Made by a program: the position numbers and the translations under genes
Shown here: positions 1 to 64,000 of the stretch, piece by piece
Numbering within the stretch: the first letter of the stretch is position 1
Layout of the letters: the number at the start of each line of letters is the position of its first letter
Notes under the pieces: model-generated
What the model was told of the DNA's origin: nothing
Databases searched by the model: none
Seen by the model: the letters and a program-made list of their open reading frames with translations, nothing else
Source: Sphingomonas sp. LY29
Lineage (GTDB): Bacteria > Pseudomonadota > Alphaproteobacteria > Sphingomonadales > Sphingomonadaceae
Assembly: GCF_035593985.1 (NCBI RefSeq)
Contig: NZ_CP141587.1
Span: 2,106,001-2,170,000 of the forward strand
DNA: 64,000 bases
Reading direction: 5' to 3'

Positions 1-397
1 CGGCGGCAATGAAGGTGGCGGTGGCGAGCATCGAGCGCTGCGACAGTCGGCTGACGCCGCACACGCCGTGACCGCTTGTACAGCCGCTTCCCATCCGCGT
101 CCCGAAGCCGACGAGCAGGCCAGGGATGACCAGCACTGGCCAAGGCGCAAACTCGGAAGGAGCGAGCCCCAGCGCCAGCGAAACGATGAATGCGCCGAGT
201 GGCAGACCGGCAAGGAAGCCCCAAGCGCTGGACATCGACATATCGCCGTGACTGATCCGGGTCGCGCGGGCAGCGATGCCCGACACACCCGCGATGCGGC
301 CAGCGCCCAGCAACATCATCGCGGCGGCAAGGCCGATCATGATCCCGCCGACAAGGCCGTGAAGTGGCTGGGCGTCGGGAAAGGCTGCCCAGGTCAT
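1..397 (-). CDS. YeeE/YedE family sulfur transporter, partial (N-terminal part)
   Basis: The minus strand from 397 to the window edge is an open frame starting MTWAAFPDAQ and continuing past base 1, so only the first 132 residues are seen. It is hydrophobic and carries the family signature RMGSGCTSGHGVCG near residues 109-122, whose cysteines are typical of YeeE/YedE (TsuA-like) membrane proteins that move thiosulfate or other sulfur species. Its ATG overlaps the TGA of the upstream MBL-fold gene by four bases, so the two are translationally coupled. With the BigR-type regulator this forms a sulfide/persulfide detoxification operon. A second YeeE half-gene often follows in such operons, but would lie outside the window. 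Confidence 0.85.
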   Translation of the reverse strand, partial: MTWAAFPDAQPLHGLVGGIMIGLAAAMMLLGAGRIAGVSGIAARATRISHGDMSMSSAWGFLAGLPLGAFIVSLALGLAPSEFAPWPVLVIPGLLVGFGTRMGSGCTSGHGVCGVSRLSQRSMLATATFIAA

Positions 398-1320
398 AGC
401 TTGTTCACCGGCAATTTGAGGTAGCTTGCGCCGTCGTCTTCGGGCTCGGGCAGGCGCCCGCCGCGCATGTTCACCTGCAAGGACGGAAGAATGAGCTTGG
501 GCATCGCCAGCGTCGCGTCGCGCTGTGTGCGCATCGCCACGAAGTCATCCTCACTGACGCCTTGATGGATGTGAACGTTTGCGGTTCGCTCGGCGAGCAT
601 GGTGGTTTCCCACACAAAGTCGTCGCGGTTGGGCGCCTTGTAATCGTGGCACAGAAAGACGCGCGTCTCGTCGGGAAGCTGCATCAGGCGGCGTACCGAG
701 CGATACAATTGGCGCGCATCGCCACCGGGGAAGTCGGCGCGAGCCGATCCGTAATCCGGCATGAACATGGTGTCGCCCGTGAAGAGCGCATCCCCGACGA
801 CATAGGCCATGTCGGCCGGTGTATGGCCGGGCACGTGAAGCGCGATCAGCGGGACGTCGCCGATCATCAACACGTCGCCGTCGTCAAGCAACCGATCGAA
901 CTGCGATCCGTCGCGCGCGAATTCGGTGCCTTCGTTGAAGATCTTGCCGAAGACGCCTTGGACCGTGACGATCTCCCGCCCGATCGCGAGCTTTCCGCCC
1001 AGCTTTTCCTGCAAATAAGGCGCGGCGGACAAATGATCCGCATGGGCGTGAGTCTCGAGGATCCACTCGACCGACAAGCCTTCGCTCTCGACGTAGGCGA
1101 TGATCGCATGGGCGGAATCGAAGCTGGTACGCCCCGACGCCTGGTCGAAGTTCCACACGCTGTCGATGATCGCGGCTTGCTTTGTCGCCGGGTCGCTGAC
1201 GACGTAGCTAACGGTGAAAGTCGGCTCGTCGAAGAAGGCCTTGACCAACGGACCGCGCGCCTCGCCCGCAACGACTGCCTGGACCTGTTCGATGGCGCGT
1301 TGGAGGGACGGGTCAGTCAT
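394..1320 (-). CDS. MBL-fold persulfide dioxygenase-like hydrolase (Blh/ETHE1 type)
   Basis: A 308-residue metallo-beta-lactamase-fold protein. The motif THAHADH supplies the metal-binding His/Asp set, followed by a downstream His in HVPGHTP and the Asp in FTGDTMF. The family (Blh, ETHE1-like) oxidises glutathione persulfide to sulfite using Fe(II) and O2. I chose the ATG at 1318-1320 because GGAG lies seven bases upstream (GGAGAAAAGC-ATG). Earlier ATGs at 1341 and 1332 lie deep in the regulator gene. The start sits inside the last codons of the ArsR-type gene and the stop overlaps the YeeE start, so the three genes form one transcript. Sulfur role is inferred from family and context. Confidence 0.88.
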   Translation of the reverse strand: MTDPSLQRAIEQVQAVVAGEARGPLVKAFFDEPTFTVSYVVSDPATKQAAIIDSVWNFDQASGRTSFDSAHAIIAYVESEGLSVEWILETHAHADHLSAAPYLQEKLGGKLAIGREIVTVQGVFGKIFNEGTEFARDGSQFDRLLDDGDVLMIGDVPLIALHVPGHTPADMAYVVGDALFTGDTMFMPDYGSARADFPGGDARQLYRSVRRLMQLPDETRVFLCHDYKAPNRDDFVWETTMLAERTANVHIHQGVSEDDFVAMRTQRDATLAMPKLILPSLQVNMRGGRLPEPEDDGASYLKLPVNKL

Positions 1321-1666
1321 GCTTTTCTCCATTCGATTCATCCACGCCTAGCGCGGGGCAATAGAGGTCGTGGAGCGTGCCAAGCAGGGTCAGCACCTTG
1401 TCGTCGGCGACGCGGTAGAAGACCGTCTGCGCTTCCTTGCGCGTGGCGACGAGACCCTCGGCGCGGAGCTTTGCGAGATGCTGCGACAAGGCGGACTGGC
1501 TCAGCCCGATCCGCTCGACTAGCTCGCCCACAGACATCTCGCCCGCCTCGCTCAAATAGCAAAGGATGAGCAAACGTCCCTCGTGCGCGATCGACTTGAG
1601 CACCGACACCGCGACGGCCGCCTGACCGGCGAAGCGAGAAAGATCATCCTGCATCCGACTCTCCAA
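1313..1666 (-). CDS. bigR: BigR/SqrR-type ArsR-family persulfide-responsive repressor
   Basis: A winged-helix ArsR-family protein of 117 residues (112 if the second Met is used). The recognition helix region reads SQSALSQHLAKLR. Two cysteines lie in the contexts ILCYLSE and LYCPALG, matching the spaced pair that forms an intramolecular persulfide or disulfide bridge in BigR/SqrR sensors. It is the first gene of the operon with the MBL hydrolase and YeeE protein, so it probably represses its own operon and is released by sulfide-derived persulfides. The upstream palindrome at 1681-1694 is a good operator candidate. Family assignment is firm. Ligand is inferred from the cysteine pair and neighbours. 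Confidence 0.85.
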   Translation of the reverse strand: MESRMQDDLSRFAGQAAVAVSVLKSIAHEGRLLILCYLSEAGEMSVGELVERIGLSQSALSQHLAKLRAEGLVATRKEAQTVFYRVADDKVLTLLGTLHDLYCPALGVDESNGEKHD

Positions 1667-1680
1667 AAGAGAATACTAAA

Positions 1681-1694
1681 TTAGAAAGTTCTAA
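1681..1694. promoter_or_regulatory. candidate BigR operator (perfect inverted repeat)
   Basis: The sequence TTAGAA-AG-TTCTAA is a perfect six-base inverted repeat with a two-base spacer in an AT-rich patch, 15 bases upstream of the BigR-type gene start. Surrounding DNA is much more GC-rich. Known BigR/SqrR operators are AT-rich palindromes overlapping the promoter, so this is the obvious candidate. No binding evidence is available from the sequence alone. Confidence 0.5.
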
Positions 1695-1800
1695 CTCAAT
1701 GTCAAGGATGCCCATCGCGAGATGGAGCACAGCTGGTGGCGGACCATTGATTAACCCCGATGCCGTATTAGACATGTCGCGGTGACGCGGAGGGGGTTGC

Positions 1801-2742
1801 GTGTTCGACAAGTTGCAATTGCTTCGCCGCGGCCGGATGCGATTCCGGTTCGAGCCCAGCGCCGAACATCGCGTCGAGATCTTCGAGCGACCAGCGGACG
1901 AGCTTTCGTCCCCCGACTTGGCAAAGCTGATTGAATCCTGCCGCGCCGTGGCCCGCTCCTGCCTGGGTGGACGCGATCTCCACTACGGCCTGTTTGACGA
2001 GGGCGGCGACGCCCTCCGTGGGAGTGTCATCACGCTCGTGACGCGCGTCGCCGACAACAAGCCGGTGGCGTTCAATGCGATGCCGATTCTAGAGGTCCGG
2101 GAGGGCGGACAAGACCGGCAACTGGTTCACCTTGGCCTGGTCATGGTCGATCCCCAAGAACGGAGCGGCGGCCTGTCGTGGATCCTCTATGGCTTGACCT
2201 GCTTCGCCATGTTCGTCCGCGGCCGCATGCGACCGCTTTGGGTCAGCAGCGTCACGCAGGTTCCGGCGGTGGTCGGAATGGTCGCCGATACCTTCAGCAA
2301 CGTTTTCCCCGGGCAGGAAGGCACTGGGCAAAGCTTCGCTCACCGTCACTTCGCGCATCAGATCATGCAGTCGCACCGCGATGCATTCGGCGTCGGCCCG
2401 GACGCCGGGTTTGTGCTCGAGCGGCAGGTCATCACCGATGCGTACACTGGCGGTTCCGACAATCTGAAGAAGAGCTTCGCCGTCGCCGCAAAGCACCGGG
2501 ACGATTCCTACAATGACTTTTGCCAACGCGAGCTGGATTACGAGCGCGGCGACGACGTGCTGCAGATCGGGGTGATCGACCTTGCCGCGGGGCAGCGCTT
2601 TCTAATGCGCAGCGTGCCGAGGCACGCGCTTCCGCGGTTGCTGGTTCGCGCGGCGGTCCTGCTGACCGCGGCGATCGTTTCCCCCTTGCTGCAATGGCTC
2701 GATCCCTCGACCCCCCTCGACCGCCTGAGGCCTGCCCGATGA
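1801..2742 (+). CDS. GNAT-like acyltransferase, first gene of five-gene operon
   Basis: A 313-residue protein starting at GTG 1801, preceded by a strong ribosome site (GGAGGGGG, five bases upstream). The middle region LVMVDPQERSGGLSW resembles the acyl-CoA-binding turn of GNAT folds, so an N-acyltransferase-type fold is likely but not certain. The C-terminus (around residues 275-300) is hydrophobic and could bind a membrane. The stop overlaps the start of the E1-like gene (ATGA). I do not recognise a characterised relative. Substrate and product are unknown. Confidence 0.6.
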   Translation: MFDKLQLLRRGRMRFRFEPSAEHRVEIFERPADELSSPDLAKLIESCRAVARSCLGGRDLHYGLFDEGGDALRGSVITLVTRVADNKPVAFNAMPILEVREGGQDRQLVHLGLVMVDPQERSGGLSWILYGLTCFAMFVRGRMRPLWVSSVTQVPAVVGMVADTFSNVFPGQEGTGQSFAHRHFAHQIMQSHRDAFGVGPDAGFVLERQVITDAYTGGSDNLKKSFAVAAKHRDDSYNDFCQRELDYERGDDVLQIGVIDLAAGQRFLMRSVPRHALPRLLVRAAVLLTAAIVSPLLQWLDPSTPLDRLRPAR

Positions 2743-3611
2743 CCATGTTCGACTATGCCGAGATGACCACCCGAAACCGCGGCTTCGTCACGCCCGAGGA
2801 GCAGCAACGCCTGCGCGAGGCTTGCGTTTTCGTCCCCGGGGTCGGCGGCATGGGCGGCGCCGCGGTGATGGCGCTTCTCCGCGCGGGCGTGGGCAAATTG
2901 ATCATTGCCGACATCGACACGTTCGAAACGTCGAACCTCAATCGTCAGCTGTTCAGCTACGCCGAGACGATCGGTCGCCCCAAGGCCGAAGCAGTCCGCG
3001 ATCTTGCCCTGACGATCAATCCGACGCTGGAAGTCGAAGTGCTCGGCGGCGAGTGGGTGGAAGAGCTCGACCGTATTCTCCCGGCTTCGTCGGTCGCGAT
3101 CAACGGCACCGATGACGCGGCTGCTGGAGCGCAGCTTTATCGGAAAGCGCGGACACATCGGCGCATTCTGATCGATGCCTACGCCGCGCCGTTGCCGTCG
3201 GTCACTGTCGTGCGCCCCGACGATCCGCGCATCGAAGAGCGCTTGTCCTATCCGACGATCGGGGTCGACTGGACGTCGATCGACCGCGACATGGCGACCG
3301 AATGCCTGATGCGCGAAATCGAATATGTGCTGACCCATTCGTCGAGCCACAAATATGTCGACCTCGATGTGGCGGCGGAGGTCGCGCAGGGAAAGAGGTC
3401 GCGCTTCTCCTTTTCAACCATGGTGACCGAGGCTGGCACGATGATGGCGGAGGAGGCGATCCGCGTGATCCTTGATCGTCCGGGAGGAACGGACAATCGC
3501 GGCTATTTCTTCAATCCGCACGCGGTCCGCGTCGAGCGCCCGTTGCCCGCGCCGATCGCCTTCTTCAAACGCGCGATCGTCCGCCGCTTTATGAAGAAAC
3601 TGATGGGATGA
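2739..3611 (+). CDS. E1/ThiF/MoeB-like adenylyltransferase
   Basis: A 290-residue protein with a Rossmann nucleotide-binding motif GVGGMGG at residues 34-40, the acidic loop IADIDTFETSNLNRQ (Asp and the Arg of NRQ contact ATP in the family) and GRPKAEA with the conserved Lys. ThiF/MoeB/E1 proteins adenylate a carboxyl terminus of a small protein or peptide. It lacks the paired CxxC zinc ligands of MoeB/ThiF. One candidate thiol is the Cys in MATECLMRE. The ATG at 2739 was chosen because it overlaps the previous stop (ATGA). A longer frame from 2520 would overlap the previous gene by more than 200 bases. The substrate is unknown; no sulfur-carrier protein is encoded nearby. Confidence 0.8.
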   Translation: MTMFDYAEMTTRNRGFVTPEEQQRLREACVFVPGVGGMGGAAVMALLRAGVGKLIIADIDTFETSNLNRQLFSYAETIGRPKAEAVRDLALTINPTLEVEVLGGEWVEELDRILPASSVAINGTDDAAAGAQLYRKARTHRRILIDAYAAPLPSVTVVRPDDPRIEERLSYPTIGVDWTSIDRDMATECLMREIEYVLTHSSSHKYVDLDVAAEVAQGKRSRFSFSTMVTEAGTMMAEEAIRVILDRPGGTDNRGYFFNPHAVRVERPLPAPIAFFKRAIVRRFMKKLMG

Positions 3612-4729
3612 CGACCGCGGTCGCGCTCAACCTGGTGGCGCTCGTTGCGATGCTCGTCGCGCGGTCGGGGGTGGCCGTGTCAGATCGACATTCCGCGGTG
3701 AGCGATCACCTTCGTGCTCTATATGGCGCGACAGCGGCGCTGATGGCATTTCGTCTTCTGGCAACGGCGGTCCCCGCGACTGCTCCGCTGGTCATGGTCG
3801 TTGCCGCGTGGCTCCCCTTTCTGCTGCTTCGCCTGGTCGAGGAAATGGTCCGGCGGCATGCACCGCGGTCGTTGAAATTGCTCGTGCTTGTTGGTGCCAT
3901 CGCGTTCAGCGTGCTTGCGCTGACGCTTGGCCTTGTCTGGGGTGGCCTCGCCATCGGGCTGCTTGCCGCCTTTCACCTGCTTAGCGTGTTCGGTGCCATC
4001 GTCTTGCTCCTCAGGGACGATGCCAGGATTTCGCTTGGCGAGCGGCGGGCCGCGATCCTCCTAGCCGTCGCCCTCGGATCGGCGATCCTGCTTGCGACGA
4101 CCGATTTCCAGCGGTTGTTTCCCGATCTCGAGGTGCGGGGCGGGCCGTTTGCGGTCCTTCTTCTCTTGCTCGCCACGTCACGCCTCGCGACCGGTAGGGG
4201 AAGCGTTGGGTACCTCATGTTCGACTGCCTCGTCACCTTGCTTGCCGGAAGCTTGGTTTATGGGCTGGCGGTATCGCAAGGTTGGCCTGGGGCGCTGTCG
4301 ATCGCGGCAGTGACCACCGCGCTGACCGCGCTGGCGATCGCGATCGAGCGTTTCGTCGGCCTTCGCGCTCAGGAGAATAATTTGCTCGGCGCATTGGCCC
4401 GGGCCGACCGGGGCCGCAGCGACCTTCTTGCAGCGCATCCCCTGCTTCAACAAGGCCGGATCGTCCCTGAGTCAGACTTCGCCGATTATCCGGAGGTCGA
4501 GCGCAGATTGTTTGAGGGGCAAGAACTGATCAGCTTCGACGCGGCGGACCGCGAAGGCAGCGACGGCGCCGCCATGCGCGATCTTCTCCATCGCCACGCC
4601 GCGACGCACATGATCCGACTGTCGCCTAACCCGCTGACTTTTCTGGCGATCTCCGCCGACGGCTTCGCCCAGGACAGCCTCGACGACGATCTTGTCATTG
4701 CGGCACGACTGATCGAGGCAGCGACATGA
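3608..4729 (+). CDS. polytopic membrane protein of unknown function
   Basis: A 373-residue protein whose first 250 residues hold about seven or eight hydrophobic segments. A soluble C-terminal region of roughly 120 residues (after RAQENNLLGAL) is rich in charged residues. The start overlaps the previous stop (ATGA), and the end overlaps the next start. No family is recognised. Its position in the middle of the operon suggests that the products act at or on the membrane, perhaps on a lipid or exported molecule; this is inference only. Confidence 0.6.
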   Translation: MTTAVALNLVALVAMLVARSGVAVSDRHSAVSDHLRALYGATAALMAFRLLATAVPATAPLVMVVAAWLPFLLLRLVEEMVRRHAPRSLKLLVLVGAIAFSVLALTLGLVWGGLAIGLLAAFHLLSVFGAIVLLLRDDARISLGERRAAILLAVALGSAILLATTDFQRLFPDLEVRGGPFAVLLLLLATSRLATGRGSVGYLMFDCLVTLLAGSLVYGLAVSQGWPGALSIAAVTTALTALAIAIERFVGLRAQENNLLGALARADRGRSDLLAAHPLLQQGRIVPESDFADYPEVERRLFEGQELISFDAADREGSDGAAMRDLLHRHAATHMIRLSPNPLTFLAISADGFAQDSLDDDLVIAARLIEAAT

Positions 4730-5820
4730 CGGTGACGTTGACCGAGGGAGACCGCGACGCCTTCTTTGAAACGCCGTTCGAGGCTTACGGTCCAGACGTG
4801 GGCTATGTTTCGCCGCTGAAAAGCGACGTGATGCGGATGCTCGACCCGGCGAAGAACCCGCTGTGGACCGCCGGCAATCCGTTCCGCTTCTGGGTTGCGC
4901 GTCGTGACGGGCGCCTGGTCGGTCGGATCATCGCCCACCGCCATGGCGCATCGAACGAGCGCCACGGTTGGACGCGGATGCAATTCGGTTTTTTCGATTG
5001 CGCCAACGACCCAGAGGCAGCCACGGCGCTGCTCGGCGCCGCGGAAGAATTCGCGCGCGAAGACGGGCAGAATGAACTCGTCGGCAATTTCAATCTGACC
5101 GCCATGCAGCAAGGCGGCGTGATGACCGGAGGGTTCGGCCCCGGCGCCTACACCGACATGGTGGTCGGTCCGCGCCATCTTCCCGACCTGCTCGAAGCCA
5201 ACGGCTTCACGCGCTTTTTCCCAATGCGGACGTTTGAGATCGACCTTGCGTCGGCCAACCTCCCCGATCAGGCGCCGACGCAGGCGGACGGCTATGCCTT
5301 CGCCCCGATCGAGAAGAGCAATTTCCCGCAGCGCATGGAAGAATCGCGCGCGGTGCTGAACGACGGGTTCGCAGAAAACCCGATGTTCGTCCCGCTGACC
5401 GAGGCGGAATTCACGTTCCAGGCGGGCGAGATGATGTCGATCCTCGACCCGCGCCTGTCGTCGGTCCTGCTACACGACGGTCGGCCGGTCGGGACGATCA
5501 TCTGCATTCCCGACCTCAACGGATTTCTTGCCGCCACCCGTTCGAGGATCGGACTCCTGACGCCGTTCCACTACCTTCGATATCGGCTAAATCGGCGACG
5601 GGCGGTTATCATCTTCTATTCGGTGGTAGGCGAACACCAAGGCCGCGGATTGATGGGAGCGATGCTGGCGCGGACCGTCGGCGCGCTTCGATCGGCGGGC
5701 TATCGAACGCTTGGCGTGACATGGATCGCGGATAGCAACGCCGCCAGTCTGCGGCAGGTCGAAAAGCTCGGCGGTCGACCGCTGCATCACCTCCACCTTT
5801 ACCGGAAGGATGTGCGTTGA
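4726..5820 (+). CDS. GNAT family N-acetyltransferase-like protein
   Basis: A 364-residue protein. The C-terminal half contains the GNAT acetyl-CoA pyrophosphate loop in the form EHQGRGLMGAML (around residues 302-313) after a hydrophobic strand, and ends with the family-like sequence DSNAASLRQVEKLGGRP. The N-terminal half also has a GNAT-like beta-strand pattern (RRDGRLVGRIIAHRH), so it may be a double GNAT. It resembles large uncharacterised bacterial GNAT proteins of 350-400 residues. Starts overlap previous stop by four bases. Substrate unknown. Confidence 0.72.
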   Translation: MTVTLTEGDRDAFFETPFEAYGPDVGYVSPLKSDVMRMLDPAKNPLWTAGNPFRFWVARRDGRLVGRIIAHRHGASNERHGWTRMQFGFFDCANDPEAATALLGAAEEFAREDGQNELVGNFNLTAMQQGGVMTGGFGPGAYTDMVVGPRHLPDLLEANGFTRFFPMRTFEIDLASANLPDQAPTQADGYAFAPIEKSNFPQRMEESRAVLNDGFAENPMFVPLTEAEFTFQAGEMMSILDPRLSSVLLHDGRPVGTIICIPDLNGFLAATRSRIGLLTPFHYLRYRLNRRRAVIIFYSVVGEHQGRGLMGAMLARTVGALRSAGYRTLGVTWIADSNAASLRQVEKLGGRPLHHLHLYRKDVR

Positions 5821-6797
5821 CCGACCCAGCGCTGCTTCGCCGTCTCGTCGGCGCGACGGTCCACGCGCCGAGCGTCCACAACGTCCAGCCCGCACGCTGG
5901 CGGATCGAACAGGACTCGGTTCTTTTGTTCGAGGATCGTTCGCGGCGGTTGAGGGTTGGCGACCCTCGCGGCAACGACGCGGCAATCAGCCTTGGTGCGT
6001 CGGCGGAAGCCTTCATCCTCGCCGCCAGCGCGGACGGTCGCGCTGTAGCGGTCGAACGGCACGACTTGCCGCCGCCACGAGATGTTCTGGAACCCGTTGC
6101 GCGCCTTCGGCTGTCCGGGAAGCGCGAGCCCGATCCGCTTGCCGCCTTCCTCTCGACGCGCGAGTCGTGGCGCGGTGATTTCCAGCCGCCGACGCGTGAG
6201 GACCGTTCATCCGTCCAGCGCCTTGCCGCCGACGACGTGACGATCATCGTCGATCCCTCCACGCTAAAGCGGATCGGAAAGCAATTCGATCGGGCAAGCT
6301 ACGGCTATCTTCGCCACCGCGATTACCGCGCCGAGTTTCGCGGGTGGATGCGCCTGTCCAGAAGCCATCCCCGGTGGTCGACCGATGGTCTGAATGCCGA
6401 GGCGATGTCCCTGTCGCCAGTCGAGGCATTCGCCGCCAGTCAGGTGCTTGGATGGCTGTTTCCAATCCTCGATCGTATCGGCCTTGCCCCAGCTCTGGTG
6501 TCCGAGGGCAAAAAGGTCGCAGGGGCCGCAGGCGTCCTGCTTTTTCACCGTCCTGTTCACGAGGACCCGTTCGACAGCGGGCGCCGCTTCCTTCGCCTGT
6601 GGCTGGAAATCGAAAAGATCGGGATGGGCGCCGCGGTATTGGCGGCGCTGGCCGACAATCGCTCGGTCGCCGCCGACCTCGCCAGCAGCCATTCGTTTCC
6701 GAAAGACTACCGGCTCGTGTCGGCGTTCCGGGTCGGCAGGCGCGTCGGCAAATCCTATCCGCGTGCCCGCATGCCGGTCGACGATTTGCTCGTTTAA
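5817..6797 (+). CDS. nitroreductase-like (Acg-type) protein
   Basis: A 326-residue protein starting at TTG 5817, which overlaps the TGA of the GNAT gene. The N-terminal APSVHNVQPARWRI motif is characteristic of nitroreductase-superfamily and Acg-like FMN proteins (PS-x-x-N-x-QPW type). GDPRGNDAAISLGA and the C-terminal RVGRRVG-like segment also fit. Acg-type proteins can lack reductase activity and sequester flavin, so enzymatic function is uncertain. It ends the operon; its TAA overlaps the TAA of the convergent cytochrome gene. Pairing with an upstream E1-like gene recalls ThiF-nitroreductase fusion proteins (MoeY-like). Confidence 0.7.
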   Translation: MTDPALLRRLVGATVHAPSVHNVQPARWRIEQDSVLLFEDRSRRLRVGDPRGNDAAISLGASAEAFILAASADGRAVAVERHDLPPPRDVLEPVARLRLSGKREPDPLAAFLSTRESWRGDFQPPTREDRSSVQRLAADDVTIIVDPSTLKRIGKQFDRASYGYLRHRDYRAEFRGWMRLSRSHPRWSTDGLNAEAMSLSPVEAFAASQVLGWLFPILDRIGLAPALVSEGKKVAGAAGVLLFHRPVHEDPFDSGRRFLRLWLEIEKIGMGAAVLAALADNRSVAADLASSHSFPKDYRLVSAFRVGRRVGKSYPRARMPVDDLLV

Positions 6798-8434
6798 AGC
6801 CGCTTCAGAAATTCAATCAGCGCGCGCCGCTGGTCAGGGGTTAGATTTTCGCCGTAGCGGTGGCCGCTATTGGCACGGCCCGCCTTGCGCGTGTCGTACC
6901 AGACCGGTGCTGACGTGGGCCGGCTTGCCGCAGGGTATCGCCCATCTGCCGCTAACCGGATGCCGCCGCTTTCGAAATCGAGGGAATGGCCTCCGACCAT
7001 GAACCGCTGCGGGCGTCGCTCCGGGTCGAGCAGGGCCGCCAGCGTCGGCACCGATCCATTGTGTAGATAAGGCGCGGTGCTCCACACGCCCGCTAGCGGC
7101 GGCGCGGCATATCCGCGGCCCGTTCGAACGCTGATCAGGTCGCGGTAGGACGATGCGCGTACGGCCTTCGCGAGCGGTTCGTCGAACAGCCTTGCCCGAA
7201 GCGGATCGGTCCCGACATCGCCGATCCAGTTGGGAAAGGCCGCCAGGACCGGACGCCCGCCGCGCTCGCGATACGAACCATGGCACGACGCACATTGGCG
7301 TTCGTAGAGCCCTGAACCCCGTTCAGCCGCGGGGCGGTCGCTCGTCCCGGGAAACGGCTGCAGGCGAAGGTCTTTCAGCCAAGTGAAAATCGCCTCGCTT
7401 TCGTCCAGGGCGCCGATTGCTTTTTCAGGGCGCACGCCCATGCTCGGCACGGTGAAAAAGGTCGTGATCGCCGCCAGTTCGCGCAGGTGGGCAGGATCGA
7501 TCTGTGGCGCCACGGTCGGCCCCGACCGCGCATCCGGTGGCGCGTATGCTCCATCGGCAAGGAAGGAGGTGCGCCATACCCGATCGGCAAGGCCGGGAAT
7601 CGACACGGCGCCATCATCCTGCGGTCCGCCCCCCGCCAGTGGGGTACCGAGCCGAGCTTTCAGCGCCGCCACGCCATTGGTCAGCCCGGGCGAGCCGTTG
7701 GGAAACGGCATGGGCCGATTTTGGTGGGCCAGCGCCGACATTCGCCGCTGGACCAGCGGAAAGACCGGCCATCGCAGGGTGAGACGCTCGCGCTGCCCCA
7801 TGTCCGGGAAAAGGGTGCCGGCCGCGGCTAGGAGATCGTCGCGACGATGACGGCGAAGGGCGATGAAGATCGCTTGCGTGTATGCCTCCAGATCAAGACC
7901 GCTGTTTGGTGCACCGAGTACCGCGACGTCCGGTCGCGGACGGCCGCTGGCATCGTAGGCCATGCCGGCATGGCAGGCGGCGCAGCCGATATTTGCGACC
8001 TCGACGCTGCTGCCGCCCAGCGGGGCGAGCATGCCGTGGGTCATGCCCAGCGGAAATGCCGACGGTGGCACCGAAACGCCCGGCGGCAGGTTGGCGATGG
8101 CACTGGGAAAGAGAAAGCCGAAGCGGGTCAGGACTCGTCGAAGCGTGGCCTGGTCGATCGCCGATGTCGGATCGCGGCGGCGTTCGTCGAGAACCAGCGC
8201 GGCTGCCGCCAGTTTCCACGGGATCGCCGAGCTTTCGAGCGCTTCGGTCGAGATCCCGCCGAACCCCGAACCAATGAATGCCGCCGCGCCCTTGGCCTGC
8301 GCGGGAGCGCCGGAAGCAAGTGCAGGTTGTGCGGCAGACGGCGCCTCTGGCCGCGCGGTGAGCCACGACAGGAACGCCAACCCTGCGATGACGAGTGCAA
8401 GGGCACCAACGACCCGCCAGCGATGCTTGATCAT
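6794..8434 (-). CDS. exported diheme cytochrome c (peroxidase/MauG-like)
   Basis: A 546-residue protein with one N-terminal hydrophobic segment (residues 9-25, signal peptide or anchor) and two c-type heme sites, CAACH near residue 152 and CASCH near residue 376. The region after the second heme (PPLAGVWSTAPYLHNGSVPTL) is typical of the cytochrome-c-peroxidase/MauG/thiol-oxidoreductase superfamily, where LHNG lies close to a distal ligand. It acts in the periplasm. The protein is longer than classic CcpA (about 330-350 residues). Converges on the five-gene operon with overlapping stops, so there is no obvious functional link. Substrate is unknown. Confidence 0.8.
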   Translation of the reverse strand: MIKHRWRVVGALALVIAGLAFLSWLTARPEAPSAAQPALASGAPAQAKGAAAFIGSGFGGISTEALESSAIPWKLAAAALVLDERRRDPTSAIDQATLRRVLTRFGFLFPSAIANLPPGVSVPPSAFPLGMTHGMLAPLGGSSVEVANIGCAACHAGMAYDASGRPRPDVAVLGAPNSGLDLEAYTQAIFIALRRHRRDDLLAAAGTLFPDMGQRERLTLRWPVFPLVQRRMSALAHQNRPMPFPNGSPGLTNGVAALKARLGTPLAGGGPQDDGAVSIPGLADRVWRTSFLADGAYAPPDARSGPTVAPQIDPAHLRELAAITTFFTVPSMGVRPEKAIGALDESEAIFTWLKDLRLQPFPGTSDRPAAERGSGLYERQCASCHGSYRERGGRPVLAAFPNWIGDVGTDPLRARLFDEPLAKAVRASSYRDLISVRTGRGYAAPPLAGVWSTAPYLHNGSVPTLAALLDPERRPQRFMVGGHSLDFESGGIRLAADGRYPAASRPTSAPVWYDTRKAGRANSGHRYGENLTPDQRRALIEFLKRL

Positions 8435-8507
8435 GTCGCCACGGTGCGGGAAGGCCGGACAATCGGCAACTGCAAAGCGCGATGGAGAAAGCGCGGCAAT
8501 GCTGAAG

Positions 8508-8582
8508 TGGTGACCCCTACGGGAATCGAACCCGTGTTTTCGCCGTGAGAGGGCGACGTCCTAACCGCTAGACGAAGGGGCC
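8508..8582 (-). tRNA. tRNA-Glu (anticodon CTC)
   Basis: Read on the minus strand the 75 bases fold as a tRNA: acceptor GGCCCCT pairs with AGGGGTC, anticodon arm TCGCC-CTCTCAC-GGCGA places CTC at positions 34-36, T arm ACGGG-TTCGATT-CCCGT, and CCA is encoded. The sequence TTCGTCTAGCGGTTAGGAC is typical of bacterial tRNA-Glu. Confidence 0.97.
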
Positions 8583-8636
8583 GCGGCGCATGGCGCTGAG
8601 CGGCGACCCTATGCGGCGACGGCGACCGCTAGTCAA

Positions 8637-9780
8637 TCAGGCCCGGCGCGTTACCGCGCTCGACAGGCCATCGACCTCTTTCAGAAAATCCATGCAGATC
8701 GTCGCGATGCGAGGTCCGCTGCGGCCGTCGCCAAAGGGGAGTGACGGCGTGGCCATGGCAGCGAGCGCGGCGCGGTCGGAGCGGAGTCGCGACACTTCGG
8801 CGACGATGCGGTCGCGGTCGGTCCCGACCAGCAGGCTCGATCCCGCGGCAATCCCCTCGGGTCGCTCGGTGCGGCCGCGCATGACGAGCAGCGGGATGCC
8901 GAGCGCGGGCGCTTCTTCCTGCATGCCGCCGGAATCGGAGAGGATCAGGTCGGCGTCGAGCATCGCGCGGATCATCGCGGGATGCGACAAAGGTGCGACG
9001 AGTCGGATCGAGGTCTTGTCGCCCAGCAGGCGCCACATCGCCTCGGTAACCGCGGGATTGGGATGAAGCAGCAGGTCGACGGTGACGCCCATGTCGGCAA
9101 TCTCGCGAAGGGCTGACGCGATCTGCGCCAATCCCTCGCCCCACGATTCGCGGCGGTGGCAGGTCGCCAGCAAGCGGAAGCCGCGGCGGGGGATCCAGTT
9201 TCGACGGCGTGCGACCGGCAGGATCCCCGTAATCGCTGCGAGCGAATCGATGCCGCTGTTGCCGGTGACGAAGATGGCACCGTCGACTTGCTCTTCTGTA
9301 AGGTTGCGGGCGTTGTCGTCGGTCGGCGCGAAGAGGAGGTCGGAGAGGCGGTCGATCGCGACGCGGTTACCTTCCTCGGGCCACGGCTGGTGAAAGTCGA
9401 AGCTACGCAAGCCCGCCTCGACATGGCCGAGCGGGATTCGCTCGGCATGCGCCGCCTGTGCGCCGCCGAGCGCGCTCGACGTGTCGCCCTGAACCAGGAC
9501 AAGATCGGGCGGATCGAGCCGCAGCACTCGCCGAAGCGCGGAGCGGACCAGTTCGGCGTGGAGCATCGGGTCGGTCTGGCCCGGGCAGGAGAGGGGCAAG
9601 GCGTCAAAGTCCTGCAGCCCGTGCTGGTTCAGTTCCAGTCCCGGATGCTGGCCGGTGATGTAGAGGCGCGGCCATTCGCCCATCCCGGCAAGCGCATGCG
9701 CGACCGGGGCGAGCTTGATGGCTTCAGGACGTGTTCCGACGACAAGCGCGATACGTGACTGGCGCAGTATTCCCCCTCAT
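8637..9780 (-). CDS. wecB: UDP-N-acetylglucosamine 2-epimerase (WecB-like), start disrupted
   Basis: Non-hydrolysing UDP-GlcNAc 2-epimerase, which makes UDP-ManNAc for surface polysaccharides. Visible motifs are VVGTRPEAIKLAP near the N-terminus, GDTSSALGGA, GHVEAGLRS, CHRRESWGEG, and SDSGGMQEEAPALG-P-L-MR-TERPE near the C-terminus. The first ordinary start in this frame (ATG 9683) is after the essential TRPEAIK motif. Upstream the frame holds only CTG (9767) before a stop. Removing one base from the five-C run at 9772-9776 puts ATG 9780 in frame and gives about 380 residues, the normal family length. I therefore infer a homopolymer indel, either a sequencing error or a real frameshift; a CTG start (GAGGGGG four bases upstream) is the alternative. 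Confidence 0.82.
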
Positions 9781-9843
9781 TCGGCGTCGGGAGAGTGCCT
9801 TAGCGTCACTATGGTGGCAAGTCGGTCTGTTACCGACTGACCT

Positions 9844-10131
9844 TTAACGGAAATTATCCGCGTAGGCCTGTAGCTTCAGCGCCACAGGCGGCGCGGGGAC
9901 GAGGTGGATCTCAAGTCCCTTGCGCTTCGCATAGGCGATCGCCTCATCTTTCGTCGGGAAGGTCAGCTTTACCTGCGTGTTGGTGTCGCCCGATCCGGCC
10001 CAGCCGGTCAGCGGGTCGGGACGCAGCGCCACGGTGCGCTCATATTCGAGCGTCCACAGGCCGGTCTTGGCCTTCCCCGACTGGGTAGTCTTGCGCTGTT
10101 CTTCGGTGATGCGGGCGATGGGCATGAGCAT
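9844..10131 (-). CDS. NADH dehydrogenase accessory subunit (NDUFS4/ETC complex I 18-kDa family)
   Basis: A small protein of about 95 residues with the family core TQSGKAKTGLWTLEYE and the conserved LTGWAGSGDTNTQVKLTF followed by KDEAIAYAKRKGL. Alphaproteobacterial complex I carries this subunit, orthologous to the mitochondrial assembly/stability factor NDUFS4. The frame is open back to TTG 10161, overlapping hrpB. I prefer ATG 10131 or 10125 (MLMPIARI) because homologues begin just before the ARI segment. It lies immediately downstream of hrpB on the same strand. An imperfect terminator-like stem (AGTCGGT/ACCGACT, 9821-9839) follows, without a T tract. Confidence 0.85.
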   Translation of the reverse strand: MLMPIARITEEQRKTTQSGKAKTGLWTLEYERTVALRPDPLTGWAGSGDTNTQVKLTFPTKDEAIAYAKRKGLEIHLVPAPPVALKLQAYADNFR

Positions 10132-10157
10132 GCGATTGGCCGAAGCGGACGGGCGAA

Positions 10158-12596
10158 TCAAGAGCCTGCTCGTTTAGTGCGGAGCGTCGGCGGCGCGGCG
10201 GCAGGGTCGTCGGGCCAAGGGTGGCGCGGATAGCGGCCACGCATTTCCTTCGCGACCTCGCGCCAACTGCCGGCCCAGAAGGCGGGCAGGTCGCGCGTCG
10301 TCTGGATCGGGCGGTGCGCGGGGCTGGTGATCGCGATCGTCAACGGGACGCGGCCGTCGGCGACCGCCGGATGCCTGGCGAGACCGAACAGCGCCTGCGC
10401 GCGGACTTCGACGGTCGGGCCTCCAGCTGCCTGATAGTCGATCGGGTGGCTCGATCCGGCGGGCGAGGCGAAGTGGCTCGGCGCAAGGCGGTCGATGGTG
10501 CGTGCCGCCTGATAGCCGAGCAGTCCGTCGAGCGCCCCGCGCAGCGCGGAAGGGCCCATCGCGTCGAGCCGGCGCTGACCGGCAAGGAGCGGCGCAAGCC
10601 ACTCGTCGAGAGATGCGAGTAATGCGTCATCGTCGAGCGACGGGATCGACGGATCGTCCGTCGCCGCGAATGCGGCCCGGGCTCGCAGGGCGATGGAGGC
10701 GTCACCCCAATCGAGCAGCGACAGGCCATGACGGCGAACCGCGTCGAGCAGGCCTGCTTCCACCGTCGCCGCGTCGGGCTTCGGATCGGGCGCGGCGGAC
10801 AGGCGCACCGCGCCGAGCCTGCGCCCCTTGCGCGCGGTCATGGTCGCGGTGGCGGGGTCGAAGCGGACTTCGCTCCATGGTTCGATGCGATCCCCGAACA
10901 GCGTTTCGATGTCGGCAAGGTCGATCGCGGCGGCGGAAAGGATGCGCGCGCCCGAGGCCGCGCCCGCGACCTCGCCGACCGCGAGCCATTCGCTCCGGGC
11001 GAGCGGCGAGGTGGGATCGAGCCGGAAGCCGCGACCGCCGACCGACTGCCAATGTTCGCCCGTCGAATCGCGGCGTCGCGACAGGCGGTCAGGGAAGGCG
11101 AGCGCGAGCGCGCCGGCGAGGTCCTGCCGGTCGGACGAGCCGGTGCGCGCCCAACGGTCGGCCATGCCCCGCGCAGCCTCGGCGCGGGGGCCGCGCTCAT
11201 TCTTCCAGCGGCGGAGGCGAATTTCGAGATCAGGGTCGTTGCCGCCGAGCCCTCGCTCGGTCAGCAACGCAGCAACCTCTGCCGCGGAACGCGCGAAGCC
11301 ACGCGCGCCCGCTTCGATCATCATGTGGGCGAGGCGTGGCTCCAGCGGCCAGCCGGCAATGGCGCGGCCGTGGTCGGTCAGCCGACCGTCGGCGTCGAGC
11401 GCGCCGATGCGCGTCAGCCGGTCGCGGGCCTCGGCAAGCGCGGGGGCGGGCGGCGGGTCGAGGAAGGGAAGGCGCGTCGGGTCGGCCTCTCCCCAGGTGA
11501 GGCAGGTCAGCAAAAGGCTCGACAGGTCGGCCTCGAGGATTTCGGGCGGGTCGTGCGCAGGGAGCGCGGCGGTGGCGGCTTCCTCCCACAAGCGGACGGC
11601 GACGCCCGGACCCTGCCGCGCGGCGCGACCCGCGCGCTGGGTCGCGGCGGCGCGGCTGGCGCGTTCGGTGACGAGGCGGGTCAGCCCGGCACCGCGATCG
11701 TAGCGCGGACGGCGCGCAAGCCCGCTGTCGACGACGATGCGGACGTCGTCGAGCGTCAGGCTGGTTTCGGCGATGGCGGAGGCGAGGACCAGCTTGCGCG
11801 TTCCGGGCGCGGGCGGGGCGAGCGCTGCGCGCTGCGCGGCCGGATCGACCTGCCCATGCAGGCGGTGAAGCACGACGCCGGGGGGCAGGGCGCCAAGTGC
11901 GTCGGCGGTGCGCTCGATCTCCGCGACACCGGGCAGAAAGGCGAGCAGCGAGCCTTCATATGCCCCAATAGCGCGGCGGATCGCGGCGGCCATTTGCGGT
12001 TCGATGCGCTGGCCCGCGTCGCGGCCCTCGTGGACCAGGGTCAGCGGGAAGCTCTTGCCCTCGCTCTCAATGCTCGGCGGATTACCGAGCAGGCGAGCGA
12101 ACCGTGCTCCGTCGAGTGTCGCCGACATGGCGAGGATCCGAAGGTCGGGGCGGAGCGCCGACGCGGCGTCGAGGGTGAGCGCGAGCGCGAGATCGCTGTC
12201 GAGACTGCGTTCGTGAACTTCGTCGAACAGCACCGCGGAGACGCCGCCGAGCTCGGGATCGGCCTGCAATCGGGCGAGGAAGACGCCGTGGGTCATCGCC
12301 ACTAGGCGGGTGGCCCTGCCGACCTTGCTGTCGAGGCGCGTGGCATAGCCGATCGTCTCGCCCGCGCGCTGCCCAAGCTCGCGCGCCATATATTCGGCGG
12401 CGGCGCGCGCGGCGAGACGGCGGGGAACGAGGAGTAAGACCTGGCCGCTGCACCATGGCTGATCGAGCAGCGCGCGCCCGACCCGCGTCGTCTTGCCCGC
12501 GCCCGGCGGCGCCATCAGCAAGGCCCGAGGCCCGTCGCGAAGCGCGTCGAGCAGGTCGGGCAGAACCGACTCGATCGGGAGGATGGACGTCGTCAT
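10158..12596 (-). CDS. hrpB: ATP-dependent helicase HrpB
   Basis: An 812-residue DEAH/RHA-type helicase. Walker A is APPGAGKTT near residue 35, the Walker B box is FDEVHERSLDSD, the SAT motif is AMSATLD, and the C-terminal helicase motif QRAGRAARQGPG (motif VI) is visible. The C-terminal HrpB-specific domain ends in FWAGSWREVAKEMRGRYPRHPWPDDP, a hallmark of the family. Length matches E. coli HrpB (about 800). Function in bacteria is poorly defined, probably RNA/RNP remodelling. The stop overlaps the possible TTG of the complex I subunit gene. Confidence 0.95.
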   Translation of the reverse strand: MTTSILPIESVLPDLLDALRDGPRALLMAPPGAGKTTRVGRALLDQPWCSGQVLLLVPRRLAARAAAEYMARELGQRAGETIGYATRLDSKVGRATRLVAMTHGVFLARLQADPELGGVSAVLFDEVHERSLDSDLALALTLDAASALRPDLRILAMSATLDGARFARLLGNPPSIESEGKSFPLTLVHEGRDAGQRIEPQMAAAIRRAIGAYEGSLLAFLPGVAEIERTADALGALPPGVVLHRLHGQVDPAAQRAALAPPAPGTRKLVLASAIAETSLTLDDVRIVVDSGLARRPRYDRGAGLTRLVTERASRAAATQRAGRAARQGPGVAVRLWEEAATAALPAHDPPEILEADLSSLLLTCLTWGEADPTRLPFLDPPPAPALAEARDRLTRIGALDADGRLTDHGRAIAGWPLEPRLAHMMIEAGARGFARSAAEVAALLTERGLGGNDPDLEIRLRRWKNERGPRAEAARGMADRWARTGSSDRQDLAGALALAFPDRLSRRRDSTGEHWQSVGGRGFRLDPTSPLARSEWLAVGEVAGAASGARILSAAAIDLADIETLFGDRIEPWSEVRFDPATATMTARKGRRLGAVRLSAAPDPKPDAATVEAGLLDAVRRHGLSLLDWGDASIALRARAAFAATDDPSIPSLDDDALLASLDEWLAPLLAGQRRLDAMGPSALRGALDGLLGYQAARTIDRLAPSHFASPAGSSHPIDYQAAGGPTVEVRAQALFGLARHPAVADGRVPLTIAITSPAHRPIQTTRDLPAFWAGSWREVAKEMRGRYPRHPWPDDPAAAPPTLRTKRAGS

Positions 12597-12895
12597 TCGG
12601 CGCGGAAGTTGGCGCTACGTCGGCGTGAAACTCGTCCCTTCACAGGTTTTGCGGATCGGCATCGAAAACAAATGGCGCGCGGGTGCCGGAACTGCATTCA
12701 ATGCCTCTGGCAGATTAGACGAAAGTAGGACAGCCCGAACGTTTGCTAACCGTGGAAAGCGGACGTTTGCGGCACGGACCTGAGTGACCGCTTTTCTGAC
12801 TGAAAGCACTGGGTCCGCCTTTGAGATTGAGAAAGCGGAAGCAGACGTTCGCTGCGGCCCAACTTACACCAAAGGGGCCAGCAAATGTCCGAACT
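12597..12895. other. 299-base intergenic region with degenerate GCGGACGTTTGC-type motifs
   Basis: No gene is evident between hrpB and the small membrane-protein gene. The DNA contains two imperfect copies of GAAAGCGGA followed by an ACGTTxGC element (around 12756 and 12832) and further CGAACGTTTGC/GCAAATGTCCG variants on either strand. Base composition is lower in GC than the flanking genes. It looks like decayed intergenic repeat sequence; no promoter or structured RNA can be assigned with confidence. Confidence 0.35.
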
Positions 12896-13555
12896 TCACT
12901 GCGGACTATCATTGTTTCTATGGCGCCTCGCGTCTCGTATTGCGGTCCGGCCCCGAAGTCGAAGTCGATCTCGTTCGGTCACTGCCCATTTGACTGCGGC
13001 CGTTGCAAGACTGAGTGGAAGCGAGATGCCCACTAAGATGGCTGCCACCCATTGGCCGACTGTGCTAGGCGGCCAGGATAATCCTGCGGAGGGGCCGATT
13101 CCTGCCATAATCGGGATCAGCACGATGGTGGCGACAAGACCGATGATGATCCGCGGCCAAGTCGTCCGTTCGACTAGCATGATGAAAGCGCCAGTCCGGC
13201 CAAGACGCTCACCTACTTGCTTGCGGTTGCTCCAACCCTGGGTCGGCATGTTCCACGCCCACCGCAAAGCGGCAGCATAAAGAAGGCCGAACGACGCCAG
13301 TGAGGCGACAAGCAAAACGACTTTCCCGAACGCGCCTGGAATGATGAGGTTGATTGCGGCCCCGCCCAAGACGAAGGTAGCCAATGCGGCACGCTTTGTA
13401 TTCCGGGTCGTGCGGACAAAGCGATCGATTGCGCGCTGACGCTCGGAGTCCGAAACTTCCACTGGCACGCCACGCCGGCGATGCCGGTAAACAAGCATTC
13501 CCTCCTCCCACCTGAACTGCGCATCATAAAGCAGGCGGAGATTTTCGTCGGTCAT
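12896..13555 (-). CDS. small polytopic membrane protein, unknown function
   Basis: A 219-residue protein starting at ATG 13555. A basic N-terminal region of about 55 residues is followed by four likely membrane spans (two adjacent around residues 57-105, one near 135-157, one near 165-190) and a strongly basic, soluble tail (RDRLRLRGRTAIRDARRHR). No family is recognised. Codon use looks slightly less biased than the neighbours and it is flanked by low-GC spacer, so it may be accessory. It might be a single-gene unit. Confidence 0.6.
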   Translation of the reverse strand: MTDENLRLLYDAQFRWEEGMLVYRHRRRGVPVEVSDSERQRAIDRFVRTTRNTKRAALATFVLGGAAINLIIPGAFGKVVLLVASLASFGLLYAAALRWAWNMPTQGWSNRKQVGERLGRTGAFIMLVERTTWPRIIIGLVATIVLIPIMAGIGPSAGLSWPPSTVGQWVAAILVGISLPLSLATAAVKWAVTERDRLRLRGRTAIRDARRHRNNDSPQ

Positions 13556-13636
13556 ATCTGCTGGTTAGCCGTCGCAAGCAGCCGCGCAAGGACGTCCGCA
13601 TATGGCGTGTTCGAATCCTTTCAGGACAGGATGCAC

Positions 13637-14071
13637 CTAGTGGCTAGCGAAGACCTTGGTCTTGCCGTCGGTGCCGATCAGCATCGTCTTGTACGGCTCG
13701 CGGTGGTCGCCATGCTCCATGCCGGGCGAGCCCATCGGCATGCCAGCGACCGCGATACCGCGCGCCTTGGGCTTTTGCGCAAGGAGGCGCTTGATGTCCG
13801 AGGCGGGGACGTGGCCTTCGACGACATAGCCGCCGACCATCGTCGTGTGACAGCTGCGCTGAGCGTCGGGGATGCCGGCCTTCGCCTTGACCGCGGCCAT
13901 GTCCTGCGTTTCCACCACCTTGGTCGTGAAGCCGTTCTTCTGAACATGCTCGATCCACTTGGCGCAGCAACCACAAGTCGGCGACTTGTACACCGTCATC
14001 GTCGCAGCGTGCGCGGCGGAGCCGATGAAAAAGGTGGCGAGGGCGATGGTGTGGAGAAGGGTCTTGCGCAT
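13637..14071 (-). CDS. exported DUF411 metal-binding protein
   Basis: A 144-residue protein with a cleavable signal peptide ending near SAAHA (residue 22). The mature start MTVYKSPTCGCCAKW holds the DUF411 CGCC metal-binding motif. Later conserved parts are RSCHTTMVGGYVVEGHVP and GIAVAGMPMGSPGME. DUF411 proteins are periplasmic and often linked to copper resistance. No copper-efflux genes are visible nearby, so metal specificity is inferred from the family only. It follows the polyprenyl synthase gene on the same strand with a 44-base gap. Confidence 0.88.
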   Translation of the reverse strand: MRKTLLHTIALATFFIGSAAHAATMTVYKSPTCGCCAKWIEHVQKNGFTTKVVETQDMAAVKAKAGIPDAQRSCHTTMVGGYVVEGHVPASDIKRLLAQKPKARGIAVAGMPMGSPGMEHGDHREPYKTMLIGTDGKTKVFASH

Positions 14072-14115
14072 GCGAAAAGTCCTAAACCCGGGAAGATGAA
14101 CCGCAGTTTAGCGGA

Positions 14116-15129
14116 TCAGTAGGCGCGTGCCACCGCGAATTCGACCGCTTCGACCATTGCCGCCTTGGCCCGGCCAGCGGGGAAGGGGGCGAGCGCGTCG
14201 ATCGCGCGGCGACCGTAGTGACGCGCGCGCTCCATCGTGTCGTCGAGCGCGCCGGTGTCGCGGATGAGGCGCGTGGCATGGACGAGGTCTTCGTCGGACG
14301 AACGGTCGCCCTGCATCGCCGCCTTCCAGAAGGCGCGGTCCTCCTCGCTGCCGCGGGCGTGAGCGAGGATGACCGGGAGGGTGACCTTGCCGTCGCGGAA
14401 ATCGTCGCCCTGGCCCTTGCCCATCGTCGCGGCGTCGGACGCATAGTCGATCGCGTCGTCGACCAGTTGAAAGGCGACGCCCAAGTTGCGGCCGTAGGAA
14501 TCGAGCGCTTCCTCGGCATCCTCGCCGGCTTCGGCGACGACCGGGGCGATGCGACAGGCGGCGGCGAACAATGCCGCGGTCTTGGCGTGGATGATCTGGA
14601 GATATTGCTCCTCGCTCGTCTCGACCCGGCGCTGCGCGGTCAATTGCTCGACCTCGCCCTCGGCGATCACGGCGGAGGCGTGGCTAAGGATCTTGAGCAC
14701 CTTGAGGCTGCCGTCCTCGACCATCAGTTCGAACGAGCGGCTGAACAGGAAATCGCCGACGAGGACGCTGGCGGGGTTGCCCCAGATGAGGTTGGCGGTG
14801 CGCTTGCCACGGCGCATCTCGCTAAGATCGACGACGTCGTCGTGAAGCAGCGTCGCGGTGTGGATGAACTCGACCGCGGCGGCGAGGCGGTGGTGGCGCG
14901 TGCCGGGGTAGTCGAGCAGCGCGGCGCTTGCCAGCGTCAGCATCGGTCGCATCCGCTTGCCACCGCCGGCGATCAAGTGGCCGGCAAGCTCGGGGATCAG
15001 CGCGGCCTTCGACTGCATCCGCGTAACGATGACCTGGTTGACCGCGTTCATGTCGGCAGCGGTGAGGGCGATGATCGGGTCGAGCGACGGTGCGCTCTTC
15101 TCGCCGAGGTGGTGGACGGTGGCGGTCAT
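14116..15129 (-). CDS. ispB: all-trans polyprenyl (octa/decaprenyl) diphosphate synthase
   Basis: A 337-residue trans-isoprenyl diphosphate synthase that makes the ubiquinone side chain. The first aspartate-rich motif is LLHDDVVD with downstream RRGK, the second is QLVDDAIDYA, and GGGKRMRPML is the conserved substrate-binding stretch. Length fits IspB/decaprenyl synthases. Sphingomonads use ubiquinone-10, so decaprenyl specificity is likely but cannot be read from sequence. Likely membrane-associated cytosolic enzyme. Confidence 0.93.
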   Translation of the reverse strand: MTATVHHLGEKSAPSLDPIIALTAADMNAVNQVIVTRMQSKAALIPELAGHLIAGGGKRMRPMLTLASAALLDYPGTRHHRLAAAVEFIHTATLLHDDVVDLSEMRRGKRTANLIWGNPASVLVGDFLFSRSFELMVEDGSLKVLKILSHASAVIAEGEVEQLTAQRRVETSEEQYLQIIHAKTAALFAAACRIAPVVAEAGEDAEEALDSYGRNLGVAFQLVDDAIDYASDAATMGKGQGDDFRDGKVTLPVILAHARGSEEDRAFWKAAMQGDRSSDEDLVHATRLIRDTGALDDTMERARHYGRRAIDALAPFPAGRAKAAMVEAVEFAVARAY

Positions 15130-15151
15130 GGTGGCGGGGGCCTTAGCGGGC

Positions 15152-16564
15152 TCAAGCAGCGCGGGGAAGCGAAAGGGTGACGAGCAGGCCGCCGAGGTCT
15201 TCGCTTTCGCCTAGCGAAACGCTGCCGCCGTAAATCTCGGCGACGTCGCGGACGATCGCGAGGCCAAGGCCGGTGCCGGGCTTGCCGGTGGTGTCGAGGC
15301 GCTTGCCGCGCACGAACAGTTCCTCCCGCTGCGCCTGCGCGATGCCCGCGCCATCGTCCTCGATCAGGATCGAGACCTTGCCGTCCTGCAGCGGCTCGAC
15401 GGTGACGAACACGCGGCCGCCACCATATTTCGCGGCGTTTTCGACCAGGTTGCCGAGCATTTCGTCGAGGTCCTGCCGTTCGACGCGAACCTGGACGTTG
15501 CGGTCGCCGGCAATGTCGATCGTGACCTTTCCGTAGAGCGTCGAGACCGCACGCTCGACCGCTTCGACGCTGGCCCAGACGCGGGTGCGTGCCTGCGCCG
15601 AGGCTCGGCGGCCGATGGCGCGGGCGCGGGCGAGGTGGTGGTCGACCTGCCGCCGCATCACCAGCGCTTCGCGGATCACGGTGGAGTCGAGGTCGGGCGC
15701 ATGCGCGGTGGCGGCGTTGGTGATGACGGTCAGCGGGGTCTTGAGCGCATGGGCGAGATTGCCGGCATGGCGGCGCGCCTCCTCGGCCTGCGCCTCACTG
15801 TGGGCGAGCAGGTCGTTAATCTCGTCGACCAGCGGGTTGATCTCCTGCGGGAAGTCGTCGGCGATGCGGGTCTGCGTCCCGCTGCGGATCGCGGCGACTT
15901 CGCGCCGGACGCGGCGGAGCGGCCATAGTCCGTAGAAGGCTTGGAGCGCCGCAAGAATCAAGAGGCCGAGGCCGAGCACCGCGAAGCTGCGGGTCAGCGT
16001 GGTTCGAAGTTCGAGGATCTGCCCGTCGATGACCTCGCGCGACTGGGCGACCTGGAAGCGCCAGCGCACCTCGGATCCTGGCAGGATCACGTCGCGCTCA
16101 AGGATGCGGAGCGGCTCGTCGGGAAATTCGAAGCTGTCGCGCTTGTGGAGGTCGGTGTCTCGGTGCGGCAGATTGGGTTGAAGTTGGCGATCCCACAGCG
16201 AGCGCGAAGGAAAGGTCTCCTGCCCCTCGCCGGAAATCTGGAAGTAGGCGCCGGAGTAAGGTTCGAGGAAGCGCTGGTCGGCGAGGGGGCGATTGAAGCG
16301 CACGCCGTCGGGCCCGATCTCCGACGCGGCGATCATCGCATTGAGGACATATTCGAGCTGGCTGTCGAAATTGTCGACGATCGAGCGCGTCAGCACGCGG
16401 TCGAGCGCGAAGCCGCCGACCAGCAGCAGAAAGCCGATCCAGATCGCGGCGATCCCGATCATGCGCTGCGTCAGCGACCCGCGTCCGCGGCGCCGCTTGG
16501 GAGGCTTCACCAGCTCCGTCGACCCGCCGGCCCCGGCGAGGGGGGAGGCGGCGCCGTCGTTCAA
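15152..16564 (-). CDS. PhoQ-like sensor histidine kinase
   Basis: A 470-residue membrane kinase. A basic N-terminus precedes membrane span 1 (residues about 35-57), a periplasmic sensor of about 125 residues, span 2 (about 188-210) and a HAMP linker. The phosphoacceptor His is in NLAHALKTPLTVI; the N box is LGNLVENAAKYG, G boxes are DDGAGIA and GTGLGLAIV. The start is TTG 16564, overlapping the TGA of the regulator gene, so kinase and regulator are co-translated. The arrangement is that of PhoPQ-type systems; the stimulus is unknown. Confidence 0.9.
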   Translation of the reverse strand: MNDGAASPLAGAGGSTELVKPPKRRRGRGSLTQRMIGIAAIWIGFLLLVGGFALDRVLTRSIVDNFDSQLEYVLNAMIAASEIGPDGVRFNRPLADQRFLEPYSGAYFQISGEGQETFPSRSLWDRQLQPNLPHRDTDLHKRDSFEFPDEPLRILERDVILPGSEVRWRFQVAQSREVIDGQILELRTTLTRSFAVLGLGLLILAALQAFYGLWPLRRVRREVAAIRSGTQTRIADDFPQEINPLVDEINDLLAHSEAQAEEARRHAGNLAHALKTPLTVITNAATAHAPDLDSTVIREALVMRRQVDHHLARARAIGRRASAQARTRVWASVEAVERAVSTLYGKVTIDIAGDRNVQVRVERQDLDEMLGNLVENAAKYGGGRVFVTVEPLQDGKVSILIEDDGAGIAQAQREELFVRGKRLDTTGKPGTGLGLAIVRDVAEIYGGSVSLGESEDLGGLLVTLSLPRAA

Positions 16565-17226
16565 GCCGCGCCTTCCTCCAGGCTGTAGCCGAGCCCGCGG
16601 ATGGTCGTGATGACGTCCGCGCCCAGCTTCTTGCGGATGCGGGTGACAAACACCTCGATCGTGTTCGAATCGCGGTCGAAGTCCTGATCGTAGATGTGCT
16701 CGATCAGCTCGGTGCGGCTGACGACCTTGCCCTTGTGATGCATCAGATAGCTCAGCAGCTTATATTCCTGCGCGGTCAGCTTGACCGGCTCGCCGCCCTT
16801 CGAGACCTTGCCCGACCGCGTGTCGAGGCGGATGTCGCCCGCGATCAATTCGGACGAGGCATTGCCGGAAGCGCGGCGGATCAGCGCGCGCAGGCGGGCG
16901 ATCAGTTCCTCGGTCTGGAAGGGCTTCGCCAGATAGTCGTCGGCACCAGCGTCGAGGCCGGCGACCTTGTCGGACCAGCTGTCGCGCGCGGTGAGGACCA
17001 GGACGGGCATGCGCTTGCCCTCCTTGCGCCAGCGATCGAGCACGGTGAGACCGTCGACTTCGGGCAGGCCGAGGTCGAGCACGACCGCATCGTAATTTTC
17101 GGTCGAGCCGAGATAATGACCGTCCTCGCCGTCGGTCGCGAGGTCGACGGCATAGCCCGCCCCCTCAAGCGTCGAGCGGAGCTGGCGGCCAAGATTGGGT
17201 TCGTCCTCGACAATGAGCACGCGCAT
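16561..17226 (-). CDS. OmpR/PhoP-family response regulator
   Basis: A 221-residue regulator: receiver domain with the phosphorylated Asp in VVLDLGLPEVDG (about residue 51), Thr in LVLTARD and Lys in DYLAKPF, followed by a winged-helix DNA-binding domain (LTAQEYKLLSYLMHHKG ... VFVTRIRKKLG). ATG 17226 begins MRVLIVEDEP and has CAGGGGA upstream; longer frames extend into the intergenic region and are rejected. Partner kinase gene overlaps downstream. GTTCAGC-like motifs in the upstream region (around 17268 and 17347) are possible self-binding sites. Confidence 0.93.
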   Translation of the reverse strand: MRVLIVEDEPNLGRQLRSTLEGAGYAVDLATDGEDGHYLGSTENYDAVVLDLGLPEVDGLTVLDRWRKEGKRMPVLVLTARDSWSDKVAGLDAGADDYLAKPFQTEELIARLRALIRRASGNASSELIAGDIRLDTRSGKVSKGGEPVKLTAQEYKLLSYLMHHKGKVVSRTELIEHIYDQDFDRDSNTIEVFVTRIRKKLGADVITTIRGLGYSLEEGAA

Positions 17227-17423
17227 GTTGGGTCCCCTGAAAAACGATTTCGCTACATGAACACGTTCGAAGCTGAACGGTTGCTTGTCCGCAACGAAGC
17301 TGGGGACGGCGGAGGCAAAGTCAATCGCGGCTGCGCCGTTCATTTTCGATTCAGCGACGAACAGCGCTTTTCTGCGCAGCGATGCATCGCAGAAGGCGAT
17401 CGAGCGCGAGTAGGGGGCGTATA

Positions 17424-18482
17424 ATGTTGACCATGGTGGCGATGATTGCGGTGCTTGCAGGAGCGCCGGCGGCCGACGCGGAATGCGCGGCGATCGCGAA
17501 GCAGCTTTCCGCGCCGGCGTGCGAAGTCGTCCCCAACGGCATCGTGCTCGCCCGCGAACCGGCGGAAGCGAAGCGGCTGGCCGCCCTTGCCAGGCAAGGC
17601 GAGCGGCGTTTTGCCGCTCACTTCGGGATGGCACCGCCGCGCTACGCGATTGCGCAAGGGTTCGAACGGCCCGCGCTCGATGCGCTGAAGGCGGCGGGTT
17701 TTCGGCAGACGCTGCCGTTCCCCACCGCGGAGCAATTCGAGGCCGGGGCGATCGCCTCGGTCACTCGCGCGGCCGAAACGCAGGCGAAAGCCGCGGGATT
17801 GGATGCCGCGACGATCGCGTCGGTGACCGCGAGCGCGACCGCGCAGTGGCGCGAAAAGAACAGTGTCGCGGTGCGTCATGCGCGCGAGGCGGGCGCGGTG
17901 CCGCACGAGCTTGGCCACCTGTGGCTGATCGAGCAGTATTTCCCGACCACCGCAGGTGACCGACCAAGCCACTATGGCGGCGCGGGCCCCGACTGGCTCG
18001 ACGAGACCGCCGGAATCCTGATGGAAGACGAGGTGATGGCGAACCAGCGCCGTGCCTCGTTCCGCAAGATCGTCGGCGGCGATGCGGAGGCCAGCGCCTT
18101 GCTCGGCGTCACCCGCGACAAGATCCTCGACCTCTCGGGCTTCCTGAAGGCCGACCATCCGATGAAGAGCGTGCAAGAAATCCTGCGCGCGCAGGGGGTT
18201 GTTCCAACCGGCGGGGTCAATGTCCTGACCGGCGACGAGGCGCGAGCGGCGTCGCGCGGCGCGATCGTCTTCTACCTGCAGTCGCGGATGTTCGCGGACT
18301 ATCTGGTCGCCAGGACGAGAAATCCGGCGGTGTTCCAGTCGATCGCGGCGTCGCTGTCGAAGGGGCAAACGATGGACGAGTGGTTGGCGCAGGACGGGCG
18401 CCGGATGGGCCTGAAGCCATCCGTGCAGCTGTTGTCGGACGATTTCCGCCAGTGGGCGACAGCCACTCCAGCCGTCGCCTGA
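17424..18482 (+). CDS. exported HELGH zinc metallopeptidase, uncharacterised
   Basis: A 352-residue protein with a signal peptide (MLTMVAMIAVLAGAPAADA). It carries HELGH at residues 161-165 and a downstream acidic cluster LDETAGILMEDE in which E194 is well placed to be the third zinc ligand (gluzincin-like spacing). No named peptidase family is recognised. ATG 17424 is chosen for its ribosome site (AGGGGG, seven bases upstream) and the signal peptide that starts there; a longer frame from 17382 lacks both. It lies between the two-component pair and a PepSY-like gene on opposite strands. Confidence 0.7.
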   Translation: MLTMVAMIAVLAGAPAADAECAAIAKQLSAPACEVVPNGIVLAREPAEAKRLAALARQGERRFAAHFGMAPPRYAIAQGFERPALDALKAAGFRQTLPFPTAEQFEAGAIASVTRAAETQAKAAGLDAATIASVTASATAQWREKNSVAVRHAREAGAVPHELGHLWLIEQYFPTTAGDRPSHYGGAGPDWLDETAGILMEDEVMANQRRASFRKIVGGDAEASALLGVTRDKILDLSGFLKADHPMKSVQEILRAQGVVPTGGVNVLTGDEARAASRGAIVFYLQSRMFADYLVARTRNPAVFQSIAASLSKGQTMDEWLAQDGRRMGLKPSVQLLSDDFRQWATATPAVA

Positions 18483-18484
18483 CC

Positions 18485-18835
18485 TTATTTGTCGGACTTG
18501 CCGATGATGCGACCGGTGGCGGCATCGACGTCGACCCAGATGACGCGACCCTGATCCATGAATTTCAGCCGATAGTTGCGGCCGCGGAATTCGGGACCGA
18601 GGTAATCGGCGCCGTTCATGTGCGGCATCACCCGGCGCTCGATCTGCGGAAGCGGCATCGAGCGGCCTTCGCGAGTCGCGCGGAAGGCGCGATCCTGGTC
18701 GCGGACGCGCTGGCCCTGCGCCATTTCCGCCGACGCGCCCATCGTGGGCAAGACGAAGGCAGGCGACATGGCGAACGACGGCGAGGCCATCGCGGCAGCG
18801 CATAGGGCGATCAGAAGGGTACGCGACTTGGTCAT
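18485..18835 (-). CDS. exported PepSY-like small protein
   Basis: A 116-residue protein with a signal peptide (MTKSRTLLIALCAAAMASPSFA). The C-terminal part, YRLKFMDQGRVIWVDVDAATGRIIG, matches the PepSY fold's strand pattern; PepSY domains often inhibit peptidases or act as periplasmic sensors. PepSY genes commonly flank PhoPQ-like pairs in alphaproteobacteria, and here one lies close to such a pair and next to a secreted metallopeptidase, suggesting a regulatory or inhibitory link (inference). ATG 18835 is chosen over 18868 because it starts the signal peptide. Confidence 0.75.
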   Translation of the reverse strand: MTKSRTLLIALCAAAMASPSFAMSPAFVLPTMGASAEMAQGQRVRDQDRAFRATREGRSMPLPQIERRVMPHMNGADYLGPEFRGRNYRLKFMDQGRVIWVDVDAATGRIIGKSDK

Positions 18836-18972
18836 CAATCTCACTTTCGATGCCCGTCCTAAAGCCAATCCATTGAACGACTTATGAATGTGCCGGTCGT
18901 CGGCAGTTCAGCATCGCGCGCCGGGGCGGCAAAGGGTGTTCGTGACGCCGATGCTACGCTAGGGCGCGCGCC

Positions 18973-20753
<1,781 letters not shown>

Positions 20754-20757
<4 letters not shown>

Positions 20758-21770
20758 GCGCCGACCATCCGCTGGTAAAGGGCGAGATAGTCGTCGGCCA
20801 TTCGCTCGACGCTGAAGCGCCGCGCAACGGCATCACGGCAGGCTCGACGATCGATTTCGCCCAGGCGATCGATCGCGGCGACAGCTTCGTCGAGCGTGTC
20901 GACGAGGAAGCCGGTAACGCCATGCTCGATCAGTTCGGGCATCGATCCGCGATTGTAGGCGATGACCGGGGTGCCGCACGCCATCGCCTCGATCACCGAC
21001 AGCCCGAAGGGCTCGTCGAAGCCAATCAGGTGGAGGAGGCCGCGCGCTTTCCCGAGGGCGTCGAGGCGTTCCTGCCCGCCGACCACCCCGCGATAGTCGA
21101 CGCCTTCGCCGTCGACGAACGGCTCGACTTCACGCTGGTGATAGCCTTCGTCCTGCACCAGGCCGTAGAGGATCAGGCATCGGTCTGCGGCCTTGGCGGC
21201 GCGGATCGCTTCGCCCGCGCCCTTGTCGGGGTGGATCCGGCCGAAGAAGAGCAGATCGTCGCTGCCGTCGGAATCGAACGGAAAGTCGTCGAGCGGAATG
21301 CCGTGGTGGATCGTCGCGGCATAAGTCAGCGATGCCGCGCGGTCGGTATCGCTGATCGAGACATAGGCGACGCGGTCGTCATATTCCTCATAAACCGGGA
21401 GAATGCGATCGGAGCCGAAGCCGTGGATGGTAGTGACCATCGGCGTGTCGACAAGCCGAGAAAAGCCAAGCGGCGGGAAATCGGCCTGGTTGTGGATGAC
21501 GTCGAAGTCGGCCGCGCGCTCGAACGCATGGGCGAAGTGCAACGTCTCCCACACCTTGGCGTCGAGGCCTTCGCCTTCGGAATAGCCATGCGGCGCCTTG
21601 CCATCGAGCTTGGCCGCCGTGATCGAGTCGAGCGTCGCGAACAGGGTGACATCGACGCCGCGCTTCACCAATGCCTCGGTCAGCAGGCTGGTGACGAGTT
21701 CCCACGGCCCATAGGCGCGCGGCGGGGTGCGCCAGGAAATCGACGAGATCATCGCCACGCGAAGCGTCAT
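20754..21770 (-). CDS. GT4-family glycosyltransferase
   Basis: A 338-residue retaining GT-B glycosyltransferase. The C-terminal nucleotide-sugar site EPFGLSVIEAMACGTPVIAY is the family signature; TTIHGFGSD and FFGRIHPDKGAGEAI are also typical. The N-terminal WRTPPRAYGPWELVTSLL segment is common in cyanobacterial and alphaproteobacterial GT4s. Its ATG overlaps the stop of the GH13 gene upstream, so both come from one transcript. Acceptor unknown; a role in glucoside or storage-sugar metabolism is suggested by the GH13 partner. Confidence 0.87.
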
Positions 21771-23377
21771 TCGGAAGAGGCCATGTCGATGATCATTCCT
21801 TCATTGGGGCGCAGGGTGCCGGGCGCTGCATCGGCGCCGAGGGTGGAGAGCAGGACTGTGCCGACGGCATCGAACGACTGCGGCTGCCCGCCGAAGTTGA
21901 GCGCGATCCGCAGGTGGCGGTCCGCGTGATGCCTGTCGTAGACCAGCAGGTCGCCCTCGCAATCCACCAGTTGCCAGTCTCCAAGCGATAGTGCGCGATG
22001 CGCTCGCCTGAGGGCCAGCAGGTCGTGGTAGAGCCAGAGCATCGACGACTTGTCCGCAGCTTGCGTTTCGACGTTTCGCGTCGACCAGTCGTCGTTGAGC
22101 GGGAGCCACGGATCGCCGCTGCTGAACCCTGCATTGGGTTCGTCGCCGCTCCACGGCATCGGCGTCCGCGAGCGGTCGCGACCGAGGCCAAGGCCGGGTT
22201 CGCGAAGTTCGCGCGGATCGCGCACCTTATCGGGCGCGATCGTCACTTCGCCAATGCCGAGCTCGTCGCCCTGATAAAGCGTCGGGGTCCCGCGCAACGT
22301 CAGCAGCAGCATTGCCGCAACCCGCGCCTGCGGCTCGCCGATCCGCGCCGCGATGCGCGCGGCGTCGTGACTGCCGAACACCCAGTTGGGCCAGCCGCCC
22401 CGGGGAAGGGCAGCTTCATAATCGGTAATCAGCCTGCCGACCGTCTCCGCGTCCCACGGATTTTCGATCAGCGCGAAGTTGAACGGAAGGTGGACCTCTG
22501 GGGACTGCGGCGTGCCGTACCAGACGCACAGGCGATCGTTGGGAAGGAAGATTTCGCCGACCAGCAACCGATCGCCATACTCGTCGGCAAGGCGGCGCAT
22601 GTCGGCGGCGATGGCATGGGCTTCGGGCTGGTCGGTCGAGTGGCGCTGAAGCAGCAGGTCGCGCTGGCCCAGCCCCTCGTGCCAGTCGGGGTTGGCCGGA
22701 TTGTCGGGGAAACCCTCAGCCTTCACGATGTGCCACAGCACGTCGATCCGAAAGCCGTCGACCCCGCGATCGAACCAGAAGCGCATCGCGTCGAACATCG
22801 CGTCGCGGACGTCCGGGTTGCGCCAGTTGAGGTCGGGCTGCTCCTCCAAAAAGGCATGAAGATAATATTCGCCCGATCCCTCGTCCCACTCCCACGACGA
22901 ACCGCCGAAGTCGCTGATCCAATTGTTGGGCGGGCCACCGTCGGCAGCGGGCGGCGCCCAGATGTACCAGTCGCGCTTGGCGCTTTGCTTGGACGACCGG
23001 CTCTCGACGAACCAGGGGTGGCGGTCGCTGCTGTGGTTGGGCACGAAATCGAGCAACAGCTTCAGGCCGCGCGCGTGGACCGCTTCCCGAAGCCGATCGA
23101 AATCCTCGATCGTCCCGAACATCGGCTCGACACCGACATAATCGGCCACGTCGTAACCAAAGTCGGCCATCGGCGAGGGGAAAATCGGCGACAGCCAAAT
23201 GGCATCGACGCCTAGCGAAGCGACATGGTCCAGCCGCTGCTCGATCCCCTTCAGATCGCCAATCCCGTCGCCATCGCTGTCCTGAAACGAACGCGGATAG
23301 ATTTGATAGATGACGCCCGATTCCCACCACGGCCTGTCGGCAGGCAGATCGAGCGGGTCGGGGAGTGGGGCGGGCAT
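21767..23377 (-). CDS. GH13 alpha-glucosidase-like glycoside hydrolase
   Basis: A 536-residue TIM-barrel alpha-amylase-family enzyme. Conserved regions: DFVPNHSSDRHPWF (region I), DGFRIDVLWH with the nucleophile Asp (II), LLVGEIFLP with the acid/base Glu (III) and VFGSHDAARIA (IV, with SHD in place of the more usual NHD). QPDLNWRNPDVRDAM is typical of GH13 oligo-1,6-/alpha-glucosidases. No signal peptide, so it is cytosolic. ATG 23377 is preferred to a start ten residues upstream because MPAPLPDP aligns with usual starts. Stop overlaps the GT4 start. Confidence 0.9.
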   Translation of the reverse strand: MPAPLPDPLDLPADRPWWESGVIYQIYPRSFQDSDGDGIGDLKGIEQRLDHVASLGVDAIWLSPIFPSPMADFGYDVADYVGVEPMFGTIEDFDRLREAVHARGLKLLLDFVPNHSSDRHPWFVESRSSKQSAKRDWYIWAPPAADGGPPNNWISDFGGSSWEWDEGSGEYYLHAFLEEQPDLNWRNPDVRDAMFDAMRFWFDRGVDGFRIDVLWHIVKAEGFPDNPANPDWHEGLGQRDLLLQRHSTDQPEAHAIAADMRRLADEYGDRLLVGEIFLPNDRLCVWYGTPQSPEVHLPFNFALIENPWDAETVGRLITDYEAALPRGGWPNWVFGSHDAARIAARIGEPQARVAAMLLLTLRGTPTLYQGDELGIGEVTIAPDKVRDPRELREPGLGLGRDRSRTPMPWSGDEPNAGFSSGDPWLPLNDDWSTRNVETQAADKSSMLWLYHDLLALRRAHRALSLGDWQLVDCEGDLLVYDRHHADRHLRIALNFGGQPQSFDAVGTVLLSTLGADAAPGTLRPNEGMIIDMASSE

Positions 23378-23422
23378 GCCTGATCGAACCCCCGCCGAAG
23401 CAAGCAAGTTCCGGATCGCCGC

Positions 23423-23848
23423 CTAGCGCCGGGGCCTGGGGGTCAGCCGGCGAAAGCGATCGATTTCGCACGACGCGCCGACTCGCGATCGAATGACCTC
23501 TCGGTCGGCGCAGATGCGGTGGTCTTCGGGCTGAAGGTAAAAGCCGCCGTAAAAGTCGATCGCGGGGCACTCGTCGTCAAGCTCGGCGCGCACCCGGCTG
23601 CGGTCGCGAAAGACGAAATCGATCGATGAGGGGCCCGACAGGACCGATCCGGCGAGGCGGTCGATCGCGATGCACTTCGGCCCCTTGTGCTCTTTCCACT
23701 CGATCCGGGGGTTTAGCCGCGGCCGGACGGGCACGCGCACGATGATCTCGTCGCGGATGACGATCCGGCGGACCACCTGCGGGTCGGTGGCCTCGATCGA
23801 CAGGCCGAACAATGCGGGGAACAGCCCCGTCAGGGCGAAAAGGATCAT
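23423..23848 (-). CDS. exported hypothetical protein
   Basis: A 141-residue protein with a short hydrophobic N-terminus (MILFALTGLFPALFGLSIEA), probably a signal peptide. The mature part has several cysteines (GPKCIAID, DDECPAID, HRICADRE, ASCEIDRF), enough for two disulfides. A weakly similar kind of small cysteine-containing secreted protein is common in sphingomonads, but I recognise no named family. It is transcribed toward the GH13 gene, 45 bases away, and could be co-transcribed. Confidence 0.6.
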   Translation of the reverse strand: MILFALTGLFPALFGLSIEATDPQVVRRIVIRDEIIVRVPVRPRLNPRIEWKEHKGPKCIAIDRLAGSVLSGPSSIDFVFRDRSRVRAELDDECPAIDFYGGFYLQPEDHRICADREVIRSRVGASCEIDRFRRLTPRPRR

Positions 23849-24039
23849 GCAGGTGCAACCATTGCGCGGCCCACTGCTAGCGGCAAGCCTTGAATGGGCG
23901 ATGAATTGAAGGCGATCGCGAAGGCCCGCAGAAGGCTTGCGCTCCCTAGCGACGCTCTTTAGATGCGGGGCGCTATTTCGTAGGCGCGGTCGGCGGCCCG
24001 ATCACCTTGCCGCCCCTCATCAACCTGGAGAACCTTCCC

Positions 24040-24828
24040 ATGGCGAGCCAAGCGCCGAGCACCTTGCCCCTGTTGTATAACGACCTGCAGCCGCTCAATC
24101 GCAACGTCCATGGGGCGTTCCGGGTGCGTAGCGTCAACGGCATCGAACGCGTGGCGCACACGCATGCCATCCCGATCACGGTCGACGAGTTCGCGCTGGC
24201 GCAGCGTCACTACCCGATCGTCTTCTCGGCGGGCGACAATCCGGTTCCTTTGGCGCTGATGGGCCTGCACGAAGGCACCAACACCTTTTTCAAGGCCGAT
24301 GGCACGCTGGTCGACAACACCGTCTACGTGCCAGCCTATCTGCGCCGCTTCCCGTTCGTGCTCGCGCGCCTGCAGGAAGACAGTGACGAACTGTCGCTGT
24401 GCTTCGATCCGACCGCCGATGCGGTGGGCGAATTCGAGGAGGGCGAAGCGCTGTTTAACGGCGACGAGCCGACCGACGCGACCAAGGCGATCCTGCAGTT
24501 CTGTGAGCAGTTCGAGCAGGCCGGGCAGCGCACCCAAGCGTTCATGACCGAATTGATGGGCTCCAAGCTGTTGATGGAAGGCGAAGTCGCCATCCAGCCC
24601 GAAGGCGTCGAACAGCCCGCCATCTATCGCGGTTTTCAGATGATCGACGAAGAGAAGTTCCGTGAACTTCGCGGCGACGAGCTTCGCAAGCTCAACCAGA
24701 ACGGCGGCCTTCCGCTGATCATGGCGCACCTCTTCTCGCTGTCGGTGATCCGCGAGATTTTCGCGCGCCAGGTGCAGCAGGGCACCGGTCCGGCCAACAT
24801 CCCGCAGCGGGCTCCCGCCGAAGCGTGA
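24040..24828 (+). CDS. SapC family protein
   Basis: A 262-residue soluble protein. The segments HYPIVFSAGDNPVPLALMGL, YVPAYLRRFPFVL, LQFCEQFEQAGQRTQAF and GFQMIDEEKFREL are typical of the SapC family (named from an S-layer-linked Campylobacter gene). Molecular function is not established. ATG 24040 is chosen because GGAG precedes it (CTGGAGAACCTTCCC) and homologues begin there. It is followed immediately by a strongly structured region and a terminator. Confidence 0.85.
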   Translation: MASQAPSTLPLLYNDLQPLNRNVHGAFRVRSVNGIERVAHTHAIPITVDEFALAQRHYPIVFSAGDNPVPLALMGLHEGTNTFFKADGTLVDNTVYVPAYLRRFPFVLARLQEDSDELSLCFDPTADAVGEFEEGEALFNGDEPTDATKAILQFCEQFEQAGQRTQAFMTELMGSKLLMEGEVAIQPEGVEQPAIYRGFQMIDEEKFRELRGDELRKLNQNGGLPLIMAHLFSLSVIREIFARQVQQGTGPANIPQRAPAEA

Positions 24829-24837
24829 TCTTTATTC

Positions 24838-25011
24838 GACGAGGCGTTCAGCCTCGTCATTGAAACGGCGCGGCCGATCCCCATCTCGGAGGTCTGCCGC
24901 GCCGTTCTTGTCTGTGCCCCCCTTCAGCAAGACTCGGCGTAGCACGCACCGCAAGGTGCGTTCCTCCCTGTACCTTCGGCCATCCCGGCATAACCGGGGT
25001 GGCCGTTTTTT
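24838..25011 (+). ncRNA. structured 3' region of sapC or independent small RNA (candidate)
   Basis: Four strong stems lie in tandem right after the sapC stop: GACGAGGC/GCCTCGTC (24838-24858), AACGGCGCGG/CCGCGCCGTT enclosing a 23-base loop with an inner CCGA/TCGG stem (24864-24906), ACGCACC/GGTGCGT with a GCAA tetraloop (24944-24961) and a terminator stem with T6 (24977-25011). No open frame explains them. It may be a long 3' UTR or an sRNA processed from the sapC message. I cannot name a family. Confidence 0.35.
24977..25011 (+). terminator. rho-independent terminator after sapC
   Basis: A 12-base stem CGGCCATCCCGG pairs with CCGGGGTGGCCG (one G-U) across a five-base loop and is followed by TTTTTT. 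It ends transcription from the sapC side. The T tract overlaps the stop codon of the convergent N-formylglutamate amidohydrolase gene. Confidence 0.85.
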
Positions 25012-25846
25012 ATTCGGCGGCCTGCGCGTACGGCATGTCCTGCAAGGCCAGTGACGCATCGGTCGCCACGCGCTCGATCAGCCGCGATACCCGATCGAAA
25101 CCGGATGAGGGTTGGCGGCCATCGGCCTGCAGGTATAGCGCACGGCTGATTTCCAGCTGGATCGCGTGGATGCTCTCGGCGGGTCGGCCGTGGCGGGCGG
25201 CGATTGCTCCGCCAGCGTAGGGGGCGTTGTAGGCGACGCGAAAGCCCAGGTCGCGCGCGGAGAACGCGACTTGGTCGCGCACCCAGCCCGCCGCAGTTGT
25301 CCCGTGCCGATCGCCGATGACGACGTCTGCTACGCCGCTCGATGGCGGCATCGAATGACAGTCGAGAAGCAGCGCCGAGCCATGGTCGATGACCAAGCGG
25401 TCCAGACCGGCTTCAATCGCCCGGTGGTAAGGGAGATGCACGCCAGCGATCCGCCGCTCGAGTTCCTCCCGATCGATTCGACGACGCCACAGTGCCCCAT
25501 CGCGGCGCGTGCGGGCGGGGATCAAGCCAATTCCGGCGCGCGCCCGCGCTCCGATCGCTTGCGACCCGATCCCTTCGATCGCGCCAGGGTCGAGTTCCTC
25601 TTCGCCGCGATTGCAGTCGATTACCGCACGCGGCACCTGCTGGATCACGGCCCCGAACCCCGCCGCGATCGCGCGCCAGGCGAGCCGATCGACCAGCGGA
25701 TCCTCAAGCGTCTCGAGCGATCGGCGACCGCGCGCGGCGTTCGCCAGCAGTTTCGCGTCATATTCACGCCCGGCGTGAGGTACCGATAGCAGCACCGGAC
25801 TACTTCGACGCACGGGATGGAGGAGCGGCGGTGGATAAATTGTCAT
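25010..25846 (-). CDS. N-formylglutamate amidohydrolase family protein
   Basis: A 278-residue protein with family segments VLLSVPHAGREY (metal-binding His), IDCNRGEEELDPG, and LLLDCHSMPPS, plus HAIQLEISRALYL with the conserved Glu. The family (HutG/FGase) hydrolyses N-formylglutamate to glutamate and formate in histidine degradation, but no hut genes are nearby, and related enzymes act on other N-formyl or N-acyl amino acids. Cytosolic, no signal peptide. Single gene facing sapC. Confidence 0.87.
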   Translation of the reverse strand: MTIYPPPLLHPVRRSSPVLLSVPHAGREYDAKLLANAARGRRSLETLEDPLVDRLAWRAIAAGFGAVIQQVPRAVIDCNRGEEELDPGAIEGIGSQAIGARARAGIGLIPARTRRDGALWRRRIDREELERRIAGVHLPYHRAIEAGLDRLVIDHGSALLLDCHSMPPSSGVADVVIGDRHGTTAAGWVRDQVAFSARDLGFRVAYNAPYAGGAIAARHGRPAESIHAIQLEISRALYLQADGRQPSSGFDRVSRLIERVATDASLALQDMPYAQAAE

Positions 25847-25949
25847 GGCAAGGTCCGGATCGCTGCCCGTGCCATTCGTGGACGTTGCGGCAAGATCCTC
25901 ATCCTAAGCGCTGGAAAATATTTACGGTTACGCGCATAGAGTCGACATC

Positions 25950-26327
25950 ATGATCCGAATTCTCCTTGCCGAAGACGATAGCTCGATGCGCGAATATCTC
26001 CAGCGCGCGTTGCAGCGCGTCGGATATGAGGTGGAGGCAGTCGGCTGCGGCACCGAGGCCGTGCCGCTGCTCGAAGCCGGCAAGTACGACCTGCTGCTGA
26101 CCGACATCGTCATGCCGGAAATGGACGGGATCGAGCTCGCCCAGAAGGCCAGTACGATCGATCCCGCGATCCGGGTGATGTTCATCACCGGCTTTGCCGC
26201 CGTGGCGCTCCAGGGCGGCCGCGCGGCGCCGGAAGCGAAGCTTCTGTCGAAGCCGTTCCACCTGAAGGACCTCGTCGCCGAGGTCGATCGCCTGTTCCAG
26301 ACCGAGGACCAGCACGGACGCCTGTAG
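25950..26327 (+). CDS. cpdR: single-domain response regulator CpdR
   Basis: A 125-residue stand-alone receiver. Phospho-acceptor is D52 in LLLTDIVMPEMDG, Thr in MFITGFA and Lys in LLSKPFHLKDLV. The MIRILLAEDDSSMREYL start and SKPFHLKDLV-EV end are characteristic of CpdR, the ClpXP adaptor controlled by the CckA-ChpT relay in alphaproteobacterial cell-cycle control. When unphosphorylated it primes ClpXP for degrading substrates such as PdeA and McpA (known from Caulobacter). Confidence 0.9.
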   Translation: MIRILLAEDDSSMREYLQRALQRVGYEVEAVGCGTEAVPLLEAGKYDLLLTDIVMPEMDGIELAQKASTIDPAIRVMFITGFAAVALQGGRAAPEAKLLSKPFHLKDLVAEVDRLFQTEDQHGRL

Positions 26328-26387
26328 GCGAAGTGCTTTAAGGCCTTGCGGCCATGCGAAACCCCCCTTAAAGGCCCGCATCAGAGT

Positions 26388-26462
26388 GGGCGTGTAGCTC
26401 AGTGGTAGAGCACTGTGTTGACATCGCAGGGGTCGCAAGTTCAATCCTTGCCACGCCCACCA
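26388..26462 (+). tRNA. tRNA-Val (anticodon GAC)
   Basis: Acceptor GGGCGTG pairs with CACGCCC, D arm GCTC-AGTGGTA-GAGC, anticodon arm CTGTG-TTGACAT-CGCAG gives GAC, T arm CAAG-TTCAATC-CTTG, and CCA is encoded. It lies 60 bases after cpdR. The anticodon stem has a G-C/T-like imperfection only; the fold is otherwise standard. Confidence 0.96.
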
Positions 26463-26601
26463 TATTCTCCCTTTCACGCTCCACCGAGATGACCGCATAG
26501 TCTCTTGGCGCGTCCGCGGATCTGAGGAACGTCGCCCCTTGCCGTCGGTTGTCCCGCTTGTCTCACCGATGCGGTGCGGCGGGTCAGTGGGGGGCCGGAT
26601 C

Positions 26602-26922
26602 TTGAGAAATCTAGTTCTTTGCGTGTCGAGCATGCTGGTGTTGTCGGCCTGCGCGGCGCCTTCCGCGCGCATCTCGACCAGCCTTCAGCGTTACGGCCTG
26701 GACGCCGCGCGGGCTGACTGTGTCGGGGGACGATTGCAGGCGGACCTGTCGATCGGGCAGTTGCAGCAGCTTGGCCGCGCCGCCGCTGCCTATCGACAGG
26801 GCGATACGAACCCAGCCGCATTGACGACCGGTGACCTCGTGCGCGTCGCCGGCGAGATCGAGGATCCCACCGTCGCGGTCGCCGTCGGAAAGGCTGCGCT
26901 GGGCTGCGGAGTGCTTTTCTAA
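26602..26922 (+). CDS. small putative lipoprotein
   Basis: About 106 residues with a short lipoprotein signal (LRNLVLCVSSMLVLSAC) whose LSAC lipobox places the lipidated Cys near residue 17. The mature part has two further cysteines (ADCVGGR and ALGCGVLF). I chose TTG 26602 because GGGGGG lies seven bases upstream and the signal peptide begins there; GTG 26587 or TTG 26539 are alternatives. No family recognised. Convergent with the methyltransferase gene, five bases apart. Confidence 0.6.
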   Translation: MRNLVLCVSSMLVLSACAAPSARISTSLQRYGLDAARADCVGGRLQADLSIGQLQQLGRAAAAYRQGDTNPAALTTGDLVRVAGEIEDPTVAVAVGKAALGCGVLF

Positions 26923-26927
26923 AGCCC

Positions 26928-27740
26928 TCAGCGCGGCTTGACGAAGCGCAGTGTCATTCGATCGCTTTCGCCGATCGCGGCGTAGCGAGCGCGATCCTTG
27001 TCGCCGAGGCGGTAAGTCGGGGGCAGGGTCCACACGCCCTCAGGATGATCGGCGGTATCGCGCGGGTTTGCGTTGAGCTCGGTCGATGCGACGAGGCGGA
27101 AGCCGGCGCCTTCGGCAAGGCGGCGCACGGTCGAGGTCTTGACGTATCCGCTCTTCATCTGGCGCGCGTCGTCTGCGGTTTCGGGGAGGCGGTGTTCGAC
27201 GACGCCGAGCGTGCCGCCGGGCTTCAGCATCGCATACATCTGCTGGAAAGCGGCTTGGTCGAACGGCTCTTTGCCCATCATCCAGTTGTGGACGTTACGG
27301 AAGGTCAGCACGACGTCGGCGCTTCCCGGCGTAACCGGTGTCCCGCCGGCGGCGAGGATCGGGAAGTTCGCGGTGCGGACGCCGCCATAGACGGCGGGTT
27401 GCGCGGCGATGAGCTTGCGCACGCCGGTCAGGCTGCGGTCGGGCGCCGCTGCAATGTAGGTGCCGCCGCCCTGGGCGAGATAGGGGGCGAGAATTTCGGT
27501 GTACCAGCCGCCACCGGGCCAGATCTCGACGACGGTGTCGCTCGGCCGGACGCCGAAGAAGGCCAGCGTTTCGACCGGATGGCGGTAGGCGTCGCGGGCA
27601 AGGTTGGCCGGGGTTCGCGTCGGCGCTGCGGCGGCAGCGCGAAGCGACACAAGGTTGTCCGCGCTGGGAGCGGGCGTCGAGGCGCAGGCGGCAAGCGACA
27701 GGGTGCAGGCGAGGGCGAGGGAGAAGCGGGTGCGCATCAT
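26928..27740 (-). CDS. exported class I SAM-dependent methyltransferase-like lipoprotein
   Basis: A 270-residue protein with a lipoprotein-type signal (MMRTRFSLALACTLSLAACAS, LAAC lipobox). The mature part carries a Rossmann methyltransferase fold: VVEIWPGGGWYTEIL is motif I, DVVLTFRNVHNW motif IV and LKPGGTLGVVEHR motif V. Methyltransferase folds with export signals are a known but poorly understood proteobacterial group; SAM is not known in the periplasm, so the true activity is unclear. ATG 27740 has GGAAGG upstream and starts the signal peptide, so the longer frame to 27824 is rejected. Confidence 0.82.
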   Translation of the reverse strand: MMRTRFSLALACTLSLAACASTPAPSADNLVSLRAAAAAPTRTPANLARDAYRHPVETLAFFGVRPSDTVVEIWPGGGWYTEILAPYLAQGGGTYIAAAPDRSLTGVRKLIAAQPAVYGGVRTANFPILAAGGTPVTPGSADVVLTFRNVHNWMMGKEPFDQAAFQQMYAMLKPGGTLGVVEHRLPETADDARQMKSGYVKTSTVRRLAEGAGFRLVASTELNANPRDTADHPEGVWTLPPTYRLGDKDRARYAAIGESDRMTLRFVKPR

Positions 27741-27814
27741 GGTCCTTCCGAATGGGAGGCCATGAGGATGAACGCGAATGGCGGCGCTAGGCAACCGCCA
27801 TTCGCATGGCAGTT

Positions 27815-29317
27815 TTAGAGGCAAGCCTCGAGATACGGCTGGTCGAAGCCATATTGCTTCGCCTTCTCAAGGCTGTAGGGGCGCAGGCCCATCGCGCGAT
27901 ATTCGCCGACGATTTTTCCATCTGCGGTCTCGTCGAGATATTCGAACTTGAACAGTTCCTGCGTGACGATGACTTCGCCTTCCATCCCGATGACCTCGGT
28001 AATGTTGGTGGTGCGGCGCGAACCGTCGCGGAGACGCTTCACCTGGACGATGAGATCGACCGAATCCGCGATCTGGCGGCTGATGGCTTCCTTCGGAATC
28101 TTGATGTCGCCCATCATGACCATGTTCTCCATACGGGCCAGGCATTCACGCGGGCTGTTGGAGTGGAGCGTAGCCATTGAGCCATCGTGGCCGGTGTTCA
28201 TCGCCGCCAGGAGATCGAAACACTCTTGGCCACGAATTTCGCCCAGGATGATGCGATCGGGGCGCATACGAAGCGCGTTGATGACGAGGTCGCGAATGGT
28301 GATCGCACCCTGGCCTTCAAGGTTCGGCGGGCGCGTTTCGAGCGGGAGCCAGTGCGGCTGCTGCAGGCGAAGTTCGGCCGCGTCCTCAATGGTGATGACG
28401 CGTTCGCCCGGGTCGATCATCTTCGACAGGGCGTTGAGCATGGTGGTCTTGCCCGAGCCGGTACCGCCCGAGATGACGATGTTCATCCGGCTGGCGCCAG
28501 CGATCTTAAGGCAGGTCGCCATTTTTTCCGACATCGACCCGAAGCCGCGCATCATGTCGAGCGTGATCGGCTTTTCGGAGAATTTACGAATCGAGATGGC
28601 GGTGCCGCGAAGCGACAGCGGCGGGATGATGACGTTGACGCGGCTGCCGTCCTGAAGGCGGGCGTCGGCCAGCGGCGTGGTCTGGTCGACGCGGCGGCCG
28701 ACCTTGTTGACGATGCGTTGCGCGATCTGGAACAGATGCTCTTCGTCGCGGAACTGGATCTGGGCGAGCTGAAGCTTGCCTTTCTTTTCGATGAAGGTCT
28801 GGTCGGGGCCGTTGACCATGATGTCGCTGATCGACGGATCGGCGAGCAGTTCCTCGAGCGGTCCGAGGCCGAGCAGTTCGTCGACCAGCACCTTTTCCAG
28901 CGCGAACTGCTCGCGGCGGTTGAGCGTGATCTTCAGCTCGGCAAGCACTTCGCCGATGATCGGACGGAATTCCTCGGCCAGTTCGTCCTTGTTGAGCGTG
29001 GCCGCGGCTTCCGGGTCGACGCGTTCAAGCAGGCGCGGGAGCACCTGTTCTTTGATCCGGTGGACGGCGGCCTCGAACCCTTCGGTCTTCGACGACGCGG
29101 CCTCGCCGCTGCCGTTCTGGCGCGTGTTGAGGCGATCCATCGCACCCGCCGACGAGGCGAACGCGGGGGCGGGCTCATCGCTCGGCGGAAGCGCTTCGGG
29201 CTCGACCTCTGGGAATTGATCGCCGCCACTGGCGCCGCCCTTCATCGGACGAGCGACACCGAAGCTGGGCCGCTGCCCAGCGCCGCTCAAGCCATTGCGT
29301 TTCCCGAATGCGTTCAT
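27815..29317 (-). CDS. cpaF: CpaF/TadA-type secretion ATPase
   Basis: A 500-residue hexameric type II/IV secretion ATPase of the Tad pilus group. After a disordered Ala/Ser/Pro-rich N-terminus of about 90 residues come SDIMVNGPDQTFIEKKG, Walker A ISGGTGSGKTT, ITIEDAAELRL (Asp box), MRPDRIILGEIRGQE (Walker B) and MATLHSNSPREC (His box). ATG 29317 begins MNAFGKRNG as in alphaproteobacterial homologues. The remaining cpa/tad genes are not in the window on either side, so this copy is separate from the pilus cluster or the cluster is elsewhere. Confidence 0.9.
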   Translation of the reverse strand: MNAFGKRNGLSGAGQRPSFGVARPMKGGASGGDQFPEVEPEALPPSDEPAPAFASSAGAMDRLNTRQNGSGEAASSKTEGFEAAVHRIKEQVLPRLLERVDPEAAATLNKDELAEEFRPIIGEVLAELKITLNRREQFALEKVLVDELLGLGPLEELLADPSISDIMVNGPDQTFIEKKGKLQLAQIQFRDEEHLFQIAQRIVNKVGRRVDQTTPLADARLQDGSRVNVIIPPLSLRGTAISIRKFSEKPITLDMMRGFGSMSEKMATCLKIAGASRMNIVISGGTGSGKTTMLNALSKMIDPGERVITIEDAAELRLQQPHWLPLETRPPNLEGQGAITIRDLVINALRMRPDRIILGEIRGQECFDLLAAMNTGHDGSMATLHSNSPRECLARMENMVMMGDIKIPKEAISRQIADSVDLIVQVKRLRDGSRRTTNITEVIGMEGEVIVTQELFKFEYLDETADGKIVGEYRAMGLRPYSLEKAKQYGFDQPYLEACL

Positions 29318-29505
29318 GACCAGTGGTCCCCGGTGGTTATGCGGACAATTGGCATGGTGAATAATCGGCAAACTTTTAGAAAAGACTAACTTGGGCACTC
29401 AGCGTGGATGAATCGAAAGCGGGCCCGCGATCGCATGAGCGACGGCGGACCGATGGATATGTATCTGATGCCACCGCGCGATCGCGGCGTGGGAGAGCCG
29501 AAGGG

Positions 29506-29763
29506 CTAAGCAGCGCTCTCGGCGAGGATGGTCAGGCCGTTGTCGCCGACCTCGGCGAAACCGCCCGACACGGCGATCGTGTCGAACGATCCGCCGGCGG
29601 TCTTGTAGACCTTCAACTCGCCGTCCTTCAGCGTGGTCATGAAGGGCGCGTGCCCGGCCATGACGCCGAAATCGCCTTCGACGCCGGGAACGACCACCAT
29701 GTGGACGTCGTCCGAACGGACCAGCTTTTCCGGAGTGACGAGTTCGAAGTGAAGGTCGGCCAT
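29506..29763 (-). CDS. atpC: F1 ATP synthase epsilon subunit
   Basis: An 85-residue epsilon chain: [45 protein letters not shown] is the N-terminal beta-sandwich, split here by its conserved G-x-G-H. It lacks most of the C-terminal two-helix inhibitory domain (E. coli epsilon has about 138 residues), a shortening seen in many alphaproteobacteria, which instead use the zeta inhibitor. Last gene of the atpHAGDC operon, separated from atpD by 121 bases that hold two GC-rich palindromes. Confidence 0.92.
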
Positions 29764-29774
29764 ATTCTAACTCC

Positions 29775-29877
29775 CCCCTCCCGCGGACGGGAGGGGCAGG
29801 GGAAGGGCTTGTTCGTCGATCGACGGGAGCGCGCCCAGACAGGCCCCCGTCGGGCCCCCTCCCGCGAGCGAGAGGGG
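29775..29877. repeat. pair of GC-rich palindromes between atpD and atpC
   Basis: Two related hairpins occupy the spacer: CCCCTCCCG-CGGA-CGGGAGGGG at 29775-29796 (perfect nine-base stem) and CCCCTCccGCGAGCGAGAGGGG at 29856-29877 (imperfect). They belong to a small family of CCCTCCC/GGGAGGG palindromes, seen again at 39573 and 48798. They may modulate atpC translation or mRNA decay, or be mobile palindromic repeats. Confidence 0.6.
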
Positions 29878-29884
29878 AAGCCGA

Positions 29885-31408
<1,524 letters not shown>

Positions 31409-32293
31409 TTAGAGCGCTTCGGCGCCCGAAATGATTTCGACGAGTTCGGTGGTGATCGCTGCCTGGCGCTGGCGGTTGTACTTGATCGACAGCTTGTTGA
31501 TCATGTCGCCGGCGTTCCGCGTGGCATTGTCCATCGCGGTCATCTGGCTGCCGTAGAAGCCGGCGGCATTCTCGAGCAGCGCGCGGTAGATCTGGATCGC
31601 GACGTTCTTAGGCAGAAGCTCGGCGAGGATCGCTTCCTCGTCGGGCTCATACTCGATCGCGGCCGAGGCGACGTTGCCCTTGGTCTCGGCAACCTTAGAC
31701 GGGACGACCGGAATGATCTGGTCGACCTTGGGCTCTTGCACCAGCACCGACTTGAATTCGCTGTACGCGAGGTGCGCGACGTCGAACTGACCGCCGATGA
31801 AGCGGTCGCTGATGTCCTTGGCGATCGCCTGCGCGTCGGCGTAGCCTGGCGCCTTCATTCCGCTGGTGTCGTGATCGGCAACGATGCTCTTGGGATAAGA
31901 GCGCGCGATCACCGGGCGACCCTTGCGACCGACGATGTAGAACAGGACCTTCTTGCCCTGCGCTTCAAGCTCCTGCGCCTTGCGGCGCGCGGCGCGGACG
32001 ATGTTGGTATTGAAGGCGCCCGCGAGGCCGCGATCGCCGGTGGCGAGCACGATCAGGTGGGTTTCGTCCTTGCCGGTGCCCGCGATCAGCTTCGGCGACT
32101 GCGGACCGACGGTGACCCGGCTGGCCAGCGAGGAGACGACGTCCGACAAACGGGTCGCGTAGGGGCGACCCGCTTCGGCGTTCGACTGCGCGCGACGAAG
32201 CTTCGCCGCAGCGACCATCTTCATCGCCTTGGTGATCTTCTGCGTCGACTTCACCGAGCCGATGCGAAGCTTCAGTGCCTTGAGGCTGGCCAT
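31409..32293 (-). CDS. atpG: F1 ATP synthase gamma subunit
   Basis: A 294-residue gamma subunit forming the rotor shaft. The start MASLKALKLRIGSVKSTQKI and the C-terminal segment MTAMDNATRNAGDMINKLSI, followed by the coiled-coil RQAAITTELVEIISGAEAL, are diagnostic. Third gene of the operon, 27 bases upstream of atpD. Confidence 0.97.
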   Translation of the reverse strand: MASLKALKLRIGSVKSTQKITKAMKMVAAAKLRRAQSNAEAGRPYATRLSDVVSSLASRVTVGPQSPKLIAGTGKDETHLIVLATGDRGLAGAFNTNIVRAARRKAQELEAQGKKVLFYIVGRKGRPVIARSYPKSIVADHDTSGMKAPGYADAQAIAKDISDRFIGGQFDVAHLAYSEFKSVLVQEPKVDQIIPVVPSKVAETKGNVASAAIEYEPDEEAILAELLPKNVAIQIYRALLENAAGFYGSQMTAMDNATRNAGDMINKLSIKYNRQRQAAITTELVEIISGAEAL

Positions 32294-32312
32294 CGGGCGC
32301 TACCGTTCCTTC

Positions 32313-33845
<1,533 letters not shown>

Positions 33846-34400
33846 TCAGCCTTTCATCGCATGCGCGAGGGTGTTGAGTTTGGTACGGATGGATGCATCG
33901 ATCATCTGGCTTCCAAGCCGGACGACGATGCCTCCCAAAATGGCGGGATCGACCTTGGCATCGATCGCGACGTCGCGACCGACACGGGCCTTCAGATTGG
34001 CCATGAGCTCCGCGATCTGGCGATCGTCGAGCGGGTGGGCCGAGGTGACTTCGGCGGTCGTCTCGCCGCGATGGCCCGAGGCCAGCGTGCGGAAGGCGCG
34101 AATCACGTTCTTGAGTTCGCTCAAGCGACCATTGTCGGCCAGCACGCCAAGGAAGTTGGCGGTGACCGGGTCCAGCTGAAGCGACGGAACAAGCGCGCGG
34201 ACCGCCTTCGAGGCGTCGCCGCGACTGACCAGCGGGCTGGTCGTCAGCGCGCGGAAGTCGGCCGATTCGCGGGTCGCTTCCTCGATCGAATCGAGGCTGC
34301 GGGTGACCGCGTCGATCTTCTGCTCGTCACGGGCGAGGCCGAACAGAGCGGTCGCGTAGCGTCCCGCTAAGCTGGCTTGAATGCCGCCGGATGTCTCCAC
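33846..34400 (-). CDS. atpH: F1 ATP synthase delta subunit (OSCP)
   Basis: A 184-residue delta subunit: LAGRYATALFGLA near the N-terminus, ANFLGVLADNGRL in the middle, and the C-terminal family signature around DPAILGGIVVRLGSQMIDASI. It starts at GTG 34400. First gene of atpHAGDC; F0 genes are not adjacent, as is usual in alphaproteobacteria. The 130-base region upstream presumably holds the operon promoter, which I cannot pinpoint. Confidence 0.95.
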   Translation of the reverse strand: METSGGIQASLAGRYATALFGLARDEQKIDAVTRSLDSIEEATRESADFRALTTSPLVSRGDASKAVRALVPSLQLDPVTANFLGVLADNGRLSELKNVIRAFRTLASGHRGETTAEVTSAHPLDDRQIAELMANLKARVGRDVAIDAKVDPAILGGIVVRLGSQMIDASIRTKLNTLAHAMKG

Positions 34401-34530
34401 GCGCTGTCAGCTCCAGACAAAGAAATTTGCACCATGCGATTAGCGGGGCACAGCGGAAAACCGCGCGCCCCCATGGGTTGGCGCGCCCCTAGCAAGAGGT
34501 ACGCAGCGATGCAAGGCGAGTCGTTGGCGC

Positions 34531-35031
34531 CTAGTCCAGTCGGCGCGTGTAAAAGGTCGTGAAGTCGGTCGGCCGATAATCGGCGAAGGGTCCGCAAACC
34601 GCGAACCCGTCCCGCAGGTAGAGCCGGTTGGCCGCGTCGAACAAGGGAGAGTTGCCGGTTTCGAGGCTGAGGCGCGCCATCCCCATCTCCTTCGCGGTGG
34701 CGACGAGGTGGGCAAGCATCGCCGAGCCCACGCCGCGGCCCAGGGCATCGGCGGCGGTCCGCATCGACTTGATTTCGCCGTGGCCCGGCTCGATCGACCG
34801 AAGCGCGCCGACCCCGAGCAATCGCCGCTCTTCCCGCAGGCTGAAGAAGCGGATCGTGGGCGACCGCAGCGAATCGAGGTCGAGCACGTGGCAGGCGCTG
34901 GGCGGCGATCCGCCGCGCATCTCGGTGAAGTGAAGCGCCAGCAGCGCCGCCACGTCGTCGCGGTCCAGTTCGCCTTCGTGAAACGACCAGTTTTGACCGC
35001 AAGCCACGGGATGCATGCCCGGTTCGTCCAT
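34531..35031 (-). CDS. GNAT family N-acetyltransferase
   Basis: A 166-residue single-domain GNAT: LLGVGALRSIEPGHGEIKSMRT is the central strand region, ALGRGVGSAMLAHLVATA the acetyl-CoA loop (R-x-x-G-x-G/A-like), and LSLETGNSPLFDAANRLYLRDGF the C-terminal segment. Similar to small acetyltransferases (PA-type) acting on amines or amino acids. Divergent from ada, 14 bases between the starts, so they probably share a control region. Substrate unknown. Confidence 0.85.
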   Translation of the reverse strand: MDEPGMHPVACGQNWSFHEGELDRDDVAALLALHFTEMRGGSPPSACHVLDLDSLRSPTIRFFSLREERRLLGVGALRSIEPGHGEIKSMRTAADALGRGVGSAMLAHLVATAKEMGMARLSLETGNSPLFDAANRLYLRDGFAVCGPFADYRPTDFTTFYTRRLD

Positions 35032-35045
35032 CCTATACCTGCTCC

Positions 35046-36107
35046 ATGACCAAGCCCGTCGCCCTTGACCCCAACCACTGCTGGACAGCCTTCGAAGCGC
35101 GGGACCGCGCTCTCGACGGCCAGTTCGTCGGCGCGGTCCGGACGACCGGCATCTATTGCAAGCCGAGCTGCCCCGCGCGCCACCCCAAACGCGAGCATGT
35201 CGAATTTTTCACTGCGCCGGATGAGGCGCGCGCCGCCGGCTATCGCGCCTGTCTCCGCTGCCGGCCCGACGAGGTGGGGAGGGACCGCGAGGCGGTGGCG
35301 AGCGCCGTCCGTACGCTCGAGGCGGCCGAGGAAGCGCCGCGCCTCGCCGACCTCGCGGCGAGCGTGGGTTACGCGCCGCATCATTTCCAGCGGCTCTTCA
35401 CCCGCGACATGGGGGTCTCACCCGCCGCCTACTGGCGAGCGCTCCGGGCCCGCCGGGCGCAACATCATCTTTCGGAGGACAAGCCCGTGACCGACGCGAT
35501 CTACGATTCCGGATATGCCGCGCCGAGCCGCTTTTACGCCGACGCCAAGGAGCGGCTGGGCATGACTCCGTCCGCGTGGCGGGATGGCGGTCGTGGCGAG
35601 ACTATACGCTTTGCCACGCTCGACACGCCGCTGGGGCCGATGCTGGTGGCGGCGACGAGGACGGGGATTTGCCGCTTGTCCTTCGAAGAAGACGAGACCG
35701 CGCTTCGCCTGCGCTTTCCGAACGCCACGATCGCGCCAGCCGATGCGGAGATGGCCTCGCTGATTTCGGGGGTGCTGACGGCGGTCGAAACGCCATCCGC
35801 CATGCCCGACCTGCCGATCGACGTCCGCGGGACGGCGTTCCAGGAAGCGGTATGGCGGGAGCTTCGCAAGATTCCGGTGGGCGAGACTCGAAGTTATGCC
35901 GACATCGCCGCCGCGGTCGGACAGCCCGGCGCAGTCCGCGCGGTGGGAACCGCGAACGGCGCCAATCCGGTCGCGATCCTCGTCCCGTGCCATCGGGTAA
36001 TTCGATCGGACGGTTCGCTCGGCGGTTATGCGGGTGGTCTCGACCGGAAGCGCAAGTTGCTGGCTGGCGAGGGCGTGCGGCTTAACCAGCCAACACTCGA
36101 CCTCTAG
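35046..36107 (+). CDS. ada: bifunctional methylphosphotriester/O6-methylguanine methyltransferase and activator Ada
   Basis: A 353-residue Ada protein. The N-terminal zinc domain has IYCKPSCPARHP and ACLRCRP (four Cys; the first accepts methyl groups from phosphotriesters). An AraC-type helix-turn-helix domain follows (LADLAASVGYAPHHFQRLF), and the C-terminal methyltransferase domain has the active site LVPCHRVI. Methylation turns it into an activator of the adaptive response, probably including its own gene and the divergent GNAT gene. Confidence 0.95.
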   Translation: MTKPVALDPNHCWTAFEARDRALDGQFVGAVRTTGIYCKPSCPARHPKREHVEFFTAPDEARAAGYRACLRCRPDEVGRDREAVASAVRTLEAAEEAPRLADLAASVGYAPHHFQRLFTRDMGVSPAAYWRALRARRAQHHLSEDKPVTDAIYDSGYAAPSRFYADAKERLGMTPSAWRDGGRGETIRFATLDTPLGPMLVAATRTGICRLSFEEDETALRLRFPNATIAPADAEMASLISGVLTAVETPSAMPDLPIDVRGTAFQEAVWRELRKIPVGETRSYADIAAAVGQPGAVRAVGTANGANPVAILVPCHRVIRSDGSLGGYAGGLDRKRKLLAGEGVRLNQPTLDL

Positions 36108-36131
36108 GCCGATCGGCGATAGCGTCGGACA

Positions 36132-37361
36132 ATGAGGGATCGTCCGCAACCTGCCTCGGCCTGGCCGCGCTTTGCCTCGCGCGGACTGGAGCGGATGTGG
36201 GGCATTGGCCTGTCCTCACGGCCCGAGATCGATCCCGACGCGATCGTCGCGGCAGCCGTTCGACGCGAGGGACGCGAGCCCACCGAAGGATGCTGGCGCG
36301 ACCGGTTGTCGATCCTGTGCCGCTCGATCAACGAGGAAGCGGCGCTCAACTCGCTCGGCCGGACGATCGCGTATGCCCAGTTGGTGAAGCTGGTGGCGGC
36401 GCGGATTCGCGCCGAGCGCTGGTTTGCACTCAACCCCGAAATCCGAAACCGGCCGCTTGCACCGCCCGTGATCATCGTCGGCCAGATGCGATCGGGGACG
36501 ACGCGCATCCATCGCCTGCTTGCCTGTGATCCGCACTTCGCAACCAACCGCTTGTTCGAACAGTTCGATCCCGTCCCTTATCCGCAAAAAGTGCTGGGCG
36601 TGGATCGGCGGCGTCCAGCCGCTGCAGCGGTAAGCCTGGCGTTTCGCCTGTTCGAACCCGGCCTGTCGGCGATCCATCCCAGCTCCGCTGACGCGGTCGA
36701 GGAAGAATTCGGGCTTCATGCCTATTCCTTCTGGGGCCCGATGTTCGAGGGACAGTGGCGCGTCCCGTCCTTCGTCGATCATGTCGAACGGGCCGACCCC
36801 GCGCCAATCTATCGCGAGTTTGCCGACCTGCTTCGCCTGACCGGCTGGGCGCGCGGCGACGATCCAACGCGCCCGTGGCTGCTCAAGGCGCCGCAGTTCA
36901 GCCAGGAGCTGGGTGCCTTGATCGCGGCTTTCCCTGACGCGCGGATCGTCAACCTGTGCCGCCCGGCCGCTGACGTGGTCGCGTCGGGGGCGAGCCTGAT
37001 CTGGCATCATGCGCGAGTTCAGTCGGACGCAGTCACCCGTCACGACATCGGCAATGAAGTGCTACGCAAGACCCGCCTTCGCGAAGACCGTCTTTCGGCG
37101 GCGCTGAGGACCTGCGACGTGGCGAAGCGTGTCGACCTGCATTTCGACGATGTCTCTCGTGACTGGCGACAGGCGATCCGCTCGATCTATCGGACCTTCA
37201 ATCGCTCGCTGAGCGCCGACGTCGAGCGGCGAATGGAAGCTTTCGTCGCTCGTTCGACGGAGCATTTGGGGCATCGCTACTCGCTTGAAGACTTTGGTCT
37301 CGACCGCGCCTCGATCACCTCGGCCTTCACGCCGCGGCAGGTTTCGCCAGAGCTGACTTGA
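36132..37361 (+). CDS. sulfotransferase family protein
   Basis: A 409-residue protein with the PAPS 5'-phosphosulfate loop IIVGQMRSGTTRIHRLLA (about residues 114-131) and the 3'-phosphate region IVNLCRPAADVVASGASL. This resembles the large proteobacterial sulfotransferases of unknown acceptor. Two segments (EEEFGLHAYSFWGPMFEGQ and LLKAPQFSQELGALI) are typical of this subgroup. Starts 24 bases after ada and could be co-transcribed. It converges with priA. Confidence 0.82.
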   Translation: MRDRPQPASAWPRFASRGLERMWGIGLSSRPEIDPDAIVAAAVRREGREPTEGCWRDRLSILCRSINEEAALNSLGRTIAYAQLVKLVAARIRAERWFALNPEIRNRPLAPPVIIVGQMRSGTTRIHRLLACDPHFATNRLFEQFDPVPYPQKVLGVDRRRPAAAAVSLAFRLFEPGLSAIHPSSADAVEEEFGLHAYSFWGPMFEGQWRVPSFVDHVERADPAPIYREFADLLRLTGWARGDDPTRPWLLKAPQFSQELGALIAAFPDARIVNLCRPAADVVASGASLIWHHARVQSDAVTRHDIGNEVLRKTRLREDRLSAALRTCDVAKRVDLHFDDVSRDWRQAIRSIYRTFNRSLSADVERRMEAFVARSTEHLGHRYSLEDFGLDRASITSAFTPRQVSPELT

Positions 37362-37394
37362 GCCGCGCCGTTTGATCGCGCGGATTTGTCGAGC

Positions 37395-39563
37395 CTAGAG
37401 GAAGCTGTAGGGGTCGACGTCGACCGCGACGCGGACCTTCGCGCTCCATTCGACGCCGCCGAGCCAGTCGCGGATGACGTCCTGTACGTCGAGCTTGCGG
37501 GCGGCGTGGACCAGCAGGCGCTGGCGGTGGCGGCCGCGCAGCATGGCGAGCGGTGCGGGGGCAGGGCCGAACACCGCCATTTGGTCGACCGTCGGGGCGG
37601 CGGCGGCGATTCGGCGGGCGACCGCCTCGGATTCCTCGCGGTCCTCGGACGACACGACGATGGCGGCGAGCCGGCCGAAGGGTGGCATGGCGGCATCACG
37701 CCGCGCCTCGGTCTCGGCGGCGTAGAAACCGGCGACGTCGCCCGACACCAGCGCCTCGATCACCGGCGCGCCGGGATCGTGAGTCTGGACCAGCACGCGT
37801 CCGGGCTTGTCGCCGCGGCCGGCGCGGCCCGCGACCTGCTGAATCTGCTGGAAACTGCGCTCGGCGGCGCGAAGGTCACCGCCTTGAAGGCCGAGGTCAG
37901 CATCCACGACGCCCACAAGCGTCAGGTTGGGGAAGTGGTAGCCCTTGGTAATCAATTGGGTGCCGACGACGATGTCGATCTCGCGCGCATCCATCGACCG
38001 GACGAACTCCGCGGCACGGGCGGGCGACCAGATCGTGTCCGAGGTGACGATGGCAGTTCGTGCATCTGGGAAGAGAGCCGCCACTTCGTCGGCGATGCGC
38101 TCGACGCCGGGCCCACACGCAACCAAGCTATCTTCGTCGCCGCACTCGGGGCACAGCCGCGGCGGGGGCATGACGTGACCGCAATGGTGGCAGGCCAGTC
38201 GATGCATCAGCCGATGCTCGACCATCCACGCAGTGCAATTCGGGCATTGGAAGCGGTGGCCGCACGTCCGGCACAGCGTCAGCGGGGCGAAGCCGCGGCG
38301 ATTGAGGAAGAGCAAGGACTGCTCGCCGGACGCAAGGTTGGCTTCGAGCTCGGCAACGAGGCTCGGCGCCAGCCAACGGCCGCGCGGCGGCGGGTCCTGG
38401 GTCAGGTCGATCGCCGCGATGCTGGGCATCGTCGCGCCGGCGTGGCGCTCGCTCAACTGCACTTCGCGGTAACGGCCGATCTCGACCATGTGGCGAGTCT
38501 CGATCGCCGGGGTGGCCGAAGCGAGGATGACCGGAATCTGCTCGAAATGCCCGCGCATCACCGCGACGTCGCGGGCGTGATATTGGACGCCTTCCTCCTG
38601 CTTGAAGCTAGGCTCGTGCGCCTCGTCGACGACGATCAGGCCAAGGTTCGCGTAGGGCAGGAATAAAGCAGACCGCGCGCCGACCGTCACCCGGGCCTCT
38701 CCCGCGGCGATCGATCGCCAAGCGCGCCGTCGTTGCGAGGAGCGAAGGTCTGAATGCCACGCGACCGGCTCGCAGCCGAAGCGTGCAGTGAACCGCGTCA
38801 GAAACGGCTCGGTCAGCGCGATTTCTGGTAGCAGGACGAGCATCTGCTTGCCCTGTCGAAGCGCCTCCGCGATCGCCTCGAAATAGACTTCGGTCTTGCC
38901 AGATCCGGTGACGCCATCAAGCAGCACCGGGTCGAACCCCTGGCCGATCGCGGCGGTCAGGCTGTCGGCCGCCTCGCGCTGTTCACCACGGAGCGTAGGC
39001 GGTGCGAAGTCCGGGTCGGGTTCGGGGAAAGGCGCGTCGCCGTCGACTTCGACCCGTTCGAGCGCGCCGACGTTAACCAGCCCGCGCATCACCGCGTCGC
39101 TGACTTCGGCATGTGCGGCCAGTTCGCGGATCGTACCCTGCCGGCCTTCGATCTTCGACAGTGCCTGTTCGCGTTGCGGAGTCAGCCGCGCGGGCACGTC
39201 ACCCGTCAGCCGATATTCGGTCATCGTCCGTGGACCGGCCAGCGCGGACGAGGACGGCAACACCATCCTCAGCACGCTTGCCAGCGGGGAGAGATAATAG
39301 TCGGCGGTCCACTCGGCGAGGCGGCGGAGCGGGGCGGCGATGGGCGGGACATCGACCAGACCGGCGAGCGGCCTCAACCGATTGTCGCCCACTTCTTCGG
39401 TCGGAAGCCGATCGGCATCCCACGCGACCCCGATCAGCTGGCGCGGGCCGAGCGGGGCCACGACGACGCTGCCCGGCACGACCTCCAGCCCGTCGGGGAC
39501 GCGATAGTCGAGCGGTCCGAGCGCGGCGTTGAGGGTCACGACTCTGGTGCGGGGAAGCGGCAT
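37395..39563 (-). CDS. priA: primosomal replication-restart helicase PriA (intact copy)
   Basis: A 722-residue DEAH helicase that restarts stalled replication forks. Walker A GVTGSGKTEVYFE, VVDEAHEPSFKQ, and the paired zinc knuckles (LCRTCGHRFQCPNC, CHHCG, LCPECG) are present; the 3' BD winged part is at the N-terminus. ATG 39563 (MPLPRTRVV) is preferred to 39584. Bases 37657-39563 are repeated at 51517-53424; the last 262 bases (about 86 residues plus stop) are only here. This is the functional copy. Confidence 0.95.
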   Translation of the reverse strand: MPLPRTRVVTLNAALGPLDYRVPDGLEVVPGSVVVAPLGPRQLIGVAWDADRLPTEEVGDNRLRPLAGLVDVPPIAAPLRRLAEWTADYYLSPLASVLRMVLPSSSALAGPRTMTEYRLTGDVPARLTPQREQALSKIEGRQGTIRELAAHAEVSDAVMRGLVNVGALERVEVDGDAPFPEPDPDFAPPTLRGEQREAADSLTAAIGQGFDPVLLDGVTGSGKTEVYFEAIAEALRQGKQMLVLLPEIALTEPFLTRFTARFGCEPVAWHSDLRSSQRRRAWRSIAAGEARVTVGARSALFLPYANLGLIVVDEAHEPSFKQEEGVQYHARDVAVMRGHFEQIPVILASATPAIETRHMVEIGRYREVQLSERHAGATMPSIAAIDLTQDPPPRGRWLAPSLVAELEANLASGEQSLLFLNRRGFAPLTLCRTCGHRFQCPNCTAWMVEHRLMHRLACHHCGHVMPPPRLCPECGDEDSLVACGPGVERIADEVAALFPDARTAIVTSDTIWSPARAAEFVRSMDAREIDIVVGTQLITKGYHFPNLTLVGVVDADLGLQGGDLRAAERSFQQIQQVAGRAGRGDKPGRVLVQTHDPGAPVIEALVSGDVAGFYAAETEARRDAAMPPFGRLAAIVVSSEDREESEAVARRIAAAAPTVDQMAVFGPAPAPLAMLRGRHRQRLLVHAARKLDVQDVIRDWLGGVEWSAKVRVAVDVDPYSFL

Positions 39564-39572
39564 CGCCCTCAG

Positions 39573-39593
39573 CCCTCCCTGCAACAGGGAGGG
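39573..39593. repeat. GC-rich palindrome upstream of priA
   Basis: CCCTCCCTG-CAA-CAGGGAGGG, a perfect nine-base stem with three-base loop, ten bases beyond the priA start and eight bases after the purC stop. It could terminate purC transcription weakly (no T tract) or sequester the priA leader. It is of the same type as the atpD-atpC palindromes. The exact duplicate is at 53434-53454. Confidence 0.6.
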
Positions 39594-39600
39594 GCGCCCA

Positions 39601-40383
39601 TCACTTGCCGCGTTTCTTGCGGTGCGAGTCCAGGTCGAGGACGGCGTTTTCTTCGCCCTCTTCAGGGAGGAGGCCGAGCCGACGGGCGACTTCCTGATAA
39701 GCTTCGGCTTCGCCGCCGAGACTTTGACGGAAGCGATCCTTGTCGAGCTTCTCGTTGGTCTTCATGTCCCACAGACGGCAGCCGTCGGGAGAGATTTCGT
39801 CGGCAAGGATCACGCGCGCGAAATCGCCGTCCCAGACCCGGCCGAATTCCAGCTTGAAGTCGATCAGGCGGATGCCGATCCCGGCGAACATCCCGCACAT
39901 GAAGTCGTTCACGCGGATCGCCATGTCGGCGATGTCGTTCATCTCGTCCTGATTGGCCCAGCCGAAGCAGGCGATATGCTCGTCCGCGATCAGCGGATCG
40001 CCAAGCGCATCGTCCTTGTAATAATATTCGATGATCGTGCGCGGAAGCTGGGTGCCTTCCTCGATCCCCAGGCGCTTCGACAGCGAACCCGCGGCGACGT
40101 TGCGGATGACGACCTCGATCGGGATGATCTCGACCTGGCGGATCAGCTGCTCGCGCATGTTGACCCGGCGGATGAAATGGGTCGGCACCCCGATCGTCGC
40201 GAGCGACGTAAAGATGTGCTCCGAGATCCGGTTGTTGAGCACGCCCTTGCCGTTGATCGTGCCGCGCTTCTGCGCGTTGAAGGCGGTCGCGTCGTCCTTG
40301 AAATACTGGATGAGCGTACCGGGCTCGGGACCCTCATAGAGGATCTTAGCCTTGCCTTCGTAGATCTGGCGGCGTCGAGCCAT
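39601..40383 (-). CDS. purC: phosphoribosylaminoimidazole-succinocarboxamide synthase (SAICAR synthetase)
   Basis: A 260-residue enzyme of de novo purine synthesis that joins CAIR and aspartate with [18 protein letters not shown], the ATP-lysine region ([10 protein letters not shown]) and [14 protein letters not shown] are diagnostic, with LIDFKLEFG and [14 protein letters not shown] near the C-terminus. ATG 40383 ([10 protein letters not shown]) is used; a longer frame has a poor start. A charged tail ([11 protein letters not shown]) extends beyond the usual end. Duplicated at 53462. Confidence 0.95.
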
Positions 40384-40461
40384 GCTGAGGGGAACTCCGG
40401 CTGAAATCGAAAGAGGGGCGGCTATAGGCGAGCCGCCCCCCATCCGCAATTCACGCCGCCG

Positions 40462-43323
40462 CTATCGCGCCGCGGTAGTGATCAGCCCTGCATTGGGGGT
40501 CCGCACGCTGACGACCCGCACCCGGCGAAGCGTTTCGGGAAGGAGATATTGCTTCGCCAGCCGCTGCAGCTCGGCCGGTGTCATCGCGGCGTAAATCGCC
40601 TCCTGCTGTCGGACGCGTTCCAGCCGGGCGGCGCGGCCCTGCGCGCGGGCGGCTACGCCCAGCCACCAGCCATTTTCGCGGCGGCTGCGGGCAAGCGATT
40701 CGAGGATCGGGGCGCGGACGCGATTGAACAGATCCTGGTCGATCGGCTTGTCGCGCAGCGATTGGGTCGCGGCATCGAACGCGGCCTCGACCTCGTCGAT
40801 CTTGTCAGGCGCAACGACGGTGCTGGCCGACAACGTGCCGAAATCGTCGTAGACGTCGGACATCGTCGATCCGACGCTAACGCCGTAGCTGGCGCCCAAT
40901 TGTTCACGGATCGATTCGGTCAGCATCAGGTCGAGCGCCTGAGCGAGCATTCCCATCCCGATTTCCTTGCGGAAGTCGTCGTCGTCGTCGGTCGGCCAGA
41001 AAGCAGCGACAAGCGCCTGATCGGCCGGGCCGGAGTGAGTGAGGCGGATCGGCGAGCGATCGGCACGGAGCGTCACCTTGCGCGGATCCACAATCGCGCC
41101 ATCGTCGCGACGCTTCGGCAGCGCGCCGAAACTGGCGGCGACGGCGGCGATCGCGGCGTCCTCATCCATGTCGCCGACGATCCCGATTTCGATCGGCGCA
41201 TCGGCCAGCAACGGCGTCATCGCCGCACGCGCCTCGGCGAAATTGCGCTGCAGCAGCGCCTGGGCGGGCGGCGCGCCGAAACGATAATCGTTGTTGAGCA
41301 GGATGACGGGAACGCGCGTCGCGAACACCGACATCGGCTGGCTGTCGAACTGCTTATCGATCACGGGCACGATGTTCGACCAGCGCTGCGCCGCCTCGGG
41401 GCGATAGCCGGGATCGGTGAGATAGGCCGCGCTGACCTTCATCTGGAGCGCGAGGTCGGCGGGCGTGGTCGCGCCGCCGGAAGAAAAGGCATCGGGCCCG
41501 ACCGAGCTTCCGGCCGAGTAGACGCGGCCGGCCAGCGCTTCCTTGATATCCTCGAACGACTGGCGGCCGGTCCCGGCCATGGTCGACAGCGACGACAACA
41601 TGATGTTGAGCCCGGGCTTGTCCTGCGGAAGCGCCGCCTGACCTCCGGCCATCCTGACCGAGAAACGTACCCGCCCGGCTTCGAAATCGGTTTTCTTGAT
41701 GTTGAGCCGCACGTTGTTGGCAAAGCGGACGGTGCGGATGCCGAGGTCGGCGATGCGCGTATCGCTGACGACCTTGCCGGGTTGGCCAAAGTCCTCATAG
41801 GCGAAGGCCTGATCGGCGGCGGCCGCGACGGCGGCGGGGAGAGGACGCATCTGCGCCTCGGCCCACGCCATCCCGATCGCGGCGGGGGTCACCGGCAATT
41901 TCTCGCTGACGTGGATCAGCGGCGCGCTTCCCTTCCACTTCTCGCGGAAGGCCGCATTGACGGCGTCGAGCGTGATCGTCGGCTGAATTTCTTTGAAAAA
42001 GGCCAAGCGCCAGGCAGGATTGGTCAGCACCGCGCGGTCGTCGCTGGCCTCGGCGATGGTGGCGGCGAGCGTGGCATTGCTGCGCGTGCCGGCCTGTTCG
42101 GCGGTCGTCCGGAAACCGGTCTCCATGCGCGCCAGTTCGCGCTTCAGTTCGGCAGCGGTGAAGCCATTGGCGAGCGCGGAGCGCAATTCCCTCTCTGCGG
42201 CGGCAAGTGCATCCGCCCACGCGCCGTCCTTCGCGCTCACCGTCAGGCTTTCGCTGAAGGCGAGGTCGCGAAATCCTCCCGATCCGGCCGAAGCACCGAT
42301 CAGCGGCGAATCCTCGCGGTTGACGAGCCGCGTGAGCCGTCGCGAGAGGATGGCGGTGCCAAGGCTGTCGAGGAGGCTGTCGCGCCGTTCAGCCCGGGTG
42401 TCGATCGGTTCTTCGTAAGGCCGCAGCACCGTGACGCTCACGGCCGTGGCGACATTGGTATTGCGGAAGGTGTCGACCGCGGTCGGACGCGCGAAGTCGA
42501 TCTTGCCGACGGCGGGTTTGGCGCCCGCAGGACCGACGCCGCGCCAGTCGGCGAACTTCGCCTTGATCTTGGCCTCGATCGCTTGCGGGTCGATGTCGCC
42601 GACCACCACCAGGGTCGCATTTTCGGGGCGATAATAGCGACGATAGAGCGCGCGCATCGTTTCCGCGCTGGCGGTCTGCAGCACTTGCGGCGTACCGATC
42701 GGCAGGCGCCGCGCGTGCAGCGCCTGCGGCATGGTGAAGCCGAGTTGGTCGATCAGTTGTCGAAGCTGAAACCCTTCGCGGCTGCGCCGTTCGCCGAGAA
42801 TCACGCCCCGTTCGCGATCGACCGCGGCAGGATCGAACTTCACCTCGCTGGCGACCTCGCGCATCAGGAAAAGGGCGTTGTCTACCCGCGCCTGGTCGGC
42901 GACCGGAAGCTCGAGCATGTAACTGGTTGAATCGAACCCCGTCAGCGCGTTCGTGTCGGGGCCGAAGCGCAGGCCCTGCCGTTCGAGAATGCGCACCATC
43001 TCGCCCTCGGCGACATTGGTGGTGCCATTGAAGGCCATATGCTCGATGAAGTGGGCCAGCCCGCGCTCATTCTCCGCCTCGGCAAGCGAGCCAGCACCGA
43101 TACGCAGGCGCACCGACGCCGCGCCCTTGGGCGTGCCGTTGCGCATGATCGCATATTTCATCCCGTTAGGAAGGTTGCCGAGGCGGATCGCGGGATCGGC
43201 GGGCACGTCGGTGGCCGGCACCCCCCAGCCGTTGGCCGAAACCGAAGGGGTCTGCGCGATCGCCGACAGCGAGAGAGGGAGCAGCGCGGCCAGGATGACC
43301 GATCGACCGAACAAATGTCTCAA
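40462..43323 (-). CDS. exported M16-family zinc metallopeptidase (double-domain)
   Basis: A 953-residue pitrilysin/insulinase-type peptidase with a signal peptide (residues 1-23, cleaved near SAIAQ). The inverted zinc motif H91-F-I-E94-H95 is followed by the distal Glu region DRERGVILGERRS near residue 170-180. Two further inactive-like M16 halves make the four-part chamber. TTG 43323 is the start, with GGAGAG eight bases upstream. It lies downstream of the regulator pair on the same strand, 75 bases away. Duplicated at 54323. Confidence 0.9.
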   Translation of the reverse strand: MRHLFGRSVILAALLPLSLSAIAQTPSVSANGWGVPATDVPADPAIRLGNLPNGMKYAIMRNGTPKGAASVRLRIGAGSLAEAENERGLAHFIEHMAFNGTTNVAEGEMVRILERQGLRFGPDTNALTGFDSTSYMLELPVADQARVDNALFLMREVASEVKFDPAAVDRERGVILGERRSREGFQLRQLIDQLGFTMPQALHARRLPIGTPQVLQTASAETMRALYRRYYRPENATLVVVGDIDPQAIEAKIKAKFADWRGVGPAGAKPAVGKIDFARPTAVDTFRNTNVATAVSVTVLRPYEEPIDTRAERRDSLLDSLGTAILSRRLTRLVNREDSPLIGASAGSGGFRDLAFSESLTVSAKDGAWADALAAAERELRSALANGFTAAELKRELARMETGFRTTAEQAGTRSNATLAATIAEASDDRAVLTNPAWRLAFFKEIQPTITLDAVNAAFREKWKGSAPLIHVSEKLPVTPAAIGMAWAEAQMRPLPAAVAAAADQAFAYEDFGQPGKVVSDTRIADLGIRTVRFANNVRLNIKKTDFEAGRVRFSVRMAGGQAALPQDKPGLNIMLSSLSTMAGTGRQSFEDIKEALAGRVYSAGSSVGPDAFSSGGATTPADLALQMKVSAAYLTDPGYRPEAAQRWSNIVPVIDKQFDSQPMSVFATRVPVILLNNDYRFGAPPAQALLQRNFAEARAAMTPLLADAPIEIGIVGDMDEDAAIAAVAASFGALPKRRDDGAIVDPRKVTLRADRSPIRLTHSGPADQALVAAFWPTDDDDDFRKEIGMGMLAQALDLMLTESIREQLGASYGVSVGSTMSDVYDDFGTLSASTVVAPDKIDEVEAAFDAATQSLRDKPIDQDLFNRVRAPILESLARSRRENGWWLGVAARAQGRAARLERVRQQEAIYAAMTPAELQRLAKQYLLPETLRRVRVVSVRTPNAGLITTAAR

Positions 43324-43398
43324 CGCGATTCTCTCCGCCCCCGGATTGATGATGCGAAGCTTAAGCGCCTGATTTAAAAGAACAAGCGTGAGGAAGTC

Positions 43399-44157
43399 TT
43401 ATCGTCCGGCAATCGTCCGCACCTGATCGGCGTAGAGCCGGCCGACCGGCTGTTCGCTGCCGTCGGCAAGCCGCGCGATCCAGCGACCCGAGGCATTCCG
43501 GCTGAAGCCGGCGATGAAGTCGCGGCGAACGATCGCCGACCGGTGCAGGCGCACGAACCGTTCGGGATCGAGGCCTTCCTCCAGCGCGGTCATCGAATGA
43601 TGGATCAGCCAGCTGCGATTGCCGACGTGCAGGCGCATATAATCGCGCTCCGCACTCACCCGGTCGATGTCGCGCGTGGCGATTCGGACCAGGCCGGTCA
43701 GGTCCGATGCCCAGAATTCCTCGAGATAGGGAGACGACGGCGTGGCGGGCTCGTCCGGCGTGCCCTCGGCGTCGCGGGTCGCGATGTAATCGACGGCTCG
43801 CTCGATCGCGCGTGACAGCCGTTCGGTGTCGACCGGCTTCATCAGATAGTCGATCGCGGCCACGTCGAAGGCCGCGACCGCGAACTGGTCGAACGCCGTC
43901 ACGAACACGACCGCCGGCGAAACCGGCTGTCGCGACAGCGCGCGAGCGACTTCGATCCCGTCCAGTCCCGGCATGGCGATGTCGAGCAGGACGAGATCGG
44001 GCGCTAGCGCCTCGGCCATCCGGACGGCGCTTTCGCCGTCATGCGCAGTGCCGACGAGGTGGATCGAGTCGATCCGTGCCAGCATCATCTGCAATCGCTC
44101 GGCGGCGAGTGGCTCGTCGTCGGCGATCAGGACCTTCAAGGCGCGCTGCTCAGTCAT
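43399..44157 (-). CDS. LytTR-family response regulator
   Basis: A 252-residue regulator. Receiver domain: IADDEPLAAERL at the N-terminus, phosphorylated Asp in LVLLDIAMPGLDG and Lys in YLMKPVDTE; the C-terminal LytTR DNA-binding domain includes VSAERDYMRLHVGNRSWL and RFVRLHRSAIVRRDFI. ATG 44157 (MTEQRALK) overlaps the kinase stop by eight bases, so the pair is translationally coupled; the longer frame to 44235 is rejected. Targets unknown; the downstream M16 peptidase gene may be regulated with it. Duplicated at 57260. Confidence 0.9.
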   Translation of the reverse strand: MTEQRALKVLIADDEPLAAERLQMMLARIDSIHLVGTAHDGESAVRMAEALAPDLVLLDIAMPGLDGIEVARALSRQPVSPAVVFVTAFDQFAVAAFDVAAIDYLMKPVDTERLSRAIERAVDYIATRDAEGTPDEPATPSSPYLEEFWASDLTGLVRIATRDIDRVSAERDYMRLHVGNRSWLIHHSMTALEEGLDPERFVRLHRSAIVRRDFIAGFSRNASGRWIARLADGSEQPVGRLYADQVRTIAGR

Positions 44158-45367
44158 CGTCCTCCACGGGAATTGCGATCGAGACATTATAGCCGCCGTC
44201 GATCGGACCGAAGCGACAATCGGCCTTCGCGCCATAATGCGCGGTCAATCGCTGGCAAACGTTGGCAAGGCCAAGGCCGGTTCCCTGGTGCGGGGCATTG
44301 CCGACGGCGCGGCTGCGGCCCTGTCCGTCGGCGACCTGGTTGGCGATGTCGAGCTGCATCCGACCATCGTCGAGCCGGTGCGCCGTGATGGTCAATTCGA
44401 CCCGCGCCGTCGTGACCGACACGCCGTACTTGATCGCGTTTTCGATGATCGGCTGGAGGATCAGCGCCGGCACCCGCGCTTCGGCCAAGTCGGCGGGGAT
44501 GTCGATCGTCACGTGAAGGCGATCCGGAAAACGCACTTTCTCGATATCGAGATACAGTTTCTGCAGCCGGATTTCCTCGGCCAAGCTGACGTCGGCAGAC
44601 GGGTCGATCGACAGGCTGGTGCGGAAAAAGGTCGATAGAGCCATCAGCATGTTTTCGGCGCGATCCGACCGGCCCGACATGACCAGCGACGACAGGCTGT
44701 TGAGCGTGTTGAACAGGAAGTGCGGATTGACCTGATAGCGCAGCGCCCTGACCTGCGCCGCGTGGGCGGCGGTCTCGGCGGCGGCAAGGCGCGTCTCTGC
44801 AATGCGGGTGCGGCGCTGTTCGGTCATGGCGATGAAGAAGGCGCACCACGCCGCGAACATAAAATACCAGGTGACCGTGCCGTCGGCGATCAGGCGCGGA
44901 AGCTTGCTCGCGATGATTTCTTCCATCGGCGGCAGGTTGACCTCAAGCTCGTTGCCGTCCTGCCGGACGATGCGGACGTTATTGCCTCGCTGGACGATCG
45001 CCACGCCTTCCTGCGTCGTGATGCGGGAGGAGGGGCCCATCGGATCGGACACGGTCGCAAGCTTCAGGCTGAGCACCGACATGATCAGCGCCGCCGGAAG
45101 CGACGCGATCGCGGCAACGATCGCCATTCGCCGGACGGTGCCTTCGCGGGCGAGTAATCGCAGCCCGATGTAGATGGCAAAGGTCAGCAACAGGCCGACC
45201 CCGGCGTTGAGAAAGCGGAACGCGATTGCGGAAGCAGCCTCCGGCCCCATCAACCCGCGCAACAGGACGGTGACGAGATAAAAGGCCCAAAAGCCGATGA
45301 TCGATTGCGTTGCGAGCCGCCAGTCGGCGAAGCGACCGTGCGGCGAAAATGCGGAAAGGGCAGCCAT
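44150..45367 (-). CDS. LytS-like membrane sensor histidine kinase
   Basis: A 405-residue kinase with about four or five hydrophobic segments in the first 180 residues, then the His_kinase domain: phosphoacceptor His in YQVNPHFLFNTLNSL, ALILQPIIENAIKYG (N box) and GTGLGLANVCQRL (G box). This His box class (HisKA-LytS, PHFLFN) pairs with LytTR regulators, as here. No HAMP domain. Stimulus unknown. Duplicated at 58011. Confidence 0.9.
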   Translation of the reverse strand: MAALSAFSPHGRFADWRLATQSIIGFWAFYLVTVLLRGLMGPEAASAIAFRFLNAGVGLLLTFAIYIGLRLLAREGTVRRMAIVAAIASLPAALIMSVLSLKLATVSDPMGPSSRITTQEGVAIVQRGNNVRIVRQDGNELEVNLPPMEEIIASKLPRLIADGTVTWYFMFAAWCAFFIAMTEQRRTRIAETRLAAAETAAHAAQVRALRYQVNPHFLFNTLNSLSSLVMSGRSDRAENMLMALSTFFRTSLSIDPSADVSLAEEIRLQKLYLDIEKVRFPDRLHVTIDIPADLAEARVPALILQPIIENAIKYGVSVTTARVELTITAHRLDDGRMQLDIANQVADGQGRSRAVGNAPHQGTGLGLANVCQRLTAHYGAKADCRFGPIDGGYNVSIAIPVEDDD

Positions 45368-45513
45368 GTCCGTCCTTCCTATGCCTTGTGCGGTCCCCTA
45401 TTCAATCGCCCAACCGCCCGTTGGCAGAGCGCAGCCCGCCGCCGGTCGAAGCGCGGTGCAGGAACGGGCGTCGTTGACGCTCGTTGACCGAACACAAGGA
45501 GCGGAAGACCAAC

Positions 45514-45741
45514 ATGACCAGCAATGACAATGACCAATCGGCGCGCGAGCCGACCCTTTCGGGCGCGCCGAACCGCGAACTCGAACTCAAGGTGAAGAAG
45601 GAACCGCGCAACGACGATGCGAAGGCCGATCTCGGTAGCGATGAATCGATGGACGCGTCCGACCCCAGCTCGGCGACGCAGCCAAGCACCAAGAGGCCTG
45701 TGCCGTCTTCGGGCTTTCCCGAGGATAAGTCGAAGGCGTAA
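45514..45741 (+). CDS. small hydrophilic hypothetical protein
   Basis: A 75-residue protein, highly charged and low in hydrophobics (MTSNDNDQSAREPTLSGAPN ... DKSKA), probably disordered. A good ribosome site AAGGAG precedes ATG 45514, which supports it being real; a start at 45484 lacks one. Similar short acidic/polar proteins of unknown role occur in sphingomonads, but I cannot name a family. It is divergent from the kinase gene. Duplicated at 59375. Confidence 0.5.
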   Translation: MTSNDNDQSAREPTLSGAPNRELELKVKKEPRNDDAKADLGSDESMDASDPSSATQPSTKRPVPSSGFPEDKSKA

Positions 45742-45809
45742 TAACAGCGTGCCTCAAACATCACACGCACCGGCAGAAGTCGGTTCGGTGACATTTTAAC
45801 ATTGCGACG

Positions 45810-45851
45810 ATCCCACCCCTCTGATTCAATCTGAATGGGGGGTGGGATTTT
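45810..45851 (+). terminator. terminator-like hairpin upstream of the 45914 gene
   Basis: ATCCCACCCC pairs with GGGGTGGGAT, with a 19-base region between that itself contains ATTCA/TGAAT, followed by TTTT. It would end transcription from the small gene at 45514. The duplicate is at 59671-59712. Confidence 0.6.
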
Positions 45852-45913
45852 GGTTAAGCGTTTCGCAACCACGCTGGCCGCATGATCCACCCAAGGCAAA
45901 AGGAGTTGGGTGG

Positions 45914-46465
45914 ATGACGACCAGGACGAGTCAACCCGCGAGTGGCGCGTTGTTGATCACCGAGATAAAGGAATTCGCAGCGTTCCCGAAGGCGACGCAG
46001 CGCTACATCCGCCGGTCGCTCGACGTCGCCTATGGCCGCTCCAGTCCCGTCGACACCTGGGCCCGAGACGAGATCGAAGCCGCTTCGATCAATGCGCAGG
46101 CACGCTTCTACAAGCAGATCGAGCACCTTCGCCTGCAGATCCCCGACGACAGCGGCCTCGACATGATCGAACCGTTCCTGGGGATGCTGGTGACGCTGTC
46201 GGCCTATGACCTGGGGCAGGATCGCCTACTCAACTTCGCGGCGTATCGCTTCCTGTACGAGCGACTGCTTGGCGCGGGCGTGCGGCCGTGGCTGCCCGCG
46301 GCTTTCTGCGCGGCCGCGTCGCTTCCGCACCTCCACCCCGACCGTCGCCGCGTGCTGCTTCAGTCGATCAGCGAAAGCGCCGCGACCGCGCCCGGCTGGT
46401 CGACCCGCGAGCCGGTGTTCTGGCCCGAATGGGTGGAAAAGGTCGATCAGGCCGCCGCCGCCTAA
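45914..46465 (+). CDS. conserved hypothetical protein (183 residues)
   Basis: A soluble protein with no signal peptide. ATG 45914 has AGGAG ten bases upstream (AAAAGGAGTTGGGTGG). Helical composition with segments AFPKATQRYIRRSLDVAYG, ARFYKQIEHLRLQIP and FWPEWVEKV. No family recognised. Convergent with the Mur ligase gene, 57 bases apart. A longer frame from 45842 overlaps the terminator hairpin and is rejected. Duplicated at 59775. Confidence 0.55.
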   Translation: MTTRTSQPASGALLITEIKEFAAFPKATQRYIRRSLDVAYGRSSPVDTWARDEIEAASINAQARFYKQIEHLRLQIPDDSGLDMIEPFLGMLVTLSAYDLGQDRLLNFAAYRFLYERLLGAGVRPWLPAAFCAAASLPHLHPDRRRVLLQSISESAATAPGWSTREPVFWPEWVEKVDQAAAA

Positions 46466-46522
46466 TCGGGCAGCTTCACCGACGGAAAATGGCGGGTGAG
46501 CTCTGCAATGCTTGCCCGTGCA

Positions 46523-47911
46523 CTATGCACCCAGACGCGCGACGATCTCCGCGGCGAATTCGCTGAGGGTGTCGTCGCGCGCGCCAAGGATCGCGATCGT
46601 GTCGCCTTCTGCCGCTTCACGAACGAGTTTGTCTCCGATGGCGGCGCGTTCGGCGATGTGAATGGCGTTGCCGCCGGCATCGCTGATAGCGCTGGCGAGC
46701 CATTCCGATCCTTTCGACCGGTCGACCGTTCCGCCCTGATAGACGGGATCACTGAGGTAGAGCCGGTCGTCGGCGCGAAGACCCTTGGCAAAGGTGGCGG
46801 CAAGGTCGTCGCCCATCTTGGCGATGGGACCGTATCCGTGCGGCTGGAAAATCACCAGCAGGCGGCCGGGACGATGGGTCAGGGTGGCAAGCGTCGCGGC
46901 GATCTTGTCGGGATTGTGCGCGAAATCGTCGATCACCGTCACGCCGCGTGCGACGCCGACCGTCTCCAGCCGCCGCTTGAGGCCTGCAAAGCCGGTTAGG
47001 GCCGCTGCTGCATCGGCCACCGGAACGTCTAGCGCCACGACGGCGGCGAGCGCCGCCAACGCATTCTGCGCATTGTGGCGCCCCGGGAGCGAGAGGCTGA
47101 CCTCTGTGCTGTCGCCGCTAGTCTGGACGCTAAAGGTCAGGCCGTCGGCGGACAGCGACAGGTTGCGGCCGCTGACCGCGGCGCCGGGACTATCGAAGCC
47201 GAAACCGACCCGCCGATCCGCCGGCACCGCTTCGGCCAGCGCGCGGCTTTCGGGATCGTCGAGATTAACAACGGCTTTGTCGGCCGCCTCGAGAAAACCG
47301 GCGAACAACCCGCGTAACTCATCCATCGTCTTGTGATCGAGGCTGATGTTGCCCAGCACCGCAACGGTCGGTCGATAGAGCGCGATCGAACCGTCGCTTT
47401 CGTCGACCTCGCTGACGAACAGCCCCGGATCGCCGACCAGCGCCGATGCGAAGGGCGCGTCGTCGGTCACGAAATTCTTCATCACGGCGCCGTTCATCAC
47501 GGTCGGGCGGCGACCGAGCTCGTGAAGGATGAAGCCGATCATCCCGGTCACAGTCGACTTGCCGCTGGTCCCGCCGATGGCGACGCTAACCTGTGCGTCG
47601 TTCAGCAGTCGCGCCAGCAATTGCGGGCGGGTGACATGCTCCAGACCGAGTTCGCGCGCTCTGACCACGTCGGGGATCGAGGATTCGACCGCCGCGGAGG
47701 TAACCAGCGTATCGCCCGTAACCAGGCCCGACCCGTCCTGCGGATACAGCGAGACCCCGAGCGAGCGGAGATAGTCGAATTTCGCGCCCAGGCGGCCGGC
47801 GTCGAGCGAGCGGTCCGATCCTGCGACATCGGAACCCTGTGCGCGCTGGATGGCGGCGAGGGGCAGCATTCCGCTGCCGCCGACGCCGCAGAAATAATAT
47901 CGATTGGTCAT
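46523..47911 (-). CDS. Mur ligase, MurC/Mpl-like (likely murein tripeptide recycling)
   Basis: A 462-residue ATP-dependent ligase. N-terminal Rossmann CGVGGSGMLPLA binds the UDP-sugar, GGTSGKSTVTG is the P-loop, FVSEVDESDGSI contains the catalytic Glu/Asp, ISLDHKTMDEL the His, and DDFAHNPDKIAATL the C-domain. It resembles MurC but more so Mpl, which joins recycled L-Ala-D-Glu-mDAP to UDP-MurNAc. Divergence from an LD-carboxypeptidase, which would generate that tripeptide, supports the recycling role. Duplicated at 60384. Confidence 0.85.
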   Translation of the reverse strand: MTNRYYFCGVGGSGMLPLAAIQRAQGSDVAGSDRSLDAGRLGAKFDYLRSLGVSLYPQDGSGLVTGDTLVTSAAVESSIPDVVRARELGLEHVTRPQLLARLLNDAQVSVAIGGTSGKSTVTGMIGFILHELGRRPTVMNGAVMKNFVTDDAPFASALVGDPGLFVSEVDESDGSIALYRPTVAVLGNISLDHKTMDELRGLFAGFLEAADKAVVNLDDPESRALAEAVPADRRVGFGFDSPGAAVSGRNLSLSADGLTFSVQTSGDSTEVSLSLPGRHNAQNALAALAAVVALDVPVADAAAALTGFAGLKRRLETVGVARGVTVIDDFAHNPDKIAATLATLTHRPGRLLVIFQPHGYGPIAKMGDDLAATFAKGLRADDRLYLSDPVYQGGTVDRSKGSEWLASAISDAGGNAIHIAERAAIGDKLVREAAEGDTIAILGARDDTLSEFAAEIVARLGA

Positions 47912-47961
47912 TGTCTCGCAGCCCTATTCGGCGCCCGCGCCATGTGCAATTGCTGCATGCG

Positions 47962-48780
47962 ATGAAGATCGCCGTCGTCGCGCCCAGTTGCCCGCTCAGC
48001 CCGATCGCCGCCGAGCGCGTGGCCGCCATCCTCGCCGAGCGCGGCGGGGCAGCCCTAATGGTCCATCCTCAATGTTTCTTCTCCGACGGACACTTCGCCG
48101 GAAGCGATGCCGCGCGGTTGGCGGCACTGCGCGAGGTGATGGCCGACGAGACGGTGGACGCGGTCTGGTTTGCGCGCGGAGGCTATGGATCGAACCGGAT
48201 TGCCGAGGCGGCGATGGCCGACCTGCCACCGGCGGCGCGGTCCAAGACGTATTTGGGCTTTTCGGACGGGGGCTTCCTGCTTGCCGCCTTCGACCGCGCT
48301 GGCCTGCAGGTCGCGCATGGGCCGATGGTGCAGGACGTGCTCCGGGACGGCGGAGCGGACGCGGTTCGCCGTGCGCTCGATTGGCTGATCGATCGCGACC
48401 CGGCATCGCTTGAGGGCGGACTTTCACCGACGCGGCGCTCGATGGCGTTTAACCTGACCGTCCTGTCGAGCCTGCTGGGCACACCGCTCGAACCGGACTT
48501 CACCGGTGCCGAGCTGCTGATCGAGGATGTCGCCGAGCATGAGTATCGGATCGACCGGATGATGTTCCACGTCACCAGCAGCGCGGCGGTCGCGCGATGC
48601 GCCGGCATCCGGCTGGGGCGCATCACCGAAGTGCCGGACAACGACCCGGTCTTCGGCAAGGACGCCGAAGCGATCGTTCGCGAGTGGTGCGGACGCAGCG
48701 GAATTGCCTATCTGGGGCCGGCCGATATCGGTCACGACGCGGCGAACAAGGTCGTCCCGTTCCGCCCTGCGCTCGACTGA
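47962..48780 (+). CDS. ldcA: LD-carboxypeptidase (S66 family)
   Basis: A 272-residue cytosolic serine peptidase. The nucleophile Ser is in ARGGYGSNRI, the catalytic Glu in LLIEDVAEHEYRIDRM and the His in ADIGHDAANKVVPF, the S66 triad. LdcA removes the terminal D-Ala from the murein tetrapeptide to yield the tripeptide used by Mpl. ATG 47962 gives the MKIAVVAPSCPLSP start; a longer frame from 47839 overlaps the divergent ligase gene. Divergent promoters must lie in the 50-base gap. Duplicated at 61823. Confidence 0.9.
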   Translation: MKIAVVAPSCPLSPIAAERVAAILAERGGAALMVHPQCFFSDGHFAGSDAARLAALREVMADETVDAVWFARGGYGSNRIAEAAMADLPPAARSKTYLGFSDGGFLLAAFDRAGLQVAHGPMVQDVLRDGGADAVRRALDWLIDRDPASLEGGLSPTRRSMAFNLTVLSSLLGTPLEPDFTGAELLIEDVAEHEYRIDRMMFHVTSSAAVARCAGIRLGRITEVPDNDPVFGKDAEAIVREWCGRSGIAYLGPADIGHDAANKVVPFRPALD

Positions 48781-48797
48781 GCGGGCCTCTTGCGTCG

Positions 48798-48814
48798 CCC
48801 CTCTTGCAAGGGGG
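48798..48814. repeat. GC-rich palindrome upstream of SWIB gene
   Basis: CCCCTCTTGCAAGGGGG, a near-perfect palindrome (CTTG/CAAG flanked by C4/G5), 18 bases past the ldcA stop and about 45 bases before the SWIB start. Same style as the other CCC...GGG palindromes in the window. May serve as a weak terminator for ldcA or as a leader structure for the SWIB gene. Duplicate at 62659-62675. Confidence 0.5.
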
Positions 48815-48858
48815 TGCCGTTTGCGCTCTACCACTCTGCAGAACAACAGGAGGGCCTC

Positions 48859-49137
48859 ATGGCAAAAGCAGCATCAAGCGGTACCGGTCGTAAAGCAGGT
48901 GGCGGTCTCGCCCGCCCGGTGACCCCGTCGCCCGAACTCGCAGCGGTGGTCGGATCGGACCCCTTGCCGCGCAGCGAAGTGGTGTCGAAGGTTTGGGATC
49001 ACATCCGCAAGAATAACCTCCAGAATCCGCAGAATAAGCGGGAAATTCTGGCCGACGACAAACTGAAGAAAGTCTTCGGCGTCGACAAGTGCACGATGTT
49101 CGAAATGAACAAGCACCTGTCGAAGCACCTCAGCTAA
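48859..49137 (+). CDS. SWIB/MDM2 domain protein
   Basis: A 92-residue protein that is almost entirely one SWIB domain: ARPVTPSPELAAVVGSDPL, RSEVVSKVWDHIRKNNLQ, PQNKREILADDKLKKVFG. A basic, Gly/Ala-rich N-terminus of about 15 residues precedes it. In bacteria SWIB proteins may associate with DNA or nucleoid proteins; function is unclear. ATG 48859 has AGGAGG upstream. Ends in a good terminator. Duplicated at 62720. Confidence 0.93.
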   Translation: MAKAASSGTGRKAGGGLARPVTPSPELAAVVGSDPLPRSEVVSKVWDHIRKNNLQNPQNKREILADDKLKKVFGVDKCTMFEMNKHLSKHLS

Positions 49138-49175
49138 GACAGCTTCTTCCGCTCATCGGCGGGAAACGAAAAACG

Positions 49176-49206
49176 GGGTCTGCGGCCAAGTCGCAGGCCC
49201 TTTTTT
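49176..49206 (+). terminator. rho-independent terminator after SWIB gene
   Basis: GGGTCTGCG pairs with CGCAGGCCC (one G-U) across a seven-base loop and is followed by TTTTTT. It lies 38 bases after the SWIB stop and 20 before the convergent extensin-like gene. Duplicate at 63037-63067. Confidence 0.88.
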
Positions 49207-49225
49207 CATGCCCGAGTGATTCGTT

Positions 49226-49975
49226 TCAGCGGCAGCCGCGCCAACCGGTCGCGCCGCGAGATGCCTGATCGAAGTGAAGATGGTCGGCATGCGCCGCATT
49301 ATAATCGGGCGACAGGACGGTGGAGAACAGGTCGCAGGCGCCATCGCGAACGTCGCGAAGAAAGGCTTTTTCGTCCACCTTGCCGTTCCAGTTGCCGAGA
49401 AGGGTGATGCGGCGGCCGTCGGCCAGGCGGAAAGCGACGATGTCGACCGCATCGGCGGTGGCATGCTCGCTGAACGGGCCGTCGCTGCGCCCGTAGAGAC
49501 GCCGGCAACTGTAGCTTCCCGCATGGTCGATGCGCGTGACGCGGCTGTCGAAATGGCGACGCGCGGCGAGCTGGACCACATCGTGTTCCCAGATCGCCAG
49601 TGCCGCCGCGACCGGGCAGGCGGTGACCAGTCCATCGGGCCGGAAATCGATCGACCGGTCGGTTTCGGGCGTCAGGCGCACGCCGTCGTCGTAACCGCAC
49701 TGGCCGCCTTCGGCCGACCGGGGCGGGGCGGCGACCTCCGCGAAGCCGGCAGCGTCCAGTAGGGCTTTGCACGCCGGACCGTCGTCGGTGAGCGCGGCGA
49801 GCTTGCGACCGGTAAAGGGCCCCACCGGATCGTCGAGGCTTAGCGGCGTCCAGGGGAAGCGTTCGGGCTCTTCGACCACCACCCGCTGATATTCGCGCCA
49901 CCCGAGGAAGAGTGCGCCCACCAACAGGAGGATCGTCAGCCAGCATCCGATCCGGGCGCTGCGGGGTTTAGGCAC
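49226..49975 (-). CDS. extensin-like C-terminal domain protein (membrane-anchored)
   Basis: A 249-residue protein with one N-terminal membrane span (CWLTILLLVGALFLGW, residues about 10-25) and an extensin-like C-terminal domain in the periplasm: SCRRLYGRSDGPFSEHATADAVDI and the C-terminal AHADHLHFD are typical of the Extensin_C family, a fold related to peptidoglycan-binding/DD-carboxypeptidase-like metal enzymes (His and Asp residues). It starts at GTG 49975, overlapping the NUDIX stop by eight bases. Exact role unknown. Duplicated at 63087. Confidence 0.83.
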   Translation of the reverse strand: MPKPRSARIGCWLTILLLVGALFLGWREYQRVVVEEPERFPWTPLSLDDPVGPFTGRKLAALTDDGPACKALLDAAGFAEVAAPPRSAEGGQCGYDDGVRLTPETDRSIDFRPDGLVTACPVAAALAIWEHDVVQLAARRHFDSRVTRIDHAGSYSCRRLYGRSDGPFSEHATADAVDIVAFRLADGRRITLLGNWNGKVDEKAFLRDVRDGACDLFSTVLSPDYNAAHADHLHFDQASRGATGWRGCR

Positions 49976-50714
49976 GAAAGGCGGTCGTGAGCGGTTCGAA
50001 CAAGATCGGATAGCCGCGATCGCCGGGAATGCGGACGTGAGGCACGCCGTCGATGTCCTCGACCCACGGGATGATTGTATCGAGCGAGTGATCCTTCGCA
50101 TCTTCGATCGCGGCGGTCAGCAGGCGATGCCGCGCCAGCCGTTCCAGGTTACGTTTGGTCGGGAAGATCGCGTGGGCGTCGCCGCGCTCGATCCGCTTCA
50201 GAATGTCTTCTGGCGATGCCCACTCGGCGGCGACGCACTCGCCGGGTTGTGGCGTGGTCGGCCAATCGCCCTTAGGCGAGGGCGCCAGATAGAAGATCGT
50301 GTCGAACTTCCGTGGCTGCTTGAATGCCGGCATCCATCGCGCGAACGGCACGAGCAGGTCGAGGTCGAGGCGCAGCCCCATCGTCGCGATCGCGTCGGCG
50401 AAGTCGTCGCCGGCGAGTAGTCGCCGCTGAAGTTCGGGACCGGCCTCGGGAGCGGCGTCCGCAGCGACCAACACCGCGCTCTCCTCGACCGTTTCGCGAA
50501 TCGCGGTGATCTTGGCCGCCTCATCGGGCGAGCCCAGTTCCGCAGCGAATCGACGGTCGGCGTTATCCACCCGGCCGCCGGGAAAAACGGTCGCGCCAGC
50601 CGCGAAAGCCATGCGCGACGACCGCTCCACTACGAGAATTCGCGGATCGGCGAAAGTGGGAGTGGGGTCGCGCCAGACGATCAGGGTGGCGGCGGGAATG
50701 GCGTCGTCGTGCAT
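49968..50714 (-). CDS. NUDIX-family hydrolase (NUDT19-like)
   Basis: A 248-residue protein. The Nudix box is stretched (GGRVDNADRRFA ... AAKITAIRETVEESAVLV): the REx2EE core is present but with an insert, as in NUDT19-like acyl-CoA/CoA diphosphatases. The C-terminal half (PRKFDTIFYLAP, EWASPEDIL) also matches that group. ATG 50714 is favoured (MHDDAIPAATLIVWRD). Likely cytosolic. Only its C-terminal part recurs in the second copy (63829-64000). Confidence 0.85.
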   Translation of the reverse strand: MHDDAIPAATLIVWRDPTPTFADPRILVVERSSRMAFAAGATVFPGGRVDNADRRFAAELGSPDEAAKITAIRETVEESAVLVAADAAPEAGPELQRRLLAGDDFADAIATMGLRLDLDLLVPFARWMPAFKQPRKFDTIFYLAPSPKGDWPTTPQPGECVAAEWASPEDILKRIERGDAHAIFPTKRNLERLARHRLLTAAIEDAKDHSLDTIIPWVEDIDGVPHVRIPGDRGYPILFEPLTTAFRA

Positions 50715-50744
50715 GAAGCCTGCTGTAGAAGCTGTTCGATCCAA

Positions 50745-50779
50745 AGAAAAAGGGCCGGCAGCCCGAAGGCGCCGGCCCT
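50745..50779 (-). terminator. terminator of the small lipoprotein gene
   Basis: On the minus strand AGGGCCGGC pairs with GCCGGCCCT across GCCTTCGGGCT (with a TTCG-type inner loop), followed by TTTTT. It ends transcription of the 50813-51097 gene before the NUDIX gene. Confidence 0.8.
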
Positions 50780-50812
50780 TCCTTTTCCACCCCCCGGAAG
50801 GGATGGTATGGC

Positions 50813-51097
50813 TTACATCGCGTTGACGTCGGCCGGGGTCGTCGCGGACGCGTTCACGTCTGCGTCGTCGATGGCGTCGGCCTTGCGGTCGCCTTCGGCT
50901 TCAAGAGCGTCAGCCTGGTTCTCGAGGGCAGCGGCTTCACCAGTGTTGGCGGTGTTGTCGGCCATCATTTCGAGGTTGTCGGCGGCGGCTTCATAGTTGT
51001 CCTCGACGTTGTCGGCGAGGGTGTCGTCGCCCTTACCGCCACAAGCGGCCAGAGCGAGAGCGGAAGCGCCAACCAGCGCGAACGAAAGCTTCTTCAT
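50813..51097 (-). CDS. small alanine-rich lipoprotein
   Basis: A 94-residue protein with a lipoprotein signal MKKLSFALVGASALALAAC (LAAC lipobox, Cys 19) and an acidic, Ala/Asp/Asn-rich mature part with imperfect repeats of an ADN/AD-like pattern (DNVEDNYEAAADNLEMMADNT). No family recognised; resembles small outer-membrane-lipoprotein-like helical proteins. AAGGGG lies ahead of ATG 51097. A strong terminator follows, so it is a monocistronic unit. Between this gene and ssrA (51098-51265) nothing else is visible. Confidence 0.72.
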   Translation of the reverse strand: MKKLSFALVGASALALAACGGKGDDTLADNVEDNYEAAADNLEMMADNTANTGEAAALENQADALEAEGDRKADAIDDADVNASATTPADVNAM

Positions 51098-51269
51098 TGG
51101 AAAAATCCCCTTTTAATCGTGTGGTGGCGCAGCGCCGTCCTCACATGAGCGGTTCAAACGCAACCACATCCGTAACGGTTCCCCGGAAGCGTCGCTTTTG
51201 TCAATCGCTTGTCTCGCGGAGCAGAGGAGCCTATCTTGGCCATGCCGGGCAACCGGCTACGTCGGTAGA

Positions 51270-51516
51270 TGATTGGGTGGAATAGGCATTTCGGACCCGG
51301 GGGGCAGTACCCCGGCGCCTCCACCACCAGCGGATCATGCGAATTTTTCAATTCGGGTTGGCTGCTGATGGGGGCGAAATAGGATCGACGAGTGCAATAA
51401 AGTCCCAGTTGCCGATCGGTATGAGACCACCGCGACGGCTCATTCACACAAGTGCCAACGATAACGAGGCTCTTGCGATTGCCGCGTAACCCAATGCCTC
51501 ACGGTATAGGTTACTA
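51270..51516 (+). ncRNA. ssrA: circularly permuted two-piece tmRNA
   Basis: The acceptor piece comes first and ends CGCCTCC-ACCA at 51316-51326; an intervening 43 bases with a GAATT/AATTC hairpin follow; the coding piece starts GGGGGCG at 51370-51376, which pairs with CGCCTCC as the acceptor stem with one G-U at position 3. The tag frame starts at GCC 51454 and encodes ANDNEALAIAA, ending TAA at 51489. AATGCCT (51493-51499) is the exact complement of AGGCATT (51284-51290), joining the pieces. Permutation is typical of alphaproteobacteria. The 3' end of the coding piece is uncertain because the repeat junction at 51517 abuts it. Confidence 0.92.
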
Positions 51517-53424
51517 ACGATGGCGGCGAGCCGGCCGAAGGGTGGCATGGCGGCATCACGCCGCGCCTCGGTCTCGGCGGCGTAGAAACCGGCGACGTCG
51601 CCCGACACCAGCGCCTCGATCACCGGCGCGCCGGGATCGTGAGTCTGGACCAGCACGCGTCCGGGCTTGTCGCCGCGGCCGGCGCGGCCCGCGACCTGCT
51701 GAATCTGCTGGAAACTGCGCTCGGCGGCGCGAAGGTCACCGCCTTGAAGGCCGAGGTCAGCATCCACGACGCCCACAAGCGTCAGGTTGGGGAAGTGGTA
51801 GCCCTTGGTAATCAATTGGGTGCCGACGACGATGTCGATCTCGCGCGCATCCATCGACCGGACGAACTCCGCGGCACGGGCGGGCGACCAGATCGTGTCC
51901 GAGGTGACGATGGCAGTTCGTGCATCTGGGAAGAGAGCCGCCACTTCGTCGGCGATGCGCTCGACGCCGGGCCCACACGCAACCAAGCTATCTTCGTCGC
52001 CGCACTCGGGGCACAGCCGCGGCGGGGGGCATGACGTGACCGCAATGGTGGCAGGCCAGTCGATGCATCAGCCGATGCTCGACCATCCACGCAGTGCAAT
52101 TCGGGCATTGGAAGCGGTGGCCGCACGTCCGGCACAGCGTCAGCGGGGCGAAGCCGCGGCGATTGAGGAAGAGCAAGGACTGCTCGCCGGACGCAAGGTT
52201 GGCTTCGAGCTCGGCAACGAGGCTCGGCGCCAGCCAACGGCCGCGCGGCGGCGGGTCCTGGGTCAGGTCGATCGCCGCGATGCTGGGCATCGTCGCGCCG
52301 GCGTGGCGCTCGCTCAACTGCACTTCGCGGTAACGGCCGATCTCGACCATGTGGCGAGTCTCGATCGCCGGGGTGGCCGAAGCGAGGATGACCGGAATCT
52401 GCTCGAAATGCCCGCGCATCACCGCGACGTCGCGGGCGTGATATTGGACGCCTTCCTCCTGCTTGAAGCTAGGCTCGTGCGCCTCGTCGACGACGATCAG
52501 GCCAAGGTTCGCGTAGGGCAGGAATAAAGCAGACCGCGCGCCGACCGTCACCCGGGCCTCTCCCGCGGCGATCGATCGCCAAGCGCGCCGTCGTTGCGAG
52601 GAGCGAAGGTCTGAATGCCACGCGACCGGCTCGCAGCCGAAGCGTGCAGTGAACCGCGTCAGAAACGGCTCGGTCAGCGCGATTTCTGGTAGCAGGACGA
52701 GCATCTGCTTGCCCTGTCGAAGCGCCTCCGCGATCGCCTCGAAATAGACTTCGGTCTTGCCAGATCCGGTGACGCCATCAAGCAGCACCGGGTCGAACCC
52801 CTGGCCGATCGCGGCGGTCAGGCTGTCGGCCGCCTCGCGCTGTTCACCACGGAGCGTAGGCGGTGCGAAGTCCGGGTCGGGTTCGGGGAAAGGCGCGTCG
52901 CCGTCGACTTCGACCCGTTCGAGCGCGCCGACGTTAACCAGCCCGCGCATCACCGCGTCGCTGACTTCGGCATGTGCGGCCAGTTCGCGGATCGTACCCT
53001 GCCGGCCTTCGATCTTCGACAGTGCCTGTTCGCGTTGCGGAGTCAGCCGCGCGGGCACGTCACCCGTCAGCCGATATTCGGTCATCGTCCGTGGACCGGC
53101 CAGCGCGGACGAGGACGGCAACACCATCCTCAGCACGCTTGCCAGCGGGGAGAGATAATAGTCGGCGGTCCACTCGGCGAGGCGGCGGAGCGGGGCGGCG
53201 ATGGGCGGGACATCGACCAGACCGGCGAGCGGCCTCAACCGATTGTCGCCCACTTCTTCGGTCGGAAGCCGATCGGCATCCCACGCGACCCCGATCAGCT
53301 GGCGCGGGCCGAGCGGGGCCACGACGACGCTGCCCGGCACGACCTCCAGCCCGTCGGGGACGCGATAGTCGAGCGGTCCGAGCGCGGCGTTGAGGGTCAC
53401 GACTCTGGTGCGGGGAAGCGGCAT
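51517..53424 (-). pseudogene. priA: priA second copy: truncated and frameshifted
   Basis: Identical to the intact priA except for one extra G in the run at 52024-52029, which shifts the frame within the last zinc knuckle (LCPECG region), and for the loss of the C-terminal 86 residues at the repeat junction. The frame beyond the shift runs out of the repeat and stops antisense in ssrA (51444). Only the first roughly 466 codons from ATG 53424 are intact. As a real locus it would be non-functional; it is also the expected look of an error-prone contig end. Confidence 0.9.
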
Positions 53425-53433
53425 CGCCCTCAG

Positions 53434-53454
53434 CCCTCCCTGCAACAGGGAGGG
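53434..53454. repeat. GC-rich palindrome, second copy
   Basis: Same CCCTCCCTG-CAA-CAGGGAGGG hairpin as at 39573, between purC and priA of the second unit. Confidence 0.6.
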
Positions 53455-53461
53455 GCGCCCA

Positions 53462-54244
53462 TCACTTGCCGCGTTTCTTGCGGTGCGAGTCCAGGTCGAG
53501 GACGGCGTTTTCTTCGCCCTCTTCAGGGAGGAGGCCGAGCCGACGGGCGACTTCCTGATAAGCTTCGGCTTCGCCGCCGAGACTTTGACGGAAGCGATCC
53601 TTGTCGAGCTTCTCGTTGGTCTTCATGTCCCACAGACGGCAGCCGTCGGGAGAGATTTCGTCGGCAAGGATCACGCGCGCGAAATCGCCGTCCCAGACCC
53701 GGCCGAATTCCAGCTTGAAGTCGATCAGGCGGATGCCGATCCCGGCGAACATCCCGCACATGAAGTCGTTCACGCGGATCGCCATGTCGGCGATGTCGTT
53801 CATCTCGTCCTGATTGGCCCAGCCGAAGCAGGCGATATGCTCGTCCGCGATCAGCGGATCGCCAAGCGCATCGTCCTTGTAATAATATTCGATGATCGTG
53901 CGCGGAAGCTGGGTGCCTTCCTCGATCCCCAGGCGCTTCGACAGCGAACCCGCGGCGACGTTGCGGATGACGACCTCGATCGGGATGATCTCGACCTGGC
54001 GGATCAGCTGCTCGCGCATGTTGACCCGGCGGATGAAATGGGTCGGCACCCCGATCGTCGCGAGCGACGTAAAGATGTGCTCCGAGATCCGGTTGTTGAG
54101 CACGCCCTTGCCGTTGATCGTGCCGCGCTTCTGCGCGTTGAAGGCGGTCGCGTCGTCCTTGAAATACTGGATGAGCGTACCGGGCTCGGGACCCTCATAG
54201 AGGATCTTAGCCTTGCCTTCGTAGATCTGGCGGCGTCGAGCCAT
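53462..54244 (-). CDS. purC: SAICAR synthetase, second copy
   Basis: The 260-residue product is identical to that at 39601-40383. If the duplication is real this is a second functional purC; if the repeat is an assembly artefact this is the same gene counted twice. Upstream and downstream sequence is also identical, so regulation would be the same. Confidence 0.9.
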
Positions 54245-54322
54245 GCTGAGGGGAACTCCGGCTGAAATCGAAAGAGGGGCGGCTATAGGCGAGCCGCCCC
54301 CCATCCGCAATTCACGCCGCCG

Positions 54323-57184
54323 CTATCGCGCCGCGGTAGTGATCAGCCCTGCATTGGGGGTCCGCACGCTGACGACCCGCACCCGGCGAAGCGTTTCGGG
54401 AAGGAGATATTGCTTCGCCAGCCGCTGCAGCTCGGCCGGTGTCATCGCGGCGTAAATCGCCTCCTGCTGTCGGACGCGTTCCAGCCGGGCGGCGCGGCCC
54501 TGCGCGCGGGCGGCTACGCCCAGCCACCAGCCATTTTCGCGGCGGCTGCGGGCAAGCGATTCGAGGATCGGGGCGCGGACGCGATTGAACAGATCCTGGT
54601 CGATCGGCTTGTCGCGCAGCGATTGGGTCGCGGCATCGAACGCGGCCTCGACCTCGTCGATCTTGTCAGGCGCAACGACGGTGCTGGCCGACAACGTGCC
54701 GAAATCGTCGTAGACGTCGGACATCGTCGATCCGACGCTAACGCCGTAGCTGGCGCCCAATTGTTCACGGATCGATTCGGTCAGCATCAGGTCGAGCGCC
54801 TGAGCGAGCATTCCCATCCCGATTTCCTTGCGGAAGTCGTCGTCGTCGTCGGTCGGCCAGAAAGCAGCGACAAGCGCCTGATCGGCCGGGCCGGAGTGAG
54901 TGAGGCGGATCGGCGAGCGATCGGCACGGAGCGTCACCTTGCGCGGATCCACAATCGCGCCATCGTCGCGACGCTTCGGCAGCGCGCCGAAACTGGCGGC
55001 GACGGCGGCGATCGCGGCGTCCTCATCCATGTCGCCGACGATCCCGATTTCGATCGGCGCATCGGCCAGCAACGGCGTCATCGCCGCACGCGCCTCGGCG
55101 AAATTGCGCTGCAGCAGCGCCTGGGCGGGCGGCGCGCCGAAACGATAATCGTTGTTGAGCAGGATGACGGGAACGCGCGTCGCGAACACCGACATCGGCT
55201 GGCTGTCGAACTGCTTATCGATCACGGGCACGATGTTCGACCAGCGCTGCGCCGCCTCGGGGCGATAGCCGGGATCGGTGAGATAGGCCGCGCTGACCTT
55301 CATCTGGAGCGCGAGGTCGGCGGGCGTGGTCGCGCCGCCGGAAGAAAAGGCATCGGGCCCGACCGAGCTTCCGGCCGAGTAGACGCGGCCGGCCAGCGCT
55401 TCCTTGATATCCTCGAACGACTGGCGGCCGGTCCCGGCCATGGTCGACAGCGACGACAACATGATGTTGAGCCCGGGCTTGTCCTGCGGAAGCGCCGCCT
55501 GACCTCCGGCCATCCTGACCGAGAAACGTACCCGCCCGGCTTCGAAATCGGTTTTCTTGATGTTGAGCCGCACGTTGTTGGCAAAGCGGACGGTGCGGAT
55601 GCCGAGGTCGGCGATGCGCGTATCGCTGACGACCTTGCCGGGTTGGCCAAAGTCCTCATAGGCGAAGGCCTGATCGGCGGCGGCCGCGACGGCGGCGGGG
55701 AGAGGACGCATCTGCGCCTCGGCCCACGCCATCCCGATCGCGGCGGGGGTCACCGGCAATTTCTCGCTGACGTGGATCAGCGGCGCGCTTCCCTTCCACT
55801 TCTCGCGGAAGGCCGCATTGACGGCGTCGAGCGTGATCGTCGGCTGAATTTCTTTGAAAAAGGCCAAGCGCCAGGCAGGATTGGTCAGCACCGCGCGGTC
55901 GTCGCTGGCCTCGGCGATGGTGGCGGCGAGCGTGGCATTGCTGCGCGTGCCGGCCTGTTCGGCGGTCGTCCGGAAACCGGTCTCCATGCGCGCCAGTTCG
56001 CGCTTCAGTTCGGCAGCGGTGAAGCCATTGGCGAGCGCGGAGCGCAATTCCCTCTCTGCGGCGGCAAGTGCATCCGCCCACGCGCCGTCCTTCGCGCTCA
56101 CCGTCAGGCTTTCGCTGAAGGCGAGGTCGCGAAATCCTCCCGATCCGGCCGAAGCACCGATCAGCGGCGAATCCTCGCGGTTGACGAGCCGCGTGAGCCG
56201 TCGCGAGAGGATGGCGGTGCCAAGGCTGTCGAGGAGGCTGTCGCGCCGTTCAGCCCGGGTGTCGATCGGTTCTTCGTAAGGCCGCAGCACCGTGACGCTC
56301 ACGGCCGTGGCGACATTGGTATTGCGGAAGGTGTCGACCGCGGTCGGACGCGCGAAGTCGATCTTGCCGACGGCGGGTTTGGCGCCCGCAGGACCGACGC
56401 CGCGCCAGTCGGCGAACTTCGCCTTGATCTTGGCCTCGATCGCTTGCGGGTCGATGTCGCCGACCACCACCAGGGTCGCATTTTCGGGGCGATAATAGCG
56501 ACGATAGAGCGCGCGCATCGTTTCCGCGCTGGCGGTCTGCAGCACTTGCGGCGTACCGATCGGCAGGCGCCGCGCGTGCAGCGCCTGCGGCATGGTGAAG
56601 CCGAGTTGGTCGATCAGTTGTCGAAGCTGAAACCCTTCGCGGCTGCGCCGTTCGCCGAGAATCACGCCCCGTTCGCGATCGACCGCGGCAGGATCGAACT
56701 TCACCTCGCTGGCGACCTCGCGCATCAGGAAAAGGGCGTTGTCTACCCGCGCCTGGTCGGCGACCGGAAGCTCGAGCATGTAACTGGTTGAATCGAACCC
56801 CGTCAGCGCGTTCGTGTCGGGGCCGAAGCGCAGGCCCTGCCGTTCGAGAATGCGCACCATCTCGCCCTCGGCGACATTGGTGGTGCCATTGAAGGCCATA
56901 TGCTCGATGAAGTGGGCCAGCCCGCGCTCATTCTCCGCCTCGGCAAGCGAGCCAGCACCGATACGCAGGCGCACCGACGCCGCGCCCTTGGGCGTGCCGT
57001 TGCGCATGATCGCATATTTCATCCCGTTAGGAAGGTTGCCGAGGCGGATCGCGGGATCGGCGGGCACGTCGGTGGCCGGCACCCCCCAGCCGTTGGCCGA
57101 AACCGAAGGGGTCTGCGCGATCGCCGACAGCGAGAGAGGGAGCAGCGCGGCCAGGATGACCGATCGACCGAACAAATGTCTCAA
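54323..57184 (-). CDS. exported M16-family metallopeptidase, second copy
   Basis: Identical 953-residue protein to 40462-43323, with HFIEH inverted zinc motif and signal peptide. Start TTG 57184. No divergence was found, which means either a very recent duplication or an assembly duplicate. Confidence 0.87.
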   Translation of the reverse strand: MRHLFGRSVILAALLPLSLSAIAQTPSVSANGWGVPATDVPADPAIRLGNLPNGMKYAIMRNGTPKGAASVRLRIGAGSLAEAENERGLAHFIEHMAFNGTTNVAEGEMVRILERQGLRFGPDTNALTGFDSTSYMLELPVADQARVDNALFLMREVASEVKFDPAAVDRERGVILGERRSREGFQLRQLIDQLGFTMPQALHARRLPIGTPQVLQTASAETMRALYRRYYRPENATLVVVGDIDPQAIEAKIKAKFADWRGVGPAGAKPAVGKIDFARPTAVDTFRNTNVATAVSVTVLRPYEEPIDTRAERRDSLLDSLGTAILSRRLTRLVNREDSPLIGASAGSGGFRDLAFSESLTVSAKDGAWADALAAAERELRSALANGFTAAELKRELARMETGFRTTAEQAGTRSNATLAATIAEASDDRAVLTNPAWRLAFFKEIQPTITLDAVNAAFREKWKGSAPLIHVSEKLPVTPAAIGMAWAEAQMRPLPAAVAAAADQAFAYEDFGQPGKVVSDTRIADLGIRTVRFANNVRLNIKKTDFEAGRVRFSVRMAGGQAALPQDKPGLNIMLSSLSTMAGTGRQSFEDIKEALAGRVYSAGSSVGPDAFSSGGATTPADLALQMKVSAAYLTDPGYRPEAAQRWSNIVPVIDKQFDSQPMSVFATRVPVILLNNDYRFGAPPAQALLQRNFAEARAAMTPLLADAPIEIGIVGDMDEDAAIAAVAASFGALPKRRDDGAIVDPRKVTLRADRSPIRLTHSGPADQALVAAFWPTDDDDDFRKEIGMGMLAQALDLMLTESIREQLGASYGVSVGSTMSDVYDDFGTLSASTVVAPDKIDEVEAAFDAATQSLRDKPIDQDLFNRVRAPILESLARSRRENGWWLGVAARAQGRAARLERVRQQEAIYAAMTPAELQRLAKQYLLPETLRRVRVVSVRTPNAGLITTAAR

Positions 57185-57259
57185 CGCGATTCTCTCCGCC
57201 CCCGGATTGATGATGCGAAGCTTAAGCGCCTGATTTAAAAGAACAAGCGTGAGGAAGTC

Positions 57260-58018
57260 TTATCGTCCGGCAATCGTCCGCACCTGATCGGCGTAGAGCC
57301 GGCCGACCGGCTGTTCGCTGCCGTCGGCAAGCCGCGCGATCCAGCGACCCGAGGCATTCCGGCTGAAGCCGGCGATGAAGTCGCGGCGAACGATCGCCGA
57401 CCGGTGCAGGCGCACGAACCGTTCGGGATCGAGGCCTTCCTCCAGCGCGGTCATCGAATGATGGATCAGCCAGCTGCGATTGCCGACGTGCAGGCGCATA
57501 TAATCGCGCTCCGCACTCACCCGGTCGATGTCGCGCGTGGCGATTCGGACCAGGCCGGTCAGGTCCGATGCCCAGAATTCCTCGAGATAGGGAGACGACG
57601 GCGTGGCGGGCTCGTCCGGCGTGCCCTCGGCGTCGCGGGTCGCGATGTAATCGACGGCTCGCTCGATCGCGCGTGACAGCCGTTCGGTGTCGACCGGCTT
57701 CATCAGATAGTCGATCGCGGCCACGTCGAAGGCCGCGACCGCGAACTGGTCGAACGCCGTCACGAACACGACCGCCGGCGAAACCGGCTGTCGCGACAGC
57801 GCGCGAGCGACTTCGATCCCGTCCAGTCCCGGCATGGCGATGTCGAGCAGGACGAGATCGGGCGCTAGCGCCTCGGCCATCCGGACGGCGCTTTCGCCGT
57901 CATGCGCAGTGCCGACGAGGTGGATCGAGTCGATCCGTGCCAGCATCATCTGCAATCGCTCGGCGGCGAGTGGCTCGTCGTCGGCGATCAGGACCTTCAA
58001 GGCGCGCTGCTCAGTCAT
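57260..58018 (-). CDS. LytTR-family response regulator, second copy
   Basis: Identical to 43399-44157, including the eight-base overlap with the kinase gene and ATG at 58018. Confidence 0.87.
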   Translation of the reverse strand: MTEQRALKVLIADDEPLAAERLQMMLARIDSIHLVGTAHDGESAVRMAEALAPDLVLLDIAMPGLDGIEVARALSRQPVSPAVVFVTAFDQFAVAAFDVAAIDYLMKPVDTERLSRAIERAVDYIATRDAEGTPDEPATPSSPYLEEFWASDLTGLVRIATRDIDRVSAERDYMRLHVGNRSWLIHHSMTALEEGLDPERFVRLHRSAIVRRDFIAGFSRNASGRWIARLADGSEQPVGRLYADQVRTIAGR

Positions 58019-59228
58019 CGTCCTCCACGGGAATTGCGATCGAGACATTATAGCCGCCGTCGATCGGACCGAAGCGACAATCGGCCTTCGCGCCATAATG
58101 CGCGGTCAATCGCTGGCAAACGTTGGCAAGGCCAAGGCCGGTTCCCTGGTGCGGGGCATTGCCGACGGCGCGGCTGCGGCCCTGTCCGTCGGCGACCTGG
58201 TTGGCGATGTCGAGCTGCATCCGACCATCGTCGAGCCGGTGCGCCGTGATGGTCAATTCGACCCGCGCCGTCGTGACCGACACGCCGTACTTGATCGCGT
58301 TTTCGATGATCGGCTGGAGGATCAGCGCCGGCACCCGCGCTTCGGCCAAGTCGGCGGGGATGTCGATCGTCACGTGAAGGCGATCCGGAAAACGCACTTT
58401 CTCGATATCGAGATACAGTTTCTGCAGCCGGATTTCCTCGGCCAAGCTGACGTCGGCAGACGGGTCGATCGACAGGCTGGTGCGGAAAAAGGTCGATAGA
58501 GCCATCAGCATGTTTTCGGCGCGATCCGACCGGCCCGACATGACCAGCGACGACAGGCTGTTGAGCGTGTTGAACAGGAAGTGCGGATTGACCTGATAGC
58601 GCAGCGCCCTGACCTGCGCCGCGTGGGCGGCGGTCTCGGCGGCGGCAAGGCGCGTCTCTGCAATGCGGGTGCGGCGCTGTTCGGTCATGGCGATGAAGAA
58701 GGCGCACCACGCCGCGAACATAAAATACCAGGTGACCGTGCCGTCGGCGATCAGGCGCGGAAGCTTGCTCGCGATGATTTCTTCCATCGGCGGCAGGTTG
58801 ACCTCAAGCTCGTTGCCGTCCTGCCGGACGATGCGGACGTTATTGCCTCGCTGGACGATCGCCACGCCTTCCTGCGTCGTGATGCGGGAGGAGGGGCCCA
58901 TCGGATCGGACACGGTCGCAAGCTTCAGGCTGAGCACCGACATGATCAGCGCCGCCGGAAGCGACGCGATCGCGGCAACGATCGCCATTCGCCGGACGGT
59001 GCCTTCGCGGGCGAGTAATCGCAGCCCGATGTAGATGGCAAAGGTCAGCAACAGGCCGACCCCGGCGTTGAGAAAGCGGAACGCGATTGCGGAAGCAGCC
59101 TCCGGCCCCATCAACCCGCGCAACAGGACGGTGACGAGATAAAAGGCCCAAAAGCCGATGATCGATTGCGTTGCGAGCCGCCAGTCGGCGAAGCGACCGT
59201 GCGGCGAAAATGCGGAAAGGGCAGCCAT
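58011..59228 (-). CDS. LytS-like sensor histidine kinase, second copy
   Basis: Identical to 44150-45367, with the PHFLFN phosphoacceptor box and the same ATG position relative to the repeat (59228). Confidence 0.87.
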   Translation of the reverse strand: MAALSAFSPHGRFADWRLATQSIIGFWAFYLVTVLLRGLMGPEAASAIAFRFLNAGVGLLLTFAIYIGLRLLAREGTVRRMAIVAAIASLPAALIMSVLSLKLATVSDPMGPSSRITTQEGVAIVQRGNNVRIVRQDGNELEVNLPPMEEIIASKLPRLIADGTVTWYFMFAAWCAFFIAMTEQRRTRIAETRLAAAETAAHAAQVRALRYQVNPHFLFNTLNSLSSLVMSGRSDRAENMLMALSTFFRTSLSIDPSADVSLAEEIRLQKLYLDIEKVRFPDRLHVTIDIPADLAEARVPALILQPIIENAIKYGVSVTTARVELTITAHRLDDGRMQLDIANQVADGQGRSRAVGNAPHQGTGLGLANVCQRLTAHYGAKADCRFGPIDGGYNVSIAIPVEDDD

Positions 59229-59374
59229 GTCCGTCCTTCCTATGCCTTGTGCGGTCCCCTATTCAATCGCCCAACCGCCCGTTGGCAGAGCGCAGCCCGC
59301 CGCCGGTCGAAGCGCGGTGCAGGAACGGGCGTCGTTGACGCTCGTTGACCGAACACAAGGAGCGGAAGACCAAC

Positions 59375-59602
59375 ATGACCAGCAATGACAATGACCAATC
59401 GGCGCGCGAGCCGACCCTTTCGGGCGCGCCGAACCGCGAACTCGAACTCAAGGTGAAGAAGGAACCGCGCAACGACGATGCGAAGGCCGATCTCGGTAGC
59501 GATGAATCGATGGACGCGTCCGACCCCAGCTCGGCGACGCAGCCAAGCACCAAGAGGCCTGTGCCGTCTTCGGGCTTTCCCGAGGATAAGTCGAAGGCGT
59601 AA
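59375..59602 (+). CDS. small hydrophilic hypothetical protein, second copy
   Basis: Identical to the 75-residue protein at 45514-45741, with the same AAGGAG ribosome site. Confidence 0.48.
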   Translation: MTSNDNDQSAREPTLSGAPNRELELKVKKEPRNDDAKADLGSDESMDASDPSSATQPSTKRPVPSSGFPEDKSKA

Positions 59603-59670
59603 TAACAGCGTGCCTCAAACATCACACGCACCGGCAGAAGTCGGTTCGGTGACATTTTAACATTGCGACG

Positions 59671-59712
59671 ATCCCACCCCTCTGATTCAATCTGAATGGG
59701 GGGTGGGATTTT
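59671..59712 (+). terminator. terminator-like hairpin, second copy
   Basis: Same ATCCCACCCC/GGGGTGGGAT stem with TTTT as at 45810-45851. Confidence 0.6.
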
Positions 59713-59774
59713 GGTTAAGCGTTTCGCAACCACGCTGGCCGCATGATCCACCCAAGGCAAAAGGAGTTGGGTGG

Positions 59775-60326
59775 ATGACGACCAGGACGAGTCAACCCGC
59801 GAGTGGCGCGTTGTTGATCACCGAGATAAAGGAATTCGCAGCGTTCCCGAAGGCGACGCAGCGCTACATCCGCCGGTCGCTCGACGTCGCCTATGGCCGC
59901 TCCAGTCCCGTCGACACCTGGGCCCGAGACGAGATCGAAGCCGCTTCGATCAATGCGCAGGCACGCTTCTACAAGCAGATCGAGCACCTTCGCCTGCAGA
60001 TCCCCGACGACAGCGGCCTCGACATGATCGAACCGTTCCTGGGGATGCTGGTGACGCTGTCGGCCTATGACCTGGGGCAGGATCGCCTACTCAACTTCGC
60101 GGCGTATCGCTTCCTGTACGAGCGACTGCTTGGCGCGGGCGTGCGGCCGTGGCTGCCCGCGGCTTTCTGCGCGGCCGCGTCGCTTCCGCACCTCCACCCC
60201 GACCGTCGCCGCGTGCTGCTTCAGTCGATCAGCGAAAGCGCCGCGACCGCGCCCGGCTGGTCGACCCGCGAGCCGGTGTTCTGGCCCGAATGGGTGGAAA
60301 AGGTCGATCAGGCCGCCGCCGCCTAA
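59775..60326 (+). CDS. conserved hypothetical protein (183 residues), second copy
   Basis: Identical to 45914-46465; function not recognised. Confidence 0.53.
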   Translation: MTTRTSQPASGALLITEIKEFAAFPKATQRYIRRSLDVAYGRSSPVDTWARDEIEAASINAQARFYKQIEHLRLQIPDDSGLDMIEPFLGMLVTLSAYDLGQDRLLNFAAYRFLYERLLGAGVRPWLPAAFCAAASLPHLHPDRRRVLLQSISESAATAPGWSTREPVFWPEWVEKVDQAAAA

Positions 60327-60383
60327 TCGGGCAGCTTCACCGACGGAAAATGGCGGGTGAGCTCTGCAATGCTTGCCCGTGCA

Positions 60384-61772
60384 CTATGCACCCAGACGCG
60401 CGACGATCTCCGCGGCGAATTCGCTGAGGGTGTCGTCGCGCGCGCCAAGGATCGCGATCGTGTCGCCTTCTGCCGCTTCACGAACGAGTTTGTCTCCGAT
60501 GGCGGCGCGTTCGGCGATGTGAATGGCGTTGCCGCCGGCATCGCTGATAGCGCTGGCGAGCCATTCCGATCCTTTCGACCGGTCGACCGTTCCGCCCTGA
60601 TAGACGGGATCACTGAGGTAGAGCCGGTCGTCGGCGCGAAGACCCTTGGCAAAGGTGGCGGCAAGGTCGTCGCCCATCTTGGCGATGGGACCGTATCCGT
60701 GCGGCTGGAAAATCACCAGCAGGCGGCCGGGACGATGGGTCAGGGTGGCAAGCGTCGCGGCGATCTTGTCGGGATTGTGCGCGAAATCGTCGATCACCGT
60801 CACGCCGCGTGCGACGCCGACCGTCTCCAGCCGCCGCTTGAGGCCTGCAAAGCCGGTTAGGGCCGCTGCTGCATCGGCCACCGGAACGTCTAGCGCCACG
60901 ACGGCGGCGAGCGCCGCCAACGCATTCTGCGCATTGTGGCGCCCCGGGAGCGAGAGGCTGACCTCTGTGCTGTCGCCGCTAGTCTGGACGCTAAAGGTCA
61001 GGCCGTCGGCGGACAGCGACAGGTTGCGGCCGCTGACCGCGGCGCCGGGACTATCGAAGCCGAAACCGACCCGCCGATCCGCCGGCACCGCTTCGGCCAG
61101 CGCGCGGCTTTCGGGATCGTCGAGATTAACAACGGCTTTGTCGGCCGCCTCGAGAAAACCGGCGAACAACCCGCGTAACTCATCCATCGTCTTGTGATCG
61201 AGGCTGATGTTGCCCAGCACCGCAACGGTCGGTCGATAGAGCGCGATCGAACCGTCGCTTTCGTCGACCTCGCTGACGAACAGCCCCGGATCGCCGACCA
61301 GCGCCGATGCGAAGGGCGCGTCGTCGGTCACGAAATTCTTCATCACGGCGCCGTTCATCACGGTCGGGCGGCGACCGAGCTCGTGAAGGATGAAGCCGAT
61401 CATCCCGGTCACAGTCGACTTGCCGCTGGTCCCGCCGATGGCGACGCTAACCTGTGCGTCGTTCAGCAGTCGCGCCAGCAATTGCGGGCGGGTGACATGC
61501 TCCAGACCGAGTTCGCGCGCTCTGACCACGTCGGGGATCGAGGATTCGACCGCCGCGGAGGTAACCAGCGTATCGCCCGTAACCAGGCCCGACCCGTCCT
61601 GCGGATACAGCGAGACCCCGAGCGAGCGGAGATAGTCGAATTTCGCGCCCAGGCGGCCGGCGTCGAGCGAGCGGTCCGATCCTGCGACATCGGAACCCTG
61701 TGCGCGCTGGATGGCGGCGAGGGGCAGCATTCCGCTGCCGCCGACGCCGCAGAAATAATATCGATTGGTCAT
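60384..61772 (-). CDS. MurC/Mpl-like Mur ligase, second copy
   Basis: Identical to 46523-47911, with the GGTSGKST P-loop. Divergent from the second ldcA, as in the first unit. Confidence 0.83.
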   Translation of the reverse strand: MTNRYYFCGVGGSGMLPLAAIQRAQGSDVAGSDRSLDAGRLGAKFDYLRSLGVSLYPQDGSGLVTGDTLVTSAAVESSIPDVVRARELGLEHVTRPQLLARLLNDAQVSVAIGGTSGKSTVTGMIGFILHELGRRPTVMNGAVMKNFVTDDAPFASALVGDPGLFVSEVDESDGSIALYRPTVAVLGNISLDHKTMDELRGLFAGFLEAADKAVVNLDDPESRALAEAVPADRRVGFGFDSPGAAVSGRNLSLSADGLTFSVQTSGDSTEVSLSLPGRHNAQNALAALAAVVALDVPVADAAAALTGFAGLKRRLETVGVARGVTVIDDFAHNPDKIAATLATLTHRPGRLLVIFQPHGYGPIAKMGDDLAATFAKGLRADDRLYLSDPVYQGGTVDRSKGSEWLASAISDAGGNAIHIAERAAIGDKLVREAAEGDTIAILGARDDTLSEFAAEIVARLGA

Positions 61773-61822
61773 TGTCTCGCAGCCCTATTCGGCGCCCGCG
61801 CCATGTGCAATTGCTGCATGCG

Positions 61823-62641
61823 ATGAAGATCGCCGTCGTCGCGCCCAGTTGCCCGCTCAGCCCGATCGCCGCCGAGCGCGTGGCCGCCATCCTCGCCGAG
61901 CGCGGCGGGGCAGCCCTAATGGTCCATCCTCAATGTTTCTTCTCCGACGGACACTTCGCCGGAAGCGATGCCGCGCGGTTGGCGGCACTGCGCGAGGTGA
62001 TGGCCGACGAGACGGTGGACGCGGTCTGGTTTGCGCGCGGAGGCTATGGATCGAACCGGATTGCCGAGGCGGCGATGGCCGACCTGCCACCGGCGGCGCG
62101 GTCCAAGACGTATTTGGGCTTTTCGGACGGGGGCTTCCTGCTTGCCGCCTTCGACCGCGCTGGCCTGCAGGTCGCGCATGGGCCGATGGTGCAGGACGTG
62201 CTCCGGGACGGCGGAGCGGACGCGGTTCGCCGTGCGCTCGATTGGCTGATCGATCGCGACCCGGCATCGCTTGAGGGCGGACTTTCACCGACGCGGCGCT
62301 CGATGGCGTTTAACCTGACCGTCCTGTCGAGCCTGCTGGGCACACCGCTCGAACCGGACTTCACCGGTGCCGAGCTGCTGATCGAGGATGTCGCCGAGCA
62401 TGAGTATCGGATCGACCGGATGATGTTCCACGTCACCAGCAGCGCGGCGGTCGCGCGATGCGCCGGCATCCGGCTGGGGCGCATCACCGAAGTGCCGGAC
62501 AACGACCCGGTCTTCGGCAAGGACGCCGAAGCGATCGTTCGCGAGTGGTGCGGACGCAGCGGAATTGCCTATCTGGGGCCGGCCGATATCGGTCACGACG
62601 CGGCGAACAAGGTCGTCCCGTTCCGCCCTGCGCTCGACTGA
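61823..62641 (+). CDS. ldcA: LD-carboxypeptidase (S66), second copy
   Basis: Identical to 47962-48780, with the GYGS nucleophile, Glu and GHDAAN histidine motifs intact. Confidence 0.87.
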   Translation: MKIAVVAPSCPLSPIAAERVAAILAERGGAALMVHPQCFFSDGHFAGSDAARLAALREVMADETVDAVWFARGGYGSNRIAEAAMADLPPAARSKTYLGFSDGGFLLAAFDRAGLQVAHGPMVQDVLRDGGADAVRRALDWLIDRDPASLEGGLSPTRRSMAFNLTVLSSLLGTPLEPDFTGAELLIEDVAEHEYRIDRMMFHVTSSAAVARCAGIRLGRITEVPDNDPVFGKDAEAIVREWCGRSGIAYLGPADIGHDAANKVVPFRPALD

Positions 62642-62658
62642 GCGGGCCTCTTGCGTCG

Positions 62659-62675
62659 CCCCTCTTGCAAGGGGG
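62659..62675. repeat. GC-rich palindrome, second copy of 48798
   Basis: Same CCCCTCTTGCAAGGGGG palindrome between ldcA and the SWIB gene of the second unit. Confidence 0.5.
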
Positions 62676-62719
62676 TGCCGTTTGCGCTCTACCACTCTGC
62701 AGAACAACAGGAGGGCCTC

Positions 62720-62998
62720 ATGGCAAAAGCAGCATCAAGCGGTACCGGTCGTAAAGCAGGTGGCGGTCTCGCCCGCCCGGTGACCCCGTCGCCCGAACTC
62801 GCAGCGGTGGTCGGATCGGACCCCTTGCCGCGCAGCGAAGTGGTGTCGAAGGTTTGGGATCACATCCGCAAGAATAACCTCCAGAATCCGCAGAATAAGC
62901 GGGAAATTCTGGCCGACGACAAACTGAAGAAAGTCTTCGGCGTCGACAAGTGCACGATGTTCGAAATGAACAAGCACCTGTCGAAGCACCTCAGCTAA
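62720..62998 (+). CDS. SWIB/MDM2 domain protein, second copy
   Basis: Identical 92-residue SWIB protein to that at 48859-49137, with the same AGGAGG ribosome site. Confidence 0.9.
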   Translation: MAKAASSGTGRKAGGGLARPVTPSPELAAVVGSDPLPRSEVVSKVWDHIRKNNLQNPQNKREILADDKLKKVFGVDKCTMFEMNKHLSKHLS

Positions 62999-63036
62999 GA
63001 CAGCTTCTTCCGCTCATCGGCGGGAAACGAAAAACG

Positions 63037-63067
63037 GGGTCTGCGGCCAAGTCGCAGGCCCTTTTTT
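63037..63067 (+). terminator. rho-independent terminator, second copy
   Basis: Same nine-base GGGTCTGCG/CGCAGGCCC stem and T6 as at 49176-49206. Confidence 0.87.
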
Positions 63068-63086
63068 CATGCCCGAGTGATTCGTT

Positions 63087-63836
63087 TCAGCGGCAGCCGC
63101 GCCAACCGGTCGCGCCGCGAGATGCCTGATCGAAGTGAAGATGGTCGGCATGCGCCGCATTATAATCGGGCGACAGGACGGTGGAGAACAGGTCGCAGGC
63201 GCCATCGCGAACGTCGCGAAGAAAGGCTTTTTCGTCCACCTTGCCGTTCCAGTTGCCGAGAAGGGTGATGCGGCGGCCGTCGGCCAGGCGGAAAGCGACG
63301 ATGTCGACCGCATCGGCGGTGGCATGCTCGCTGAACGGGCCGTCGCTGCGCCCGTAGAGACGCCGGCAACTGTAGCTTCCCGCATGGTCGATGCGCGTGA
63401 CGCGGCTGTCGAAATGGCGACGCGCGGCGAGCTGGACCACATCGTGTTCCCAGATCGCCAGTGCCGCCGCGACCGGGCAGGCGGTGACCAGTCCATCGGG
63501 CCGGAAATCGATCGACCGGTCGGTTTCGGGCGTCAGGCGCACGCCGTCGTCGTAACCGCACTGGCCGCCTTCGGCCGACCGGGGCGGGGCGGCGACCTCC
63601 GCGAAGCCGGCAGCGTCCAGTAGGGCTTTGCACGCCGGACCGTCGTCGGTGAGCGCGGCGAGCTTGCGACCGGTAAAGGGCCCCACCGGATCGTCGAGGC
63701 TTAGCGGCGTCCAGGGGAAGCGTTCGGGCTCTTCGACCACCACCCGCTGATATTCGCGCCACCCGAGGAAGAGTGCGCCCACCAACAGGAGGATCGTCAG
63801 CCAGCATCCGATCCGGGCGCTGCGGGGTTTAGGCAC
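63087..63836 (-). CDS. extensin-like protein, second copy
   Basis: Identical to 49226-49975, GTG start at 63836, overlapping the NUDIX stop by eight bases. Confidence 0.8.
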   Translation of the reverse strand: MPKPRSARIGCWLTILLLVGALFLGWREYQRVVVEEPERFPWTPLSLDDPVGPFTGRKLAALTDDGPACKALLDAAGFAEVAAPPRSAEGGQCGYDDGVRLTPETDRSIDFRPDGLVTACPVAAALAIWEHDVVQLAARRHFDSRVTRIDHAGSYSCRRLYGRSDGPFSEHATADAVDIVAFRLADGRRITLLGNWNGKVDEKAFLRDVRDGACDLFSTVLSPDYNAAHADHLHFDQASRGATGWRGCR

Positions 63837-64000
63837 GAAAGGCGGTCGTGAGCGGTTCGAACAAGATCGGATAGCCGCGATCGCCGGGAATGCGGACGTG
63901 AGGCACGCCGTCGATGTCCTCGACCCACGGGATGATTGTATCGAGCGAGTGATCCTTCGCATCTTCGATCGCGGCGGTCAGCAGGCGATGCCGCGCCAGC
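63829..64000 (-). CDS. NUDIX-family hydrolase, second copy, partial at window edge
   Basis: Only the last 56 codons or so (C-terminal part ending EPLTTAFRA) are inside the window; identical to the first copy as far as it goes. Whether the repeat continues through the lipoprotein and ssrA genes cannot be seen here. Confidence 0.75.
   Translation of the reverse strand, partial: LARHRLLTAAIEDAKDHSLDTIIPWVEDIDGVPHVRIPGDRGYPILFEPLTTAFRA

Follow-up and report, generated by a model that had tools for sequence, protein, structure and literature searches.

A near-identical 13.86-kb tandem repeat in the chromosome of Sphingomonas sp. LY29, a probable untrimmed overlap of a circular contig

In the deposited single-contig genome of Sphingomonas sp. 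LY29 (2,463,131 bp), a stretch of 13.86 kb was found twice in succession, in head-to-tail orientation and with near-identical copies. Judged from sequence comparisons, it would very likely be an untrimmed overlap between the start and the end of a circular long-read contig, which mimics a duplication. The repeat probably reflects a faulty database entry, not a biological event.

Extent and gene content of the repeat

The window, i.e., the whole stretch of DNA analysed here, was 64 kb long and corresponded to positions C1:2106001-2170000, C1 being the chromosome contig. The self-BLAST of the window revealed a single repeat pair, 37657-50139 with 51517-64000, which was 99.992% identical and contained one gap. 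For an identical stretch of such a length, a calculation of chance is superfluous. When the chromosome sequence beyond the window was compared, copy 2 was found to continue beyond position 64000 for 1,377 nt, after which other DNA followed. Copy 1 was therefore 13,860 nt long (window 37657-51516, C1:2143657-2157516) and copy 2 13,861 nt long (window 51517-64000 and on to C1:2171377, i.e., C1:2157517-2171377). The sole difference between them was one additional G in copy 2, located 512 nt from its start. An earlier reading based on the sequence only had equated 37657-50139 with 51517-64000 save for one G, and both the self-BLAST and the extended comparison bore this out. It had also given 37657..64000 as the span; the repeat itself stood, but its end had to be moved from 64000 to the last position of copy 2. 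The G+C content of the repeat unit was like that of its surroundings.

The left break of the repeat was located within the priA gene on the minus strand. Copy 1 begins inside the complete priA (37395..39584, 729 aa as listed) at about codon 643, so the mid-gene boundary proposed earlier for priA was correct. The priA of copy 2 (51517..53445, minus strand) had its 3' end removed by the joint between the copies and was frameshifted at 52029. Next to priA, the minus strand carried purC (39601..40449, second copy 53462-54310) and genes encoding an M16 family peptidase (40462..43323, second copy 54323-57184), a LytTR response regulator (43399..44235, second copy 57260-58096) and a sensor histidine kinase (44150..45367, second copy 58011-59228). 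A gene encoding a MurC/Mpl-like Mur ligase, whose product reached the curated threshold of neither NCBIfam model, followed on the same strand (46523..47911, second copy 60384-61772). In a named collection, the 15 loci with the Mur-ligase genes closest to this one were titled Sphingomonas or Sphingomicrobium, the best being from Sphingomonas edaphi with 76% protein identity. The plus strand encoded an ldcA-like LD-carboxypeptidase of family S66 (47839..48780, second copy 61700-62641). Genes for an Extensin-like_C protein (49226..50101, second copy 63087-63962) and a NUDIX-domain protein (49968..50744, second copy from window 63829 past the window end, L010:9829-10605) were again found on the minus strand. 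A protein-family scan of the unit's 10 main ORFs showed no integrase, recombinase or transposase in the tables given.

The right break of the repeat fell within ssrA, encoding a permuted tmRNA. The ssrA of copy 1 (51232..51516, plus strand) was truncated before its 3' end, whereas the complete ssrA of copy 2 (L010:11093-11441, i.e., C1:2171093-2171441) was recognized by both the alpha_tmRNA model of Rfam and ARAGORN. The alpha_tmRNA score was 176.1 bits for the ssrA of copy 1 vs 206.4 bits for that of copy 2. The former lacked its native 3' end and the model aligned that end to priA DNA, whereas the latter had the native end. For copy 1, the calls of both ARAGORN and alpha_tmRNA crossed the joint into priA DNA. 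As ARAGORN gave a tmRNA of equal length at both ssrA sites, the chimera was hidden.

The inner joint, at which ssrA runs into priA, was mapped to window 51516..51517. The bases on both sides of it differed from the first position on, so microhomology was absent (0 bp). Homology or microhomology is usual, though not obligatory, at the joint of a real duplication. The joint is blunt and lies at arbitrary points of two genes. Two details of the sequence-only reading needed correction in the light of these data: the boundary placed just after ssrA is a break inside this gene, as the difference between the two alpha_tmRNA scores indicated, and the ACGA said to be common to both sides of the break is not shared, since the two sides disagree from their very first base. 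Its statement that neither an insertion sequence nor a long repeat was present at the break agreed with the 0 bp shared and with the lack of mobile-element families among the 10 ORFs scanned.

Native and foreign joints in related genomes

The layout of the region can be written as A-X-X-B. To each of the three joints, 1 kb of surrounding DNA was assigned and compared with 89 loci of relatives (L012-L100), a joint being counted as crossed when the match included at least query positions 480 to 520. Among the 89 loci examined, the left outer joint (A-X) was crossed in all 13 loci that matched it and the right outer joint (X-B) in 11 of 11, whereas the inner joint was crossed in none of 22. A search in the whole genomes of 40 relatives, in each of which 6 to 11 candidate places were scored, gave the same picture for the inner joint, as none of the matches listed crossed it and its two halves matched separately.

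The right outer joint was also used as a query against genus relatives. A match was obtained in 59 of 60 of them and passed the break in 58, the two exceptions being one relative without a match and one matching only beyond the break. The DNA following copy 2 was therefore the native DNA found 3' of ssrA in relatives. A check proposed together with the earlier reading, namely to look after copy 2 for another ssrA followed by its genuine downstream sequence, thus revealed both. Based on the comparison with relatives, the inner joint alone is foreign and both outer joints are native. Such an A-X-X-B layout with native outer joints is predicted by a real duplication and by an untrimmed overlap alike.

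The extra G in priA of copy 2

The additional nucleotide was located at window 52029 (C1:2158029), where a run of six G in copy 2 corresponds to five in copy 1, and it caused the frameshift in the priA gene of copy 2. Of 17 matches in relatives' loci, 13 covered the affected codon, and the PriA frame was unbroken there in all 13.

A census of putative frameshifts based on ORFs of relatives identified position 52029 as the strongest signal (13 hits from 9 loci), with a maximum of 3 hits elsewhere. Eight of the 13 hits fell on the priA strand and five on the opposite one. Eight loci ran through the copy-1 site in the priA frame, compared with none at the copy-2 site. In this relaxed version of the census, all loci from L012 up were used with a low identity limit of 45%, and the ORFs matched 31,230 nt of the window, which is less than half of it, and 5,658 nt beyond. 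Weaker signals comprised 11 other bins of the window with 1-3 hits and, in the adjoining 10 kb, six bins with 1-2 hits. The two bins with 3 hits represented the same gene boundary in both copies, and all of these weaker bins were collectively taken as noise. A stricter census, restricted to ORFs of 13 loci and strict filters, detected no frameshift and missed even the one at 52029; it matched 16,963 nt of the window, 3,841 nt beyond and 0 nt of both 20-kb contig ends.

The extra G sits where the weak start of a contig would be if the repeat were an overlap. Provided that a difference may occur uniformly over both copies, the chance of finding it so near the joint is about 4%, a value computed after the position had been seen. 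The indel, at its distance of 512 nt from the joint, is a single event, and it is as such that it bears on the clustering of errors at old contig ends. The frameshift could alternatively have arisen as priA of copy 2 decayed after the joint had truncated it.

Origin of the repeat

The deposited contig starts 216 nt before the ATG of dnaA and ends 173 nt after the stop codon of a gene which, by eye, we take to be rpsT. Rotation to the rpsT-dnaA gap has placed the original ends produced by the assembler inside the contig; in an unrotated contig, an overlap artefact would have been excluded. No match between the first and the last 20 kb of the contig was detected at E 1e-5.

The repeat could have arisen as follows. 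From the circular chromosome, a long-read assembler would have produced a linear contig whose end overran its beginning by 13.86 kb. The contig ends would have been joined with the overlap kept, and the resulting circle would then have been rotated to the rpsT-dnaA gap. Joining without trimming, followed by rotation, would turn the overlap into an internal head-to-tail repeat, with copy 1 derived from the end of the raw contig and copy 2 from its beginning. The true chromosome would have 2,449,270 or 2,449,271 bp. This account starts from what was observed, namely the repeat itself, two native outer joints around a foreign inner one, the rotated contig and an indel near the joint; from these, we infer the history of the assembler and the absence of the joint from any DNA molecule. 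The earlier reading had proposed such an artefact, with a real duplication as the biological alternative, and the artefact interpretation gained support from the rotated contig, the 0-bp joint, the sole difference 512 nt away, and the second ssrA with native downstream DNA.

Overlaps of circular contigs described for Canu, HGAP and NextDenovo assemblies share several features with the LY29 repeat. They likewise form near-identical repeats of thousands of bases, with a break at an arbitrary base and rotation to dnaA (PMC6966772, PMC4699355, PMC5513972), and the single indel of the LY29 repeat may correspond to the errors near their contig ends. According to the Circlator authors, contigs typically show overlaps that are nearly identical and ends of low quality (PMC4699355), and HGAP assemblies are described as often carrying duplicated overlapping ends that need trimming (PMC5513972). 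Unlike the usual contig overlaps, the one proposed here is internal to the deposited contig, presumably as a result of rotation without trimming, and contains one indel only. The repeat length of 13.86 kb would fit that of a long read, which favours an artefact. However, an unpolished contig end would be expected to contain more than one difference per 13.86 kb, which counts against an artefact, as does the presence of Ku in the genome.

Should the repeat be an artefact, about 13.86 kb of the deposited chromosome (0.56%) would be spurious. The copy counts of purC, ldcA, the LytTR pair and ssrA would then be wrong in this genome, and its annotation would include a chimeric ssrA and a broken priA. 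The combination of a near-identical tandem of read length, a 0-bp joint, an indel near the joint and rotation to dnaA offers a simple way to screen other finished genomes for this fault.

The main alternative is that the 13.86 kb were truly duplicated in tandem, very recently, by illegitimate joining of ssrA to priA through Ku-dependent end joining or template switching, and that the duplication was sequenced before RecA recombination could remove it. Such an event is considered unlikely. A Ku family match (171.2 bits) was found in the genome, and since Ku is encoded, blunt end joining is possible. A cell with the duplication would be viable, as an intact priA (copy 1) and an intact ssrA (copy 2) remain, and the same anatomy of two native outer joints and one foreign joint would be expected. 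Duplications between sites that share 0-5 bp of identity are described in Acinetobacter (PMC9997567). However, all 40 sequenced junctions of the E. coli lac amplicon had microhomology (PMC3161906), as opposed to 0 bp here. In Salmonella, about 1% of the cells are reported to lose an unselected duplication in each generation (PMC7661048, citing older work), and no gene of the unit seems an obvious target of selection. Moreover, an identical tandem of 2 x 13.9 kb would probably be resolvable only with reads longer than about 28 kb, and the location of the sole difference close to the joint also speaks against a duplication. The spontaneous duplications of Acinetobacter cat, E. coli lac and Pseudomonas tRNA-Ser are likewise head to tail with one new joint (PMC9997567, PMC3161906, PMC7661048). 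They came from laboratory selection or evolution experiments with PCR-checked joints. It is a little more doubtful still that most cells of the culture used for sequencing carried an unstable 13.86-kb duplication, formed by blunt homology-free joining between ssrA and priA, which would double purC, the LytTR pair and the genes of cell-wall recycling. If real, the repeat would be a natural case of homology-free duplication.

The ssrA gene is a common site of integration. A tandem insertion of a mobile or site-specific element at ssrA would agree with one break lying inside this gene; it is nevertheless extremely improbable, and an integrative element was rejected, as no integrase, recombinase or transposase family was found in the 10 ORFs scanned, the unit consists of housekeeping genes with a G+C content like that of the surroundings, its joint shares 0 bp and its other end lies in the middle of priA. 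Another local misassembly, e.g., a patch step inserting one read-length contig twice, would give an identical anatomy and has a counterpart in an HGAP assembly, for which a 12-kb contig deemed an artefact of duplicated sequence is described (PMC5513972), but it is less simple than an overlap for a single rotated contig and hardly to be expected here. A conserved unit with priA and ssrA at its ends was also rejected, as no match listed crossed the inner joint and the distance between the two genes, calculated with rounded genome sizes, varied from 17.8 to 1,055 kb in 11 single-contig genomes of the same genus.

Chimeric tmRNA and open frame at the joint

A permuted tmRNA with the tag ANDNEALAIAA was called as full-length by ARAGORN at window 51232-51580, across the joint where ssrA of copy 1 runs into priA of copy 2, and the Rfam alpha_tmRNA model likewise gave a complete match to this interval. 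The called tmRNA is a chimera, the 3' end of which is made of priA DNA, and two intact ssrA genes could be counted by automatic annotation. An open frame of 180 aa was also found on the minus strand (window 51444-51986), leading from the frameshifted priA through the joint and on into ssrA in antisense. Without this joint and the additional G in copy-2 priA there would be no such frame.

Other open frames in the repeat

The plus-strand frame of 793 aa at window 40549-42930, antisense to the M16 peptidase gene, is probably a by-product of high G+C; its third-position G+C was 0.68 in comparison with 0.82 in the sense gene. For a plus-strand frame of 207 aa (window 45842-46465), flanked by histidine kinase and Mur ligase genes, no family was found in Pfam or NCBIfam at E 0.001.

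Spacing of priA and ssrA in relatives and the Ku gene

Among 11 single-contig genomes of the genus, the priA-ssrA distance was 17.8 kb in one relative (G023:C1:1686965-1705300), with the order as in LY29, and at least 95 kb in the other 10. The LY29 chromosome carries a Ku-family gene (L101, G000:C1:1929454-1929990; 171.2 bits), which suggests that non-homologous end joining may be present in this small sphingomonad genome.
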